From Flavobacterium ginsengisoli (lineage in GTDB: Bacteria > Bacteroidota > Bacteroidia > Flavobacteriales > Flavobacteriaceae): 64,000 nucleotides of DNA. Every line of letters starts with the position of its first letter. Position 1 is the first letter of the stretch. Positions 1-64,000 of this stretch are shown one piece after another. The stretch covers positions 5,190,501 to 5,254,500 of the forward strand of contig NZ_CP121110.1 in assembly GCF_029625315.1 (NCBI RefSeq), given 5' to 3'. Made by a program: the position numbers and the translations under genes. The notes under the pieces are model-generated. The model did not search any database. It worked only from the letters and a program-made list of their open reading frames with translations, and was not told the origin of the DNA.

Positions 1-110
1 CACCTGCGATTATCGTGATTGGTGAAGTGGTGAAAAACACATCAAAACTGACAGAATATTTTCAGGAGCATTTTGATGATGAATTCATTTTTCAAAATTT
101 AAATTTATAA
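1..110 (+). CDS. cobA: Uroporphyrinogen-III C-methyltransferase, C-terminal end (partial)
   Basis: The open frame enters from the left edge in frame 3 and ends at TAA 108-110. The residues PAIIVIGEVV followed by a short acidic tail match the C-terminal signature of SUMT/CobA enzymes, which methylate uroporphyrinogen III to precorrin-2 on the way to siroheme. Siroheme is the cofactor of the NirB nitrite reductase encoded at 21458-23972, so the gene fits the nitrate theme of the region. It is 2 bp upstream of moaD and probably heads the same operon. Only about 35 residues are visible, so the family call rests on a short motif and the context. Confidence 0.75.
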   Translation, partial: PAIIVIGEVVKNTSKLTEYFQEHFDDEFIFQNLNL

Positions 111-112
111 AA

Positions 113-352
113 ATGATCGAGGTTAAATATTTTGGAGCTGTTGCTGAGAAAACAAAATGTGAATTTGAAAAATTATCTTTTTCAGAAGAATTATCATTGC
201 AGAGACTTTTGCAGAATTTAAGCCAAAAATATGAGTTCGAATCACTAACTTTTAGCGTTGCAGTAAATCAAAAAATAGTTTCAAAAGAAGTAGATTATAC
301 ATTGAAAACTAGCGATATTGTGGCTTTATTGCCGCCATTTGCCGGAGGTTAA
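113..352 (+). CDS. moaD: Molybdopterin synthase sulfur-carrier subunit MoaD
   Basis: This is a 79-residue ubiquitin-like protein ending in the double glycine FAGG, which is adenylated by MoeB and thiocarboxylated to donate sulfur to precursor Z. The length is normal for MoaD and the conserved LPPFAGG tail is intact. It starts 2 bp after cobA and is followed 10 bp later by moeB, whose ribosome binding site (GGAGG) lies in the moaD stop region. Its partner MoaE is encoded at 1662-2093. Operonic with the other Moco genes; the call is secure. Confidence 0.93.
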   Translation: MIEVKYFGAVAEKTKCEFEKLSFSEELSLQRLLQNLSQKYEFESLTFSVAVNQKIVSKEVDYTLKTSDIVALLPPFAGG

Positions 353-362
353 AAACAATTTT

Positions 363-1437
363 ATGAGTGAAACGGAACGATATAAGAGACAAATTATACT
401 TCCTGAAATTGGAGATATTGGTCAGTACAAATTACTGAAATCTAAAGTTTTGGTAATTGGTGCTGGAGGTTTGGTCGCTTCAATTCTGCCTTATCTAGCT
501 GCTGCAGGAATCGGCGAAATTGGGATTGTAGATGATGATCTTATTGAAGTTTCCAATCTTCATAGACAAGTAATTTATAAAACTTCGGCGGTTGGAAAAA
601 GAAAAGTTATAGAAGCAAAAGCAATGCTTTCAGAACTGAATCCGGAAGTGAAAGTGAATGTTTTTGAAGAAAAATTATCTGGAAAAAATGCAATTTCATT
701 GTTCGAAAAATACGATATTATTGTTGATGCAACAGACAATATTTCGATAAAATACTTAATTAATGATGCTTGTCTAGTGAGCAATAAACCAATGGTTTAC
801 GGATCTATTTTTAGATTCCAAGGACAAGTTTCAGTTTTCAATTATCAATACGGACCAACTTACAGATGTTTGTATCCTGATGAAAATTCGAATGCGGCAA
901 ATTGTGAAGATGCTGGCGTAATTGGAGTTTCCGTTGGAATTATCGGAATGTTTCAGGCCAATGAAGTTCTAAAAATAATTCTTGGAGTTGGTGAAGTTTT
1001 GAGTGGAAAAATTCTGGTTTATACTATTTTAAATAACGAACAGCAGAAGTATGATTTCGAAAAGAGTTCAAAATTAGAAATGAACAAAGAAGATTTCGAA
1101 CAGAAATACAATTCATCTGAAAATCAGATTGAAGAAGTAAAATTTGAATTTCTTTTGAATGAAATAGAAAACGATGAGGTTCTTTTTTTAGATGTTCGAA
1201 ATGAAGATGAAGCGCCAAAAATCAAATTGAAAAATAGTATTCAAATTCCGTTGCTCGCATTTAGAAAATCAAATTAAAAAATTGAATTCAAATCAAACTA
1301 TTTATGTTTTTTGCCAATCTGGAATTAGAAGCAAAATTGCGGCCGAATTGCTTCAAAAATATCAATTTAAAAATATAAAAAGCATTGCTGGAGGCGCTTT
1401 AGCAATGAAGCAGTTATTACAAGAAATAAAAATATAA
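363..1437 (+). CDS. moeB: MoeB-type adenylyltransferase with rhodanese domain (one-base frameshift)
   Basis: This ThiF/MoeB-family E1-like enzyme activates the MoaD C-terminus. The start is ATG 363, preceded by GGAGG. The N-terminal ~240 residues carry the GAGGLVAS nucleotide-binding loop, the D-x-D region (IVDDDLIEVSNLHRQ) and the ATDN motif. A C-terminal rhodanese domain begins near residue 265 (VLFLDVRNEDEA). The frame breaks at GCTCGC 1253-1258. Removing one C restores GCTGC, reads IPLLHLENQ, and opens the frame to TAA 1435-1437 through VFCQSGIRSKIAAELL, which includes the rhodanese active-site Cys. Uncorrected, the reading frame stops at 1277. The usual CxxC zinc motifs of MoeB are only partly visible (CLYP, NCED). 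Confidence 0.88.
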
Positions 1438-1464
1438 TCATAGGTTTTAAAATGTTCGTCTAGT

Positions 1465-1567
1465 TTGTCATTTCGACGAAGGAGAAATCTGCGCGAGTAG
1501 CTCGACAAAGATGGCGAATTACTGTGAGGAGTTCCTTGCGAAGATTTCTCCTTCGTCGAAATGACAA
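1465..1567. repeat. Intergenic palindrome, GTCATTTCGACGAAGG family
   Basis: Perfect 26-bp inverted arms (1465-1490 and 1542-1567) containing GTCATTTCGACGAAGGAG flank a ~50-bp loop. The same element recurs at 17751-17856, 25072-25165 and 26694-26824, with half copies at about 4036-4061 and 50449-50478. It lies between moeB and moaE, and could form a long hairpin in the operon transcript. It carries no coding sequence. Confidence 0.85.
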
Positions 1568-1579
1568 TATTGAGTTTTA

Positions 1580-1650
1580 ATTCGTGAAAATTCGTGTAAT
1601 TCGTGGCAAAAGAAAAATCATTTTAATCCATATAATCTGTGGCAAAAAAA
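1580..1650. repeat. Intergenic 'attcgtg/ctgtggc' repeat
   Basis: AT-rich repeated phrases (aattcgtgtaattcgtggc, tataatctgtggc) match material at 20527-20722, 26829-26865, 30660-30745 and 33713-33958. An open frame runs through it into moaE, but the repeat origin argues against it being coding, which supports the later ATG at 1662 for moaE. Confidence 0.6.
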
Positions 1651-1661
1651 ACATAAAAAAA

Positions 1662-2093
1662 ATGAGTAAAAATGTATTTGTAGAAGGACCAATTGCTCCT
1701 GAGTTTATTGCAGAATCAATCACTAAACATCAATCAAAACATACGATTGGAGCGCATAATATTTTTCTGGGACAAGTTCGTGCCGATGTTATTCATGATA
1801 ACACAGTCGTAGCAATCGATTATTCGGCCTATAAAGACATGGCAAATGAAGCTTTGTATGCCATTCGCGAAAAGGCCTTTGCCAAATTCGATTTAACTTG
1901 CATGCACATTTACCACAGTTTGGGCGTTGTAAAAGCAGGCGAAATCTGTTTGTTCGTTTTTGTTTCGGCAACGCGTCGCAAACAGGTTTATGAAGCCACA
2001 GAAGCAATTGTAAACTGGATAAAAACCGATGTGCCGATTTTTGGTAAAGAAATGTTTGAAAATGATACATTCACTTGGAAACAAAATACGTAA
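1662..2093 (+). CDS. moaE: Molybdopterin synthase catalytic subunit MoaE
   Basis: MoaE (143 residues from ATG 1662) converts precursor Z to molybdopterin with thiocarboxylated MoaD. Family features seen are HNIFLGQVRAD near residue 32, the YKDMANEAL helix, IYHSLGVVKAGE, VSATRRKQVYEA, and the active-site lysine segment WIKTDVPIFGKE near the C-terminus. I chose ATG 1662 over an upstream in-frame ATG at 1584 because the intervening sequence is an intergenic repeat and the family N-terminus begins here. It lies 9 bp upstream of moaC-moaB. Intact. Confidence 0.93.
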   Translation: MSKNVFVEGPIAPEFIAESITKHQSKHTIGAHNIFLGQVRADVIHDNTVVAIDYSAYKDMANEALYAIREKAFAKFDLTCMHIYHSLGVVKAGEICLFVFVSATRRKQVYEATEAIVNWIKTDVPIFGKEMFENDTFTWKQNT

Positions 2094-2102
2094 GAAATTA
2101 TA

Positions 2103-3016
2103 ATGGTAGATATTACGCATAAAATAAGCACTTTAAGAGTCGCAACAGCAACCGCAATTGTAAAAGTAAGCAAACAAGAAACAATTGATGCTGTTGTCAA
2201 TAATTTAGTGCCAAAAGGAAACGTGTTCGAAATGGCAAAAACTGCAGGATTGTTTGCGGTTAAAAATACGCATTTGTCTATTCCAGATTGTCATCCGCTT
2301 CCAATTGAATATACTGCTGTAGAATACAATATCGAAGGTTTAGATATTCATATTATTTTCAAAGTAAAAACTGTTTACAAAACAGGAGTTGAGGTTGAAG
2401 CCATGCATGGCGCATCGATTGTAGCGCTTACAATGTATGATATGTTAAAGCCAATTGACAAAGAAATCGAAATTTCAACCATCAAATTAATCAATAAAGA
2501 AGGCGGAAAATCGTCTTTTAAAAATAAATTCCCGAATGTAATTAAAGCCGCAGTTTTCGTTTGTTCCGATTCGATTTTTGCAGGTGATAAAGAAGACAGA
2601 TCTGGAAAAACAATAGTAGAAAAATTAGATTCGTACGGAGTTGAAACTTCTCATTACGAGATTATTCCAGATGAATTAGCTATTATTCAGGAAAAAACTA
2701 AGGCTTTCGCCAAAGAAAATCAATTGGTTATTTTTACGGGCGGGACAGGTTTGTCTCCTAGAGATGTTACGCCTGAAGCTTTAGAGCCAATTTTAGAAAG
2801 CAGAATTCCAGGAATTGAAGAAGCAATCCGAAATTATGGACAACAGAGAATGCCTTATGCAATGCTTTCTCGAAGTGTTGCAGGAACTTTAGGCAAAACT
2901 TTGGTTTTGGCTTTGCCGGATCAACAAACGGAGTAAGAGAATCGATGGATGCTGTTTTTCCGCATGTAATGCATGTCTTTCATATTTTAAAAGGAAAAAA
3001 TCATGACAGCCTCTAA
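2103..3016 (+). CDS. moaCB: Bifunctional MoaC-MoaB/Mog Moco biosynthesis fusion (one-base frameshift)
   Basis: This protein fuses cyclic pyranopterin monophosphate synthase (MoaC, residues ~1-150) to a MoaB/MogA molybdopterin adenylyltransferase-like domain (~155-304). MoaC features are LIPDCHPL-type SIPDCHPL and GVEVEAMHGAS. MogA features are VCSDSIFAGDKEDRSG and TGGTGLSPRDVTPEA. The frame breaks at 2917-2919. The family motif LALPGSTNGVRES requires CCGGGATC where the sequence has CCGGATC, so one G is missing. Corrected, the frame continues to TAA 3014-3016 and overlaps moaA by 14 bp. MoaC-MoaB fusions are known in Bacteroidota, so the fusion itself is genuine. Confidence 0.88.
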
Positions 3017-4010
3017 CACTATTTTGACTGATAGTTTCGGGCGCAAGCATAATTATTTGCGCATTTCGCTGTTGGAAAAATGCAACTTGCGTTGTACGTA
3101 TTGCATGCCTGCGGATGGAATCGCTTTATCTCCAAAAGCTAGTTTAATGACGGCAGATGAGATTTTTGCCATTGCCCAGACTTTCGTGAAAAATGGTGTT
3201 GACAAAATACGATTAACAGGCGGTGAACCTTTGCTCAGAAAAGATTTTCCTGAAATTGTGTCTAAATTGTCAGAATTAGAAATTTCACTTTCGATTACTA
3301 CAAACGGAATTTTAATTGACCGCCATATTGAGGTTTTAAAGCGATTTAATATTAAGAAAATCAACTTGAGTTTAGATACCCTAGTTGCTTCAAAATTTCA
3401 TTCTATAACGCTTAGAAATCAGTTTGAGAAAGTAATTGATAATCTGCATTTGCTTTTGAATAACGATTTTCAGGTAAAAGTAAATGTGGTTTTGATAAAA
3501 GGTTTTAATGATACTGAAATTGTAGATTTTGTAAAACTGACTCAATTTCTGCCAATTTCTGTTCGATTTATCGAATTTATGCCGTTTGCTGGAAACGAGT
3601 GGGACAGGAGTAAAATGGTTTCGCGACAAGAAATTTTATCTTTAGTAGAAACTCAATTTTCATCAAAAGAAATTCAAAAATTAGAAGACGAAAAAAACTT
3701 CACTTCAAGAAATTATAAAATAAAAAACTTTCAAGGTGATTTCGGAATTATTAGTTCCATAACAAATCCGTTTTGTGACAGCTGCAATCGCATCCGCTTG
3801 ACGGCTGACGGAAAAATAAAAAACTGCCTTTTCTCAAATTCAGAAACCGATTTACTGACTGCTTTTAGAAATGGAGAATCGATTACTGAGTTAATTTCAG
3901 AATCCATTCAAAACAAAAAGAAAGTTAGAGCAGGAATGTCAACAGTTAATGAAATAAATGATCCAACACTTCATTTTGATAATCGCAGTATGATTGCGAT
4001 TGGAGGTTAG
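3003..4010 (+). CDS. moaA: GTP 3',8-cyclase MoaA
   Basis: MoaA is the radical-SAM enzyme that starts molybdopterin synthesis from GTP. The 335 residues contain the radical-SAM cluster motif CNLRCTYC (C-x3-C-x2-C) near residue 27, the LTGGEPLLRKDF motif, and the second C-terminal [4Fe-4S] motif CDSCNRIRLTADGKIKNC. It ends in the conserved GG that is needed for activity. The start ATG overlaps the corrected end of the moaC-moaB gene, indicating translational coupling. Last gene of the Moco operon, followed by a hairpin at 4085-4115. Intact. Confidence 0.95.
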   Translation: MTASNTILTDSFGRKHNYLRISLLEKCNLRCTYCMPADGIALSPKASLMTADEIFAIAQTFVKNGVDKIRLTGGEPLLRKDFPEIVSKLSELEISLSITTNGILIDRHIEVLKRFNIKKINLSLDTLVASKFHSITLRNQFEKVIDNLHLLLNNDFQVKVNVVLIKGFNDTEIVDFVKLTQFLPISVRFIEFMPFAGNEWDRSKMVSRQEILSLVETQFSSKEIQKLEDEKNFTSRNYKIKNFQGDFGIISSITNPFCDSCNRIRLTADGKIKNCLFSNSETDLLTAFRNGESITELISESIQNKKKVRAGMSTVNEINDPTLHFDNRSMIAIGG

Positions 4011-4084
4011 GTTTCTCGAGAATTCACAAAATATTGTCATTTCTCCTTCCTCGAAATGACAAAACTGTATTTTTAAAAAGAAAA

Positions 4085-4115
4085 AAAGGCTTAACTTTTT
4101 AAAAGTCAAACCTTT
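4085..4115. terminator. Bidirectional terminator hairpin
   Basis: An imperfect stem (AAAGG-TT-ACTTTT paired with AAAAGT-AA-CCTTT) lies flanked by A and T runs, between convergent moaA and the histone-H1-like gene. A half copy of the GTCATTTC repeat precedes it (about 4036-4061). Confidence 0.55.
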
Positions 4116-4124
4116 CTCAGAATA

Positions 4125-4752
4125 CTATTTTTTCTTTTTAGTTTTTGCCTTAGCCTTTTTCTGAGCGACAGCTTTCTTTGCCGCAACTTTTTTAGCTTTA
4201 GCTTTATCTTTTGCTTTTTTAGCTTTTTCTTTTTTCTTCGCAGCTGACTTTTAGTTTCTCTTTTTTAGCTTTTTCTAATTTTTTGATAACTGCTTTAATT
4301 GCTTTTTCTCTTTTCTTATCCTTTTCCTTTTTGGCTTTTAGTTTTGCTTTAAGCTTTGATTTTATATCGTTTTTTTCTTTGCCAATTTTTTCTACAGTGA
4401 CAACAGGTTTGCTTTCTGAAACATCATTGGTTTTAATTTCTACAATTTCAGAAACGATAGGTTCTTTTTTTGCAGGAGTTGCGGCTACTTTTTTTACCGT
4501 TGCTCTTGGGGTAGTTTTAGAAGCCGCTCTTACTGGTGTTTTAGTCGCCGGTTTTACAGTAGCAGCCGGTGCTTTTGCGACTGTAGTTCTTGAGGTAGTC
4601 GCTTTTGCCGCAGGTGCTTTTGTAGCAGTTCTTGTTGTTCTTTTAACCGTTGTCTTAGTTTCTGGTTGTACTTCTGTAGTGGTTTCTACAGCTGTTTCTG
4701 CTGGAGCATCTGTGGTTTTTTCAGCAGAAATCGATGGATTTCTTTTTATCAT
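4125..4752 (-). CDS. Lys/Ala-rich histone-H1-like protein (one-base frameshift)
   Basis: A strongly basic, low-complexity protein of about 208 residues. The N-terminal half is Thr/Ala/Pro/Lys-rich (repeated TTVKRTTRTATKAPAAK-like blocks). The C-terminal half is nearly pure Lys/Ala/Glu, ending in KAKTKKKK, which resembles bacterial H1-like or AlgP-type nucleoid proteins. The uncorrected frame stops at 4219. Removing one base next to GCAGC at 4240-4245 restores KVAAKKKEKAKKA and continues the same Lys/Ala composition to TAG 4125-4127. DNA binding is inferred from composition only. It stands alone between the Moco and nitrate-reductase genes. Confidence 0.7.
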
Positions 4753-4892
4753 AATTGTATTTTTTATTGAGTAAATAGATCTTAACCAAGTGGCTCTAAA
4801 GCTTTTGAAGTATAATGCTTGAACCGAAATTCTTAGTTAAGCTAAATATACGTAATTTTTGAATACAAAACGCGATGCTTTTTTAGAACTCA

Positions 4893-6324
4893 TTAATTTT
4901 CAATTACTTCTAGGATTTTAAAATTGTTTTTTGGTGCTTCGCAAAGAGAACAGCAATAGGTTTCTGGCAAATTTTCAAATAAAAGGCCTTTAGGAATTCC
5001 TTGAGTTTCGTCTCCGTATTCAGAATTATAAAGTGTTAAACATTCCTGACATTGATAGATATCTAATTGCGGTTTTTCTTTTTTCTGCAGTTTTTCAGTT
5101 GCTTCTGAGGTCGAATTTCCAAGTTCTTCAAAGTATTTTCGGCTTAGCTCAATTAAAATTGTCGGAAGTTCCAGTTTATCTATATCTTGAGAATGCACAA
5201 TATATTCTCGTGTATTTGGGTCAAAATTCTTTGCAAACAAAACATTATAGGTATCCCTGATTTTGATGGATTCTAAAGCTGTTGGAAGTTCGTTTTTTTC
5301 GATAATAATCGAAGTGAAATAATGCCCATCACGATTGTATTCTGAAATTCCGAAATTCAATCCATAAGTACTGATATCGAATTGATCTAATGTTCGAACT
5401 AAGAAAGTTTTTAGATTCAAAGCCCATTCTGTTGCTACAGGCAAATGCCAATTTAATTCCAATAAAGAATGACGAACGTTGATACCGCGTTTCCCTAAGA
5501 ATTTTTCCCATTCTAGTTTTCGATCTTTCGGAATTCCTTTTATAATGAAAGATTTCCAAGGAGTGATGCAGATTTTCCCGATTTTGCATTCAAAACATAA
5601 ATCGCACATTTCTTTCAAGAAATCTAAATCGTATAAATTATTTCGCCAATACAATCCTAACCAATATTGATCAATTCCCATTCTGTTCATTCCTTCGTAA
5701 TACGGAAACGGATAAAACGGAATATTCAACGGTTTGTCGATTGTTCTATTGTTGGTATCTAAAGCTTCGCTCACTAAAGCGAAAAGCATTTCTATATCAA
5801 TAAATTCTTCTTCGGAGATTTTCTCAATTTCGTAATAAATCTTGGCCAAATCCCAGCTGTAAAGTAAAACTGGATAGATTTCCATTTTTTCCCATTTTGG
5901 AAGACGAACATATAGATACCAATAATCTTCGTGTTCTGACGCAATAAAATTTAAATGTCCTGTAAACAAAGGAACCAATTGCTCGCTTCGGATCGGTTAT
6001 GTTGACTTTTAGTTTTGGCTGTTCTTTAAATTCTTCCAAAACATATAAAAAACGGTTTCCTGTAAGCCAATTGGTGTTTCTAAAAATATCAGTCGAAACA
6101 TAAGAAGAAACAATATTGTTACCGCTTTTTTGATCTGGATAAACAAAATGATGTTTTCCTAAAGTGGTTTTGTCCAAAGATTTAAATCCTTTCGGAAAAA
6201 TAATATCTTGTCTAGAACCAAACGAAATCGAATCCAAACCTTCTTCCAAAGCGATATTTACAACTTCTTGTAATTCCCCTGGCGAAATAACGCCTCCTTT
6301 TACTATTAATCTTGTTAGTTCCAT
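4893..6324 (-). CDS. Nitrite/sulfite-reductase-like protein with C-terminal rubredoxin domain (one-base frameshift)
   Basis: About 477 residues once a frame break at 5991-5996 is corrected (GCTCGC to GCTGC, reading DPKQQLVPLFTG). The N-terminal part resembles the ferredoxin-like half domain of the NiR/SiR and CobG families (RLIVKGGVISPGELQEVV near the start, ITPWKSFIIKGIP near residue 250). A Cys-rich stretch (CDLCFECKIGKIC) lies before the second motif. The last ~60 residues are a rubredoxin: YQCQECLTLY then YCCSLCEAPK, two CxxC iron ligands. I cannot find the paired C-x5-C and C-x3-C siroheme ligands seen in NirB, so catalysis is doubtful; electron transfer is a better guess. It lies between the nitrate reductase and the Moco genes. 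Confidence 0.72.
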
Positions 6325-6376
6325 TTTTGTTTTTGTTTCAAGTTTCAGGTTTTAAGTCTGCGGATTGTGTTGATTT

Positions 6377-6567
6377 AAACGCAAAGAGCGCAAAGTTTTT
6401 TCGCAAAGTTTTTTAAGGTTTATATGCTGTGCGTAAAATTGTTTTCTATCGAAAAAAGTTCGCAAAGCAATACTTTGATTTTTTTTCAAAGCTTTGCGAA
6501 TTTTGCCTCCTTAGTTAAGGATAAACTAAATATACTTTGCGAAAAAACTTTGCGCTCTTTGCGTTAA
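6377..6567. repeat. Long inverted repeat with 'cgcaaagagcgcaaag' arms
   Basis: The arm at 6377-6408 (aacgcaaagagcgcaaag then ttttttcgcaaag) is inverted at 6536-6567, with further GCAAAG phrases between. It fills the 286-bp gap between the nitrate reductase stop and the rubredoxin-protein start. No gene is seen here. Related 'cgcaaagg' phrases occur at 26630-26680 and 26868-26901. Confidence 0.7.
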
Positions 6568-6610
6568 AATTTATGTTTAAAGTAATACAACAAGCAACAT
6601 AAGCTGAAAA

Positions 6611-9600
6611 CTATTTACATTTTGCCAATATTTCCTTTACCTCTGTTTTGCAGCTTCCGCATCCTAAACCTGCGCCCGTATTTTTGCATAATTCGGTGAA
6701 ATCGTTCACGCCGCTTTTAATGGTTTCTTCAATGTTTCCAGCTCCAACTTGACTGCATGAACAAACTAATTTTCCTAAAACTGGTTTTGCATTTGAGCTT
6801 CCTCTCAAAAGCGTATTTCGTTTGTCTGATAGTTCGATTTTGCTTTCAATCATCGTTTTGAATTCGGCAAACTCATTTTTATCTCCCATTAAAATGGCAC
6901 CAACCAAAAGATCATCTTTTACGATGCATTTTTTGTAATAGCGTTTCTTTAAATCGGTAAAAACAATTTCTTCGTACGAATCGTCATTTTCTGGGATGGT
7001 AAGATCGCCAATACTGCAAAGATTAATGTCTTCTAATTTCAAAATATTCATTAAAATCGAACCTTTGTAATAACTGCTAATATCACCAGCAAGGAAATTT
7101 GCAAGAATATTAGCTTGTTCTTCGGCAGCAGAAGTGATTCCGAAAAGTTTGTTTTCGAATTCTGCTATTTCTCCAATGGCAAAAATATCTGGATTTGAAG
7201 TTTGTAAATACTGATTTACTTTCACGCCACGTCCGCAAGCTAATCCGCTTTCGCGTGCAATTTCAATATTCGGAATTGTTCCAATTGTATATACAATTGC
7301 ATTTGCAGTAATGATTTTTCCGCTTTTTAAAGCAATTTCGATTTCGTTTGGATTATCAGTTTCAAAAACAGTGCTGACTTCATTATCAAAATAAATCTGA
7401 ATGTCTCTAAGTTGCACTTCTTCAGCCAATAATTTACTTGAAATTCGGTCTAACTGACGCTCCATCAAACGCGAAGCGCGCTGAATAATCGTTGTTTTTA
7501 CTTTTTTATGTTTTAAAGCTGCGGCTAATTCCAATCCTAATAATCCGCCGCCGATAATGACAACGTGCTGTTCTTCTGGGGGAAGATTGGTACTGGCTAA
7601 ATGTTTTTTCAAACGATCAGCATCTTCTTTTCGTCTAACGGTAAAACGTCCAGGAAGATGAAGCTGTGCATTTTCGGGAACGAAAGGACGGCTTCCAGTT
7701 GCCATAATCAACGAATCGAAAGTGTGAATTTCGCCTTGACTATCTATAATTGTTTTTTGTTTTGGATCTATTTTATCAATAGAAACTCCTGCTTTCATGG
7801 TGATTTTTAGTTTATTGAAAGTTTCACCATCTTTAACTTTTAAAAGCTGTTCCCAAGTGAATTCTCCCGTCATGTATTCAGGCAACAAAACACGATTGTA
7901 AAACGGATTTACTTCATTCGAAAAAACAATAATTTCATCGGTTGAATTGAATTCACGATAGTTTTGAATGAATCGGAAAGAAGCCGCTCCAGCACCAACA
8001 ATCGCAATTTTCTGAAATGGTTTTACGTATTTTTTAATTGAAACTGTTGTGAACTTAAAGTCAGGTTCTTTTGAAATTGGATCAACAACCGTATTCGTTA
8101 AATTGTTGGTTCGATTTAAATCATTTTCAAGTTGTTTTCCCCAGTGCATCGGCAGAAAAAGAACTTTTTCTTTGATTGTATCGGTGACTTTCGCTTTTAC
8201 GCGAACTTCTCCATTTTTACTTGAAACTACGACAATATCACCATTTTTAATATCGTTTTTAAAAGCATCAATAGGATTTATTTCTAAAACAGGACTTGGA
8301 ATATGTGTTAGTAATCTAGATACTTTTCCAGTTTTTGTCATCGTATGCCATTGATCTCGAATTCTTCCTGTTGTTAAAATAAAAGGGAATTCATCATTTG
8401 GCTGAACTGATGTATTTTCGATAGAAACTGGCAGATTAAAAATTGCTTTTCCAGATGGCGTATAGAATTTTTTATCTGTAAACAATCTTGGAGTTCCTGG
8501 ATGATTATAATCTGGAACTGGCCATTGAAAAGTGCCTTCAGTTTTTAAACGATTATAATTTAAGAATGAAATATCAATATTAGTATTTTTTGTAAGTGCA
8601 CAATGTTCTTTGTAAACTTCTTCGGCACTGTTGAAATTGAATCCGTTGAAATTCATTTTTTTAGCAAAACGAATTAAGATTTCAATATCAGGAAGTGCTT
8701 CTCCAGGTGCATTGATTCCTTTTGGAAGATAGGAAATACGACGTTCCGAATTGGTCATCGTTCCTTCTTTTTCTAACCAACCCGCAGCAGGCAATAATAA
8801 GTCGGCAAATTTGGCTGTATCTGCATTATGCGAAATATCTTGAACGACTACAAATTTAGCGTTTTGAAGCGCTTTTTCGGCTCTTCTAGAATCGGGTAAA
8901 CTCACTAGCGGATTCGTGCAAATAATCCAAACCGCTTTCATTTTTCCTGATTCTAAAGCTTCAAACATTTCCGTCGCTGTTAAACCTGGTTTATCTGAAA
9001 TCTCATCAACACCCCAAAAATCTGCCACTTCTTTGCGATGTGTAGGGTTTGCAATGTCTTTATGTGTTGCCAAAAGTGTTGCCATTCCACCAACTTCGCG
9101 TCCGCCCATTGCATTGGGTTGACCTGTTAATGAAAATGGCCCAGAACCTGGTTTTCCAACTTGTCCTGTTAATAAAGATAAATTTAGCAAAGCCGTATTT
9201 TTATCAACTCCAACGGCACTTTGATTTAATCCCATTGCCCAAAGCGAGATAAATCCTTTTGCTTTTCCAATAAGATCAGCGGCAAGTTTGATGTCGTTTA
9301 CAGAAATTCCACAAAGTTTTGAGGCTTTTTCAAGTGAAGTTCCTAAAACTAAGTCTTTGTATTGTTTGAAATTTTCAGCATTATTTTTTACAAAATCATG
9401 ATCTACATAACCTTTCTCGATAATTCGTCTAGCGATAGCATGATATAAAATAATATCTGAACCCGGAATAATCTGCAAATGTAAATCGGAGAATACGGCA
9501 GTATCTGTTCGTCTTGGATCTATGCAGATTATTTTAGTTTTCGGATTTTTCTCTTTGTGTTTTTCCAATCTTCTGAAAAGAATAGGGTGGCACCAAGCAG

Positions 9601-10126
9601 GATTTGCTCCTGTAATTAAAAAAGTATCTGCCAATTCGATATCGTCGTAAGCAATGGGTACAGAATCTTCTCCGAAAGTTTTTTTGTACCCCACAACAGC
9701 AGAACTCATGCAAAGTCTGGAATTGGTATCGATGTTATTGGTTTTGAAATAACCTTTTACCAGTTTATTGACTAAGTAATATTCTTCGGTTAAACATTGT
9801 CCAGAAATATAAAAACCAACGCTGTCGGGTCCGTGTTTTTTTATAATAGAAGTAAAAACTGCAGCAGCGCGATCAAGAGCTGTATCCCAACTCACGCGTT
9901 CGAGCGGATAATTTTTACTGCCTCGCATTTCTGGATATAAAATTCTGTCGGAAGTATCGTTAACTACGTAGTGCAGATTCATTCCTTTAGAACACAACAT
10001 TCCTTTGTTTACAGGATGATTTTTATCGCCTTCGACCATTACACCATTTTTAGCATCGTTAGTCACGATTATACCGCAGCCAACGCCACAGTAGGAACAG
10101 GTAGTTTTGATCTTAGTACTTTGCAT
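6611..10126 (-). CDS. Assimilatory nitrate reductase fused to NirB-like FAD/NAD(P)H and BFD [2Fe-2S] domains
   Basis: A 1171-residue molybdoenzyme reducing nitrate to nitrite in the cytoplasm. The N-terminus has the [4Fe-4S] ligands Cys10, Cys13, Cys17 and Cys45 (CSYCGVGC, MLCSKG). Residues to ~690 form the Mo-bisMGD domain (GANPAWCHP, LTGQPNAMGGREVGG, a molydopterin-dinucleotide end domain with TGRIRDQWHTMT). From ~695 to 1090 comes a pyridine-nucleotide:FAD module (AIVGAGAASFRF, ATGSRPFVP, VVIIGGGLLGLELAAAL). The C-terminus is a BFD-type iron-sulfur domain (CSCSQVGAGN, GLGCGSCKTEV). In many bacteria reductase and electron-transfer subunits are separate; here one chain appears able to take electrons from NAD(P)H. 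No signal peptide. An operator and promoter lie just upstream. Intact. Confidence 0.92.
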   Translation of the reverse strand: MQSTKIKTTCSYCGVGCGIIVTNDAKNGVMVEGDKNHPVNKGMLCSKGMNLHYVVNDTSDRILYPEMRGSKNYPLERVSWDTALDRAAAVFTSIIKKHGPDSVGFYISGQCLTEEYYLVNKLVKGYFKTNNIDTNSRLCMSSAVVGYKKTFGEDSVPIAYDDIELADTFLITGANPAWCHPILFRRLEKHKEKNPKTKIICIDPRRTDTAVFSDLHLQIIPGSDIILYHAIARRIIEKGYVDHDFVKNNAENFKQYKDLVLGTSLEKASKLCGISVNDIKLAADLIGKAKGFISLWAMGLNQSAVGVDKNTALLNLSLLTGQVGKPGSGPFSLTGQPNAMGGREVGGMATLLATHKDIANPTHRKEVADFWGVDEISDKPGLTATEMFEALESGKMKAVWIICTNPLVSLPDSRRAEKALQNAKFVVVQDISHNADTAKFADLLLPAAGWLEKEGTMTNSERRISYLPKGINAPGEALPDIEILIRFAKKMNFNGFNFNSAEEVYKEHCALTKNTNIDISFLNYNRLKTEGTFQWPVPDYNHPGTPRLFTDKKFYTPSGKAIFNLPVSIENTSVQPNDEFPFILTTGRIRDQWHTMTKTGKVSRLLTHIPSPVLEINPIDAFKNDIKNGDIVVVSSKNGEVRVKAKVTDTIKEKVLFLPMHWGKQLENDLNRTNNLTNTVVDPISKEPDFKFTTVSIKKYVKPFQKIAIVGAGAASFRFIQNYREFNSTDEIIVFSNEVNPFYNRVLLPEYMTGEFTWEQLLKVKDGETFNKLKITMKAGVSIDKIDPKQKTIIDSQGEIHTFDSLIMATGSRPFVPENAQLHLPGRFTVRRKEDADRLKKHLASTNLPPEEQHVVIIGGGLLGLELAAALKHKKVKTTIIQRASRLMERQLDRISSKLLAEEVQLRDIQIYFDNEVSTVFETDNPNEIEIALKSGKIITANAIVYTIGTIPNIEIARESGLACGRGVKVNQYLQTSNPDIFAIGEIAEFENKLFGITSAAEEQANILANFLAGDISSYYKGSILMNILKLEDINLCSIGDLTIPENDDSYEEIVFTDLKKRYYKKCIVKDDLLVGAILMGDKNEFAEFKTMIESKIELSDKRNTLLRGSSNAKPVLGKLVCSCSQVGAGNIEETIKSGVNDFTELCKNTGAGLGCGSCKTEVKEILAKCK

Positions 10127-10166
10127 CGTTTCTCGGTTTTAAATAAATCACTTACTTAAGTTGAGA

Positions 10167-10174
10167 CAAAAATA
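10167..10174 (-). promoter_or_regulatory. Candidate -7 box of the nitrate reductase promoter
   Basis: Reading toward the reductase the sequence is TATTTTTG, matching the Bacteroidota -7 consensus TAnnTTTG. The inverted repeat at 10184-10199 sits directly upstream, where the -33 element would be expected. Confidence 0.45.
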
Positions 10175-10183
10175 AGTATTTTT

Positions 10184-10199
10184 TAAGTATTAATACTTA
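10184..10199. promoter_or_regulatory. Palindromic operator TAAGT-N6-ACTTA (nitrate reductase / crp intergenic)
   Basis: TAAGTATTAATACTTA is a perfect inverted repeat (the symmetry extends one base each side, 10183-10200) in the divergent promoter region between the nitrate reductase and the Crp/Fnr-type regulator. The same 5-N6-5 arrangement occurs upstream of narK (16854-16869) and nirB (24005-24020). This half-site spacing is that of CRP-family sites, and also fits the NarL 7-2-7 geometry. Confidence 0.7.
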
Positions 10200-10281
10200 A
10201 TTTTTGGTTTATTTTTTTACTTTTGATAAAAAGAAATGAGGAACAACAAATTAGTTTTGAATGTGCTAAAAATTAGAACTC

Positions 10282-10986
10282 ATGAAAGAAGAGCAAGCAG
10301 TATGTTATTCCTGTACAAATGAGAATTGTTTTATAAAGAAACACTTGCATTTACATCAGATGGCAACTTATATTTCTAAAAAACAGAATATAATCTGTAA
10401 AAAATCTAATCGTTTTATTACCGAAGGTGCACCATTGCAAGGACTTTACTTTATATGTAAAGGAAAAGCCAAAACGGTAAAAACAGGAATTAACGGTCGT
10501 GAACAAATCGTTCGTTTAACCACAAACGGAGATATTATTGGTTTCCGTGGATTTGGAACGAGCAAACGCTATTTGATTGGCGCCTATGCTCTTGAAGATA
10601 CTGTTTTGTGTAATTTTAGCAATGAAACCATGATGGAAATTTTACAGCACATTCCAGAATTCACATATGCTTTAATGTTATTTTATGCCGAAGAATTAAA
10701 CAAAAGTGAAAATAATATTCGCAAGATCGCTCACATGAATGTTCGCGAACGTGTAATTGATTTGTTGCTTTATATTCATCGTAAGTTTGGACAAAAGAAT
10801 GGTTTGATTGATATAGAGCTTTCGCGAAAGGAAATCGCAGATTTTGCAGGAACAACAGAAGAACAAGCGATTCGGATTCTATCAAGTCTTAAAAAAGAAG
10901 CTTTGATTAAAACCGAAGGGAAACGTGTTGGAATTTTGGGAATTTCAGAATTGCGATCTGAAATTATGGAGCATAAGTATTTTTAA
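10282..10986 (+). CDS. Crp/Fnr-family transcriptional regulator with N-terminal cysteines
   Basis: A 234-residue regulator with a cyclic-nucleotide-binding-like beta-roll (residues ~30-150, EGAPLQGLYFICKGKAK) and a C-terminal winged HTH (residues ~185-225, SRKEIADFAGTTEEQAIRILSSLKKEALI spans the recognition region). Before the sensor domain it has Cys8, Cys11 and Cys16 (CYSCTNENC), with another Cys near residue 40. The spacing suggests a possible iron-sulfur or metal site as in FNR, but this is inference. It is divergent from the nitrate reductase and shares the palindromic operator, so it is a good candidate regulator of nitrate genes and of itself. Intact; start ATG 10282. Confidence 0.88.
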   Translation: MKEEQAVCYSCTNENCFIKKHLHLHQMATYISKKQNIICKKSNRFITEGAPLQGLYFICKGKAKTVKTGINGREQIVRLTTNGDIIGFRGFGTSKRYLIGAYALEDTVLCNFSNETMMEILQHIPEFTYALMLFYAEELNKSENNIRKIAHMNVRERVIDLLLYIHRKFGQKNGLIDIELSRKEIADFAGTTEEQAIRILSSLKKEALIKTEGKRVGILGISELRSEIMEHKYF

Positions 10987-10987
10987 T

Positions 10988-11035
10988 CTAAGGTTCTAAG
11001 TTGCTAAGATTCTAAGATGCTAAGATGCTAAGGTT
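10988..11035. repeat. Six tandem 8-bp units (CTAAGRTT/CTAAGWTG)
   Basis: Six consecutive octamers, each beginning CTAAG (ggtt, ttg, att, atg, atg, gtt endings), begin 2 bp after the crp stop codon. It is non-coding; slippage here would change length in steps of eight. Confidence 0.75.
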
Positions 11036-11069
11036 TTATGTTGATGTAAAAATTTTGATTTTTTTGTAG

Positions 11070-11089
11070 AGACGCACTGCAGTGCGTCT
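11070..11089. repeat. 20-bp perfect palindrome (GACGCACTGCAGTGCGTC core)
   Basis: A perfect 20-bp palindrome lies between convergent crp and the methyltransferase, followed by a partial third copy (gcatgcgtctc, 11096-11105). It can form a hairpin and may act as a bidirectional terminator, although there is no clean T tract. Confidence 0.6.
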
Positions 11090-11118
11090 TTACCGCATGC
11101 GTCTCCGTCGAGTGTAAT

Positions 11119-11742
11119 TTATTTTTTTCTGCCAATAAATCGAATTACAGAACCCGTTCCGTTATGAAATAAGCCTTCACTGAGTTCGATTTCTTTTTCT
11201 TCTAATTCAATGATTTCATAATTTGGAAAATCAGCTTTGATTTCTTCTATTGAAAAAAGAGATTCAATGTCTTTTGGTCCGCCTACTTTTTCATTTTTGG
11301 TAACATATTCTAAATGTTTTTTGCTGAACGCTTCGAAAATAATAATACCGCCTTTTTTTAATAATGCATTCAGCTGTTTATGAATATCCGATTTAATTTC
11401 TGCTGGAAAATGGGCATAAATTAAAGCAATCGCATCAAATTGTTCCTTCTTAAAATCTAAAGTTTCCAATTCGCCAACTTGATAATCAAGTGAAACATTA
11501 TTGTTTTCTGCTAATCGAAGCGCTTTGTTTTTGCCTTCTTCACTTATATCAAATGCTGAAACTTTCCAGCCTAATTTCGCTGCAAAAATGGCATTTCTTC
11601 CTTCGCCTTCAGCTGGGAAGAGGATAGAACTAGGATTAAGCTTTTCAATTTGTTCTTTTAAATAATTGTTGGGTTCTTCGCCGTATGCAAATTCTTCGCT
11701 TTTATAACGGTCGTCCCAACGTTGAGTCCAGTTGTTATTCAT
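11119..11742 (-). CDS. Class I SAM-dependent methyltransferase (TehB/thiopurine-like)
   Basis: A 207-residue soluble methyltransferase. Motif I is [20 protein letters not shown] (near residue 40), followed by the acidic loop AFDISEEG and motif [13 protein letters not shown]. This is the arrangement of the TehB/TPMT-like group acting on small molecules; the substrate cannot be told from sequence. The gene starts 8 bp after the SIR2-like gene on the same strand, so the two may be cotranscribed, which could be chance. Intact. Confidence 0.82.
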
Positions 11743-11750
11743 TATATTTT

Positions 11751-13331
11751 TTAGTTTGTCTTGATGTTCATGAATAATAAATAATCATATAAGCATATAA
11801 GTTTTCTGAAATGTGTGCCTAATTTACTGTCGTTGATTAAATCTATATTGGCTTCTAAATAATTTTTTAATTGTTCTAAATCTATTTTTTCTGGCGATAA
11901 TAAAGGAGTGTATAATAATATATGTAGTTGATTATTTGTCTGTTGAAGCTCTTGGAAAGATGAAAAAGTTTCATTTATTTCATCCAATTTTTTAGCATAA
12001 TGTTTTGAAGGATAAAAAGACTCTATTTTTACATCATTTACTTTTTTTATAAATGCGGGAGAAAATTCTTTGATATCGCTATTTTCGTCTATTTTTCCGA
12101 ATTCGTTTAAAAGACCTGCAGCATTCAGGTGCTTAAAAAATGGAATATATGTTCCCATTAATGAGGGTAAACATAAAATCGAAATTTTTAGTGGATCCCA
12201 ATTCCTTGATATTATTGAATCTATTAAAACATCTTTAAATTCTATCCCTTTTATTCCAACTTCTGCAAATCTATCTTTTAAGCCTACTCCATAAACAAAT
12301 TCAGCTTCATGTAAATTTTCAATATCATCTAAATTATCAGCTACGTATATTTTAGATTTTGAAGAATTAGATTTTACAAAATCATATACCATTCCTTTCA
12401 TTTGTCTCAAAATTTTTATAGGCAATTTTCTTTTATTGTTAGCAAGTATAGTATAAACATCAATAAAATTATTCAGGGTAATTAGTTTCAATGGAATTAC
12501 TGTGTCAGAAATTAGAATTGTACTATCAATTATTGTAGTGTCAGTAGCTGAAGAATTCCATTGGCAAAATATTAAACGATCTTTCAATTTGCTTATGTTT
12601 TCTTTTGTTAAACATTTAATAATTGATTTTAGAATGGATTGAATATTTTTGTCGTCTAGGCTGTAACCAATAAAGATTATGGGGTTCTCAACAAAGATTG
12701 TAAGTAGTTTTGAAGCTAGATATTCATTTCTCTCTTCGAAATTTTGATAATCTTCTTCAGTCAGAACTAGTGAATTTGGTTGGGAAGAACAGCCATGTAT
12801 TTTATAAATTTCACCAATTGAAAATAGTTCTGAAAAAATTAGTTCTTGTTGTCCAACAAATTTTTTAAAATCAGGGAATAGGTTCTCAAGTAATTGGTCC
12901 CAATTAGTTGTAATAATTCCATCGATATTGATTTTTTTTAAAAGCTTAATTTCTTTTTCAATTATATCTTCCGTTAGAAGTTGCATATTTTTGTTTATTT
13001 TTTGTGCAATTTCATATTTTAACGGTGAAAATTTACTATTAGCTAGAGTTTCGAAGGTTTGCCTGCTTTCAATAAATTCATCAGCACTCCACCATATCTC
13101 ATTAAATTCATTTCCAATTAAGGAAGCAACTTTTGGTAATTGTGAGTCAGCATTAGATTTATAAAAATTATAAGGTTTTGGTAATTTTAGTTCTTCACAA
13201 ATTTCGCTTAACAATAATTCCCATGTTGGAAGACCTATGTATCTTCTAGAAAATCCTGAACCAATGAATAAAAAAGGAGCAGTGGAAAATTTAGCAATAT
13301 GTTCTTTGAATTGGTTTGTGAATGTTTCCAT
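11751..13331 (-). CDS. SIR2-like domain protein, possible NADase defence protein
   Basis: A 526-residue protein with an N-terminal SIR2-like fold (~residues 15-250): [19 protein letters not shown] carries the GxGxS NAD-binding start, [12 protein letters not shown] the TTN-D motif, [15 protein letters not shown] the catalytic-type His, and [11 protein letters not shown] the closing motif. This SIR2_2-type pattern is found in bacterial anti-phage NADases rather than protein deacetylases. The C-terminal ~270 residues match nothing I recognise. No classic partner (nuclease, Argonaute, HerA) is adjacent and no defence island surrounds it. Next gene is a methyltransferase, 8 bp away. The domain call is firm, the defence role is inference. 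Confidence 0.75.
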
Positions 13332-13397
13332 TTTTTTTTAGAGGTTAATTGGTTGATAAATACCAAATATACTTATTAACTATAATTTATTTTAAAA

Positions 13398-13434
13398 AAA
13401 ATACCCATTCTCCAAAGTAGAAAAAGGGTATTTT
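13398..13434 (-). terminator. Terminator hairpin
   Basis: Stem AAAATACCC / GGGTATTTT with A and T runs lies downstream of the small secreted-protein gene (which ends at 13476, minus strand) and upstream of the SIR2-like gene. Confidence 0.6.
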
Positions 13435-13475
13435 ATAAATTTTTAGATTTTAAAAATCTTGATCTTTCTTTAATC

Positions 13476-13841
13476 TTAACCAACAAATTTTGTTTCGCCG
13501 CTGTTAATGTCGATTTCAGCAAAATTATGTTTTCCGATGACGATAAGCAGTTTGTTTGAGTTGTAACCAACATATCTAATTTCAGGTTCTCCTTTTTTTG
13601 GTTTTCCGCAGACAGAAATTACATTGGTCTGCCATTTCAATTTGCTTCTTTTGTAGGCAGAAATGGTTTGTAAGTCATTCTCGACATAATAAACAATGTT
13701 GTTTTTTTTAATTCCTCTTTTTTGTGTTTTCGCAAAATTTATTTCTGAGTTTTTAGAAATTAAGGCGTCGTTGTACTTTTGAGCGATGCCTGTTTGCGTG
13801 ACAATAAAAGTCAGCAAAGACAATTTTAGAAATGGTTTCAT
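13476..13841 (-). CDS. Hypothetical small secreted protein
   Basis: A 121-residue protein with an N-terminal signal peptide (KLSLLTFIVTQTGIAQ, cleavage after AQ is plausible). The mature part is a mixed beta-type sequence with LLIVIGKHNFAEIDINSGETKF near the C-terminus, which looks like a single beta-propeller-like strand set. I do not recognise the family. It is flanked on both sides by terminator hairpins (13398-13434 and 13923-13951), so it is probably monocistronic. Confidence 0.6.
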   Translation of the reverse strand: MKPFLKLSLLTFIVTQTGIAQKYNDALISKNSEINFAKTQKRGIKKNNIVYYVENDLQTISAYKRSKLKWQTNVISVCGKPKKGEPEIRYVGYNSNKLLIVIGKHNFAEIDINSGETKFVG

Positions 13842-13922
13842 TAGGATAGAATTGGGGGTTCATAATCGATTCAAATATAAATAATTAAAGTATATAATGA
13901 GTTTTTATTAGATCAAAAAAAA

Positions 13923-13951
13923 TACCCTTTTTTCGAAATGAGAAAAGGGTA
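13923..13951 (-). terminator. Terminator hairpin after porin gene
   Basis: TACCCTTTT / AAAAGGGTA stem with flanking A and T tracts, 29 bp downstream of the porin stop codon (13980, minus strand). Confidence 0.65.
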
Positions 13952-13979
13952 AAATTTTTAAGTTAATTTTCAAGAAAAA

Positions 13980-15248
13980 TTATTTTTTCCAGCTAAAAAT
14001 TTTCGGATCAACAGAAATCATTAACCAAGCCCAGTTATTGGTATGGCTAGTATCTCCGCCTTTAACAAATTCCATTGTTTTAGAGCCAAACATTTGAGAA
14101 TAACCTCCGGTTACCGTTATATTTTTTCTGAAATTATATCCAAAAGTTGCGTCAACCTCAGTTCCTAAATACGAATCTAATTTTTCGTTTACTGGTGTAA
14201 CTACATCAGCAGCAGATAAGAATACATGCGGAATTAAAGCAAATTGCCACTTATTGACATTATAATTCAATTTGATAAAAGCATCTTGCAGACCAACACT
14301 TTTCAGATGATTTCCGACATAAAAATAATCCATGTAACCGTTAAGTCCGTGATTAGTTCCAAAAATCGGATTGAATGATTTGATTACCGTGCTTCCGTCA
14401 TTTGAATCTTTTCCTGATAAAAATTCGTAGCCCAAACCAACTTTGAAGGCATTAGTAATATTATATCCAAAATTAGTCGCGGCATTCCATGCACTTACTT
14501 GTTGATCGGTGTTTTTTCCAGTTTGTCCATACAGCCAAAAGCTGGTATCGATTTTACCTTTTTTATAAGTTAAATAAGGTCCGAAAGTTTGCATGTAATC
14601 TACTAGTAGCTTAGTAGAAGGAGCAGGATTAGGAGCATATTCATAACCTGTATTCAATAATAAAAAGCTAGCGCCTAGATTTTCGTTGAATTGATTATGA
14701 TACCAAGCGTATTGCATAGCTTTATAATTTGCAACTGTATAAGGAGTTTGAACGACATTTTCTGCTGTTGAATTATAAGCCCCACCAAAATCTAATTTTT
14801 GTTTTTCAGTTTGATAAGTTACAATAAGTGCGTCATGGCTTTGACCTTGTTGTGCCCAATCCATTTCACCCAAGATACGCTGATTATCATAAGAAAGAAC
14901 CTGACGTCCCATTCTAGCACTCCATTTCTCAGTAAAATTATATTGTGCCCAAGCCTCAAAAACTGCCACTCCATTTTTATCTGCAACCGTTGCCGGAGGG
15001 ACATCCCCCCATGTTCTGGTATTTTGAAAAGTTAATTTTACAATTAAATCGTCTTGTTTGTAATTAATGCCTAAGCGAGAACGCTGTGAAATTTGTGATG
15101 TTCCTTCTTGACCATAGGATAGTGGTTGTTTGTATCCGTTTCTATACTCAAAACGTGGTCTGAGTTGAAGGTTTACATCTAATTCTTGTGCTTGAATTTT
15201 GAAACTTAATCCTACGATAAGTATTAAAATTAGTTTAAGTTTTTTCAT
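13980..15248 (-). CDS. Outer-membrane beta-barrel porin, alginate-export family
   Basis: A 422-residue protein with signal peptide (MKKLKLILILIVGLSFKIQAQ) followed by LQLRPRFEYRNGY, the opening of alginate_exp-family barrels, and repeated amphipathic strands with aromatic girdles. It ends in a strand with a terminal basic motif (FSWKK). Such porins accompany nitrate uptake genes in flavobacteria; here it lies 95 bp downstream of narK on the same strand. Passage of nitrate through the outer membrane is a context-based inference. Intact. Confidence 0.8.
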   Translation of the reverse strand: MKKLKLILILIVGLSFKIQAQELDVNLQLRPRFEYRNGYKQPLSYGQEGTSQISQRSRLGINYKQDDLIVKLTFQNTRTWGDVPPATVADKNGVAVFEAWAQYNFTEKWSARMGRQVLSYDNQRILGEMDWAQQGQSHDALIVTYQTEKQKLDFGGAYNSTAENVVQTPYTVANYKAMQYAWYHNQFNENLGASFLLLNTGYEYAPNPAPSTKLLVDYMQTFGPYLTYKKGKIDTSFWLYGQTGKNTDQQVSAWNAATNFGYNITNAFKVGLGYEFLSGKDSNDGSTVIKSFNPIFGTNHGLNGYMDYFYVGNHLKSVGLQDAFIKLNYNVNKWQFALIPHVFLSAADVVTPVNEKLDSYLGTEVDATFGYNFRKNITVTGGYSQMFGSKTMEFVKGGDTSHTNNWAWLMISVDPKIFSWKK

Positions 15249-15343
15249 AAAATTGTGAGATTTTTATCGAAGGTAAATTTAGAAGAAAAAGCCATGTTTT
15301 GCTATGACTGGAATCATATTTCTAATTTTTTTTTAATCTAAGT

Positions 15344-16829
15344 CTAATATGCAGGTTCTAATTTTGCCTTACTTACTTTGATTTGTTTCTTTTTAGATAG
15401 TTGTGTTATAGTGTAATGCATCCAAACCAGGCAAACAGTTGAAAAGATTAGAATAAAGATCCATGAACTAGACCAGATTCCGGTTGCCGTTAGTAAATAT
15501 CCGAAGATAATTGGGCCGAAAAATCCGCCTAAACCGCCAATCATTCCAACCATTCCGCCAACAACACCAACTTCTTTTGGAAAATATTCTGGAATGTGCT
15601 TGTAAACTGCAGACTTTTCCGATTCCCCAAGAAATCCCGATTAGAATTACTAAAATCAGAAATACCCACATATTTGCATCAAACTTAATCACAGTAACAC
15701 CTCTTGCAATTAGTTCTTTTTTAGCCACGCTTTGATTGTGCGCGACTACAACATCTTGCCAACTTGATGTGGTTGGAAAAATAGTGCTTTCATTAGTGTT
15801 GGTTATTTTTTGGGCAATCGGATATTCCTTATCACCAACTTTTACGGTTTTATCACTAATTTCGTTTACAACGCCTTTTTTAGTAGCTAGAATTCCCGGA
15901 CCAGAAGTGGTGATTTCCATTTTTGGAATTGATAACAATGCACTCAAAATTACTGAAGAACCCAAAACCCAATACATTACTTTTCTAGCTCCGAATTTAT
16001 CTGATAAATATCCGCCGAATGCACGAATTACTCCTGAAGGCAAACTGAACATTGTTGCAAATAAACCTCCCATAACTAAACTTGTTTGATATACATTCAT
16101 GAAGTTTGGCAATAGCCATTGTGAATAAGCCACAAAACATCCAAATACTAAGAAGTAATATGCTCCAAAACGCCATACTCTTTGTGATTTTAAAGGCGTA
16201 AGCATTTGCGAAATAGATTTACCGCTACTTTCTATTTTTTTATTTTGTGCGAAAATTAAAAAGGCAATGCCAATTATTACCAATGAAATAGCATATATAA
16301 CAGGCAATACTTTCCAGCCGTTTTGCGGATCGTCTATTGAAAAATGGTTTAATAATGATGGTGCTAAGAATGTTGTAATGGCTGCACCAGCATTTCCCAT
16401 TCCGAATATTCCGAGCGCTCGCCCTTGCCATTCTTTTGGATACCAGATTGAAGTATATCCAATTCCGACCGCAAAACTGGTTCCAACCATTCCAAATAAA
16501 AAGCTTAGTAAAGCAAACATCGCGAAGCTGTCAGCATAAGGAAGGAGAAACAGCGGAATTGAACAAAGCAGTAATAAAAGCGAAAAAACATATTTTCCTC
16601 CAAATTTATCTGTCAAGATTCCGATTGGCAGACGCATGATTGATCCAGTTAAAATTGGAATTCCTAAAAGCCATCCAACTTGAATAACATCCCAGTGGAA
16701 AATTCCGTTATCGACTAAAAAGGTTACCAGAACTCCATTTAATGTCCAACAGGCAAAACACACTGTAAAAGCCAATGTGTTCAAAAATAAAATTTTGTGT
16801 GATTGCGATAGTGAGTTTGTATTTTTCAT
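15344..16829 (-). CDS. narK: NarK-type nitrate/nitrite transporter with long extra loop (one-base frameshift)
   Basis: An NNP-family major facilitator of about 494 residues. Seen are the nitrate signature GMGNAGAAITTFLAPSL near residue 143 and the second copy GVVGGMVGMIGGLGGFFGP after the frame break. The break is GCAGAC at 15609-15614; restoring GCAGC gives GIGKAAVYKHIPEYFP and joins the last two helices. Residues ~302-384 form an unusual hydrophilic insertion (KKGVVNEISDKTVKVGDKEY) between two membrane helices. Upstream are the operators 16854-16869 and 16905-16924. It supplies nitrate to the reductase at 6611-10126. Confidence 0.88.
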
Positions 16830-16853
16830 AGCACTTATATTTTTATGTAAAAA

Positions 16854-16869
16854 TAAGTACTATAACTTA
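16854..16869. promoter_or_regulatory. Operator TAAGT-N6-ACTTA upstream of narK
   Basis: TAAGTACTATAACTTA is an inverted repeat with the same TAAGT and ACTTA arms and 6-bp spacer as 10184-10199 and 24005-24020. It ends 24 bp before the narK start codon. Confidence 0.65.
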
Positions 16870-16904
16870 GTTAAAAACTGCTAAAACGCAGTTTTTGAAA
16901 AACA

Positions 16905-16924
16905 ATTACGTATTTATACGTAAT
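16905..16924. promoter_or_regulatory. Perfect inverted repeat ATTACGTAT-TT-ATACGTAAT upstream of narK
   Basis: Nine-base arms separated by TT, 75 bp upstream of narK and directly behind the response-regulator stop codon. The inner TACGTAT-TT-ATACGTA has the 7-2-7 spacing known for NarL/NarP sites, and the adjacent gene encodes a NarL-family regulator. Related half sites (ATACGTAAT) occur at 24026-24034 and 4848-4856. Confidence 0.6.
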
Positions 16925-16925
16925 T

Positions 16926-17585
16926 TTAAATTAAAGAATATTCAGTCGCTTTATTAGAAAGTTCCATTAGGTTTTTTACTTTCAGTTTTTTCATTAAGTT
17001 GAAACGGTGTACTTCGGCAGTTCGTTTACTAATATCTAAAGCTTCCGCGATTTCTTTGTTTCCTTTTCCTGATAATAAAAGAGTAAGTATTTCTTTTTCT
17101 CTTTTTGTAATCATCATTTCTTCACCCAAAGTTTGTTTTGGTTCTAGTGATGCAGACGGATTTGTCAATTGTCCGATTAAAATAGAAGAGATATCGCCAC
17201 TGAAATATTTTCCTCCAGCAGAAACACTATGAAGCGCTTTTAAAAATTCTTCTTTGCTTGAACCTTTGAGTAAATAACCATCAGCTCCAGCTTTTATAGA
17301 TTTCAATACATATTCTTCCGATTCGTGCATCGAAAGCATGATGATTTTTACGTTGTTTTTCTCGTTTCTAAGTTTTTCTACTACCTCTATACCAGTTAGA
17401 TTAGGCATACGAATATCTACTATAAGTAAGTCAGGCTTAGTTGACGCAACGACTTCAAGCGCATCTGCACCATCAATAGCTTCGCCTACAACCTCAATGT
17501 TTGCTTCGTTTTCCAGTAAAGATTTGATTCCGTCTCTAACAAAAACATGGTCATCTGCTAATACTACACGAATGATATTACTCAT
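16926..17585 (-). CDS. NarL/FixJ-family response regulator
   Basis: A 219-residue two-component regulator. The receiver (1-120) has the acidic pair ADDH, the phospho-acceptor Asp in LLIVDIRMPNLTG, and the conserved Lys in LLKGSSKEEF. The C-terminal LuxR-type HTH (150-215) reads TKREKEILTLLLSGKGNKEIA then AEVHRFNLMKKL. It is the evident partner of the NarX-like kinase at 18083-19891 and directly precedes narK. An inverted TACGTATAT repeat lies upstream (17614-17652), so autoregulation is plausible. Intact. Confidence 0.9.
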   Translation of the reverse strand: MSNIIRVVLADDHVFVRDGIKSLLENEANIEVVGEAIDGADALEVVASTKPDLLIVDIRMPNLTGIEVVEKLRNEKNNVKIIMLSMHESEEYVLKSIKAGADGYLLKGSSKEEFLKALHSVSAGGKYFSGDISSILIGQLTNPSASLEPKQTLGEEMMITKREKEILTLLLSGKGNKEIAEALDISKRTAEVHRFNLMKKLKVKNLMELSNKATEYSLI

Positions 17586-17613
17586 AATTTACTTAATTTA
17601 GATTCTAGATTTT

Positions 17614-17652
17614 TACGTATATTCATCTATAAAGAAGACGCTAATATACGTA
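17614..17652. promoter_or_regulatory. Inverted TACGTATAT / ATATACGTA pair upstream of response regulator
   Basis: The 9-bp arms 17614-17622 and 17644-17652 are exact inverted copies separated by 21 bp, 29 to 67 bp upstream of the response-regulator start. They share the TACGTA core with the narK-upstream palindrome. Confidence 0.5.
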
Positions 17653-17750
17653 CTTTTTTTAAAATTAAATTCCAATATTAAAATTTCTAATGTTGAGAAT
17701 TTTAAATTTCAACGATGAAACTCTAAATTTTGAGAAAGTTTTACATCAAG

Positions 17751-17856
17751 TTTGTCATTTCGAGGAACGAGAAATCTCCACAAGTAACTCCACAATCTAA
17801 ATCGGCAATCTTTGTAGAGCTACTTGTGAAGATTTCTCGTTCCTCGAAATGACAAA
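17751..17856. repeat. Intergenic palindrome, GTCATTTCGAGGAACGAG variant
   Basis: Arms of 27 bp (17751-17777 and 17830-17856) around a ~50-bp loop. It is the same element family as 1465-1567, but with GAGGAACGAG replacing GACGAAGGAG in both arms, so the stem pairing is kept by compensatory change. Confidence 0.85.
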
Positions 17857-17885
17857 AAGTACTTGATGATATACTGGAAACGATT

Positions 17886-18004
17886 GTTTGCGAGAGGGAT
17901 AGGATCAATCCGCCGCGGCGGAGCGGATAGCCCGACAGTATTGGGGAAAGTGGGCGAATATAGACAAAGTTTGTTTGCCCACTTTTTCTAATACTGGCTC
18001 GCAC
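17886..18004. repeat. Intergenic repeat 'gagggatagg ... gcggatagccc' with inverted CAGTATT arms
   Basis: Contains GAGGGATAGGATC and GCGGATAGCCCG, phrases shared with 31662-31752, and an imperfect inverted pair (cagtattggggaaagtgggc against gcccactttttctaatactg). Open frames across it are not genes. With 17751-17856 it fills the 497-bp gap between regulator and kinase genes. Confidence 0.65.
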
Positions 18005-18082
18005 AAAATAATTAGATAATTAGTCAATGTGTCAATTAGATAATGTTTAAAATTACTTTAATTATCTAATTGACGCATTATC

Positions 18083-19891
18083 TCATTTGAGAATCGGAAT
18101 GTTGAATGTAATTCTCGTTCCTTCGCCTGGAATGGAGTTCATGAAAACGCGTCCGTTGATGTATTGGATTCTTTCTTTCATGAATAAAAGTCCCATTCCG
18201 GATTCGCTGTTGCGTTTTTTGTGGACAGAATTGATGTCGAAACCTTTTCCGTTGTCGTCGATGATGATGCTTAAAAGTGTTTCGCTGTGGGATAGCTGGA
18301 CGATTATATGGGACGATTCGGCGTATTTTATGGCGTTGTTGATGGCTTCTTGTGTGAGACGATAAATGTTGATTTCAATTAGGGAATCTAGTCGTCGGTC
18401 GAAATCGGTTTTGTTGTAGAAAAGGATTTCTTTTCCGGTTAGTTTTGAGAGTTCTTGTGTGAGTTTTGCCAATGAAGAAACGATTCCGTGATCGCTTAAT
18501 TCTGGTGGCATTAGGTTGAAAGTAGCTGTGCGAACACCTTTAATAATGTCAAGCGAAAGCTTCTTTAAATATTCAATTTTTTGTTCTGATTTTTCTCTGT
18601 CATCGAGATTGATGCTTTCTAAACTGAATTTTAAACCCGTAAGCATTTGCCCGATTCCGTCGTGAATTTCTTTTGCGATTCGGTTTTGCTCGTTTTCCTG
18701 ATTTTCAACAATTTTGCTTGAAATAATCTTTTGCTGATTGATTTTTTCAGTTGTGTTTTCAAGGTTCAAACGTTCCACTTCGCGCTGTGCTTTTTTGCGT
18801 TCGGTGATGTTGAAGCAAACGATTAAAAGTTCTAGTTCGTCTTTTTTGATCATTACCGGAACCATCGATAAATCTAGCCAAATGGTTTCATTTTCTTTAT
18901 TTAAAATACTCATTTCGCCTTGCCAGCCACTTCTTTGTTTTTCGAAAACTAGGCGGTCGAAATTGGTTTGTTCTTTTTCGTCGACGGTTAAAACTTCGGA
19001 GAATTTTTTGTTGGATGAAAACTTGGTATAATTCAGCAATTTGGCAAATTTTTCTCCGATGTGAATGATCGAACCGTCGGGCGCAATTCGGCAATACAAT
19101 AAAGTATTTTCCATTGCGTAATTGAGCGATTTTAATTCTTTAACCGAATTTTCCTTGATCTCGCTTAGAATTTCTGTGTCGTAAGCGAGCTTTAAAGCTT
19201 TCTTTTCTGAAGATAAAAGTCTTGTAATTAATCTTTCGATTTTTTTATTTGTAGGTCTGAAAATGAAAAGGAATTCTAAAAGTAAGACCAAAAGCGTGAA
19301 TCCGAAAATCCAATATTCTATTCGGCGTTGTTCGGTTACTTTTTCGTGTGCTTCGAGATCGTATTGGGTTACGATTTGATTCATTTTAGAAAGGAAAACG
19401 CCTTCGGTTTCTAAAATAATGTTTACGAATTTTTGGTTTTCAACAGTTGTTTTTTTCTGCTTTACATTCAGTAAAAAGGAATCAGTTGTTTGTGCAATTT
19501 TATTGAAAATCGGATTGATTTCGAGATATAATTTAGAAAGTGTTTCTGATTTTTCTTTTGGAAAAGCCAAGCTGTCACTGCCATTTTCGAGCGCATTTTG
19601 GTTTTTCTTCCAAAGCGCTAAAACTTCATTTAAATGCGAAATTTGTTTGATGGAAGCGGTATCAGAAACGTAATGCAGAATCAGAACTTCTTTGACGATT
19701 TTCTGGCTCAGCATTCGTTGTTTTCCCGAGAAATTAATGATTTTAGAGTCGCTTAACTGCTGATTCAGATTGTATTGTACTAAAACCTGACTTACAATTA
19801 TAGTTAAGGCAATAGTAAGAAGCGCAAAAAAATACAGACGACGTAAATTTTTGAACGTGATTTTGTCTTCTTCCTGATTGCTTTTCTTCAT
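18083..19891 (-). CDS. NarX-like sensor histidine kinase with PilJ-type nitrate-sensing domain
   Basis: A 602-residue membrane kinase. Helix ~18-40 and helix ~191-212 enclose a periplasmic helical domain that opens with INFSGKQRMLSQKI, the PilJ/NarX P-box-like motif that contacts nitrate. A PAS domain (~255-365, ending NITERKKAQREVERL) follows, then HisKA_3 with phospho-acceptor His410 in RIAKEIHDGIGQMLTGL, and an HATPase_c domain (NNAIKYAESS, DDNGKGFD, GMGLLFMKER). It likely phosphorylates the response regulator at 16926-17585 in response to nitrate or nitrite. Six bp from the DUF4202 gene. Intact. Confidence 0.88.
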   Translation of the reverse strand: MKKSNQEEDKITFKNLRRLYFFALLTIALTIIVSQVLVQYNLNQQLSDSKIINFSGKQRMLSQKIVKEVLILHYVSDTASIKQISHLNEVLALWKKNQNALENGSDSLAFPKEKSETLSKLYLEINPIFNKIAQTTDSFLLNVKQKKTTVENQKFVNIILETEGVFLSKMNQIVTQYDLEAHEKVTEQRRIEYWIFGFTLLVLLLEFLFIFRPTNKKIERLITRLLSSEKKALKLAYDTEILSEIKENSVKELKSLNYAMENTLLYCRIAPDGSIIHIGEKFAKLLNYTKFSSNKKFSEVLTVDEKEQTNFDRLVFEKQRSGWQGEMSILNKENETIWLDLSMVPVMIKKDELELLIVCFNITERKKAQREVERLNLENTTEKINQQKIISSKIVENQENEQNRIAKEIHDGIGQMLTGLKFSLESINLDDREKSEQKIEYLKKLSLDIIKGVRTATFNLMPPELSDHGIVSSLAKLTQELSKLTGKEILFYNKTDFDRRLDSLIEINIYRLTQEAINNAIKYAESSHIIVQLSHSETLLSIIIDDNGKGFDINSVHKKRNSESGMGLLFMKERIQYINGRVFMNSIPGEGTRITFNIPILK

Positions 19892-19896
19892 ATGAA

Positions 19897-20481
19897 TTAT
19901 AGTCCTAAAGAAGCTTTTATAAGATTCAGATTTTCTTCAGAATAGTTGATTTTTAAGGCTTCCTGATGTCCTTTTTCCGACATTTTATCCCAGGTTTTTT
20001 TGATGATGTTTTTTAGTTTTTCTTCGTCGTGTTTGTGTACAAAAGGTTCTAAGTAATATTCTAAAAACACCAGACAAATAACGTCTTCAAGTAATTGGGT
20101 TTCGTGATCTTTTTTAAGTAATTTTTTCTCTATTAAAAAGGAAACACGATCGATAAAAGTCTGGTCGTAACCTGCTTTTTCTAGTATTTCGGAAGTAGTT
20201 TTTGCGTGAAATTTTTTCAGTTCTTCTCGCCATTTCAAATAACCAACACGATCCATTGGATACGATTCGCGGGCGACTTTCCATCGACAGATGTGTTGTG
20301 CTTTTGATGCGATTTGGATTTCTTCGGATGCATTGGGTTCAAACTGCATCAGTCTTTCGTACATCCTGTTGGAATACAATAATTCTTTTGGATATTCTTT
20401 GTTTTGGTCGGTTTCGATGTTTGGGTCTTGTGCGTTTTCGGCATCAATCCATTCGCTTGCTTTTTGAAAAGGTGTAGTCAT
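19897..20481 (-). CDS. DUF4202 domain protein
   Basis: A 194-residue soluble protein, alpha-helical throughout, matching the DUF4202 family: FQKASEWIDAENAQDP at the N-terminus, KAQHICRWKVARESYPMDR near residue 85, and LEDVICLVFLEYYLEPF near 145. The H-x-C-x-W and conserved acidic residues recall an HD-like fold but no activity is established. The family is often found in nitrate or nitrite reductase clusters, as here between the kinase and nirD. Intact. Confidence 0.8.
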   Translation of the reverse strand: MTTPFQKASEWIDAENAQDPNIETDQNKEYPKELLYSNRMYERLMQFEPNASEEIQIASKAQHICRWKVARESYPMDRVGYLKWREELKKFHAKTTSEILEKAGYDQTFIDRVSFLIEKKLLKKDHETQLLEDVICLVFLEYYLEPFVHKHDEEKLKNIIKKTWDKMSEKGHQEALKINYSEENLNLIKASLGL

Positions 20482-20526
20482 TTTTTGGTTTGATAATAGA
20501 ATTTCAAAGATACGGAATTAAGTTTT

Positions 20527-20722
20527 TTTTCGCCACGAATTTCACGAATTAGCACGAATTATTGTTTTTGTTTTTTGCCACAGATTAAAGGATTTTTTGG
20601 ATTTAATCTTGTGTAAATTTTTTTCGCCATGAATTTCACGAATCTCCACGAATTAAATTAGTGTAATTTGTGAAATTCGTGGCGAAAAAAAATCCTTTTA
20701 ATCTGTGTAATCTGTGGCCTAT
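20527..20722. repeat. Intergenic inverted repeat 'cgccacgaatttcacgaatt'
   Basis: The arm CGCCACGAATTTCACGAATT (20530s) is mirrored by TTTGTGAAATTCGTGGCG near 20665-20682, with ATCTGTGGC phrases beside it. It fills the gap between nirD and the DUF4202 gene; no gene is seen. Same family as 1580-1650 and 30660-30745. Confidence 0.7.
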
Positions 20723-20725
20723 AAA

Positions 20726-21103
20726 TCAGTCTATGAAACCAACAAAAACTTCATCTTCAACAATCTTTATGGGATAAGTTGCAATGCTGTATTCTTCGCC
20801 GTTTAAGTTAGAACCATCAACTAAAGAAAAAGTCTTTTTATGCATCGGGCAGGCGATTTTTGGGATATCGTCGGCAGAACCTGTCATTCCTCTTGAAAGC
20901 ACCATTTCCATTTTGTGAGGGCAGGCGTTTTGGCAGGCGTACCATTCGTTGCGACGGGTAAAATTAAAAATCGCAATTTGTTTGTTTTTGTATTTGATAC
21001 ATCCGCCTCGGTTGGTTGGAAAATCTTCTACTTTACCTGCTTTGAACCAAATTGTAGCATCGCTCGCATGAACTGTTTCGTATTGATTTAAGATTTCTTC
21101 CAT
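20726..21103 (-). CDS. nirD: Nitrite reductase small subunit NirD (Rieske type)
   Basis: A 125-residue Rieske-fold protein that partners NirB. Unlike enterobacterial NirD, it keeps both cluster motifs, CPH (C-x-H) near residue 70 and CPMH (C-x2-H) near 92. I chose ATG 21103 (MEEILNQYETV) over ATG 21151, because the extra 16 residues (KRGLRNRKSKL) are not NirD-like. Minus strand, downstream of nirB with repeats between. Intact. Confidence 0.88.
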   Translation of the reverse strand: MEEILNQYETVHASDATIWFKAGKVEDFPTNRGGCIKYKNKQIAIFNFTRRNEWYACQNACPHKMEMVLSRGMTGSADDIPKIACPMHKKTFSLVDGSNLNGEEYSIATYPIKIVEDEVFVGFID

Positions 21104-21239
21104 TTTGATAAGTTTTGATTTCCTGTTTCTTAGCCCTCTTTTTACAATCATGAGAGTTATGATGGCGCAGTAAAAAAGAGGGTAAGAAGGACAGCAAACG
21201 TTTAATGATTTTTTTTCTTTTTTTTGGAGCTATTTTTTT

Positions 21240-21452
21240 CTCCCGCAGATTTGGCAGATTTAGCCGATTTTATTTTTAATCTTTTTAATCTGTGGCTTTT
21301 ATTTTAAACACATAGAAACATAGATTTTTTTGTTTGTTGTTTGAGAAATAGAAAATTAAAAGAAACTAGTTTCTAACACATAGCTATGTGTATTTATGAA
21401 AGTGAAACGCCTTTTTTTGAGTTCAATAATTCTATGTCTCTATGTGTTTAAA
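21240..21452. repeat. Intergenic repeats between nirB and nirD
   Basis: Contains a 'cccgcagatttggcagattt ... aatctgtggc' repeat (21240-21300) and an inverted pair AACACATAGAAACATAG / CTATGTCTCTATGTGTTT (about 21306-21322 and 21431-21448), with a smaller ACACATAGCTATGTGT palindrome between them (21377-21392). No gene is seen in this 354-bp gap. Confidence 0.65.
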
Positions 21453-21457
21453 TAAAT

Positions 21458-23972
21458 TTACGACCAGGCTTTTGGCATTTTTTGATCTCTTAGCGGAACA
21501 AAAACGGCGTTATCGTCTTTTTCGTCTGAGTTTATAAAGTGATTGAAACGTTTTAATAATCTTGGTTTTTCCAGCACTTGTTTCCATTCGCATTCGAAAG
21601 TGTTTACTAAAGTCTGCATTTCGGCTTCGAGAGTTTCGCAGATTCCTAGGCTGTCTTCGATAATAACTTCTTTTAAATATTCTAAACCTCCGTCTAGTTT
21701 TTCTAACCAAGTTGAAGTTCGGATTAGCGGGCCAGCGGTGCGGATGTAATACATTAAGAAACGATCCATGTATTTGATTACGGTTTCTTTGTCGATTTTT
21801 TCGGCTAATAAAACGGCGTGTTTTGGGTTTGCACCGCCATTTCCTGCGATGTATAAATTCCATCCGCCTTCAACAGCAATTAATCCGAAATCTTTTCCGC
21901 GGGCTTCGGCGCATTCGCGAATGCAGGCTGAAACACCTCCTTTTAATTTATGCGGAGAACGGATTCCTTTATATCTATTTTCAAGTTCGATGGCAAATCC
22001 GGCGCTGTCGTCCATTCCGTAACGGCACCAAGCGTTTCCAACACAGCTTTTTACGGCACGAAGTGATTTTCCGTAGGCGTGACCGCTTTCAAAACCATTG
22101 TCTATTAATATTTTCCAGATTTTTGGTAAATCGCTTAAATGTGCTCCGAATAGATCCACTCTTTGTGCTCCAGTGATTTTAGTGTATAAATCGAATTGTT
22201 TGGCAACTTCGCCAATTACAATTAATTTTTCGGCAGTAATTTCCCCTCCCGCAACTCTTGGAACAACAGAATAAGTTCCGTTTCGTTGAATATTCGCTAA
22301 AAATCTGTCGTTTGTATCTTGCGTTGTAACGTGTTTGTTTGCCGTATCGTTGTAAATACTAGAGAAAATTGAAGCTACAACAGGTTTGCAAATTTCGCAT
22401 CCATCGCCTTTTCCATGATGATCCAGAACGTCGTAGAAATTCTCGTATTTGTTGATTTTTACCAAATCAAATAATTCCTGACGGTTGTAATTGAAATGCT
22501 CGCAGATCACTTCTTTTACTTCTTTTCCTAAAGATTTTTGAGTTGCTTTTACCAAATCTGAAACCATTGGTTTACAGCCTCCACAACCTGAAGTTGCCTT
22601 AGTTGCTTTTACAACATCTGAAAGAGAAGCACAACTTTCATCTAAAATTTTACAGCAGATTGCACCTTTGGTAACATTTTCGCAAGAACAGATTACGGCT
22701 GTATCAGGCAAATCCATAACGCTTCCTAAAGAAGAACCTTCAGAACCATCGCGAGAGCCTAAAATCAAATCTTCCGGATTTTTAGGCAATGCCATTTCAT
22801 TGATATAAATCTGGAAAAGGGAATTGTAATCGCTAGAATCTCCAACTAAAATTCCGCCTAACAATTTTTTAGAATCTTTGGTAACGTTGATTCTTTTGTA
22901 AACGCCACTTAGTTTATTTTCATAAATAATAGCGGTAACGTCATTATTTTCAATAAAAGGATCACCAAAACTAGCCACTTCAACACCAATTAATTTCAAT
23001 TGTGTCGACATATCGATGGTTTCCCTCATGGTTTTATCGCCATTTAAGATTTGCTCAGAAGCGACATCGGCCATTTCGTAACCTGGAGCAACCAATCCGT
23101 AAATGTTTTGGTTGTAAAGCGCTGCTTCGCCAATCGCAAAAATAGAAGGATCTGATGTTCGCATTTCATTGTTTACCACAATTCCGCCTCGTACACCAAC
23201 TTCAAGGCCTGAAACTCTAGCCAGTTCGTCGCGAGGTTTGATTCCGGCAGAAATAACCAACATGTCTACTTTTAACAATTCGTCGTTTGCAAACATCATT
23301 CCTGTTATACTTTCTTTTCCGTCGATATATTGTGTTGCTTTGTTGAGATGAATTCCGATGTTTAATTCTTCAATTTTAGCTTGTAGCATATCACTCGCGC
23401 CTTGATCCAATTGTCTCGGCATCAAACGTGGGGCAAACTCCACCACATGCGGATTCAATCCTAAATCTCTAACGGCTTTTGCCGCTTCAAGACCTAATAA
23501 ACCTCCACCTAAAACAGCAGACTTCAGTTGCACCTTTTTGTTTTATTTTTTTGGCGTAAGCCATTATCGCATCAAGATCTTCGATGGTTCTGTATACAAA
23601 AACACCTTCTTTTTCGACACCTTCAATTGGTGGAACAAAAGCCGAAGAACCGGTTGCCAAAACTAAGTAGTCGTACGTATGCGTTTTTTCTAAATGAGTA
23701 TGTATTGTTTTTTCTGTACGGTTAATATCTGTAATTAATTCAGAAGTGTTTAGAATAATATTGTTTTCTGCGTACCATTGGGTTGTTGAAAGAGATAGGT
23801 CGTCTGCCGTTTTTCCTCCAAAGTACTCGCTTAAGTGAACGCGATCATAAGCGCGTCTTGGTTCTTCACCAAATACAGTGATTTGATACTTTTCCTGTCC
23901 TGATTTTGCAACAAACTTTTCGCAAAATTTATAACCAACCATGCCGTTTCCAACTACTATTACTCTAATCAT
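21458..23972 (-). CDS. nirB: NAD(P)H-dependent nitrite reductase large subunit NirB (one-base frameshift)
   Basis: About 838 residues. The N-terminus (VIVVGNGMVGYKFCEKF, LVLATGSSAFVPP) and AVLGGGLLGLEAAKA form the FAD/NAD(P)H module. Two BFD-type domains follow (CSCENVTKGAICC with GCGGCKPMV, then CEHFNYNRQEL with GCEICKPVV). The C-terminal ferredoxin-like and siroheme domain has ligands CVGNAWC (C-x5-C) and CIREC (C-x3-C). It reduces nitrite to ammonium in the cytoplasm. The frame breaks at GCAGAC 23517-23522; restoring GCAGC reads GATEAAVLGGGLL. An operator lies 33 bp upstream of the start. Confidence 0.93.
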
Positions 23973-24004
23973 GATTTCTTTAATTAAGTATTATTATGCA
24001 AATA

Positions 24005-24020
24005 TAAGTATTTATACTTA
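24005..24020. promoter_or_regulatory. Operator TAAGT-N6-ACTTA upstream of nirB
   Basis: TAAGTATTTATACTTA: 7-bp arms TAAGTAT and ATACTTA around TT. It matches the sites at 10184-10199 and 16854-16869 in arms and spacing. Confidence 0.7.
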
Positions 24021-24070
24021 TAAAAATACGTAATAAATTTGTTTTTTTTAAGTATATAGAAATTTTTTTA

Positions 24071-24100
24071 CTACGTATTTTACTTTGATCTTTTACGTAG
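24071..24100. promoter_or_regulatory. Inverted CTACGTA / TACGTAG pair
   Basis: CTACGTA 24071-24077 and TACGTAG 24094-24100 are exact inverted copies 16 bp apart, in the divergent region between nirB and the META lipoprotein. Same TACGTA core as 16905-16924 and 17614-17652. Confidence 0.45.
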
Positions 24101-24240
24101 TGCGGATTACGAATGATTTTGTCGTATTTAGTTTTTTTAAATTTGAAAGGATTCTAAATAAGCGTTTCAAAAAAAATGTCGTAAATTCATAAGAATTTTA
24201 TAGATGTTTTACGAAGAAGAACATTTTTAATTTAGATCTC

Positions 24241-25014
24241 ATGAAAAAAGTACTCTCATTATTGTTGTTATCATTTTTAATGATAGGCTGTAAAACGACA
24301 GCAAATAAAGAAACTGCACAAGCGGGTTCGACAAGTTCTACAGAAGAAGATTTAAAATATTATTTTAAAGGAACAGGAAACGAACCGTTTTGGGGAATCA
24401 AAATAGGGAATGAGGAAATCGTTTTTACATCATTAATACCTGGGAAAGAAAAAGTCATTTTTCCCGCTGTGGAAGCTATTAGAGCAATGGATGCGAATGT
24501 GAAAATGTATAAAGTAAGTAATGAAAATACTTCGGCGACAATTACAATTCAGCAATTGGATTGCCAAGATTCAATGTCTGGTGCGATTTCTCCTTATAGT
24601 GTAAAAGTCGAAATCAAAAATAATTCAGAATTAGAAACGAAAAAAGTAAAGGGCTGCGGAAAATATTTAACCGATTATCGTCTTCATGATATTTGGGTTT
24701 TGGAAGAACTAAATGGTTATAAGGTTTTTGCAACTGATTTTCAAAAAGAAATGCCTCGAATTGAAATTAATTCATCTGAAAATAGATTTTCTGGTTACGG
24801 AGGTTGTAATGCGATTAGCGGTTCTATTTTTTATGAAAAGGATTTGCTAAGATTTACAAAGGTAATTTCGACTTTAATGGCCTGCCCGCAAGGAAATAAA
24901 GAAGGTGAATTTACAAAAGCGTTGCAAAGCACAACTACTTATTCTATCGGGAATAATCAGTTGATTTTATCTAATCCTTCTGGGAAATTGGCTGTTTTTA
25001 AAAAGGTTGATTGA
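24241..25014 (+). CDS. META/HslJ-domain lipoprotein
   Basis: A 257-residue lipoprotein with signal and lipobox LMIGC (Cys17). The first half (YYFKGTGNEPFWGIKIGNEEIVF) is the COG3650-type domain, the second half a META (HslJ) domain with LEELNGYKV, FSGYGGCNAISGSI and STLMACPQ; the paired Cys residues are conserved in the family. META proteins are linked to heat, motility or envelope stress but the molecular role is unknown. Divergent from nirB across a region with TACGTA sites; whether it shares that control is unclear. Intact. Confidence 0.82.
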   Translation: MKKVLSLLLLSFLMIGCKTTANKETAQAGSTSSTEEDLKYYFKGTGNEPFWGIKIGNEEIVFTSLIPGKEKVIFPAVEAIRAMDANVKMYKVSNENTSATITIQQLDCQDSMSGAISPYSVKVEIKNNSELETKKVKGCGKYLTDYRLHDIWVLEELNGYKVFATDFQKEMPRIEINSSENRFSGYGGCNAISGSIFYEKDLLRFTKVISTLMACPQGNKEGEFTKALQSTTTYSIGNNQLILSNPSGKLAVFKKVD

Positions 25015-25021
25015 TTATTAT

Positions 25022-25165
25022 TTGTTCCCGCAGATTTTGCAGATTGAGCAGATTTTTATCGCATTTTTTGGCATTTCGACGAAGGAGAAATCTTCGCAAG
25101 AAATTCTACAAAGATTGACCTTTCTGTGCGGAGTTACTTGCGAAGATTTCTCCTTCGTCGAAATG
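25022..25165. repeat. Intergenic repeats: 'cccgcagattttgcagattgagcag' and GTCATTTCGACGAAGG palindrome
   Basis: The first part (25022-25055) belongs to the 'cagattgagcagat' family also seen at 27889-28013 and 33829-33900. The second is a palindrome with 29-bp arms, 25072-25100 and 25137-25165, as at 1465-1567. Between convergent genes, so it may terminate transcription both ways. Confidence 0.8.
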
Positions 25166-25208
25166 ACAATAATATGTTTAATACATGATCTTCAACATGT
25201 TTTTTTTG

Positions 25209-26495
25209 TTACTCAAGCAATTCCTTAGTTTCTTCCTCTTCGTCATCACCTTCAATAAAATCCAATTCCAAAGCTTTCACACTCTGAACTGCATTTCCGG
25301 CAATACCACGAATTGACCCGTACATTCCTAAAGTATTGTGAACCACTTTTTCGATTTGTTTTTCACGTTGTTTCCAGATTCTTTGCATGGCTCTTTTTTC
25401 AGAATCTAAATCGCTTTGCATTTGTGTAAAACCTTCAACAATTCCTTCAATTTGCAAACGGAATTCGTTGCTGGTTAAGAAATCATACAACATAGACATT
25501 TTATCGCCTTTGTTTTCCTGCGCCTGAACGGCTTGATTGATCTGAATTAATGACTGACGTAAAACCGCGCTTAAACCTTTAAATTCTTCGTAAGTACAAA
25601 TCCAGATTCCGTCGCGCATGCCCATTCGTTCCATTCCGTTTGGCATTACTTCAGTGACTAAAACTCCAATATTGGCTCTCTTGATTCTGATGTCATTTTT
25701 AAATTTCTCAATCCATGAAGGTTGAAAAGCTTTTGTTCTTTTACTTTCGTAATAAATAGAACCGCAATTTTGGTGTTCTCTTGTGTTTACAACTTGAAGA
25801 CAATCGGCGCCGTTTGCGCCTTTTTTAATTTCGTCAATACTGTCAAGAGGAAAGTTGTTTGCCAGCCATTCTTCGATAGCTAATTCCATTACTTCACCTT
25901 GCAATTGCATTGAACCTTGTTCTTGCTTGCGTTTCATTTCTTCAGTTAGCTTTTTTTGTTCTTCTAGCTGTTTCTGAAGTTCTTTGAATTTCAATTCGTT
26001 TTTATCGTCTTCTTGTTTTCTGATTTTTTCGCGTTCCAAAGTCAATTGAGCGTTTAATTGCTTTTCGGCTTCGGCTTGAATGGCATCTTTCATTTCCAGT
26101 TTTTCGCGCTGTAACTTGGCGATTTCACCTTCCATTTTATTTAATTCCCTGATTTTTTCCGATTTTTCAGAGAGTTCTTTTTCCATTAAAAGCAAACGGT
26201 CCTTGTTTTCTTCTTCAAGTTTGGTTTTTAGTTTTTCAGAAATTTCTTTTTCCGCAATTTTTCTTTCACGTTCCAAACGCTCGGCAAAAAGTTCGTTTTC
26301 TTGTTTCTTTTTGGCTTCAAATTCGGCTTTGGCTTTATCCAATTGTTCGTTTTTAAGCTCTAATTCTTTATTTTGAATAGTCGCTTTTTGTTGAAATTCT
26401 TTACGGATACTGTCTTCTAATTGATGTTTTAAAACATCATTTACGTCGATAGGAGTTCCGCAGTTTGGACACTGAATAGAAGATTGCTCAGCCAT
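25209..26495 (-). CDS. DUF2130 domain protein with zinc-finger start and coiled coil
   Basis: A 428-residue protein. It opens with a zinc-ribbon half, IQCPNCGTPID, then a long Glu/Lys-rich coiled coil (about 35-205). The DUF2130 domain (about 205-395) contains VMELAIEEWLANNFP, DSIDEIKKGANGADCLQVV, GSIYYESKRTKAFQPSWIEK and VLVTEVMPNGMERM. The E-x-K arrangement resembles a restriction-endonuclease-like fold, which is my inference; no function is established. The C-terminus is very acidic. Intact. Confidence 0.82.
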   Translation of the reverse strand: MAEQSSIQCPNCGTPIDVNDVLKHQLEDSIRKEFQQKATIQNKELELKNEQLDKAKAEFEAKKKQENELFAERLERERKIAEKEISEKLKTKLEEENKDRLLLMEKELSEKSEKIRELNKMEGEIAKLQREKLEMKDAIQAEAEKQLNAQLTLEREKIRKQEDDKNELKFKELQKQLEEQKKLTEEMKRKQEQGSMQLQGEVMELAIEEWLANNFPLDSIDEIKKGANGADCLQVVNTREHQNCGSIYYESKRTKAFQPSWIEKFKNDIRIKRANIGVLVTEVMPNGMERMGMRDGIWICTYEEFKGLSAVLRQSLIQINQAVQAQENKGDKMSMLYDFLTSNEFRLQIEGIVEGFTQMQSDLDSEKRAMQRIWKQREKQIEKVVHNTLGMYGSIRGIAGNAVQSVKALELDFIEGDDEEEETKELLE

Positions 26496-26597
26496 TTTAT
26501 ATTGAAATTTTATTGTAGAATTTGAATTTGCTAAGATATTTAAAAGTTCTCTTTTTATAATGTGGATTTCTGTACTAAATTGTAACGAATTTTTGTT

Positions 26598-26910
26598 ATA
26601 GCCACGAAGGCGCTAAGGCGGAAAGTTTTTTTATAATTTAATCTCGCAAAGGAGCGAAGGCGCAAAATTTTTTTTTACAGCTTTTTCGAATTGTTTGTCA
26701 TTTCGACGAAGGAGAAATCTCCACGAGAAGCTCTACAAAGATTGGCTTATAGGAACGGAGTTACTTGCGAAGATTTGCTTCGCCTGGTCGCTATCGCTCG
26801 AGTCTCCTTCGTCGAAATGACAAAAATGAGATAAAATCCTTTTAATCTTTTAATCTGTGGCTAAAAAAAACTTTGCACCTCTGTGCCTTTGCGAGATTAA
26901 TTTCACCACA
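26598..26910. repeat. Composite intergenic repeat block with nested insertion
   Basis: Holds a GCAAAGG-type inverted pair (26598-26680 against 26868-26901) around a GTCATTTCGACGAAGG palindrome (26694-26824). The right arm of that palindrome is split by a ~27-bp insert, GCTTCGCCTGGTCGCTATCG and onward, at about 26776-26802. The same insert, inverted, sits inside another repeat at about 33731-33756. No gene in this 419-bp gap. Confidence 0.75.
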
Positions 26911-26914
26911 AAAC

Positions 26915-27802
26915 TTAGCGTGAACTACTTTTATTCAATAAAAAATCAACAGCAGTTTTTGTAATTTCAGAATCATCTTCTTTTGAAGTGATAATTGAAA
27001 CATCTGTACGTAAATTGACTTTTTTCAATTCAATAAAACCAATTTCAGGATCCTGATTATTTCTGGCAATGTTCGAAGGAACAATCGAAATTCCCAATCC
27101 ATTTTTAACTAATTGTACGATCGAATTGATGTTATTCGCTTCGTGAATAATCTTCGGCGTAAAGCCATAAAAAGCACAAAGTTCCAGTAAAACTTCGTGA
27201 TAATGTGGTGCGTAATCTTTGTTGAAGAAAACGAATGTTTCATCTTTCAGGTTTAGAATTTCTTTTTCAGATTTTAGCTGAATATTCTTTTTATTAAAAA
27301 CAATTGAAAATCCGTCCTGAAACCATAAATGCGATTGTATTTTGGGAGATTTTATTGGTGATCGAATAATTCCCATTTCGATTTTTCCTTGTTCTAAAGC
27401 ATCGATTTGTTTAGTGGTCGAAATTTCGAAAAGTTTAAAATTTACATAGGGAAATTGCGTTTTAAGATGTTTAATTAAATCTGAAATTATTGCTGAATAA
27501 ATCGAACTGATATAAGCAATTCTGAATTCGCCCGAAACGTTTTCTGCGATCTTTTTTGTTTTGAGTGAAATGCGTTCAAGATTCAGGAAGAGGTCTTTTG
27601 TTTCTTTTTCAAAATATTTTCCTGCTTCTGTGAGTTCTACTTTTTTGTTGTTTCGAATGAAAAGTTTTGCTTGAAGCTCTTCTTCCAATTCAGCTATTTG
27701 TCGGCTTAATGGAGGTTGAGAAATAAATAGTTTTTCTGAAGCTTTGGTAAAGTTTAGTTCTTCGGCTACAGCCAGAAAATATTTTAAGTGACGTAATTCC
27801 AT
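26915..27802 (-). CDS. LysR-family transcriptional regulator
   Basis: A 295-residue LysR regulator: N-terminal HTH MELRHLKYFLAVAEELNFTK with SQPPLSRQIAELEEEL, then a substrate-binding domain (from ~90; FRIAYISSIYSAIISDL, EMGIIRSPI, GLGISIVPSNIA). It belongs to the CbnR/CatR-like subgroup by the form of the N-terminus. It is divergent from the methyltransferase at 28031 with repeats between, so the target is uncertain. Intact. Confidence 0.9.
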   Translation of the reverse strand: MELRHLKYFLAVAEELNFTKASEKLFISQPPLSRQIAELEEELQAKLFIRNNKKVELTEAGKYFEKETKDLFLNLERISLKTKKIAENVSGEFRIAYISSIYSAIISDLIKHLKTQFPYVNFKLFEISTTKQIDALEQGKIEMGIIRSPIKSPKIQSHLWFQDGFSIVFNKKNIQLKSEKEILNLKDETFVFFNKDYAPHYHEVLLELCAFYGFTPKIIHEANNINSIVQLVKNGLGISIVPSNIARNNQDPEIGFIELKKVNLRTDVSIITSKEDDSEITKTAVDFLLNKSSSR

Positions 27803-27888
27803 GATACTTTTAAAGTATTGTTAATTGATAAAAATAGTATTTTTAAAGTATTTATTAAAAGAATAGTTTTGAAAAATCAAAAAATAAT

Positions 27889-28013
27889 TCTCTCGCAGAT
27901 TGAGCAGATAAAGCAGATTATTAATTTTTAGATAAATCATTCTTAATCATAATAATATCCAATCATATAATAGCAAAAAGATTCGCTCAATCTGCTTGAT
28001 CTGCGAGAGATTC
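27889..28013. repeat. Inverted repeat 'tctctcgcagattgagcag'
   Basis: The left arm TCTCTCGCAGATTGAGCAG (27890-27908) is mirrored by CTCAATCTGCTTGATCTGCG and onward (27985-28012), with one arm longer by a duplicated CAGAT unit. Same family at 33829-33900 and 25022-25055. It lies just upstream of the methyltransferase start. Confidence 0.75.
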
Positions 28014-28030
28014 AAAAAAAACAAAAGACC

Positions 28031-28738
28031 ATGAAAAAATCAACTATTAAAGAAATCAAAGAACGTTTTGACAATGATGTCGAACGATTTTCAAATTTAG
28101 AAACGGGACAAGTAGCAACAATAGATGCTACTATTTCTTTAGAATTAATAACCGAAGCTTCAAAACGTATTGTTCCGAAGGCTAAAAATGTGTTAGATGT
28201 TGGCTGCGGAGCCGGAAATTATACTTTAAAAATGTTATCTAAAGTGCCAAATTTAAATTGCACTTTGGTCGATTTGAGTTTGCCAATGCTAGATCGTGCT
28301 TTTCAAAGGGTTTCAGCTGAAACCAACGGAAAAGTAGTAACAAAACAAGGCGATATTCGCGAAATAGATTTAGAAGAAAATAGTTTTGATATTATTTTGG
28401 CAGGTGCAGTTTTGCATCATTTGCGTGATGATAACGATTGGAAAACGACTTTTACTAAATTGTTTAAATTATTGAAACTTGGCGGTTGTTTGATGATTTC
28501 GGATTTAATCACACAAGACACAGAATTATTAAATGAATATACTTGGCAACGTTACGGCGAATATTTAGAAGGAATTGGAGGGGCAGAGTACCGCCAGAAA
28601 GTTTTGGATTATATCGAAAAAGAAGATTCTCCAAGATCGATGAATTATCAATTGGATTTAATGAAAAAAGTAGGTTTTTCAAAAGTTGAAATTTTACATA
28701 AAAACATGTGTTTTGGCGCTTTTGGAGGAATAAAATAA
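28031..28738 (+). CDS. Class I SAM-dependent methyltransferase
   Basis: A 235-residue methyltransferase with motif I VLDVGCGAGNYTLKML (near residue 57), acidic loop TLVDLSLPMLDRA, and motif IV IILAGAVLHHLRDDNDW. The Methyltransf_25/UbiE-like pattern suggests a small-molecule substrate. It lies opposite a LysR gene, which might control it. Intact from ATG 28031. Confidence 0.85.
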   Translation: MKKSTIKEIKERFDNDVERFSNLETGQVATIDATISLELITEASKRIVPKAKNVLDVGCGAGNYTLKMLSKVPNLNCTLVDLSLPMLDRAFQRVSAETNGKVVTKQGDIREIDLEENSFDIILAGAVLHHLRDDNDWKTTFTKLFKLLKLGGCLMISDLITQDTELLNEYTWQRYGEYLEGIGGAEYRQKVLDYIEKEDSPRSMNYQLDLMKKVGFSKVEILHKNMCFGAFGGIK

Positions 28739-28873
28739 AAGTTTAATCGTTTGATTTTTGTTTTTGGTCGGTTTTATGTTTCTGTCTGTATAATAATTGA
28801 TTGATGAAGTGAAAAAAAGTGTTGTTTTGTATAATCAAGTTCTATTTTTTCTTTCACAACTTAAATATTTAAA

Positions 28874-30095
28874 ATGAGCAATAATCAACAATGGAATCGC
28901 AGAAGTTTTCTGTTTACAATGAGTGGAGCAGGAGCAGCTTTAATGTTAAATCCGCTTTTGTCTTGGGCTGCAACTGAGCAAGATCCCAGAGTTGCTCGCT
29001 ATTGTTGCAAGAACATTTGGAATCGATACACACAATCACATTGATGTTCCTTTGATAAAATCGGAGCTGCCAGGCCCAAAAGTTGATTTGTTTGGTGAAA
29101 TGCAGAAATCTGGCTTATCTGCAATTTGTATGACTTTTGCCGTTGACTATCAGAAATTAGTTAATCCGGGAGATGCTTACGAAAGATTTCTAAATGGGTT
29201 AACTGCAATGGATGAAATATTAATTGCTAATAATATGAAACGCGCTCTCAATTACGCTGATTTGGAAGGCGCTCATAAAAATAAAAAGCCTATAGTAATT
29301 CAATCTGTCGAGGGCGGACATTTTTTAGAAGGCAAAATTGAGCGTTTGCAGGTTGCTTACGATAGAGGTTTAAGGCATTTAGGTTTGCTTCATGACAATG
29401 ATGCTTCTGTTCCGTTAGGTGATATTTTTACAAAAACGCCTCAATGGGGTGGCCTTACTTCTTTTGGAGCTGAAACAATTACAGAATGTGAAAGACTAGG
29501 TATTTTGGTCGATTTGTCGCATTGTGATGATAATACGGTAAACGGAGCTTTAAAAGTTGCTAAGAAACCTGTTTTAGTTTCGCATACAGGTTTAAATACC
29601 CGTCTTGGAACAAATGAATTTATGTCTAAAATGATGATGCCAAGACTTATAAGTAAAGAACAGGCAAAAATTGTAGCAGATCACGGCAGTGTAATTGGGG
29701 TTTGGACACATCTCGCTGATTCACCAACTGAATTTGCAGATAATATAAAAGCTATGGTTGACGTAGTTGGTGTCGATCATGTTTGCATTGGAACTGATAC
29801 TAAACTGACTCCAGCTTATCGTTCTCCAAATGATAAAGGATGGGGGCAAGGAGATAATAAAAAACCGGAAGATAAAAAGGAAGAGCCCCAAAAACAAAAC
29901 GATCAAAAAAGGCAAAATACTAATAAAAAGCAAGGACCACAAGGAACTAATCAATCTTGGGGAATTGAGAAACAGGGATTTTATTATACCGTTGTTGAAT
30001 CTTTACTGAAAGCGGGTTTTAAAGAAGAAGAGATTGCTAAAATCGGCGGTGGAAATTATTGCCGAATATTTGATATTGCAACGAAAAGATCTTAA
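28874..30095 (+). CDS. Tat-exported membrane dipeptidase, M19 family (one-base frameshift)
   Basis: About 406 residues. The start ATG 28874 gives a twin-arginine signal (NRRSFLFTMSGAGAALML). The M19 metal ligands follow: DTHNHID, QSVEGGHF, VDLSHCDD and VSHTG. The frame breaks at GCTCGC 28994-28999; restoring GCTGC reads DPRVAAIVARTFGID and fuses signal and enzyme. A hydrophilic Lys/Gln/Asn-rich stretch at ~325-358 (KKPEDKKEEPQKQNDQK) is unlike the usual family loop. The domain cleaves dipeptides in the periplasm. Followed by a strong terminator hairpin. Confidence 0.85.
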
Positions 30096-30117
30096 TCTGT
30101 CAAAGAGTATTTGTAAA

Positions 30118-30160
30118 CAAAACAAAAGCGAAATAAAGAATTTTATTTCGCTTTTGTTTT
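30118..30160. terminator. Bidirectional terminator with 19-bp perfect stem
   Basis: AAAACAAAAGCGAAATAAA (30118-30136) pairs with TTTATTTCGCTTTTGTTTT (30142-30160). The right arm contains the last codons and stop of the DUF3291 gene (minus strand), so the hairpin is partly coding. Confidence 0.85.
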
Positions 30161-30622
30161 GTCTTTATTTGGTGCTGGATATTTGTTTCTAAGATCAAAA
30201 ACTAATTCTGAAGGGCCATTTTTCTGTAGGTAATCTAATTTTTCTACAGCTTCTTCCATGCTTGGAATTTCTCCTTTTGGAATCCACCACATGGCTGTAT
30301 GCGCTTTTCCGAATTTCTGAAACCATTCTTTTCGGCGTCTCAAAAATTCACTGTGAAAAGTTTTGTACATATAATGCTCCAAAGTTTCAATGCTTTCCCA
30401 AACTGATACATTGATGATAATTTGCTCATCATTGTACGGATTTAGACTTGTGGCATTGTAACTGTCAGTTTCATCTTTTAATCTCCAAACAAAACCTTCG
30501 CTTTCTTCGGCTAAAGTGTTTACTGCATCTAAATTATCTACAAATTCTTTCATAATTGGGTCGTTAATGTCGACTCCTTTCATTTTGGCAATATTAATTT
30601 CGGCAAGATGATATTGACTCAT
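30143..30622 (-). CDS. DUF3291 family protein
   Basis: A 159-residue soluble protein of the DUF3291 (ABM-like ferredoxin fold) family, with HLAEINIAKMKGVDINDP at the start, EGFVWRLKDETDS, INVSVWESIETLEHYMYKTFH and AMWWIPKGEIPSMEEA. Members are thought to be monooxygenase-like or heme-binding-like dimers, unproven. Same strand as the ABM, quinone-reductase and AKR genes, probably the tail of that operon after a repeat. Its C-terminal codons form a terminator stem. Intact. Confidence 0.82.
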   Translation of the reverse strand: MSQYHLAEINIAKMKGVDINDPIMKEFVDNLDAVNTLAEESEGFVWRLKDETDSYNATSLNPYNDEQIIINVSVWESIETLEHYMYKTFHSEFLRRRKEWFQKFGKAHTAMWWIPKGEIPSMEEAVEKLDYLQKNGPSELVFDLRNKYPAPNKDKTKAK

Positions 30623-30659
30623 AAGTTTTTATGTTTCTGAATAATTATGTAGGATTATT

Positions 30660-30745
30660 TTTTCGCCACAAATTACACGAATTGCACTAATTTTATATTC
30701 TAAATAAAAAAGAATTTGTGAAATTTTGTGTAATTCGTGGCAAAC
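30660..30745. repeat. Intergenic 'cgccacaaattacacgaatt' inverted repeat
   Basis: Arms CGCCACAAATTACACGAATT (30662s) and TTTTGTGTAATTCGTGGC (about 30724-30741) face each other between the ABM and DUF3291 genes. Same family as 1580-1650 and 20527-20722. Confidence 0.65.
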
Positions 30746-30748
30746 AAC

Positions 30749-31027
30749 TTATAAAATCTGTGCAGTTTTGTAAACCTGAATTGGGCTTGAAACAAGATTT
30801 TCGGTTTTTTGGATAAAATCCTTTAAGTAAGATTGGTTGTTATGTAAGTCTAAACCAATTTGGTCTTTCCATTCTTCCCAAAGAATAAAAACATTTTCTG
30901 AAGTGTGTAAATCGTAACGAATACATGCGCCTTCTTTTCTAGTTTCTGTTACTAGATGTGTCAGAAGGTTTTGAATTTCAAGTAAATGTTCTGGTTTACT
31001 TTTTAAAATTGCGGTAATCGAAATCAT
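30749..31027 (-). CDS. Antibiotic biosynthesis monooxygenase-domain (YgiN-like) protein
   Basis: A 92-residue ABM-family protein: MISITAILKSKPEHLLEIQ at the start, ACIRYDLHTSENVFILWEEW, and DFIQKTENLVSSPIQVYK near the C-terminus. YgiN-type proteins act on quinols; here the gene lies 2 bp downstream of an MdaB-like quinone reductase, the same pairing as mdaB-ygiN of E. coli. That makes a quinone redox cycle the best guess. Intact. Confidence 0.85.
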   Translation of the reverse strand: MISITAILKSKPEHLLEIQNLLTHLVTETRKEGACIRYDLHTSENVFILWEEWKDQIGLDLHNNQSYLKDFIQKTENLVSSPIQVYKTAQIL

Positions 31028-31029
31028 AA

Positions 31030-31634
31030 TTATAAGTTTTTAAAGGTTTCTTCAAGATGTTTCGTATAATTCTCCTTAAAGATAACGATATTTTCTGGTG
31101 TAGCACCTTTTTCAACGTCATGGAAATGGAATCCGTTTATACGTTCCATTCCTGTAAATTTATTCATTTTATGGAAACCAAACATTGCGCCGTCATCAAC
31201 CGAAGTTTGATCGAAGAATTCTCCCGAAGTGTAAAAGCCGTTGCTGGAGCATTCCAGCTTGTGGTAAGCATGTATTTGCGTCCGTGCAAAAGTCCGCCGG
31301 TTCCGTAATTGATATCTGGATTTACGCGACTTCTTCCATCGCTCTTGTAAATTCCTTTGTTGTGACCTGCTGTAAAAACATCGTCTATGTATTTTTTGAA
31401 AAGGTTTGGAAGTTGAAACCACCAAACTGGTGTGTGGTAAATGATTACATCTGCCCAAACAAATTTTTCTACTTCTTGGTCAAGATCAATATTGTCTTCT
31501 ACATGAGTTGTTTTTATTTCGTATTCGTTGCTTTTTGAAAGAAATTCGGTTGTCCAGTCTTGCACTGTTTTGTTGAATTTCCCTCCTGAATGGGCAAATT
31601 TTTGTCCACCGTTGATTATAAATATCTTTTTCAT
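31030..31634 (-). CDS. mdaB: MdaB-like NAD(P)H quinone oxidoreductase (one-base frameshift)
   Basis: About 202 residues of flavodoxin-like fold: KIFIINGGQKFAHSGGKFN at the N-terminus and YHTPVWWFQLPNLFKKYIDDVF for the flavin site. The frame breaks near 31223-31226, where CTCCCGAAG probably was CTCCCGGAAG. Restoring one base reads NAPATAFTLPGEFFDQTSVD, the family motif, and joins to the C-terminus FTGMERINGFHFHDVEKG. It reduces quinones by two electrons. It sits between the AKR and ABM genes in a divergent unit from the AraC regulator. Confidence 0.87.
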
Positions 31635-31661
31635 GTTACTTTATGTTATTATGGATACGTG

Positions 31662-31752
31662 ATGCGTGAGGGATAGGAGCGATATCCTTTTACTTTTTTC
31701 TTTAAAAAGTAAAAGATTTAGCGGATAGCCCGCCCTTGGGACACGCCCAAAT
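31662..31752. repeat. Intergenic repeat 'gagggatagg ... gcggatagccc'
   Basis: Shares GTGAGGGATAGGAGC and GCGGATAGCCCG with the block at 17886-18004. Between the two phrases here is a separate hairpin (CTTTTACTTTTTTC / AAAAAGTAAAAG). Lies between the AKR and mdaB genes. Confidence 0.65.
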
Positions 31753-31757
31753 TCTAA

Positions 31758-32745
31758 TTATTTAATTTTTGAAATCGCCTGATTGATGAATTCCAATTCT
31801 GAAGCTGATAAATCGAAATCCATTGTTTTAGCGTTTGAAATGGCTTGTTCTGCGTTTCTTGCTCCAGCCAAAACTATTGCAATTCCTTTTTGTAAAGAAG
31901 TCCAACGTAAAACTAATTGTGATAAACTTGCTTCTTTTGCGTGTGCTAAAGATGTTAATTCTTCGACTAAAGTTTTTACTTTTTGAAGATCGAATTGACT
32001 GAAATATCCGTTTCTGTGATCGTTTTCTTTTAATTTGCTATCTGTGAAATATTTTCCAGTCAATAACCCTCTTTCCATTGGACTGTAAGCAATGATTCCG
32101 ATGTTTTTTGCAACTGTAAAAGGAATTAGTTCTTCTTCAATTTTACGGTTCAACATACTGTAAGCGACTTGATTTGATGCGATTTGAATTGTTTTTTGTG
32201 CTTCCTGAATTTGTGCAATGTTGTAATTACTAACTCCGAAAGCTCTGATTTTTCCTTGCTGAATTAAACTTTCTGCAGACTTCCATTGTTTCAGAAATTG
32301 GAGTAGTAGAGTCTGGCCAGTGAATTTGCAGTAAATCGATATAATCGGTTTGAAGACGTTTTAAGCTTTCCTCAACTTCTTTAATTACGTTTGCTTTTGA
32401 TGAGTACTTATATACTGGAACTTTTTTTCCGTTGTCGTCAGCGTCAAAGAAGAAATCGCCTTTTCCGTTGTTGCTTCCGTCCCAAACTAAACCGAATTTG
32501 GTAAGTAGTTGAATTTTAGAGCGGTCGTAAGATTTTATAGCTTCGCCGATCATTTCTTCGCTTAAACCAAATCCGTAAAAAGGAGCGGTGTCGATTGTGG
32601 TAACGCCGTGATCGATTGAAGCTTGGACAGATGCTATTGAATCTTTCTTTTCTGTTCCGCCCCACATGATTCCGCCAATAGCAAAAGCGCCGTATGTAAT
32701 AGCTGATAATTCAAGTTCTGAGTTGCCTAGTTTTCTATATTCCAT
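31758..32745 (-). CDS. Aldo/keto reductase (one-base frameshift)
   Basis: About 328 residues. The (alpha/beta)8 fold begins MEYRKLGNSELELSAITYGAF and shows the catalytic Asp and Tyr in TIDTAPFYGFGLSEEMIG, Lys in LLTKFG and His in LLQIHWPD. The frame breaks at GCAGAC 32275-32280. Restoring GCAGC reads SETMEAAESLIQQGKIRAFG and joins to NKIEEEL..IIAYSPMERGLLTG and the C-terminal NADPH-binding helices. It is an NADPH-dependent carbonyl reductase. Divergent from the AraC gene, probably first gene of the mdaB-ABM operon and its target. Confidence 0.88.
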
Positions 32746-32806
32746 GATTGTGATTTTTTATGTTTAAAATTGATGAGGCAAAATTATACTGTTTTTGTGA
32801 TTCTTA

Positions 32807-32840
32807 TTTGGTATATATTTGTCTTTTTTAGGTATATTTG
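32807..32840 (+). promoter_or_regulatory. Bacteroidota promoter for the AraC gene
   Basis: TTTG 32807-32810 and TATATTTG 32833-32840 fit the -33 and -7 consensus with a 22-bp spacer; the start codon follows 22 bp later. A second TATATTTG lies at 32814-32821. Confidence 0.5.
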
Positions 32841-32862
32841 CATCTTCAAATAAAATGGAATT

Positions 32863-33709
32863 ATGAAAAAAGAAAACTTATATGAACCTTTTACGGTTTC
32901 TTTTGAAACGCTGAATGAATATCCAGACGTTGGAGATCGTCATAATTTTTTCGAATTGGTTTATATTCTGGAAGGAACGGGAAGGCAGTGTATTAATAAG
33001 AATATTTTTGAATATGATCCTGGGCATTTGTTTTTATTGACACCAGAAGATTGTCATAATTTTACGATTGAAACCAAAACGAAGTTTTTCTTTTTAAGGT
33101 TTAATGATATTTATTTGAAAAATTCGAGTCTTCAGAATGAAAATATTCAGCGATTAGAATATATACTTCAAAATGCCAATCATCAACCAGGCTGTATTCT
33201 TAAAAATGATCCTGATAAATGTTTGGTGAAAGTAATGATTGAAGCAATTTGCCGAGAACATCAGGATAAAGATGTTTACAATCAGGAATTGATTCAGCAG
33301 TTGGTTAATACACTGATTATTATTGTGGCGAGAAATATCGCGAAATACTTGCCTGAACAAGTCACCATAAATACGGAAGCTAAAGCGATGGATATTCTAC
33401 AATATATTCAGAACAATATCTATTATCCTGAAAAAATCAAAGCGGAATCAATTAGCGATTATTTCGGAATCTCGAATACTTATTTAGGACGTTATTTTAA
33501 AAAACATGCAAGCGAAACGATGCAAGCAATATATCAGTAATTATAAAACGAAACTGATTGAACATCGTTTGCAATTCAGCGAGAAGCGTATTAACGAAAT
33601 AGCCTATGAATTTGGCTTTACGGATGAAAGCCATTTTAATAAGTTTTTCAGAAAACAAAAAGGCTATAGTCCGTCTGAGTTTAGAAAGACGATTCGATTG
33701 AGTGCTTAG
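32863..33709 (+). CDS. AraC-family transcriptional regulator (one-base frameshift)
   Basis: About 282 residues. An N-terminal cupin sensor (HNFFELVYILEGTGRQCINK, PGHLFLLTPEDCHNF) precedes the two-HTH AraC domain. The frame breaks at GCAAGC 33522-33527; restoring GCAGC reads SETMQQYISNYKTKLIEHRL and links the first HTH (ISDYFGISNTYLGRYFKKH) to the second (INEIAYEFGFTDESHFNKFFRKQKGYSPSEFR). It is divergent from the AKR-mdaB-ABM genes and presumably controls them. Confidence 0.88.
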
Positions 33710-33712
33710 TTT

Positions 33713-33958
33713 TTTTTGCCACGACCCGAGCGATAGCGAACAGGCGAAGCAATTCCTGAATTTGCACTAATTTTATTTTTACCACAGATTAATTGTATTA
33801 AAAATGATTTTTTTTGCTTATTAATTTTCTCTCGCAGATTTAGCAGATTATGCGGATTTATTTTTTTAATCTGTTTAATCTGCTAAATCTGCGAGAGAAT
33901 AAAAGAAGAATTCGTGTAAATCCGCGTTTTCGCAAAGCGAATCTGTTTTATTCGTGTA
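33713..33958. repeat. Composite intergenic repeat block with nested insertions
   Basis: A 'gccacgaattc' repeat is split at about 33731-33756 by CCCGAGCGATAGCGAACAGG and onward, the inverted form of the insert at 26776-26802. It is followed by an inverted 'ctctcgcagatttagcagatt' pair (33829-33900), then a second small insertion (ttttcgcaaagcgaatctg, about 33928-33946) in another 'attcgtgta' phrase. No gene seen. Confidence 0.7.
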
Positions 33959-33960
33959 CT

Positions 33961-35013
33961 TTAATTTTCTTTACTTACTATAAAATCAAAATGCTCGGTT
34001 TTACCAGCTTTTAAATTATTGATTTCATTTTGGATTAATTCTTCTAATGAATCTGCAACTATTAGGCGTGACCAAGATTCGTTTTGAAGTTCTATGATTT
34101 GTCCAAATTTTCCTTTTAATGCTGGATCTGTATCGTATAATAAGTAATCGCCATTTCTACCTGTAGCAAACGGAATCCATTTAGGGTTGGTGTAATTGTT
34201 TGTGTTGATTTTTTCGAAATCTATTTCCTGTTCAGGCAAATCGTCTTCATCAAATTGTAAATCTTGAATGGAATCCCATTCTTCTTTAATATCTTCAAAC
34301 GGAATAAGTTCGTACCACCAATTATTAATTAAAATCTGAAAAGCTGAAGTAACTGCATCATAATCGACATTTTGAACTTTGTAAAAGTTGATAAGTGCCA
34401 GGGGAATTGTAATAGCGTCTTCTAGTTCTGTGTGTTCTTGAATATCTTCAATAGAAATTCCCTCTGCAAGATTGTAATAATCGTTGTTTGTAGAAATGAT
34501 CTTATTGATTTCCGAAATCCATTCTTGCCATAAAGGCTGAAATGATTGGAATGCAGGATCAAGTGGAGCACTAATTTTCTTTTCTTTTTCTTCAGCGACC
34601 GAAATGCTCAAACTTGTAATTTTGCCATCTTCTTTATCAAACCAAACACTGATTCCGTTAAGGATAAAAGCGCCGCTTCTGTCTCCTTTAAAGAGTTTTA
34701 CAAGCTGATTTTTGTTGTTTTCGTAGTAATGAAATAATTCTTGCCCTTCAAAAATAAATTCTCCTGAAAAAATACTTTTTGCGCAATAATCATATTCACG
34801 AAGTTCGAGTTCAACAGCAAGGCTTTCGACCTTATTTCCTTCTTTAGAAAAAGCCATAATGCCTTGGTCGTCCCAAGTGTAAATATGATTGTATTGTTTT
34901 TTAAGATATCTAGATTCTCCTAAAGCTTGTTTTAAAACTGTTATATCAATTGGGAATTCGATGTTTACATTGTTAATCTGAAAGCCTGTTTTGGATAATT
35001 CAAGTTTTGTCAT
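33961..35013 (-). CDS. SMI1/KNR4 (SUKH) family protein
   Basis: A 350-residue acidic protein. The N-terminal part (~1-140) resembles the DUF7738-like beta domain (LKQALGESRYLKK, YTWDDQGIMAFS, NGISVWFDKEDGKITSL). The C-terminal part (~160-340) is a SUKH/SMI1 domain (LAEGISIEDIQEHTELEDAI, ALINFYKVQNVDY, WIPFATGRNGDYLLYDTDP, SWSRLIVADSLEELI). SUKH proteins are often immunity factors against polymorphic toxins, but no toxin gene is nearby. Sixteen bp downstream of the NlpC/P60 gene. Intact. Confidence 0.75.
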   Translation of the reverse strand: MTKLELSKTGFQINNVNIEFPIDITVLKQALGESRYLKKQYNHIYTWDDQGIMAFSKEGNKVESLAVELELREYDYCAKSIFSGEFIFEGQELFHYYENNKNQLVKLFKGDRSGAFILNGISVWFDKEDGKITSLSISVAEEKEKKISAPLDPAFQSFQPLWQEWISEINKIISTNNDYYNLAEGISIEDIQEHTELEDAITIPLALINFYKVQNVDYDAVTSAFQILINNWWYELIPFEDIKEEWDSIQDLQFDEDDLPEQEIDFEKINTNNYTNPKWIPFATGRNGDYLLYDTDPALKGKFGQIIELQNESWSRLIVADSLEELIQNEINNLKAGKTEHFDFIVSKEN

Positions 35014-35029
35014 TTCGCTTTTTTAGGAA

Positions 35030-35791
35030 TTAGATAATCTTCTTAATCACACGAAGTTTGTGAGTGTGTTTGTTTAATTCGGGATTGTAGATTCCAGTAT
35101 GGTCCAAACGGTCAATACGAACTTTTCCACTTGCGTGAATGATGTAGTTGTTTTCCATGATGATACCAACATGAGTGATATTTCCTTCGTCATTGTCGAA
35201 GAAAGCCAAATCACCTGGTTCACATTCTTCAATAAAACTTAACGGATCGCCTTCAAGTGCTTGCTGAGAAGCGTCACGATGAATTTTATAGCCGTTTAGT
35301 TTGTAAACCATTTGAGTAAAACCAGAACAGTCAATGCCAAAAGGTGTTTTTCCGCCCCATAAATACGGAGCATTCAAGTACATAAAAGCGGTTTTAATTA
35401 AAGCGCTTTTAGGTTTAATGCCGCTGGTTTTGGTTCCTTCAAAATCAAAGTTGGAAGTATTGATTTCGCTATTGTTTAAAAATGATAATGAAGCTCCAAG
35501 CGGAATAGGAAGCAATAGATTATTTGGAGCAGTGATATAATCAATTAAATCGGCATTTAAAATAATTGACTCTTTACTCAAAAGATCAAATTGCTCTTTT
35601 GTAATTTCCTGATATTGCTTAGAATCTACCCAGCCTTCATAGTCATCAAACTGAATCCTGATTCGCGCCCATTGATTTTTACGTTCTAAAATTTCGATAT
35701 GCTCGCCAAACAAAAGTTGTGTGACAATTTCACTTCTGTCGCTAGCTTCAGCGCGAACGGGTACTATGGCTAAATTGCAAATTCCAAACAT
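35030..35791 (-). CDS. NlpC/P60 (C40) cysteine peptidase with SH3 domain
   Basis: A 253-residue YkfC-like peptidase. An SH3b domain (ASDRSEIVTQLLFGEHIEIL, IQFDDYEGWVDSKQYQ) is followed by the NlpC/P60 domain: catalytic Cys in PFGIDCSGFTQMVYKLNGY, His in ITHVGIIMENNYIIHASG. Such enzymes cleave gamma-D-Glu-diamino acid bonds of muropeptides. There is no signal peptide, which suits cytoplasmic peptidoglycan recycling. Same strand and close to the SUKH gene. Intact. Confidence 0.88.
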   Translation of the reverse strand: MFGICNLAIVPVRAEASDRSEIVTQLLFGEHIEILERKNQWARIRIQFDDYEGWVDSKQYQEITKEQFDLLSKESIILNADLIDYITAPNNLLLPIPLGASLSFLNNSEINTSNFDFEGTKTSGIKPKSALIKTAFMYLNAPYLWGGKTPFGIDCSGFTQMVYKLNGYKIHRDASQQALEGDPLSFIEECEPGDLAFFDNDEGNITHVGIIMENNYIIHASGKVRIDRLDHTGIYNPELNKHTHKLRVIKKII

Positions 35792-35812
35792 TTAAGGAAA
35801 TTTATAAGTTGA

Positions 35813-35846
35813 AAAATCAGGAGTTATATTGATAACTCCTGATTTT
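35813..35846 (-). terminator. Terminator hairpin after thiolase
   Basis: AAAATCAGGAGTTAT pairs perfectly with ATAACTCCTGATTTT over a 4-bp loop, 14 bp beyond the thiolase stop, ending in a T-rich run in the minus direction. Confidence 0.8.
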
Positions 35847-35859
35847 TTGAGATATTGTT

Positions 35860-37069
<1,210 letters not shown>

Positions 37070-37215
37070 TTAATGTTTATTTGAATAAATTCAAATTTTG
37101 TATTGAATCGAGCTGAATTTAAATTTAGGGTGAAATTTTTGTTAATTCTATTCGTTTGATTGTGAAGTGTTTTGAAAAAAAGATTAAAAAAAACTAAAAA
37201 AACTCAAAAAAAAGC

Positions 37216-37246
37216 TTGTGAGAAATGGAATGTTGTTATACATTTG
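37216..37246 (+). promoter_or_regulatory. Promoter of the tRNA cluster
   Basis: TTG 37216-37218 and TACATTTG 37239-37246 match the Bacteroidota -33 and -7 boxes at a 20-bp spacing, 33 bp ahead of tRNA-Ser. Confidence 0.65.
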
Positions 37247-37278
37247 CACTCGCAAAACGGAAGCAATTCCTTGAGCAA

Positions 37279-37362
37279 GGAGAGGTGCCAGAGCGGTAAT
37301 GGAGCAGATTGCTAATCTGTCGACGGGTAACCGTCGCCAGGGTTCGAGTCCCTGTCTCTCCG
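37279..37362 (+). tRNA. tRNA-Ser (anticodon GCT)
   Basis: An 84-nt class II tRNA. The acceptor GGAGAGG pairs with TCTCTCC (one G-T), discriminator G. The anticodon loop TGCTAAT carries GCT, there is a long variable arm (cgacgggtaaccgtcg), and the T arm is GGTTCGAGTCC. No CCA is encoded. Confidence 0.95.
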
Positions 37363-37376
37363 CTTAATTTTTGCCT

Positions 37377-37451
37377 CGGGGTGTAGCGTAGCCCGGTTAT
37401 CGCGCCTGCTTTGGGAGCAGGAGGCCGCAGGTTCGAATCCTGCCACCCCGA
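37377..37451 (+). tRNA. tRNA-Pro (anticodon TGG)
   Basis: A 75-nt tRNA with acceptor CGGGGTG / CACCCCG and discriminator A. The anticodon loop TTTGGGA carries TGG and the T loop is GGTTCGAATCC. Fourteen nt after tRNA-Ser; CCA is not encoded. Confidence 0.95.
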
Positions 37452-37467
37452 CTACAATTGAAATAAT

Positions 37468-37541
<74 letters not shown>

Positions 37542-37542
37542 C

Positions 37543-37572
37543 AAAAAACCATTCATCTCGAATGGTTTTTTT
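37543..37572 (+). terminator. Terminator-like hairpin between the two tRNA-Arg genes
   Basis: AAAAACCATTC and GAATGGTTTTT form a stem followed by a T run, placed directly after the first tRNA-Arg. It should end the Ser-Pro-Arg transcript or attenuate the second tRNA-Arg. Confidence 0.6.
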
Positions 37573-37622
37573 GTTTTTATGTAAATAGTTTTGATTTCTA
37601 TTCTTAGAAATTTTAAAATAAC

Positions 37623-37696
37623 GGTTCCATAGCTCAGCTGGATAGAGCAACGCACTTCTAATGCGTAGGTCGAAGGTTCGAATCCTTCTGGGATCA
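37623..37696 (+). tRNA. tRNA-Arg (anticodon TCT), copy 2
   Basis: A 74-nt tRNA with acceptor GGTTCCA / TGGGATC, containing two G-T wobbles. The anticodon stem ACGCA/TGCGT encloses CTTCTAA, again TCT. The D and T arms match copy 1 but both the acceptor and anticodon stems differ. CCA is not encoded. Confidence 0.9.
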
Positions 37697-37702
37697 CTTT
37701 AT

Positions 37703-37728
37703 AGGATGATCATTTTTGATCATCCTTT
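37703..37728 (+). terminator. Terminator of the tRNA cluster
   Basis: AGGATGATCA pairs with TGATCATCCT over TTTT and is followed by a T run. Confidence 0.75.
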
Positions 37729-37787
37729 TTTGTTTTGTACCTATTTTGTTTATTTTTAGTTGTTTATGGTTAAAAAATATTAATGGT

Positions 37788-38300
37788 ATGAGAATAGCAA
37801 TTCTTGGAACTCATAAGGTTGGTAAAACCACATTAGCAGAAAAACTGCATGAAACTCTTCCTGATTATGAGTTTTATTCAGAACCGTATTTTGAATTGCA
37901 GGAAATGGGTTTTGATTTTTCTGAAACGCCTACTGCAGATGATTATATAATCCAGTTAGAACATTCTTTAAAGCAAATTGTAAGAAGTAACAAAAATGCT
38001 ATTTTTGACCGCTGTCCAATTGATCTTTTGGCATATGCTTTAGCGGTTGATGATAAATTGAATTTTTCGTCAATATTTAATAAAATTCAAAATGCAATTA
38101 AAGAAATTGACGTTTTTGTATTTGTTCCTATTGAACAGCCAGATCGAATTTTGTGCTCAGATTCAGATTTGCCTGAACTGAGGTCTGAAGTAAATGATGT
38201 AATCCGAGAATTAATTGATGATTTTGATTTGGAAGTAATTGAAGTAAGAGGAAGTTTATCTGAAAGGTTAAATCAAGTTCAAAATAAAATAGAGCATTAA
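37788..38300 (+). CDS. P-loop AAA-family nucleotide kinase-like ATPase
   Basis: A 170-residue protein from ATG 37788 with a Walker A motif GTHKVGKTTLAEKL at residue 7 and kinase-type features (IFDRCPIDLLAYAL, acidic C-terminal part). The longer upstream frame begins in the tRNA terminator region and codes for an improbable hydrophobic lead, so I chose the later start. Fold resembles adenylate- or thymidylate-like kinases; the substrate is unknown. Followed by a clear terminator. Intact. Confidence 0.75.
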   Translation: MRIAILGTHKVGKTTLAEKLHETLPDYEFYSEPYFELQEMGFDFSETPTADDYIIQLEHSLKQIVRSNKNAIFDRCPIDLLAYALAVDDKLNFSSIFNKIQNAIKEIDVFVFVPIEQPDRILCSDSDLPELRSEVNDVIRELIDDFDLEVIEVRGSLSERLNQVQNKIEH

Positions 38301-38312
38301 AGAGATAAAATA

Positions 38313-38350
38313 AATAAAGACCAAACATTCTTGAACGCTTGGTCTTTATT
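38313..38350. terminator. Bidirectional terminator hairpin
   Basis: AATAAAGACCAA and TTGGTCTTTATT form a 12-bp perfect stem between the convergent ATPase and PRC-barrel genes. Confidence 0.8.
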
Positions 38351-38387
38351 CGTTTGTAATATTTGTTTTTAATGCAAATTACATTTA

Positions 38388-38900
38388 TCAATAATTGTCA
38401 AATTCTCTTCGTTTGTAAAAAGTATCGTCATTACTTTCAGAAGCAAGGCGCGATTGTTCAGTAGGATAATAAGAATTCAATACTCTTCTTTCGTATTCCC
38501 TATCAAAATCATTTTGCCAGTTATATCTGCTTGTTTTTCTAAATGTATCATATCCAATATTGTTGGCCATGACAATTTTAGTATCTTTATTTATACTGAC
38601 AGAACCAATTGGTATAATAATGTGGCTGTCTCCATCTTTATAGATAAATTCCTTTCCATTTTCATTTGCAATTGCATCATGTACTTCATTACGACTGTCT
38701 TCTATTAATCCTTTATCAAGATTAACGTCTAGATAAACAACACGTTGCATATCTTTATTAACCCAAAGGTTATCAATTTTTCCTATTGTGCGGTTGTCTG
38801 CGTCTACAATTTTCCAACCTCTTACATCAGAATAGTTTGAAGCGACTTTATAATCAGAAAGCTCGTCTAATCTGTATAAATTTCTATCTTTATTTTCCAT
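38388..38900 (-). CDS. PRC-barrel domain protein
   Basis: A 170-residue protein whose first ~130 residues form a PRC-barrel (LSDYKVASNYSDVRGWKIVD, RTIGKIDNLWVNKDMQRVVYLDV, IIPIGSVSINKDTKIV), with a charged Arg/Tyr-rich tail. Such proteins in Bacteroidota are usually stress-related. Six bp upstream on the same strand region is a small membrane protein gene, suggesting one operon. Intact. Confidence 0.85.
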   Translation of the reverse strand: MENKDRNLYRLDELSDYKVASNYSDVRGWKIVDADNRTIGKIDNLWVNKDMQRVVYLDVNLDKGLIEDSRNEVHDAIANENGKEFIYKDGDSHIIIPIGSVSINKDTKIVMANNIGYDTFRKTSRYNWQNDFDREYERRVLNSYYPTEQSRLASESNDDTFYKRREFDNY

Positions 38901-38906
38901 AGTTTC

Positions 38907-39077
38907 TTAATAATTTGCTGTGCTGTCTACACTAGAATTGTTTTCGATTTCCATTCTGTTTTCATTTTGCACTTGGTTATCTTTCAAAAAGACATAGTAT
39001 ACAAGTGCTGAGATTAATAGGACTGCTACAATCCATGGCCAAATTGGCTTCTTTTTCTCAATTTTAATTTCTGCCAT
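38907..39077 (-). CDS. Small single-pass membrane protein (56 aa)
   Basis: A short gene starting ATG 39077-39075, with sequence MAEIKIEKKKPIWPWIVAV followed by LLISALVYYVFL, a single transmembrane helix at about 13-32, then a polar Asn/Glu-rich tail. The Lys-rich start and WPW before the helix suggest the N-terminus stays inside. It ends 6 bp before the PRC-barrel gene and is likely cotranscribed. Function unknown. Confidence 0.65.
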   Translation of the reverse strand: MAEIKIEKKKPIWPWIVAVLLISALVYYVFLKDNQVQNENRMEIENNSSVDSTANY

Positions 39078-39363
39078 AACCTGTATTTTTATTATGAATA
39101 TTTAATTTTATAATAAAGGTACTAATGGAGATTACGTTCGAAAGTATTTAATTTCATATAGAAGTTATAGAATTTCCAGTTGGATAGAAAATTGATTTAC
39201 AATGTTTTGTGAGCTTAGTTGTTTGAAATGTATTAATTGAAATTGTTTTGTCTCTTTAGTTAAACCAATGTTTATGGGAGTTTCTTGTGTTCTTAAATTG
39301 TTTTGCAGTAAATTGCTTATTCATTTTTAATTCTAATAACAAATAAAATTTTTACTACACCCC

Positions 39364-39882
39364 ATGAATGAAGAAATAAAATTTTTCCGAAATGCTAAGA
39401 AAACCAGAAATTTACTTTTTTATGCTAGCGCAATTAGTACTTTATTAGTAATTATGCTTTTATATGGCATAGGAACTTTTGATGGAGTATTTAAAATAAA
39501 ACTTTCAATTGTTTCTGGTGCTATTCTTTTAATAATGCTTGTTTTGATATTTAAAATGCTTGCCAGTATAAAAGATAAATCTCCATTAATTCAAATAGAT
39601 TCAAATGGTTTTTCTGGAAGAACAACTCCAGTAGCTAAAGCTTTCGGAAGAATAGAGTGGCAAGACGTTACCGATGTGCAACTAAATAAAGTAGGAGGTG
39701 ATACTTTGGTTGCTGTTACAATTGATAATATAGCAAAGTATGACGGCCGCGCTTCTAAGTTTCTTTGGAAAATGGCTTATGACGAGCAAAATTCGAAATT
39801 GAATATAATGTACTCCGCTTCAGAAATTGAAATTAATGCAGATGAATTATATAAGCTGTTTTTAGAACATTGGAAAAAATAA
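39364..39882 (+). CDS. STM3941-family membrane protein
   Basis: A 172-residue protein with two adjacent transmembrane helices (~18-38 and ~45-68) and a C-terminal soluble PH-like domain (LIQIDSNGFSGRTTPVAKAFGRIEWQ-type strand pattern, DVQLNKVGGDTLVAVTID). This layout is the STM3941 family, function unknown. A 283-bp gap lies upstream, in which I see nothing else. Intact. Confidence 0.75.
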   Translation: MNEEIKFFRNAKKTRNLLFYASAISTLLVIMLLYGIGTFDGVFKIKLSIVSGAILLIMLVLIFKMLASIKDKSPLIQIDSNGFSGRTTPVAKAFGRIEWQDVTDVQLNKVGGDTLVAVTIDNIAKYDGRASKFLWKMAYDEQNSKLNIMYSASEIEINADELYKLFLEHWKK

Positions 39883-39903
39883 AAATAGTCTGTTGTAAAA
39901 TTT

Positions 39904-39932
39904 AAAGAGCCACTTTAATGAAGTGGCTCTTT
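39904..39932. terminator. Bidirectional terminator hairpin
   Basis: AAAGAGCCACTT / AAGTGGCTCTTT over a 5-nt loop between convergent genes. The GNAT stop codon (39915-39917, minus strand) lies in the left arm. Confidence 0.8.
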
Positions 39933-40415
39933 TGTTAGTTCTAAATGCAAAATCGGATAGGGTTTTCCGCAGCCGTCTAGATCAGAAGTAGATTTTACTT
40001 CAAATCCAAAATGCTTGTAAAATGCAGTGGCTGTTTGGTTATCTTTATTTACATCAACTTTTGAGATTTTAAGTTCTTCAATTGCATATAATAATAACTT
40101 TTTTCCGATTCCTTTTCCGATTTGGTCCGCTGTTACAAACAACATTTCTAAGTTCTCATCATGAGTTCCGATAAAACCAATAATTTGTTGTTGGTCATTT
40201 TTTATACAGTTTAAAGAAACATTATCAAAAAAGTTTGGAATAAGTTCTTTGTAAAATGTAAAATCTTCAGGTTTTAAAAAATCGTGCGTTGCTTTTACTG
40301 AAGATTCCCACACTGAAATTAATTCTTGATATTCTGATTTATTGACTTTTTGAATCACAATTGATAAATGTTTGTTTTTTTGATAATCGGCAAAAATAGC
40401 AATTCTGTGTAACAT
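39915..40415 (-). CDS. GNAT-family N-acetyltransferase
   Basis: About 166 residues from ATG 40415, which lies 5 bp beyond the ThuA-gene stop. A longer frame exists but would overlap ThuA and adds Cys/Arg-rich residues that do not fit the family. GNAT motif A is LEMLFVTADQIGKGIGKKLL (acetyl-CoA loop GxGxG-type GKGIGK); the C-terminal KHFGFEV and DLDGCGKPYPIL resemble YjaB-type enzymes. Substrate unknown. Likely cotranscribed with ThuA. Intact. Confidence 0.85.
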   Translation of the reverse strand: MLHRIAIFADYQKNKHLSIVIQKVNKSEYQELISVWESSVKATHDFLKPEDFTFYKELIPNFFDNVSLNCIKNDQQQIIGFIGTHDENLEMLFVTADQIGKGIGKKLLLYAIEELKISKVDVNKDNQTATAFYKHFGFEVKSTSDLDGCGKPYPILHLELTKEPLH

Positions 40416-40420
40416 TGGTT

Positions 40421-41194
40421 TTATCTTTTTGCGGCTGCCCAGAAAATTGAGTTTCTCAATAGAGTAGTGTATGCTTCGTTTTGAAATAATTCTGGTGCAT
40501 GACCCATGAAAATGTAAACATTTCGCGAAGCAAAGTGATTGTTTGTCCAAACCACAGGATGATCTCCCATTTTTACTTTTGAATCTGGCTGGTAAGTAGA
40601 TTCATCAACAGAAGCTAGAACATGAACATTTATTCTCGGACTTTTATCGTAAATGTACCATTCTTCTTTTTTGACTAGAAAATCTATTGGAATTCCTTTT
40701 GTTACAGGATGAGATTTGTCTTCAATAGTTACTTTACCACTGACAAAATCTGGAATATAATTAACAAATCTGATTCCGCCCATAAAATCAGAAAACCACT
40801 TCCACATTGGATATCCGTCAAACTCTCCAAGCAATGTCGCGTGATGCAGTCCAACCCAGCCGCCTTTCCCGCTGTTCATATATTTCTGAAATGCCTGCAT
40901 TGATTCTTCGCTCCAAGTGTACGGAGGATAATCCAATTGTATAAAGACTTGATATTGCTTTAAAAGCGCTTCGTTGATGTTTTTTGTACTTTCTATATAA
41001 TCGATTGTAAAACTGCTGTCAATAGCGAGTTTATTCAACCAAGGTTTGGTTGCTTTTGTAAAAGGAAGATGATGTCCGCCGTTTTCGTACAAAACTAAAG
41101 CTTTAAAACGCGACTTCTTTTGTTTTTGAGCTAGACAGTCTTGTTGAAGGAAACAGCCTAAAATAAGTAGAATAAAAAGTGTTATATTTTTCAT
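40421..41194 (-). CDS. ThuA-domain secreted protein
   Basis: A 257-residue protein with a signal peptide (MKNITLFILLILGCFLQQDCLAQ; the Cys at 14 might be a lipobox but the context is weak) and a ThuA-like fold of the class I glutamine-amidotransferase type: ALVLYENGGHHLPFTKATKPWL, GKGGWVGLHHATL, PVTKGIPIDFLVKKEEWYIY, HPVVWTNNHFASRNVYIFMGH. In Bacteroidota, ThuA proteins go with sugar metabolism. Intact. Confidence 0.85.
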   Translation of the reverse strand: MKNITLFILLILGCFLQQDCLAQKQKKSRFKALVLYENGGHHLPFTKATKPWLNKLAIDSSFTIDYIESTKNINEALLKQYQVFIQLDYPPYTWSEESMQAFQKYMNSGKGGWVGLHHATLLGEFDGYPMWKWFSDFMGGIRFVNYIPDFVSGKVTIEDKSHPVTKGIPIDFLVKKEEWYIYDKSPRINVHVLASVDESTYQPDSKVKMGDHPVVWTNNHFASRNVYIFMGHAPELFQNEAYTTLLRNSIFWAAAKR

Positions 41195-41374
41195 TGTTTT
41201 GTAAAAGTTGCAGTTAAGCTAACGGTAATAGCTTTTAGTGGCAAATTACAAAAAAATGAAAATTTTTTTAAGTTTAATATTTTACGTTAAAAACTGAAAT
41301 TTACAACACAAATCAAGTCTGTCATTGTCTGTGTTGTAAAATTCTAAAAAAGAACGATGTGTATTTGATGTGAT

Positions 41375-41578
41375 TTAATTCGTCATTCTTTTTGCTTTTT
41401 CCATTTGTTTAAAACATTTGGAGTGAATTTCAAGTCCTTCTTTATATTGTTCAAAACTCATTCCGTATAGAAATGATTTGCTTTTTAAATCAATCTTACT
41501 TGATGCTGGGGTTTCAAATTGATTTTTAATAGAATCTGTTGGAATATTTTCTTTTTTATTGGTATTCTGATTTGTCAT
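41375..41578 (-). CDS. Hypothetical small protein (67 aa)
   Basis: A 67-residue polar protein, no membrane helix, no recognised domain (FLYGMSFEQYKEGLEIHSKCFKQMEK is the only ordered part, a likely helix). It is followed upstream by a second small gene on the same strand (41627-41896), 48 bp away. Open frame and codon use look normal for the region, but no homology can be asserted. Confidence 0.45.
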   Translation of the reverse strand: MTNQNTNKKENIPTDSIKNQFETPASSKIDLKSKSFLYGMSFEQYKEGLEIHSKCFKQMEKAKRMTN

Positions 41579-41626
41579 AAAATTAAAACTTTGATAAAAG
41601 ATGTTTTTTCTAAATGCTTTATAAAC

Positions 41627-41896
41627 TCAAGAGGTTAAAAGTTTTATTTTCTCAATTGCTTCTTTATTTTCATTTGCTACTTCTACCAATGCCAGTAAAA
41701 TATCGTTTCTAAATATTGTTTTATTTCGAACATTTCTAACTAATGATTTGCTAGGAGCAGGCTGTCCTTTTTTGATGATACAAGCAATTGTAAGATCAAC
41801 ATAGGTTACAGGTAAATGCTTATCTATAAATTCATAAGCTTTTTTATTGTGAGAATTATCTTCTTTAAAATTGCTATTATTGATTAATTTTGACAT
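41627..41896 (-). CDS. Hypothetical small protein (89 aa)
   Basis: An 89-residue basic protein from ATG 41896 (MSKLINNSNFKED); an upstream start at 41920 adds eight hydrophobic residues and is less likely. It contains AYEFIDKHLPVTYVDLTIACI and KSLVRNVRNKTIFRNDILLALVEVANENKEA, helical throughout. I do not recognise it. It is divergent from the XRE regulator at 42019 across a ~120-bp gap, so it could be a regulated partner. Confidence 0.5.
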   Translation of the reverse strand: MSKLINNSNFKEDNSHNKKAYEFIDKHLPVTYVDLTIACIIKKGQPAPSKSLVRNVRNKTIFRNDILLALVEVANENKEAIEKIKLLTS

Positions 41897-42018
41897 ATAT
41901 TTGCTAAGTATTAATAACATGGTAATTGGCTTATGTAAATGTAGGAATAATATTATATTTATTATTCTTTTTAATGTTAAAAAATATATTTTAGCTATAT
42001 TTTGAATGAATTTTAATA

Positions 42019-42345
42019 ATGATGTATCACGAAAAATTAAGTAAATTCTTTAAGGACAAAGGATTGAAACAAAAGGAAGTTGGGGCGATTCTAGGATTTA
42101 GCCCTGCAATGATTGGGAGGTATTTACATGGAACGGCTAATATAGGTTCTGAATTTATTATTAGCTTAAGTAAAAATTTTCCAGATGTGGATTTGAATGA
42201 TCTTTTTGCTCCCGATGAGCAAAATATGGTTAATGAAATGGGAGCGGTTTATCAAAAACAAACAATTTTGAATGACCTAGAAGAAATAGAAGGGCGCATT
42301 CATAATATTAGACTTCGTCTAGTAGACAAAAAGTTTGAGGAGTAA
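42019..42345 (+). CDS. XRE-family helix-turn-helix protein
   Basis: A 108-residue protein. The N-terminal ~60 residues form a Cro/C1-type HTH (LSKFFKDKGLKQKEVGAILG, FSPAMIGRYLHG), followed by a helical tail (IEGRIHNIRLRLVDKK) likely used for dimerisation. Divergent from two small genes of unknown function. A terminator follows. ATG 42022 is an equally good start. Intact. Confidence 0.82.
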   Translation: MMYHEKLSKFFKDKGLKQKEVGAILGFSPAMIGRYLHGTANIGSEFIISLSKNFPDVDLNDLFAPDEQNMVNEMGAVYQKQTILNDLEEIEGRIHNIRLRLVDKKFEE

Positions 42346-42398
42346 TTGCAAGTTTCCCAAGAAAATATCTAACAAATTTAAACTTTACAGCAGTAATG

Positions 42399-42422
42399 AA
42401 ACCACTCTATTTGGAGTGGTTT
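42399..42422 (+). terminator. Terminator hairpin after XRE gene
   Basis: AAACCACTC / GAGTGGTTT stem followed by a T7 run. Confidence 0.8.
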
Positions 42423-42518
42423 TTTTGTTATAAAATACTTCATTTTTAGTTAGGTATATATCAAGTAGTTAAGTTTTTTTTTACTAAATTTGATTAACAA
42501 TTTCTAGCAGTAACCAAT

Positions 42519-43622
42519 ATGGAAAAATTAAAACGACCGGTTTATGTTAAACCAGGAGCGGATGATTTTTTTAAAAAGATGCGTTTAGAAGTGAATGAAA
42601 CGGTCTTAAAAAACTCGTCCTTGTATGTATTAAATGTTGTGAAGTCATTAGGGCTTCTAGCAGTATTTTTTTTATTCTACGCCTGTATTTTAATGTTCGG
42701 GAATCAGACTCCCTTATTGTTTCTTTTTTACATTTTGTCTGGCATTACAATGATCGTTTTATTTATAAATGCTTTTCATGATGCTGCACATGGAGCTTTG
42801 TTTAAAAAGCCAAAGCATAATGAATGGTTTTTATATGTTTTAGAACTCTTCGGGAGTAATCATTGGCTTTGGATGAGACGTCATATAAGTCTGCATCATG
42901 CATACCCAAATGTGCCAGATTGGGATGTTGATATCAAACAGAGTGATATTATTAGAATATTCCCAAACAGTCCGCTCTTTAATTACCATAAGTATCAACA
43001 CATTTACATGTGGTTTATCTATCCTTTTTATAGCCTAAATTGGCTTTATATTAGAGATTTTAAAGACTTTTTTGGTAAAAAGGATAATTATGTAAAGAAA
43101 GTAGTAGATAAAATTCCAAGACAAGAAGTTTACAGATTGTTTGTGGCTAAAATTATTAATTTAATTTACTTGCTTTTCATTCCAATGGTGCTTTTGAGCC
43201 AGCCTTGGTATACGGTTCTTTTTGCTTGGCTTTCAATGCATTTATGCGGTAGCGCAATTGGTGTTGTGGCGTTAGTTTCTACTCATGTTGACGAAGATGC
43301 TCATTTTCCTCATGCAGATGAAGACGGAAATCTTTCTGATACTTGGGTGATGCATCAGATGATTGTTACCAAAGATTTTAGTACAGAAAGTAAATTGGCT
43401 AATTTTTTATACGGCGGATTTACTCATCATGTAGCACACCATCTTTTTCCGGCGGTTGGGCATACATACTATCCATATATTACGCCAATTATAAAACGTT
43501 ATGCAGCCGAATATAATCTTCCTTATACTTCATATCCGTTTCATCATGCTGTTCGTTCTCATTTTAGAATGTTGAGAGACAAAGGCGTAAAAGAGAACAT
43601 TTTAATTACAGGAGAAATATAG
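42519..43622 (+). CDS. Membrane fatty-acid desaturase
   Basis: A 367-residue integral membrane desaturase. The three His boxes are visible: HDAAH near residue 88, HISLHH near 128, and HHVAHH near 307, with at least four membrane helices (about 42-62, 66-88, 207-250). It inserts a double bond into acyl chains using di-iron and electron donors, helping to adjust membrane fluidity. Similar to acyl-lipid desaturases. Bounded by terminators on both sides. Intact. Confidence 0.9.
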   Translation: MEKLKRPVYVKPGADDFFKKMRLEVNETVLKNSSLYVLNVVKSLGLLAVFFLFYACILMFGNQTPLLFLFYILSGITMIVLFINAFHDAAHGALFKKPKHNEWFLYVLELFGSNHWLWMRRHISLHHAYPNVPDWDVDIKQSDIIRIFPNSPLFNYHKYQHIYMWFIYPFYSLNWLYIRDFKDFFGKKDNYVKKVVDKIPRQEVYRLFVAKIINLIYLLFIPMVLLSQPWYTVLFAWLSMHLCGSAIGVVALVSTHVDEDAHFPHADEDGNLSDTWVMHQMIVTKDFSTESKLANFLYGGFTHHVAHHLFPAVGHTYYPYITPIIKRYAAEYNLPYTSYPFHHAVRSHFRMLRDKGVKENILITGEI

Positions 43623-43640
43623 TCTTCAAGATATTTAATA

Positions 43641-43669
43641 AAAAAGCGGTTTTTTTAAAACCGCTTTTT
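43641..43669. terminator. Bidirectional terminator hairpin
   Basis: AAAAAGCGGTTTT / AAAACCGCTTTTT, 13-bp stem between the convergent desaturase and lipoprotein genes. Confidence 0.85.
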
Positions 43670-43680
43670 TTATGCATGTA

Positions 43681-44203
43681 TTATTTTTTAATTTCTGTAT
43701 TCTCCTTTTTAATATTTAAATCTTTTAAAAAGTTGCCTGTAATCTCAATCTCAAAATTATCTTCTTTAAAAATCGTCAGTTTTGACTCAGAAAATTTGTA
43801 GACGTTTATTTTATTGTTTTTAACATCAATATACAAATCATAAGAATAAGTGCTGCAGTCATGCTGTTTGCAACCCCAAGCGTGCAGTACATTATCTTGT
43901 TTTTCAAAAGGAGTTTCGGTATTCCAGTTTTTTATCATTGCATCGTAGTCAGCTCCTAAAAGTTTTTTTAATCTTGGCGCTAAACTGCTTTTAGTTAAAA
44001 ATTGAGTCCCAATAACACTTTTATCTACTAAAGCATATAAAGAATCATTTGGGTTTAAAACAGTGCTATCTGCCTGTAAAGCCTCAGTTTTTATAGAAGT
44101 AGAATCTGTTTTAGGAACTTCTTTAATAATTTCTTTTTTGCAGGATAACAAGATTAAACTGCTTACAATGGCAGACTGAAATGTATTTGGCTCTGTAATT
44201 CAT
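43681..44203 (-). CDS. Hypothetical lipoprotein (one-base frameshift in signal peptide)
   Basis: A protein of about 173 residues. Uncorrected, the frame has no good start (TTG) and begins at LSCKK. Restoring GCAGC from GCAGAC at 44171-44176 opens it to ATG 44203 and gives MNYRAKYISAAIVSSLILLSC, a textbook signal peptide with lipobox LLSC. The mature part has a conserved-looking AWGCKQHDCSTYSYDLYID, with two Cys likely paired, and resembles inhibitor-like or DUF families of lysozyme-inhibitor type, but I cannot name it. The restored signal is strong support for the break. Confidence 0.7.
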
Positions 44204-44410
44204 AATATAACTGATTTTAAAATTAATAATTTATTTTACAAAGTCGTAATGATCTAATTTTCATAAAGATATTAAAAATATTGTTTCTTTTAACAGTAAT
44301 TTATGACGGATTTCAGATTCAAAAAAATAAATTTTTAGCTCTAAAGAGAAATCGTAAAAATCGATTTTTGATATTTTTTGTTTAACTTCAGTTTTTTAAA
44401 TTATCTGACA

Positions 44411-45058
44411 ATGAATCATACATTAAAAATTATAGCTTTTTTTCTTTTAGGAATTAGCACTCTACAAGCGCAAAACGAGGTTTATACTTCTCCTTCAGAA
44501 GTTAAAATTTCAGATACTACTTTTGTAAATCTAAGAGATTATAGTAATGATTTTGTATACGATATGAAATATGCGACCGAAGATAATTTTCTGAAAACAA
44601 AGGTTTACGATTGTGCTGAATGTATGCTTCGTTTAAAGACTGTAAAAGCACTAATTGCGACCAATAAAGATTTTCAGAAGAAAGGATATAAAATTAAATT
44701 GTATGACTGCTACAGGCCTTTAGATATTCAGAAAAAAATGTGGGAGATTGTTTCGAATCCTATTTATGTTGCAGATCCAAAAAAAGGCTCCATCCATAAT
44801 AGAGGAGGAGCCGTAGATATTTCTTTAGTTGATGTTACAGGAAAAGAAGTTGATATGGGAACGTCTTTTGATTTTTTCGGAATTATGGCCAGTCATAATT
44901 TTAAACAGCTTTCAAAAGATATTCTTTCAAATAGAAAGTATCTAAAAAATACAATGATTAAAAACGGCTTCAATTCTTTTGATTCTGAATGGTGGCATTA
45001 TAATTTAAAAGCAGGTTTAAAAGATAAAGTGTCCAACGAGAAATGGAAATGCGATTAA
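44411..45058 (+). CDS. D-alanyl-D-alanine dipeptidase (M15D, VanX/DdpX type)
   Basis: A 215-residue secreted zinc peptidase from ATG 44411, with signal MNHTLKIIAFFLLGISTLQAQ. The M15D motifs are visible: LYDCYRPLDIQKKMWEI, SIHNRGGAVDISL (zinc ligands His and Asp) and the catalytic Glu with His in SEWWHY. It hydrolyses D-Ala-D-Ala, more likely for turnover of muropeptides than glycopeptide resistance. Convergent with 45059-45625 and 0 bp from its stop. Intact. Confidence 0.88.
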   Translation: MNHTLKIIAFFLLGISTLQAQNEVYTSPSEVKISDTTFVNLRDYSNDFVYDMKYATEDNFLKTKVYDCAECMLRLKTVKALIATNKDFQKKGYKIKLYDCYRPLDIQKKMWEIVSNPIYVADPKKGSIHNRGGAVDISLVDVTGKEVDMGTSFDFFGIMASHNFKQLSKDILSNRKYLKNTMIKNGFNSFDSEWWHYNLKAGLKDKVSNEKWKCD

Positions 45059-45625
45059 TTATTCAACGCATCTTATGTTTTCCATAAAATAGGTATTTGG
45101 GTGTGTAACCTTTCCAGTCAATTCAGAGGTTAGTTCTCTTTTTACGATATAATCTTCAACATTTGTTAGATATTTCACTCGCATAATTGAGATCGGAGAT
45201 TTTTTTAGTTCTTCGTAATTGTCTTTCATAAACATAAAAATACCAGTGTTTATGCGGTTGTCAAATCCTTTGTCGTCACGAACTAATGTTCCGCAATTTT
45301 CTTGATTGATATGCATCAATGTTACAATTTTTCCATTTTCTAATTGTAAAAAGATTTTTGAATTTTTATCGAAACAGTTGGCTTTAATAAAATCTTTACT
45401 TTTTTGAATAGATTGTAAATTTAAAGTAGGCAATCCGTCTGTTTGGGCTAATGAAAAGAAGATATAATCAAAGTTTCCTCCAAAATATTTCTCACTCATT
45501 AAATACTCATTTGTTACTTTATAGCTTCCAATAGAGTCATTTACATTTACGCTGTATTCACATGGTTTTTGCGCAAATGCAGTAATGGTCAATAAAAAAA
45601 GGGTTAGTGTAATTAGGTGTTTCAT
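45059..45625 (-). CDS. Hypothetical secreted protein
   Basis: A 188-residue protein with signal MKHLITLTLFLLTITAFAQ. The mature part has five Cys residues and a mixed alpha/beta pattern (ANCFDKNSKIFLQLENGKIVTLMHINQENCGT). I do not recognise the family. It is 4 bp downstream of the THUMP-like methyltransferase gene on the same strand, and abuts the dipeptidase stop from the other side. Intact. Confidence 0.65.
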   Translation of the reverse strand: MKHLITLTLFLLTITAFAQKPCEYSVNVNDSIGSYKVTNEYLMSEKYFGGNFDYIFFSLAQTDGLPTLNLQSIQKSKDFIKANCFDKNSKIFLQLENGKIVTLMHINQENCGTLVRDDKGFDNRINTGIFMFMKDNYEELKKSPISIMRVKYLTNVEDYIVKRELTSELTGKVTHPNTYFMENIRCVE

Positions 45626-45629
45626 TGTA

Positions 45630-46812
45630 TTAGTTTATTTTGGTGCAAATTAAAACTATTTTGTTATCTTTTACATCAGTTGTAAAAAAACAATACAAAT
45701 TACCTCCACTTTTTATTTTCCATTTTTTTCTAATGTTTTCTACTGTTTCCTGAAAATTGCGAGTTGTGACATTTGCCTGTTTATTTGCAAGTTCATTTTT
45801 CATCTCGTTTTTGTTGTACGAAATGGCTTTTTGAACTTCAAATTTTCTTCCTGGAAAATCAATTAATTCATCAGAAGTATACAAATGAGAATGTTTATGA
45901 AGTTTGTCAATTTTAAAAGCAATACTTACTTCATCAAAACCGCCAGATTTCATAATAGCGACATTTGGTTCATAAAGATATTTCTTTGGAAAATCAAAAG
46001 ATGGGAATGAGATTTCTTCGCCTAAAACAAATTCAAAAGTTTCTATTTTTTCTTTTAAAATATTGGCGGTTTTTAAAGTTATTCTACCAGAATAACTTTT
46101 GTGAATCTCAAAAAGCAGTTCTTTAACTTCATTTTCGAGCGCTATAATATGAATGTTCTTGACATTTTTTAATTCTGATAATCCTGCCGAAATATCTAAT
46201 AATGGCGCAGTTTTAATTAAAATAGAATCTGATTTTTCAAAATAAAAATCAAGCAGTTCAGGAACATTTGGAAGACAATCTTTCAGCATGAAAACTTTGC
46301 CTTTGCTGTCGTTCCTCCTTGAAGGATCAATATAAATCCAGTCAAATTTTTGATTCGTTTCTTCCAATAAATGAATAGAATCTCCAGCATGAAAAGTGCA
46401 ATTTTCAACTTGCAATTTTTTGAAATTTTGCGAAACAATAGCAGATAATTCTTCATTGATTTCGCAATGCGTTATCGATTTAAATTTCTTCGAAAAATAA
46501 TAATCATCGACACCAAAACCTCCAGTTAAATCAATTAAAGATTCACCAGAAATTAAAGAAGCTTTGTAAGCGACTGTTTTTTCTGAAGAGGTCTGTTCTA
46601 CAGATATTTTGCTTGGATAAATTATATTTTCAGCAAGCAAACCAAGACGGAAGTTTTTCTTTAGCTTTAGTTCGGGCTTCAATTTGGTTTAAAATTAAAA
46701 TCCAATCTACTTCTGGAAATGGATTTTTCTGCAGTGCCAATTTTGTTATATCTGCACCAGTATTTTGGGTTATAAATTCCTGTATATCTTGATGCAAAAT
46801 AGAAATGTTCAA
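45630..46812 (-). CDS. THUMP-like class I SAM methyltransferase (one-base frameshift)
   Basis: About 393 residues. The N-terminal ~60 residues (LHQDIQEFITQNTGADITKL) are the helical part of this Bacteroidota family. Motif I is SLIDLTGGFGVDDYYFSK and motif IV FDWIYIDPSRR with the DPSRR signature; a THUMP-like C-terminal domain (FPKKYLYEPNVAIMKSGGFDEV) follows. The frame breaks at GCAAGC 46633-46638; restoring GCAGC reads PSWFAAENIIYPSK. Related proteins modify RNA, but the target of this one is not known. Two bp from the AI-2E transporter gene. Confidence 0.82.
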
Positions 46813-46814
46813 AA

Positions 46815-47907
46815 CTATATTCTTTCGGTTAATGTGGAGACAATTTTGTTTTCAGGAAAAAATTCTTTTAAAATTACTTTTATCATAGTAAACAAAGGAA
46901 CGGCAATGATCATTCCGACGATTCCAAATGTAATTCCGCTGATTAAAGTAATGAGGAATATTTCCAGAGGATGCGAATTTACGCTTTTTGAAGAAATTAT
47001 CGGTTGACTGATATTATTATCAATTGCCTGAACCAATAAAAAGCCAATTACGACATAAATTGTTGTCGGAAGAATTTGCGATTGAAAATCTTGACCTATT
47101 AAGCTAATCATGGTTAAAAGTGCGACTAAAATAGTTCCAATAATTGGCCCTATATATGGTATAACATTCAGAATAGCACATAAAAAGGCAATTACAAAAG
47201 CGTTTTTATTTCCAAAAATCATTAAAACAATTAGATACAAAATAAAAACAACAGTAAGCTGCAAAGAAAAGTCCAATAAAATATCGTGTTAGTAAATGAT
47301 TTATTTTAGTGATAGAATTTAAGATTTTGTCTTCGTTTGTGTCAGGAAGTATTCTGCGGGCTTGAGCTTTAAAAATCTCCTGATCTTTTATAAAGAAAAA
47401 GGTGATGAAGAAAACAGAAACCAATCCCATTCCCATATCGGCCATAAAACTTATTATTGAATTGATAAATCCAGTAAAATAGCTAAAATCTAACATAGAG
47501 GTTAGTTTAGAATCTTTTATGACTTTATTTAAGTCAACATGCTGAATATTAAAATATTGTTCAATGCTTTGTTCTGTTTGTATAAATTGTGCCTGAAGAT
47601 GTGCTGTGTCTAGAAGAGATAAATTGTTGGCTTGAGAAATAATTAACGGAACAAACAATAAAATAAAGCCTACAATCAGGAAAATGAACAAGATAATAGT
47701 TGTTGTTGCGGCCAATGAATTGCCAAACTTTAGCTTGTTTTTTAAAAATAAAACTAGTGGGTTGGCAATTAAACATAAAATTAATGAGATGCATAGATAG
47801 ACAATTACCGTCTGAATTTCATATAAAAAATAAAGCACAACTGCTATAATTAAGATTACAGCGAGCGCTCGTAAAATTCCATTTGCAATAATTTTTGATG
47901 TTATCAT
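46815..47907 (-). CDS. AI-2E family membrane transporter (one-base frameshift)
   Basis: About 364 residues with seven or eight membrane helices. The N-terminal pair is followed by a periplasmic helical part (IEQYFNIQHVDLNKVI), then the C-terminal helices with NVIPYIGPIIGTIL and SGITFGIVGMIIAVPLF, typical of the AI-2E/PerM family. The frame breaks at 47258-47265, directly beside a GCTGC; dropping one base reads RYFIGLFLQLTVVFILYL. The family includes Na+/H+ antiporter-like and quorum-signal exporters, so substrate is open. Upstream of the THUMP-like gene. Confidence 0.85.
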
Positions 47908-47946
47908 TAATTCAAGTTTTAGAGCATAAATATAGGAAAAAGCATT

Positions 47947-48975
47947 CTAAAATTTAACATCAAACAAAAAAAGCGAGATGAAAACATCTCGCTTTGATTG
48001 ACTTTTTAATTCTACTATTGCGCAAATGTCTGCTCTAGCACCTCCAGTTGTAAAAATAGCCGATATTCTGCTTTTTTGCCCTGCCGAAAACATATACATT
48101 GCAAGATCGTCAACATAGTCCATGTAGTTCATTGTCATTTCTACTGGCGTTCCAGAACAAGTACTGTAATGTGGGTAAGCAGGAACTCCATAGTTTGCAT
48201 CATTATGAGTAGGAGTATCTGCAACAAGATCGCTTCCGCAAGTTGCGTCTCCCCAAATGTGACGTAAATTCATCCAGTGGCCAACTTCGTGTGTAGCCGT
48301 TCTTCCTAAGTTGAATGGAGCGTTTGCAGCGCCAGATAATCCGAAATAGCGAGAATCAATTACCACACCATCAGTAGATGAAGCACCGCCAGGAAATTGT
48401 GCATAACCTAAAATTCCACCGCCAATGTTGCAAGACCACATGTTTAATTTTGTAGTTGGAGAAGTAGGAGCAATTCCGCCTTGTGCAGTTTTTTTCATTG
48501 CATCATTTGTTCCCCAAGAAGTCTTAGTTGTAGATTTTCTAATAACTTGATCCAAAACAAATGTAATTCCGATGTTTGCTTTAACTCCAGCAAATAATGC
48601 AGGCACATTATTATAATCTGAGTTTAAAGCATTAAAATCTTTGTTTAAAACATCGATTTGTGATTGAATTTGTGCATCCGAAATGTTTTGTGCAGCAGTT
48701 CTATAAAGAACATTAACCACAACTGGAATTTCGATTTTTCCATTTACCAAACGGCCTGTAAAATTTGAACCTGCATGTTGTGTAGTAAAAGTTTCAATTT
48801 CGTTCATTCTAATAGCTAATGAAGGATCAGCTTTCAATTGAGCTTCTAAAACTTCTTGTGTTGCGCATCCTCTTCTAGAAGCAACAGTTGCATCTGCATT
48901 GGCAGAATCAGATTGTTCATTTTGACAAGCAAACAGCATTAATGCTGCAAATGTGGTAATAATAACTTTTTTCAT
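47947..48975 (-). CDS. Secreted zinc metalloprotease, M43 (pappalysin) family
   Basis: A 342-residue protein with signal/lipobox-like start (ITTFAALMLFACQNEQ, lipobox LFAC) and an M43 catalytic motif HEVGHWMNLRH (HExxHxxGxxH type) near residue 238, with the Met-turn MNYMDY near 280. The last ~25 residues lie across a terminator hairpin (47970-47995). A one-base change near 48019-48026 would bring TAG 48015-48017 into frame and end the protein at GGARADIAQ, so the true end is probably 48015. Exported protein degradation is likely. Confidence 0.85.
   Translation of the reverse strand: MKKVIITTFAALMLFACQNEQSDSANADATVASRRGCATQEVLEAQLKADPSLAIRMNEIETFTTQHAGSNFTGRLVNGKIEIPVVVNVLYRTAAQNISDAQIQSQIDVLNKDFNALNSDYNNVPALFAGVKANIGITFVLDQVIRKSTTKTSWGTNDAMKKTAQGGIAPTSPTTKLNMWSCNIGGGILGYAQFPGGASSTDGVVIDSRYFGLSGAANAPFNLGRTATHEVGHWMNLRHIWGDATCGSDLVADTPTHNDANYGVPAYPHYSTCSGTPVEMTMNYMDYVDDLAMYMFSAGQKSRISAIFTTGGARADICAIVELKSQSKRDVFISLFLFDVKF
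47970..47995 (-). terminator. Terminator hairpin after M43 protease
   Basis: AAAGCGAGATG / CATCTCGCTTT stem over AAAA, with a run of T in the minus direction (A run on the plus strand). It lies inside the uncorrected reading frame of the protease. Confidence 0.7.
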
Positions 48976-49270
48976 AATAATTTGGGTTTTTGTTATAAAA
49001 ATGTTGATTAGTTGAATAATGCAACAATTTTATAACAAAAAAATATTGTAGAAAAATATTACAAAGATTATTTTGTGAGAAATTTTATAAACCCTTACAA
49101 ATACTGATTCCTACAAAAATTGAATATAAAATATTAATAAGTTATTTCTTTCTTTTTCATTTTTTTAATGCATTACGTCTTGATTATTTGCAGTTTAACG
49201 ATTTTTTTGTATTTGCAGAATCAGTAAATTTTTGACTTGAGGGAAGAAAAAAACGGTTTTAAAGTATGTC
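48976..49270. other. Intergenic gap, 295 bp
   Basis: AT-rich region upstream of the M43 protease and downstream of the TrmH-family gene. Contains two TATTTGCAG phrases (about 49177-49185 and 49210-49218) and no open frame or repeat that I can support. Confidence 0.4.
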
Positions 49271-49769
49271 TTACAAAGAAGTTATTTCATAAAGTGCAAT
49301 ACTTGCAGCACTGAACCACATTCATACTGCTGTTTTTGCCAAACATATTGATATGTACAATTTGATGAGAAAGTTTTAGAAGTTCCTCAGAAATTCCATT
49401 AATTTCACTTCCAATCAAAAGAGCGATTTTTTTGTCGAAAGGAATCATAACTTCTTTTAAGGGTTTACTATTCGAAGTGATTTCTAAGGCAATAATTTCA
49501 AAATTATTATCAAGTAAATAGGATTGAAGTTCACCAAAATCTTCAATAACAGAATGAGCCACATGAAGATGAGTACTGCGTGAAGTTTTATTGATTTTAC
49601 GTGGTGTCAGCGGAATATCTTTTCCGAAAAATATAATATTTTCAACTCCAAAAGCTTCAGATATTCTGAATAAAGAACCAATATTCTGTTGAAAGTAAAT
49701 ATGATCGCATATTAAAGTAATAGGAAATGTTTTTCTTTCAAATTGATTTTCTTCGTGAGTTAGTCGCAC
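49271..49769 (-). CDS. TrmH/SpoU-family RNA methyltransferase (one-base frameshift near C-terminus)
   Basis: About 165 residues of SPOUT methyltransferase: ICDHIYFQQNIGSLFRISEAFG at the start, GSEINGISEELLKLS and the knot motif MFGKNSSMNV. The frame breaks at 49305-49310, beside GCAGC; dropping one base reads SSMNVVQAASIALYEITSL and ends at TAA 49271-49273, the expected helix at the end of the fold. Without it the protein ends in VQCCKYCTL. It 2'-O-methylates tRNA or rRNA; the target is not known. Last gene of the tsaD-rsmE operon. Confidence 0.87.
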
Positions 49770-49779
49770 TTTCTAAAAT

Positions 49780-50418
49780 TTAATTGGTAAAAATATAATT
49801 GATAATGTTGGCGCCCATTTTTAGCGCTTTGTCTCTTACGTTTGCAGGATCGTTATGAACTTCAGGATCTTCCCAACCATCACCCAAATCGCATTCGTAA
49901 GTATAAAGTAAAACAAGTTTGTTATCAATAAAAATTCCGAATGCCTGCGGACGAGTTCCATCATGTTCGTGAATTTTTGGCAATCCGTTTGGAAAAGGAA
50001 ATGGTTTCTGAAAAATTGGATGATTTGCTGGAAGTTCAACTAAATTATTATTCGGAAATATCTTTTTGATTTCTTTTCTGATAAATTGATCCATTCCGTA
50101 ATTGTCATCGATATGCAGAAAACCTCCAGCCGTTAGATAATTTCTTAAATTGGTTACGTCAGCATCGCTAAAAACGACATTTCCGTGACCAGTCATATGT
50201 ACAAATGGATACGAAAGTAAATCTGGATTGCTTGGTTCTACAGTAGAAGGTTTGCTTTTAATACGGGTATTAATATTAGCATTGCAGAAACTGATTAAAT
50301 TTGGCAATGATGTCGGATTTGCATACCAATCGCCGCCGCCGCTATATTTAAGCAAAGCAATTTCTTGCGAAAAAGAAGAGATTGAAAAAAGTAATAATAA
50401 GTAAAATATTTTTTTCAT
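49780..50418 (-). CDS. DUF4159 secreted protein
   Basis: A 212-residue protein from ATG 50418 (signal MKKIFYLLLLFSISSFSQ). The upstream extension to 50475 comes from a repeat and is rejected. The DUF4159 domain shows PFVHMTGHGNVVFSDADVTNL, YLTAGGFLHIDDNYGMD and KEIKKIFP, with an overall GATase-like flavodoxin fold. Function unknown. Sixty-five bp downstream of rsmE, with a repeat between. Intact. Confidence 0.85.
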   Translation of the reverse strand: MKKIFYLLLLFSISSFSQEIALLKYSGGGDWYANPTSLPNLISFCNANINTRIKSKPSTVEPSNPDLLSYPFVHMTGHGNVVFSDADVTNLRNYLTAGGFLHIDDNYGMDQFIRKEIKKIFPNNNLVELPANHPIFQKPFPFPNGLPKIHEHDGTRPQAFGIFIDNKLVLLYTYECDLGDGWEDPEVHNDPANVRDKALKMGANIINYIFTN

Positions 50419-50448
50419 TTGATTTTTTAAATTATAGGGCTTTACCGT

Positions 50449-50478
50449 ACTATTTCTCTTTCGTCGAAATGACAAAAT
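50449..50478. repeat. Half copy of the GTCATTTCGACGAAGG repeat
   Basis: TCTCTTTCGTCGAAATGACAAAATTG matches one arm of the palindromes at 1465-1567 and 25072-25165 without its partner. It lies between rsmE and DUF4159. Confidence 0.7.
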
Positions 50479-50483
50479 TGTGT

Positions 50484-51197
50484 TTAATTAGAAACTTCAT
50501 TAAAGAAAACAACACTATGACAAGCCACAACCGCCGCTGTTTCTGTTCTTAAACGCGTATTTCCTAAAGTTACAGGTTTGTAATTGTTTTCTATTGCCAA
50601 TGCAATTTCCTTTTCAGAAAAATCGCCTTCTGGGCCAATTAAAATCGTAACATCTTCATTTGGTTTTAAAACCTCTTTTAGTGACTTTTTATCCGTTTCT
50701 TCGCAATGCGCAATTAATTGTAAGCCATTTTGTTTTTGTTTAATGAACTCTTTATAAGAAACAGCTTCATTTAATTTTGGAAGAAATGTTTCGTTGCATT
50801 GTTTCATTGCTGATAAAATGATTTTTTCGAAACGATCACGATTAATTACTTTTCGTTCAGAACGATCACAGAAAATAGGTGTAATTTCTTGAATGCCAAT
50901 TTCAGTTGCTTTTTCTAAAAACCATTCAAAACGATCATTCATTTTAGTTGGCGCGACAGCCAAATGCAAATGAAATTTTGGCTTTTCGGCATTTTTTATA
51001 GAAAGTACTTCAACGGTACATTTATTATCTGAAGCCAGAGTAATCTGAGTTTCAAATAATAATCCAAAACCATTGGTAACATGCAGAATATCTGAATCTT
51101 TTTTTCGAAGAACTTTTATAATATGACGGCTTTCTTCTTTATCAAAAGAAAAACTTTCGGTTGTTTCGTCTATATTCGGATTAAAAAATAACTGCAT
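50484..51197 (-). CDS. rsmE: 16S rRNA (uracil1498-N3)-methyltransferase RsmE
   Basis: A 237-residue SPOUT methyltransferase with an N-terminal PUA-like part (QLFFNPNIDETTESFSFDKEESRHIIKVLR) and the C-terminal knot: RSERKVINRDRFEKIILSAMKQ, ILIGPEGDFSEKEI and LGNTRLRTETAAVVA. These are classic RsmE motifs. It modifies U1498 of the ribosomal small subunit. Two bp downstream of tsaD; operonic. Intact. Confidence 0.94.
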   Translation of the reverse strand: MQLFFNPNIDETTESFSFDKEESRHIIKVLRKKDSDILHVTNGFGLLFETQITLASDNKCTVEVLSIKNAEKPKFHLHLAVAPTKMNDRFEWFLEKATEIGIQEITPIFCDRSERKVINRDRFEKIILSAMKQCNETFLPKLNEAVSYKEFIKQKQNGLQLIAHCEETDKKSLKEVLKPNEDVTILIGPEGDFSEKEIALAIENNYKPVTLGNTRLRTETAAVVACHSVVFFNEVSN

Positions 51198-51199
51198 GA

Positions 51200-52222
51200 T
51201 TAAAATTCGATTCTTGCTTTAGAAACTACAGCAGAAGTTTCAAAACGATTAGATAAGTATTTTTGGTATCCTACAATTCCAATCATTGCAAGATTATCTG
51301 TTGTATATTCAAATTTCGGAATAAAAGTTTTCCAACCGTATTTGCTTTCAGTTTCTTTTAAAGTTGCTCTGATTCCAGAATTTGCCGAAACTCCTCCGCC
51401 AATAGCAATTTGAGTAATTCCAGTTTCTTTTACAGCCAATTTTATTTTATCCATCAAAATTTCGATAATGGTGTGTTGAATAGAAGCGCAAATATCATTT
51501 AGATTTTCTTCAATAAAATTTGGATTCTGCTGTTTGTTTTTTTGAATGAAATACAAAATAGCTGTTTTCAATCCTGAGAAACTAAAATCTAATCCCGGAA
51601 CTTTAGGTTTTGTGAAAGGAAAGGCTTTCGGATTTCCTTCTTTCGCATATTTATCAATCAAAGGTCCACCAGGATAAGGAAGTCCAAGAATTTTTGCGCT
51701 TTTATCGAATGCTTCACCAACAGCATCATCTGTAGTTTCTCCAATGATTTCCATATCAAAAAAACTATTCACTTTTACAATTTGAGTATGTCCACCACTG
51801 ATTGTTAAGGCTAAAAATGGAAATTCTGGTTTGTCATAGCCTTCTTCATCAATAAAATGAGCTAGAATATGAGCATGCATGTGATTTACAGCAATTAGAG
51901 GCACGTTTAAGGCTAACGATAATGATTTACTGAAAGAAGTTCCCACCAATAGAGAGCCCATCAATCCTGGCCCTTGCGTAAATGCGATTGCGCTTAGCTG
52001 TTCTTTTTGTACATTTGCTTTGCGAAGTGCGGCATCTATCACTGGAACAATATTCTGCTGATGCGCGCGTGAGGCCAATTCTGGAACTACGCCTCCATAT
52101 TGGTTGTGAATTAATTGATTGGCTACAACATTTGACAATACTTTGTCGTTATGTAAAACCGCGGCAGCAGTATCATCGCATGAACTTTCGATGGCTAGAA
52201 TAAAAACCTCTGGATTTTGCAT
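51200..52222 (-). CDS. tsaD: tRNA N6-threonylcarbamoyladenosine transferase TsaD
   Basis: A 340-residue ASKHA ATPase-like enzyme from ATG 52222 (MQNPEVFILAIESSCDDTAA). Seen are the metal ligands in HMHAHI, the GGGVSAN motif, and GPGLMGSLLVG. It adds threonylcarbamoyl to A37 of ANN-decoding tRNAs and is normally essential. The start at 52255 would add a non-conserved lead, so 52222 is preferred. First gene of an operon with rsmE, DUF4159 and trmH genes. Intact. Confidence 0.95.
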   Translation of the reverse strand: MQNPEVFILAIESSCDDTAAAVLHNDKVLSNVVANQLIHNQYGGVVPELASRAHQQNIVPVIDAALRKANVQKEQLSAIAFTQGPGLMGSLLVGTSFSKSLSLALNVPLIAVNHMHAHILAHFIDEEGYDKPEFPFLALTISGGHTQIVKVNSFFDMEIIGETTDDAVGEAFDKSAKILGLPYPGGPLIDKYAKEGNPKAFPFTKPKVPGLDFSFSGLKTAILYFIQKNKQQNPNFIEENLNDICASIQHTIIEILMDKIKLAVKETGITQIAIGGGVSANSGIRATLKETESKYGWKTFIPKFEYTTDNLAMIGIVGYQKYLSNRFETSAVVSKARIEF

Positions 52223-52332
52223 ATAAAGGCACAAATTTTGAATTATATTTGACAAATCAAATTATTAAATTTCTTTGATTTAAGCAGTGCCCCAAAATTA
52301 AAGAATTTTTATCAAAAACAGCTGTTCTTTGT

Positions 52333-55300
52333 CTGTTCAAAATAAATTTAAAAGAAACTAAAATTAAAGAAGCTATCAAAAAAGTAAAGAAAATAATATC
52401 ACGAACCCTAATTGGGTTGATTTTACTTTTGTTAGCGCTTGCTATCATACTATCTCTTCCTGTCGTTCAGACACAGATTGCTAATTATGTTACCAACCGA
52501 TTAAACGAAGATTACAAGGTTAATATTAATGTCGAAAAAACGGCAATCAACATTTTTGGTGGAGTAAAATTGAAGAAAGTAACGATTTTAGATCATCATA
52601 AAAAAACGATGATTTATTCGGATATTATTACTACCGATATTGCCAGTTTCAGCAGACTGTTAGATGGAGATTTGATTTTTGGAGATTTACGTTTGACAGG
52701 CTTGATTTTTAATCTGAAAACTTATAAAGGCGAAGACGAGAACAATATCAATAAGTTTATACAAGCTTTTGAAGTTGAAGATACACCTAAGAAAAAATCA
52801 ACAAAGCATTTTTTGCTGACGGCTAAAAATGGTTATATAGAAAAAGGAAGATTTTCTGTTATTGATGAAAATAAAACGACTCCAAAGTTTCTAGATTTTA
52901 CAAAATTAAACGCTTATATCAGCGAGTTTAAATTGTATGGGCCAGATGTAAATACAAACATTCACCGATTTTCGTTTATGGATCACCGTGGTTTGTATGT
53001 TTCTAATTTTGCAGGGAAATTTAGTTATACCAAAAAACAGATTATAGTCGAAAATCTGGCTATTAAAACCAAAAGATCTTCCATTTACGGTGTGGCAATT
53101 CTAAATTACAAGCCTTCAGATTTTCTGGATTTTACAGATAAAGTTCGATTTGATGTGTTGATAGATTCTTCTTCTATTGCAACAAACGATATTCGTCATT
53201 TTTACGATGGTTTAGGCAAAAACCAGCATTTTAAGCTAAAAACAAAACTAGACGGTCCGCTTAATAACATGCTGTTAACAAGGTTAAGATTAAGTGATAC
53301 AAATGGGTCAAAAATTAACGGAACAATTAATTTTAGAAATCTTTTTAGGCAGTAAAGACCAGAAGTTTTCTATGGATGGAAAATTTGACAAGTTGCTTTC
53401 TAGCTATGATGATCTAGTGGTGCTACTTCCTGAGGTTTTAGGAAAAAGGCTTCCGAAAGAAATGAAAAAAATCGGTAAGTTTAATATTGTTGGAAAAGCA
53501 AAAGTTTCGACTACAGCCTTAGAAACAGATTTTAAAATGGCAACCGATCTTGGGAATGGACAAGTCGATCTTCATATGAATAATATGGATTTTATTGATA
53601 AAGCTTCCTACTCTGGAAATATCATTTTGACAAACTTTGATGTTGGTGCTGTTTTAAGCCGAAAAGATATTGGCAGAACTACTTTGAATCTAGATGTGGA
53701 TGGAGTTGGTTTTACTGAAAAATATTTGAATACTGTTATAAAAGGAGACATTTCGAAATTAGATTACAATAAATACACCTATAATAATATAGTAGTAAAC
53801 GGAAATTTTAAGCTTCCTTATTATAAAGGGCAAATTGCTATTAATGATCCTAACTTGAATTTAAGTTTTGATGGTTTGCTAGATTTGAGCAAAAAAGAAA
53901 ATCGTTATGATTTCCATATCAATGTCGAAAATTCGGATTTGCGAAAACTTAAATTTGTTGGCGATTCGATTTCTCATTTTAAAGGCGATGTTGTCGTTCA
54001 GCTATCTGGAAATTCTATTGAAAATCTGCAGGGTGATATTTTTATTAATGATGCAGAATATCAAAATCCAAAATCGACTTATGTTTTTGATCAAGTAAAT
54101 CTGAATTCAAGTTTTGATGCTGATCGTTTGAGAACGATTACCATCAGTTCAAATGATGTTGTCGACGGAAAAATTGTGGGTAAATTTAGATTTGATCAAT
54201 TAAATAAATTGGTCATGAATTCAGTTGGTAGTTTGTACACCAACTATAAACCTTACAAAGTTAAAAAAGGACAGTTTTTAAATTTCAATTTCCGTGTTTA
54301 TGATAAAGTGGTCGAAATGCTTTATCCAGAAATTAATATTGATTCGTCTACAGTTGTTAGAGGGAAAATAGATTCTGATTTACAAGAGTTTAAATTCCGT
54401 TTCAGATCTAAAAAAATCACGGCTGATAAAAATACATTTGATAACATCCGTATTAATATTGACAATAAGAATCCGCTTTATAATGCTTATGTTGAGTTAG
54501 ACAGTATAAAAACACCTTATTATAAAATACGAGATTTTAATTTGATTAATGTTACCGCAAATGATACTCTTTATGTGCGTTCGGAGTTTAAAGGAGGAAA
54601 TGAAGGTGAGGATTACTTTAATCTAGATTTGTATCATACCATTGATAAGAATAAAAATAATATTATCGGAATCAAGAAATCTGAAATGAAGTTTAAAGAC
54701 TATCTGTGGTACTTAAATGAAAATGCTGAAAAAGATAATCAGATTATAGTTGATCAGTACTTTAAAAATTTCTCATTTGATAATATTGTTTTATCTCACG
54801 AAAACCAAAAAATTGATCTAAACGGAGTTATAAAAGGCACCGATTATAAAGATCTGGTCCTCACTTTTGAAGATGTTGATATTAATAAAATTACACCGGT
54901 AAATTCCAAATTTGTATTTGATGGTAATTTGAATGGAAATGTGAACTATAAGCAGAATAAAAATGTTTATCAGCCCACGGCATCCATTAAAATTGACCAT
55001 CTTGTGATGAATAAGACGGAATTGGGTACGCTTAATTTTGATATTTCGGGAGATGAGAATTTTAAGAAATTCACAGTTAATTCATCGATCCAAAATGGCT
55101 TTACCGAATCGTTTCGAGCCAACGGAACTTTTGCTATTGAGAATAAAGAAACAATCATGGATATGAGCTTGAAGCTGGAAGGTTTCAATTTGGCTACATT
55201 AGGAACTATAGGAGGTGATGTTATCTCTAATGTTAGAGGTTCTGTTTCTGGAAACGCGGCTGTTATTGGAAATTTGAAAAAACCTGAAATCAATGGACGT

Positions 55301-56954
55301 TTGTATGTTGAGAAAGCAGGAATGACAATTCCGTATCTAAATACTGATTATGAACTGAGTGATCGAACCGTAATTGATTTAACTAACGAAAAATTCTTGT
55401 TTAGAAATAATCAGTTGACTGATACTAAATATGGGACAAAGGGTTTGCTGAACGGAAGTATCGAGCATAATAATTTTGGTGATTGGAAATTAGATTTAAA
55501 TGTTACTTCTAAACGATTAGTTGCATTGGACACAAAGGACAGTGAAGATGCTCGCATATTTTGGAACAGCCTTTATAAATGGATCTGCTAGTATAAAAGG
55601 TCCTGTTGAAGCTCTTTTTATTAAAGTAGATGCAAAATCTGAAAAAGGTACTGAGGTTAAGATTCCAATCAATAACACGCAAAGTGTTGGAGAAAGTAGC
55701 TGGATTCATTTTGTGACGCCAAAAGAGAAGTACAATCTAGCTAATGGAATTGTTGAGAAAACAAGAGATTATAACGGACTTGAACTGGAATTTGATTTTG
55801 ATATTACACCAGATGCCGAAGTAGAAGTTATTCTAGATCGAAATTCTGGTCATGGTATGAAAGGAAAAGGATACGGATCGCTTTTGTTTAAAATTAATAC
55901 ATTGGGTAAATTCAATATGTGGGGAGATTTCCAGGCATATGAAGGAACTTATAACTTTAAATATGGCGGACTTATCGATAAAAAGTTTACGGTTAAAAAA
56001 GGTGGTTCGATTATTTGGGAAGGAAACCCGATGCGTGCTCAGTTAAATTTGGAAGCAGTTTACAAAACCCAAGCCAATCCGGCAGTACTTTTAGATAATA
56101 CTTCTTCATTTAATAAAAAAGTTCCTGTAGAGGTCGTTATCGGATTGAGAGGAGATTTGGCGAGTCCAGAACCAAATTTTGATATTCAATTCCCTTCTGT
56201 GAGTAATGTTTTAAAATCGGAAATACAATATAAGCTTGATGACAAAGATATTCGCCAGACGCAGGCACTCTATCTGCTGTCGACAGGTTCGTTTATGAGT
56301 ACTGACGGATTTAGTCAGGGAGATTTCTCTGGAACATTAACAGAAACGGCTTCAAGTTTATTAGGAGGGATTATCAAATCAGATAATGATAAAGTAAATA
56401 TTGACTTAAATTATATCGCCGCAGATAGAAGGACAGGGCAGGAGGTTGATGGTCAGTTTGTGGCCAATATATCGTCTCAGGTAAATGAACGAATTACGAT
56501 TAATGGTAAATTGGGAGTTCCTGTTGGTGGTGTAAATGAATCTGCAATTGTTGGAGATATTGAGATTTTATATCGTGTAAATGAAGATGGAACAATGAAT
56601 CTCCGTTTATTCAATAAGGAAAATGATATTAATTACATAGGACAAGGAATTGGTTATACACAAGGAGTCGGTATTTCTTATGAAGTAGATTTTGATACCT
56701 TTAGCGAGCTTGTAAATAAGTTATTTAAAAGCCATAAAATAGAAAAAGCTGTAAAAGGTTCTTCTGCCGATCAAATGCAGGATTCTTATCTAAATCCGGA
56801 TTACATGAATTTTACAAGTAAAAAAGATTCGGAAAAGAATAAGAAGAAAGCAAAAGAAGATGAGGAGAAAAGAAAGAAAGAAGAAGAAAAGAAGAAAAAA
56901 GAACAGCAGGCACCAACTAATAATCAAGGATTGATTCCAGATAACGATTATTAA
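52333..56954 (+). CDS. tamB: Translocation/assembly module TamB (two frameshifts, start uncertain)
   Basis: About 1540 residues. A Lys-rich N-terminus (KEAIKKVKKIISR) and one membrane anchor (LIGLILLLLALAIILSLPVV) are followed by long beta-strand AsmA/TamB repeats and the C-terminal TamB (DUF490) domain with a Lys/Glu-rich tail. Two frame breaks: near 53345-53354 (IFLGS against FRNLFRQ), and at GCTCGC 55550-55555, which restored to GCTGC reads DSEDAAYFGTAFINGSASI. No ATG exists between the tsaD start and the anchor; the CTG at 52333 is the best in-frame start, and TTG 52417 is the other. TamB acts with TamA in outer-membrane assembly or lipid transport. Confidence 0.88.
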
Positions 56955-56980
56955 CACTTTGTTAAAAATCGGCATTTATA

Positions 56981-57004
56981 AAACCATTATTCTCATAATG
57001 GTTT
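56981..57004 (+). terminator. Terminator hairpin after tamB
   Basis: AAACCATTAT / ATAATGGTTT stem followed by a T7 run. The rest of the gap to pfkA (57005-57262) is AT-rich with no clear promoter match. Confidence 0.8.
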
Positions 57005-57262
57005 TTTTGTGCTAAATTTAGGCACTCTAATAAAATTTTCCATGTGAGCAGGAAATTCTGATTTTTATAACACTTCATCAGGGTATTGTTAATTTTGACG
57101 ATTTAATTAAAAAAATAGCGTTTTATTATTTTTAATGAAATTTTTTCCTAGAAAAAACTTATTAACGAAAACGTTTGAATTTAACAGATTTTATTAATTT
57201 ATGATAATCGTAACCCGAAAAGTGCTGAATGTTTGCTAATTTTACACTTTAATACTTAAATA

Positions 57263-58250
57263 ATGCCAAAAACAATAAAAAAAGTAGGTGTTCTTACCTC
57301 AGGAGGAGATTCACCTGGAATGAATGCTCGCAATACGATCAGTTGTTCGAACTTGCGCATACCATAATATAGAATGCATCGGAATTTATAGAGGGTATCA
57401 AGGAATGATTGAAGGAGACTTCAAGGAGATGGGACCACGTAGCGTAAATAATATTGTAAACAAAGGTGGAACGATCTTGAAATCGGCTCGTTCAGTTGAG
57501 TTTAGAACCCCTGAAGGTAGAAAAAAAGCACACGACAACCTTGTTAAGGCAGGTGTTGATGCTTTGGTTGTTATTGGTGGTGATGGTAGTTTTACTGGAG
57601 GATTAATTTTTAATTCAGAATTTGATTTCCCAGTTATGGGAATTCCAGGTACAATCGATAATGATATTTATGGTACAAGTTTTACTTTAGGGTATGATAC
57701 TGCTTTAAATACTGTTGTAGACTGTATTGATAAAATTAGAGACACTGCAAGTTCTCATAACCGTCTTTTCTTTGTAGAGGTTATGGGTAGAGATGCAGGT
57801 CATATTGCTCTTAATGCAGGTATTGGTGCAGGAGCAGAAGAAATTCTTATTCCTGAAGAAGATCTAGGTTTAGATCGTCTTTTAGATTCGCTTCAAAAAA
57901 GTAAAGCGTCAGGAAAATCATCTAGTATTGTTGTAATTGCTGAAGGAGATAAAATTGGTAAAAACGTATTCGAATTAAAAGATTATGTTGAAGCTAATTT
58001 GCCAGAATACGATGTGCGTGTTTCGGTGTTAGGACACATGCAACGTGGTGGTTCTCCATCTTGTTTTGACCGTGTTTTAGCAAGCCGTTTAGGAGTTAAA
58101 GCTGTAGAATCTTTAATTGAAGGAAAATCGAACTATATGGTTGGACTTCGTGAAGATAAAGTAATCTTAACACCACTTGAGCAAGCTATTAAAGGTAAAT
58201 CAGAAATTGATAGAGAATTGTTAAGAGTGTCTGACATCATGTCGACATAA
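57263..58250 (+). CDS. pfkA: 6-phosphofructokinase PfkA (one-base frameshift)
   Basis: About 328 residues. The start ATG 57263 gives MPKTIKKVGVLTSGGDSPGM. The frame breaks at GCTCGC 57326-57331; restoring GCTGC reads GMNAAIRSVVRTCAYHN and joins the rest. Motifs are VIGGDGSFTGG, PGTIDNDIYGTSFTLG with catalytic Asp, EVMGRDAGHIA and VLGHMQRGGSPSCFDR. It makes fructose-1,6-bisphosphate from fructose-6-phosphate and ATP. Followed 93 bp later by gapA, an unusual glycolytic pairing that likely forms one operon. Confidence 0.93.
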
Positions 58251-58319
58251 CCAATATAAAGTTTAAAAAAGAAAGAGAAGTTTATTGTGAGGAAATTAGA
58301 CTTTGAATTAGTGTAATAA

Positions 58320-59349
<1,030 letters not shown>

Positions 59350-59365
59350 TAATATATATTTTTGC

Positions 59366-59396
59366 AAAATCCCGTTACTTATAATAACGGGATTTT
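59366..59396 (+). terminator. Terminator hairpin after gapA
   Basis: AAAATCCCGTTA / TAACGGGATTTT stem with a T-rich tail, 17 bp after the gapA stop. Confidence 0.85.
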
Positions 59397-59478
59397 CTTA
59401 TTTTGTTACCTCTATAATTAATGTAAAAAACACACTTTTAAATTAAAAATAGAAAACCTAATTCCAAAAACTAAACAA

Positions 59479-60330
59479 ATGAAATTAATAGTTGATAGTG
59501 GATCTACTAAAGCCGATTGGATTGCGATAGATGATAATGGAAAAGTATTATTCACAACACAAACTTTAGGATTAAATCCTGAAATTCTAGACGAGCCAGA
59601 AATCATTGAAAGATTAAATGACCGTTTTGATATCTTACAAAACAAAAAAAATGCTACACATTTATTCTTTTATGGTGCCGGATGTGGTACTGATAGAATG
59701 AAAGAGTGGTTAAAAAGAATTTTCCAAGAGTATTTTTCTAACGCAATTGTAGACGTTCAAGAAGATACTTATGCGGCAGTATATGCAACAACTCCAAAAG
59801 GACAAGAAGCTATAGTTTCGATCTTAGGAACAGGTTCTAATTGCAGTTACTTTGATGGAAAAGTGTTGCATCAAAAAGTACAATCATTAGGTTACATCGT
59901 AATGGATGATTGTAGCGGTAACGTTTTTGGAAAAGAATTAATTAGAAAATACTATTTTAATAAAATGCCTAAAGAATTGGCTGTTGAACTTGAAAAAGAG
60001 TACGACGTTGATCCAGATTTTATTAAAAACAAATTATATAAAGAGCCAAATCCTAATGCTTATTTAGCTACTTATGCTAAATTCTTAATTAAGCATAAAG
60101 ATACTGAGTTCTGCAGAAAAATCATTTTCAAAGGAATGAAGTCTTTTGTTAAAAATTACATCAAACAATTCGATAACTGCAAAGAAGTTCCAGTACATTT
60201 TGTTGGTTCTATTGCATTTTATTTGAAAGATGAATTGCAAGAGACATTTAATAAATATGAACTTCAATTAGGGAATGTTTTAAGAAGACCTATTGATGGA
60301 TTAATTGCTTACCATGTCGCTAATCAATAG
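59479..60330 (+). CDS. N-acetylglucosamine kinase-like BadF/BadG/BcrA/BcrD family ATPase
   Basis: A 283-residue ASKHA kinase of the GlcNAc-kinase type: phosphate-1 motif IVDSGSTKADWIAID at residue 4, phosphate-2 SILGTGSNCSYF near 115, and DCSGNVFGKELI. The N-terminus starts cleanly at ATG 59479 with the first motif. It likely phosphorylates N-acetylglucosamine or muropeptide-derived sugars. Ten bp before mgsA, on the same strand, so cotranscribed. Intact. Confidence 0.86.
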   Translation: MKLIVDSGSTKADWIAIDDNGKVLFTTQTLGLNPEILDEPEIIERLNDRFDILQNKKNATHLFFYGAGCGTDRMKEWLKRIFQEYFSNAIVDVQEDTYAAVYATTPKGQEAIVSILGTGSNCSYFDGKVLHQKVQSLGYIVMDDCSGNVFGKELIRKYYFNKMPKELAVELEKEYDVDPDFIKNKLYKEPNPNAYLATYAKFLIKHKDTEFCRKIIFKGMKSFVKNYIKQFDNCKEVPVHFVGSIAFYLKDELQETFNKYELQLGNVLRRPIDGLIAYHVANQ

Positions 60331-60340
60331 TTCTGGTTTT

Positions 60341-60715
60341 ATGGAAATTGCCATTATTGCTCATGATGGAAAAAAAGCAGATTTAATTGATTTCTTAATC
60401 AAAAATGAAGCTGTTTTACACAATGAAAAAATAAGGCTTATTGGTACTGGTACTACTGGAGGAAAAGCAGAAGCTGCTGGATTTAAAACTCAGAGAATGC
60501 TTTCTGGACCTCTTGGAGGCGATGCGCAAATTGCAGGAAGAGTTGCGGAAGGAATTACGCAGATGGTTTTCTTTTTTAAAGATCCCTTGTCAAGTCATCC
60601 GCATGAAGCAGATATTAACATGCTAATTCGCGTTTGCGATGTGCATAATGTGCCGCTGGCAACCAATGAAGCAACGGCACAATTATTATTAGATGCTATT
60701 GCACAGCAATTATAG
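60341..60715 (+). CDS. mgsA: Methylglyoxal synthase MgsA
   Basis: A 124-residue enzyme from ATG 60341 (MEIAIIAHDGKKADLIDFL). Seen are the phosphate loop TGTTG, the catalytic Asp region GPLGGDAQIAGRV and the conserved His pair in SSHPHEADI. It converts dihydroxyacetone phosphate to methylglyoxal, an overflow from glycolysis, whose genes lie just upstream. The longer start at 60305 lies inside the kinase gene and is rejected. Its end overlaps the ridA end by 20 bp on the opposite strand. Intact. Confidence 0.94.
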   Translation: MEIAIIAHDGKKADLIDFLIKNEAVLHNEKIRLIGTGTTGGKAEAAGFKTQRMLSGPLGGDAQIAGRVAEGITQMVFFFKDPLSSHPHEADINMLIRVCDVHNVPLATNEATAQLLLDAIAQQL

Positions 60716-61077
60716 AAATTTCTACATTAACATTTTTTGGCAAACATGCCACTTGAACCGTTTCACGAGCTGGAGCGGTTTTTTCGTTAAAATAAGATCC
60801 GTAAACGGTATTTATTGCTCCAAAGTTGTTCATGTCCATAATGAAGATTGTTGACTTTACAACGTTCTCAAAAGTCATATTTGCAGCTTCAAGAATAGCG
60901 AGCAATGTTTTTCATCACTTGATCGGTCTCGTCGTTAATATTGTCTGTAATCAATTCTCCTGACTCAGGATTGATTGCAATTTGTCCAGAGGCATAAAGT
61001 GTGTTTCCAGACAATACGGCTTGATTATACGGTCCGATTGGAGCCGGAGCTTTCTCGGTAAAGATGATTTTTTTCAT
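60696..61077 (-). CDS. ridA: RidA-family reactive intermediate deaminase (one-base frameshift)
   Basis: About 126 residues. The N-terminus IIFTEKAPAPIGPYNQAVL with GPYNQA, the central ASGQIAINPESGEL and the C-terminal VYGSYFNEKTAPARETVQVACLPKN with catalytic Arg give a full RidA. The frame breaks at GCGAGC 60898-60903; restoring GCAGC (GCTGC on the gene strand) reads VMKNIAAILEAANMT. It deaminates reactive enamine intermediates. Last 20 bp overlap mgsA. Confidence 0.93.
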
Positions 61078-61105
61078 AATGAAATTATTTTGATTCGAAA
61101 GTAGT

Positions 61106-63755
61106 TTATCTGTTAGAAACGCTTCGTTTGTTCCATTTGATATCGCTAAGCATACCAGATTTAATTCCGATGAAGAAGTTCCAGTTAGAATTCGTTCCTA
61201 ATGGTTGCCAGTTAAAGGCCATTCTCCAACTTAATAAATCTCTTTCAAAACGGAATTGTGTAAAGGTAACTCCTTTTTGTACAAAGTCGTAACCTGTAGA
61301 AACACCGGCTTTCCATTTAGGAGTAAGATCGGTATTGACAGAAATCATAATCGAATTACCAGAAATAGTGCTTTCTCGCTTTACGTTTGAATACGTTAAC
61401 GAATAGGCAAGTGTCATGTCCCAAGGGACTTTAGAGTTGAAGAATTCTGTAATTACATCATCTTTTTCAGGCTCGTTAGCGAACTGGCTGTTACGGCTGT
61501 CGTTTAAGTCGGTATTTGTACCAAACAAGTCATCGCTTCGTCCTCCGTTCCGCTGACTTTGGGTATTCTTTTCTTTCTCTTTTCCGGTTCCTTTATTAGA
61601 GAATGAGTAGTTTACAGTTACGTTTGCACTAGTCATTCTAAATAAACTTCCTCCATTGTCAATATTGAATTTGTCAATTTTGTTACCTCCATTATCAATT
61701 GCATATGGGTCTAATGTGGCTCCAAAGTTCATATTCATTTTATTGTCAAAAAACTGTGTTCCACCACTAACCAATACAGGTTGCCAGCCAAAAGTAGATT
61801 TGCCATCAGCATTAAAATTGTAACTTGTGCTAAAGTTTAAGTTGTTTAGCAACATTATTTTTTTAGGCTCTGTTTTTGTACTGTCTCGGTCTCTTACTTT
61901 GGCTTCAAAAGTATTACTTAAGGCAAAACCAACAATATTAGAGTTGTCTTTTCCAGGTGCTCCAAATAATCCGTTTTCAAATCTAGTATATTCAGAAGTA
62001 ATTCTTCCAGAAGCATCGACTCCATAAGTGTCGTAGTATCTTTCAAAACTTGGCGTATAAGCATAAGTTATACTTGGACGCATTACGTGTCTAATTGACT
62101 GAATTCTTTTGTCGTCTCCGAAGTTAAAAGTTCCGTAGATCGTTGTTCCTAAATTGGTACTGAAATTATAAGTTCTATAAGAGTCAAAACCGTTTATAGA
62201 TTTATTAACTGTTTGTCCTGCAGTAGGATCGTACTCTTTTTGGATTGTTTTGTTAACCCATGTTTCTTGATAGGTTGTAGACGCTCCAGCACTAAAATAT
62301 TTGAAAATCTTAAAGTTAGTGCTCAACGGAATAGTCTGTTGTAATCCTAATTGCGCATCGTCAAACATCTGCGGTTTAAAAAACAAAGAATCTTTTGTTT
62401 TAAAGTAGTTTTTACCGCTTACATTATATTGTAAGTTGATGTTTTTGATTAATCCTTTCTTTACACCATCTTTTCCAACAAAAGGATAAACACGATCGAT
62501 ACTTCCTTGTAAGGATGGAAGAGTCATAATAATGTCTTCTGTTTGCGTATTCTGGCTATGTGTTGCAGATAACGAAATACGTGAGCCAGGAATGGTGTTG
62601 AAAGTTTTGTTATATGAAATAGATGAACTTAATGTGTTATTTAAATTTGATCCAATATTTGCTTGATTGATCGACTGTTTGAAATACTTACTACTACCCA
62701 TGTTGACAGAAGCAGAAAAAGTTGAATTTGGATTTGATTTTGTGTCTTTAGAATGCGACCATTGTATATTATAGATACTTTGTTTTGAATAATCAGGATA
62801 CCCGCGCTCACTGCTAATTAAATTCTCAAAACGGATATTGACATTTCCTCGGTACTTATATCGAGTAGCATATGCAGATTCAAAACGCATGGCGTAACTT
62901 CCGTTGGTGTAATAATCTCCAAGTACAGTTAAGTCGTAATTGTCGCTTAACGCAAAGTAGTAACCTCCATTCTGCAATGAAAATCCACGTGTGTTAGAAT
63001 CGTTATAACTCGGAATAATAATACCAGAGACGCTTTTTTCTTTGCTTAAAGGGAAAAAACCATAAGGTAATGCAAGTGGTGTAGGAACATCAGCAATTAC
63101 CATTTGCGTTAAACCGGCAACAATTTTTTTGCCTGGTACAAATTTAATTCTGCTGGTTTTGAAATAATACTCAGGATTATCAATATCTTGAGCCGTTGTA
63201 ATAATTGCTCCTTTTAAGAAGTATACAGAGTCATTCTCTTTTTTGGTAACAGAAGCTTTAATATTTAATTCTCCTTGTTTTGTTCTTGAGTTATAAATTA
63301 AAGCTTTTTTAGTTTTAAAATTAAAACGGATCGAATCTGGCTGTACCTCACTTGATCCTTGTTTGAAGTTCGGAAATTGTGTTAGTACTCCTGCAGAATC
63401 CTTAATTCTTCCTGCATAAACTTCATCTTTTTCGTAATTAAGAACAATTATACCCGATTTTAATTCGACATCTTTATAGTATAATTCTGCTTCATTATAT
63501 AAAGTGATCAGCTTTTTTTTCTGATCAATTTTAGCATAGTCTTTTGCTTTGTATCTTACTTTTCCATCCAAAAAGTCTTTTTTGGTTTAACTGTATCTAG
63601 TTTTATGGTATCTGTAATTGCAGGATTTTCTTTATCTGTTTGTTTTACAGCAGGTAAAGGCTTTTTTTGTTTTTTATTTCTTGCGAGTATATATTACCAC
63701 AACCTATAGTTAGGAAAAATGATATTAAAACGATATTAAATAAGTTTGTGTGCAA
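61106..63755 (-). CDS. lptD: LPS-assembly protein LptD (two homopolymer frameshifts)
   Basis: About 880 residues. A signal segment (NLFNIVLISFFLTIGCGNIYSQ) leads into the OstA/LptA-like N-terminal domain (KIDQKKKLITLYNEAELYYKD) and a large beta-barrel rich in aromatic strands, ending RWNKRS-like at IKWNKRSVSNR. Two one-base breaks lie in A/T runs: T6 at 63578-63583 and T7 at 63662-63668; adding one base to each joins KNKKKPLPAVKQTDKEN with KPKKDFLDGKVRYK. The start is probably TTG 63755 (HTNLFNIV), downstream of a TTTG-N21-TAATTTT promoter-like pair. LptD inserts LPS in the outer membrane. Confidence 0.9.
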
Positions 63756-63888
63756 AGGTTTAAATGCTATTTTTGTAAAATTATGGCTTGTTTTTTGACA
63801 TGTCAAACTTACATATAATTTTTTGGCAAAAATAATCAATTCTAAAAATTATAACAGCTGCATTTTATTAAAATTAACTTTTAGATTT

Positions 63889-64000
63889 ATGAATAGAATT
63901 AACAAATTTAAGGTAATATTTACTTTATTTCTAATAATATCGTCCTTTTGTGCTCATAGTCAGTCAAATGTGTTTAAGGTAACACTTGATGCCGGACATG
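63889..64000 (+). CDS. N-acetylmuramoyl-L-alanine amidase, N-terminal end (partial)
   Basis: The gene begins at ATG 63889 and runs off the right edge. A signal peptide (FKVIFTLFLIISSFCAHSQ) leads to VFKVTLDAGHG-type VFKVTLDAGH, the opening zinc-ligand motif of Amidase_3 enzymes. These cut the amide between MurNAc and the peptide in the periplasm. Divergent from lptD. Only 37 residues visible. Confidence 0.82.
   Translation, partial: MNRINKFKVIFTLFLIISSFCAHSQSNVFKVTLDAGH

Follow-up and report, generated by a model that had tools for sequence, protein, structure and literature searches.

Single-base frameshifts at GCWGC sites in a Flavobacterium ginsengisoli assembly as probable consensus errors at methylated DNA

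The window analysed here, 64,000 nucleotides of the F. ginsengisoli genome (NZ_CP121110.1, positions 5,190,501 to 5,254,500), contains a series of genes whose reading frames are broken by a single additional base. The names given to these genes below are those of an initial annotation, made from the sequence alone, which had listed seventeen such frameshifts in or touching GCWGC. Alignment with contig C30 of Flavobacterium sp. IB48, another isolate of the same species, confirmed all 17 as one-base insertions in or beside GCWGC, and added two of the same kind that the list had missed (extra bases at 6357 and 48029), giving a total of 19. On the forward strand, five have the form GCTCGC: 1253-1258 in moeB (extra base 1256), 5981-5986 in the 'rubredoxin' gene (5984), 28994-28999 in a dipeptidase (28997), 55550-55555 in tamB (55553) and 57326-57331 in pfkA (57329), while ridA has GCGAGC at 60898-60903 (60900). 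GCAGAC is found at 15609-15614 in narK (15613), 23517-23522 in nirB (23521), 32275-32280 in an AKR gene (32279), 36794-36799 in a thiolase (36798) and 44171-44176 in a lipoprotein gene (44175), and both additions read GTCTGC (6356-6361 and 48028-48033). GCAAGC occurs at 33522-33527 in araC (33526 as aligned) and 46633-46638 in a THUMP gene (46636), and GCTTGC at 58977-58982 in gapA (58980). At 4240-4248, in an H1-like gene, the window reads GCAGCTGAC (extra base 4247) where IB48 has GCAGC overlapping GCTGC. In the last two cases the extra base lies immediately outside an intact motif: an A at 47264 beside GCTGC in an AI-2E gene (GCTGCAAA, 47258-47265) and 49310 beside GCAGC in trmH (GCAGCA, 49305-49310). 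Sixteen of the 17 hexamers had originally been placed exactly; the 'rubredoxin' site had been put ten bases away, at 5991-5996.

All 19 extra bases are missing from IB48, and wherever another relative could be compared it lacks them too. Among 558 locus-by-site comparisons, drawn from 94 loci rather than distinct genomes and with IB48 included (and counted twice at some sites), 516 were exactly one base shorter than the window, none was of equal length and 42 differed by some other net amount; 41 of those 42 concern two variable sites, 44175 and 48029. The extra base was not found at any locus compared. For nine sites (1256 to 33526) IB48 was the sole relative. The effect is partial, as originally described, since the window still has 44 intact matches to GCWGC. 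When the 82 IB48 GCWGC sites in the window are scored individually with their flanks, 37 are intact, 27 are altered in place (e.g., to GCGAC at 46570-46574, no strand assigned) and 18 are lengthened, a count that differs from the 19 insertion events because of the site-based scoring. Part of the 27 alterations will be true strain differences.

The association with GCWGC extends well beyond the window. We sampled 544 kb, about 10% of the genome; the first region gave 418,611 bases of clean alignment with 126 one-base insertions outside homopolymers, of which 112 fell inside GCWGC footprints, although these occupy 0.93% of the sequence and would be expected to hold 1.17 (P about 2e-210). The 572 IB48 sites comprise 249 that are intact in the F. 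ginsengisoli assembly, 203 altered and 120 lengthened, i.e., 323 changed, while ten other pentamers lacking CCGG are 87-96% intact. GCWGC is the most depleted pentamer by z score, its count in the aligned sequence falling from 585 to 292. Insertions lie within the motif at 108/572 GCWGC sites against 10/5243 over nine control pentamers. The initial account of insertions at GCWGC was correct but incomplete, in that in-place alterations outnumber insertions and a second motif, CCGG, is also involved.

The form of the changes is restricted. The 203 altered sites include 91 GCGAC, 38 GCGGC and 24 GCAAC, and the 117 that are one base longer include 31 simple GCAAGC, 27 GCGAGC and 26 GCAGAC; changes are mostly at the A and G of GCAGC rather than from C to T. 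True strain differences account for part of the 203 alterations, given that the nine control pentamers are altered at 3.9-9.8%. Flanking sequence has a clear effect: change affects 67% of sites with a following A against 39% of those with a following G, and flanks predict any change with a cross-validated AUC of 0.80, or 0.66 for insertion alone. There is also a faint excess of insertions at GCSGC, at 4/239 sites in the first region and 2/31 in the second. Compared with seven chosen controls (5/4341), the first of these has P 7e-4; with GCAAC (4/739) and CGAGC (1/163) added to make the full nine (10/5243), P is 0.0025.

Two other kinds of error accompany these changes. One-base deletions occur at 8 of 209 CCGG sites, against 1 of 1602 at GGCC, CGCG, GCGC and CTAG (P 2e-7); in the window, alignment with IB48 places such deletions at 2916-2919, a CCGG site, and at 31223-31226, where CCGG stands in IB48 (neither assigned a strand). 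Second, A/T runs of at least 8 bases, of which the clean alignment has 103, show 39 one-base deletions and no one-base insertions, a nanopore-like shortening that would point, indirectly, to nanopore reads of native DNA.

Methyltransferase genes were sought in the genome with profiles of five Pfam families (PF00145, PF01555, PF02086, PF02384 and PF07669), and two proteins matched the C5 cytosine family, PF00145. The first (C1:4007468-4008451, outside the window) adjoins a Vsr gene, a link observed at this genome's own locus, and fits its family profile over the full length (PF00145, 8.6e-85; TIGR00675, 1.8e-90). In a six-sequence alignment P74 C75, E113 N114 V115 and G296 N297 are invariant, and we take these to be its catalytic motifs. 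The second adjoins an RE_HpaII endonuclease (L098:1306-2481 and 2478-3629; PF09561, 1.5e-93), and the deletions at CCGG fit a weaker second footprint matching this HpaII-type restriction-modification locus. Because one C5 enzyme is paired with an HpaII-type endonuclease, the Vsr-linked gene is by elimination the likely GCWGC enzyme. Its homologues are less informative about specificity: names among the best 120 of 7991 are generic only, the best solved structures are HhaI-type, PADLOC places general methyltransferase models first, and, of two methylases from phage phi3T, the longer is 27% identical with large gaps. Homologues of at least 66% identity occur in 29 of the 299 Flavobacterium genomes searched, including this genome and its same-species genome.

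We consider that the frameshifts are uncorrected nanopore consensus errors from native DNA, caused by 5-methylcytosine at GCWGC, and assign this a probability of about 0.88; the platform, the mark and the enzyme are themselves inferred, and the platform is almost certainly Oxford Nanopore, with too little correction by short reads. In our model, the cell would methylate a cytosine within GCWGC, and the modified base may shift the current over adjacent bases in a context for which the basecaller was presumably untrained. The purine pair AG of GCAGC would then be misread alike in most reads, so that the mistake is kept in the consensus, either in place, with AG becoming GA, GG or AA, or by the gain of one purine (GCGAGC, GCAAGC, GCAGAC), which would produce a frameshift. 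Flanking bases would largely decide whether a given site suffers. The mark would be made by the C5 methyltransferase adjoining the Vsr gene, and its HpaII-paired counterpart would leave the weaker deletion footprint at CCGG. The suggestion that the frameshifts are a base-modification footprint is supported indirectly, by a motif that is a known methylation target, by two C5 methyltransferase matches and by a precedent in Listeria (PMC10687267).

The alternatives were judged singly, and their odds need not add up to one. The most serious is that modification causes the errors, but that the mark is not 5-methylcytosine or the enzyme is another (m4C, m6A at the adenine of GCAGC, or some other mark). 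The errors do sit on A and G, not C; M.AbaBS3I is reported to methylate GCWGC as m4C in Chloroflexi (PMC6329791); and the training of basecallers reportedly covers 5mC as well as other marks (PMC10687267), which could favour a rarer one. Yet profile search found no match in this genome to PF01555 or PF02086, and m4C and D12 adenine methyltransferases were rejected as the source. PF02384 gave two weak matches, of which by eye one looks like a PrmC-type methyltransferase and the other like one acting on small molecules, and PF07669 gave two, also weak, one above and one below the cut-off (the latter 242 aa). Two C5 enzymes are present, the CCGG footprint likewise matches one, and m5C enzymes for GCWGC are described elsewhere (PMC6791906, PMC8936443, PMC8557920); the initial annotation had called GCWGC a known methyltransferase target. 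We therefore think a different mark or enzyme unlikely.

It is more doubtful still that GCWGC is merely difficult for the basecaller and no modification is involved. The predictability of change from flanking bases would suit such an explanation, but similar pentamers are barely touched (insertions at GCAGG 0/485, CCAGC 0/469, GCATC 0/697 and GCAAC 4/739) and a second motif, CCGG, coincides with a second C5 enzyme. In Listeria monocytogenes ST87, moreover, nanopore modification-mediated consensus errors at GCAGC/GCWGC remained after polishing; the published account ties the GCAGC errors to four strains with a common methyltransferase system that the good genomes lack, and states that the quality of the poor genomes rose after amplification (PMC10687267).

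That the extra bases and in-place alterations are real mutations, whether through gene decay or a hotspot at methylated sites, perhaps by way of Vsr repair, might be entertained because methylated cytosines are mutable and a Vsr gene adjoins the methyltransferase. However, the changes fall mostly at the A and G of GCAGC rather than running from C to T, and insertions do not avoid coding sequence, where 88 of 368 ORFs would bear one. Per site, GCWGC insertions are equally frequent in coding (115/549) and non-coding sequence (5/23), unlike real mutations; one-base indels off the motif avoid genes, with 58 of 129 lying in the coding sequence that makes up 89% of the total. Any change at GCWGC is commoner outside genes (20/23 against 303/549, P 0.002), an excess that comes from in-place alterations and could be due to AT-rich flanks, to true substitutions or to correction that takes account of the reading frame. 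Three other Flavobacterium genomes carrying a 94-95% identical enzyme have no insertions at 86, 78 and 78 GCWGC sites, nor was faster loss of GCWGC than of neighbouring pentamers found in them, and the enzyme alone is thus insufficient to produce the errors. G223, an assembly of 70% completeness with a 95% identical enzyme, was considered as a second affected case and rejected, with no insertions at 86 sites in 80 kb; its low completeness more likely reflects missing sequence, since window positions 42001-62000 find no long match in it. The coding and non-coding insertion rates, together with the relatives, lead us to rule out decay and a mutational hotspot, and the preference for read error over gene decay is strongly supported. 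Least credible of all is recoding, i.e., real extra bases skipped by programmed frameshifting or editing, whose sole recommendation is that many frames are broken alike, given the equal per-site frequency outside genes, the in-place alterations alongside and a same-species assembly without the bases.

A motif-linked artefact of this kind is known, and this would be a new case, of unusual strength. Listeria ST87 shares the pentamer, and GCSGC is also listed among its modified sites; its errors are reported as mainly mismatches, with 7-306 indels per genome that were not the cause of low quality (PMC10687267), while in F. ginsengisoli, from a different phylum, insertions are prominent, with 120 of 572 sites longer by a base and genes broken. 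Among the papers listed by searches of the open-licence PMC literature, that was the only report of nanopore errors at GCAGC/GCWGC, and we recognised none on Flavobacterium. In Klebsiella nanopore assemblies, Dcm (CCWGG) consensus errors are similar in that a methylated motif outside basecaller training accounts for most of them, although motif and organism differ (PMC6591954). The closest enzymes would share their target with ours. M.BatI, a C5 methyltransferase from a Bacillus anthracis prophage gene, acts on GCWGC on both strands, its main target, and on GCSGC on one strand, recalling the faint GCSGC excess here, whereas the Flavobacterium gene adjoins vsr (PMC8936443). Cthe_1749 of Clostridium thermocellum was likewise assigned to m5C GCWGC by elimination, but in that species bisulfite sequencing was used to measure methylation, while for Flavobacterium it is inferred from errors (PMC6791906).

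The consequences for the assembly are considerable. With about a fifth of GCWGC sites lengthened and another third altered in frame, predicted proteins are widely affected: 166 of 368 ORFs of at least 100 aa in the sampled IB48 stretch match a changed site, though some of these changes are true strain differences. Errors are present in every 50-kb bin of the first region, ten in number, and in the second, 80-kb region (63,722 clean bases), where 10 of 16 non-homopolymer insertions lie at GCWGC; there 34 of 79 sites are changed (43%, against 56% in the first), although filters differed between the two. If the sample is typical, its 120 lengthened sites over 418,611 bases extrapolate to roughly 1,500 such extra bases in the 5.41-Mb genome. 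Neither the pseudogene counts of this genome nor its distances from relatives should consequently be taken as biology, and the same may hold for its completeness (95.5%, single contig). The footprint is of use as well, since it hints at the motifs that are methylated in the cell and at a candidate enzyme. We think it slightly better than an even bet that a finished long-read assembly, once set against a single accurate relative, can serve as a methylome record, in which every C5 methyltransferase has a motif and a form of error of its own, here insertions and swaps of AG to GA at GCWGC and deletions at CCGG. The Vsr-linked enzyme would then act on GCWGC and weakly on GCSGC. If so, public nanopore-only genomes could be mined as a source of specificities for uncharacterised methyltransferases.

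Aligned to Flavobacterium sp. IB48, taken here as a same-species reference, every one of the 17 frameshifts that the initial annotation had placed in or beside GCWGC (GCAGC/GCTGC) is a one-base insertion, and two further insertions of the same type, at 6357 and 48029, bring the total in the window to 19. All coordinates had been given exactly with one exception, 5991-5996, which should read 5981-5986. At the insertion sites, relatives are exactly one base shorter in 516 of 558 locus-by-site comparisons (up to 87 loci per site, these being loci and not distinct genomes, with IB48 included and, at nine sites, the sole relative compared). None of the 558 is of equal length to the window; the other 42 show other net length differences, 41 of them at two variable sites.

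IB48 was found by a search with a window protein and is 98.97% identical across 21 kb; it looks like a short-read assembly, judging from the node and coverage tags in its contig names. The window itself spans positions 5190501-5254500 of a single contig of 5.41 Mb, in an assembly of 95.5% completeness, and the named organisms closest to it belong to Flavobacterium. Its long aligned pieces are 1-11750 and 13394-64000; the stretch between them, 11751-13393, which holds an ORF of 526 aa and has no long-piece alignment to IB48 at that place, is a strain-specific insertion or loss. A dispersed repeat of about 105 bases (1458-1572 and 17725-17858), resembling a REP-type palindromic element, has dozens of matches in IB48, in both orientations.

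A wider comparison, of 464 kb of the F. ginsengisoli assembly (window included) with 490 kb of an IB48 contig in blocks of 96-99% identity, gave 418,611 bases of clean alignment and 244 one-base indels. Excluding homopolymers, defined as runs of at least three, leaves 126 one-base insertions, of which 112 fall in GCWGC footprints; these occupy 0.93% of the sequence and would be expected to hold 1.17. The effect recurs, somewhat weaker, in a second region of 80 kb (63,722 clean bases), where 25 of 79 GCWGC sites are altered in place and 9 lengthened. GCCGC ranks second once pentamers overlapping GCWGC are set aside; the GCSGC insertions (4/239, against 10/5243 at nine control pentamers, P = 0.0025) are a faint excess on few sites, compatible with a side activity like that of M.BatI, which is reported to mark GCSGC on one strand (PMC8936443).

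Insertion is only one form that the change takes. The initial annotation was right about the insertions, but in-place alteration of the motif was invisible to a reader of the sequence alone: among 572 GCWGC sites of IB48, 249 are intact in F. ginsengisoli, 203 are altered at equal length, 117 are one base longer and three are two bases longer. The changes are stereotyped and mostly affect the AG pair: written as GCAGC, the altered sites read GCGAC (91), GCGGC (38) or GCAAC (24) most often, and the sites longer by one base read GCAAGC (31), GCGAGC (27) or GCAGAC (26), with 33 rarer or mixed forms. At nine control pentamers the altered share is 3.9-9.8%, most of it strain difference. At the 27 altered sites of the window, 13 of which have no relative beyond IB48, 760 comparisons with relatives other than IB48 returned the window's form three times, GCWGC 230 times and something else 527 times. 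Two of these sites, 53273 and 53424, where none of 78 loci has GCWGC and the changes are outside the stereotyped kind, may be true strain differences.

The effect looks partial in part because change depends on the flanking bases, chiefly the two 3' of GCAGC. By the base following the site, the changed share is 67% for A, 55% for T, 42% for C and 39% for G, and GCAGC flanked by A at both ends is changed at 77 of 91 sites; a simple flank model reaches an AUC of 0.80 for any change and 0.66 for insertion alone. A basecalling error that recurs in most reads would be expected to show such dependence.

The alternative, that these frameshifts are real mutations, does not survive the distribution of the insertions. 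They occur at 115 of 549 GCWGC sites in coding sequence (simple ORF calls of at least 100 aa) and at 5 of 23 elsewhere (P = 1), and 88 of 368 ORFs carry one; away from GCWGC, only 58 of 129 one-base indels lie in coding sequence, though this makes up 89% of the total. Counting any change, non-coding sites are affected more often than coding ones (20/23 versus 303/549, P = 0.002), which does not fit a reading as error so simply. Three other genomes, of unstated platform and 89-91% identical to IB48, encode the candidate enzyme discussed below at 94-95% identity and show no insertion at 86, 78 and 78 GCWGC sites. We conclude that the frameshifts linked to GCWGC are almost certainly not mutations.

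A second footprint lies at CCGG, which accounts for 12 of the 20 cases in which a single G or C has been deleted. CCGG is shortened at 8 of 209 sites, against 1 of 1602 at GGCC, CGCG, GCGC and CTAG pooled; CCCGG is shortened at 7 of 40, and a short run of C or G may therefore help the deletion. In the second region, 1 of 27 CCGG sites is shortened. Two such deletions relative to IB48, at 2916-2919 (inside an ORF at 2103-2936) and 31223-31226, had escaped the initial annotation.

A profile search of the genome for methyltransferases returned two PF00145 genes, as it did in IB48. One is followed by an endonuclease gene of the RE_HpaII family (PF09561), a family that cuts CCGG. The other, of 328 aa, adjoins a gene for a Vsr mismatch endonuclease, with farther neighbours that look ordinary by eye. 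The profiles PF01555 and PF02086 had no match in the assembly, and the matches to PF02384 and PF07669 were weak, the ones inspected resembling protein or small-molecule methyltransferases; by elimination, the Vsr-linked C5 methyltransferase is therefore the candidate GCWGC enzyme. Of 299 Flavobacterium genomes searched, 29 have a homologue of it at 66% identity or above. One genome with a 95% identical enzyme (about 4.0 Mb in one contig, completeness 70%) has no long match to window positions 42001-62000; a part of the chromosome is possibly absent from its assembly. Some methyltransferase matches of IB48 (PF01555 and strong PF02384, at L101, L147, L149 and L151) were not found in F. ginsengisoli, and the two strains therefore seem to differ in restriction-modification content.

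Enzymes for GCWGC are on record both as m5C (PMC6791906, PMC8936443, PMC8557920) and as m4C methyltransferases (PMC6329791), and the same principle of error has been shown at Dcm sites (PMC6591954). The closest precedent comes from nanopore genomes of Listeria of low quality, in which errors centre on GCAGC in four strains with the mza methyltransferase system; quality was higher after amplification, and the motif was tied by the authors to M.BatI (PMC10687267). The initial reading of a motif-linked consensus error was right in outline, and methylation is most likely what left this footprint. The frameshifts of F. ginsengisoli are a new case of an artefact already known, differing from the published one in their heavier insertions and in having two motifs matched to two enzymes.
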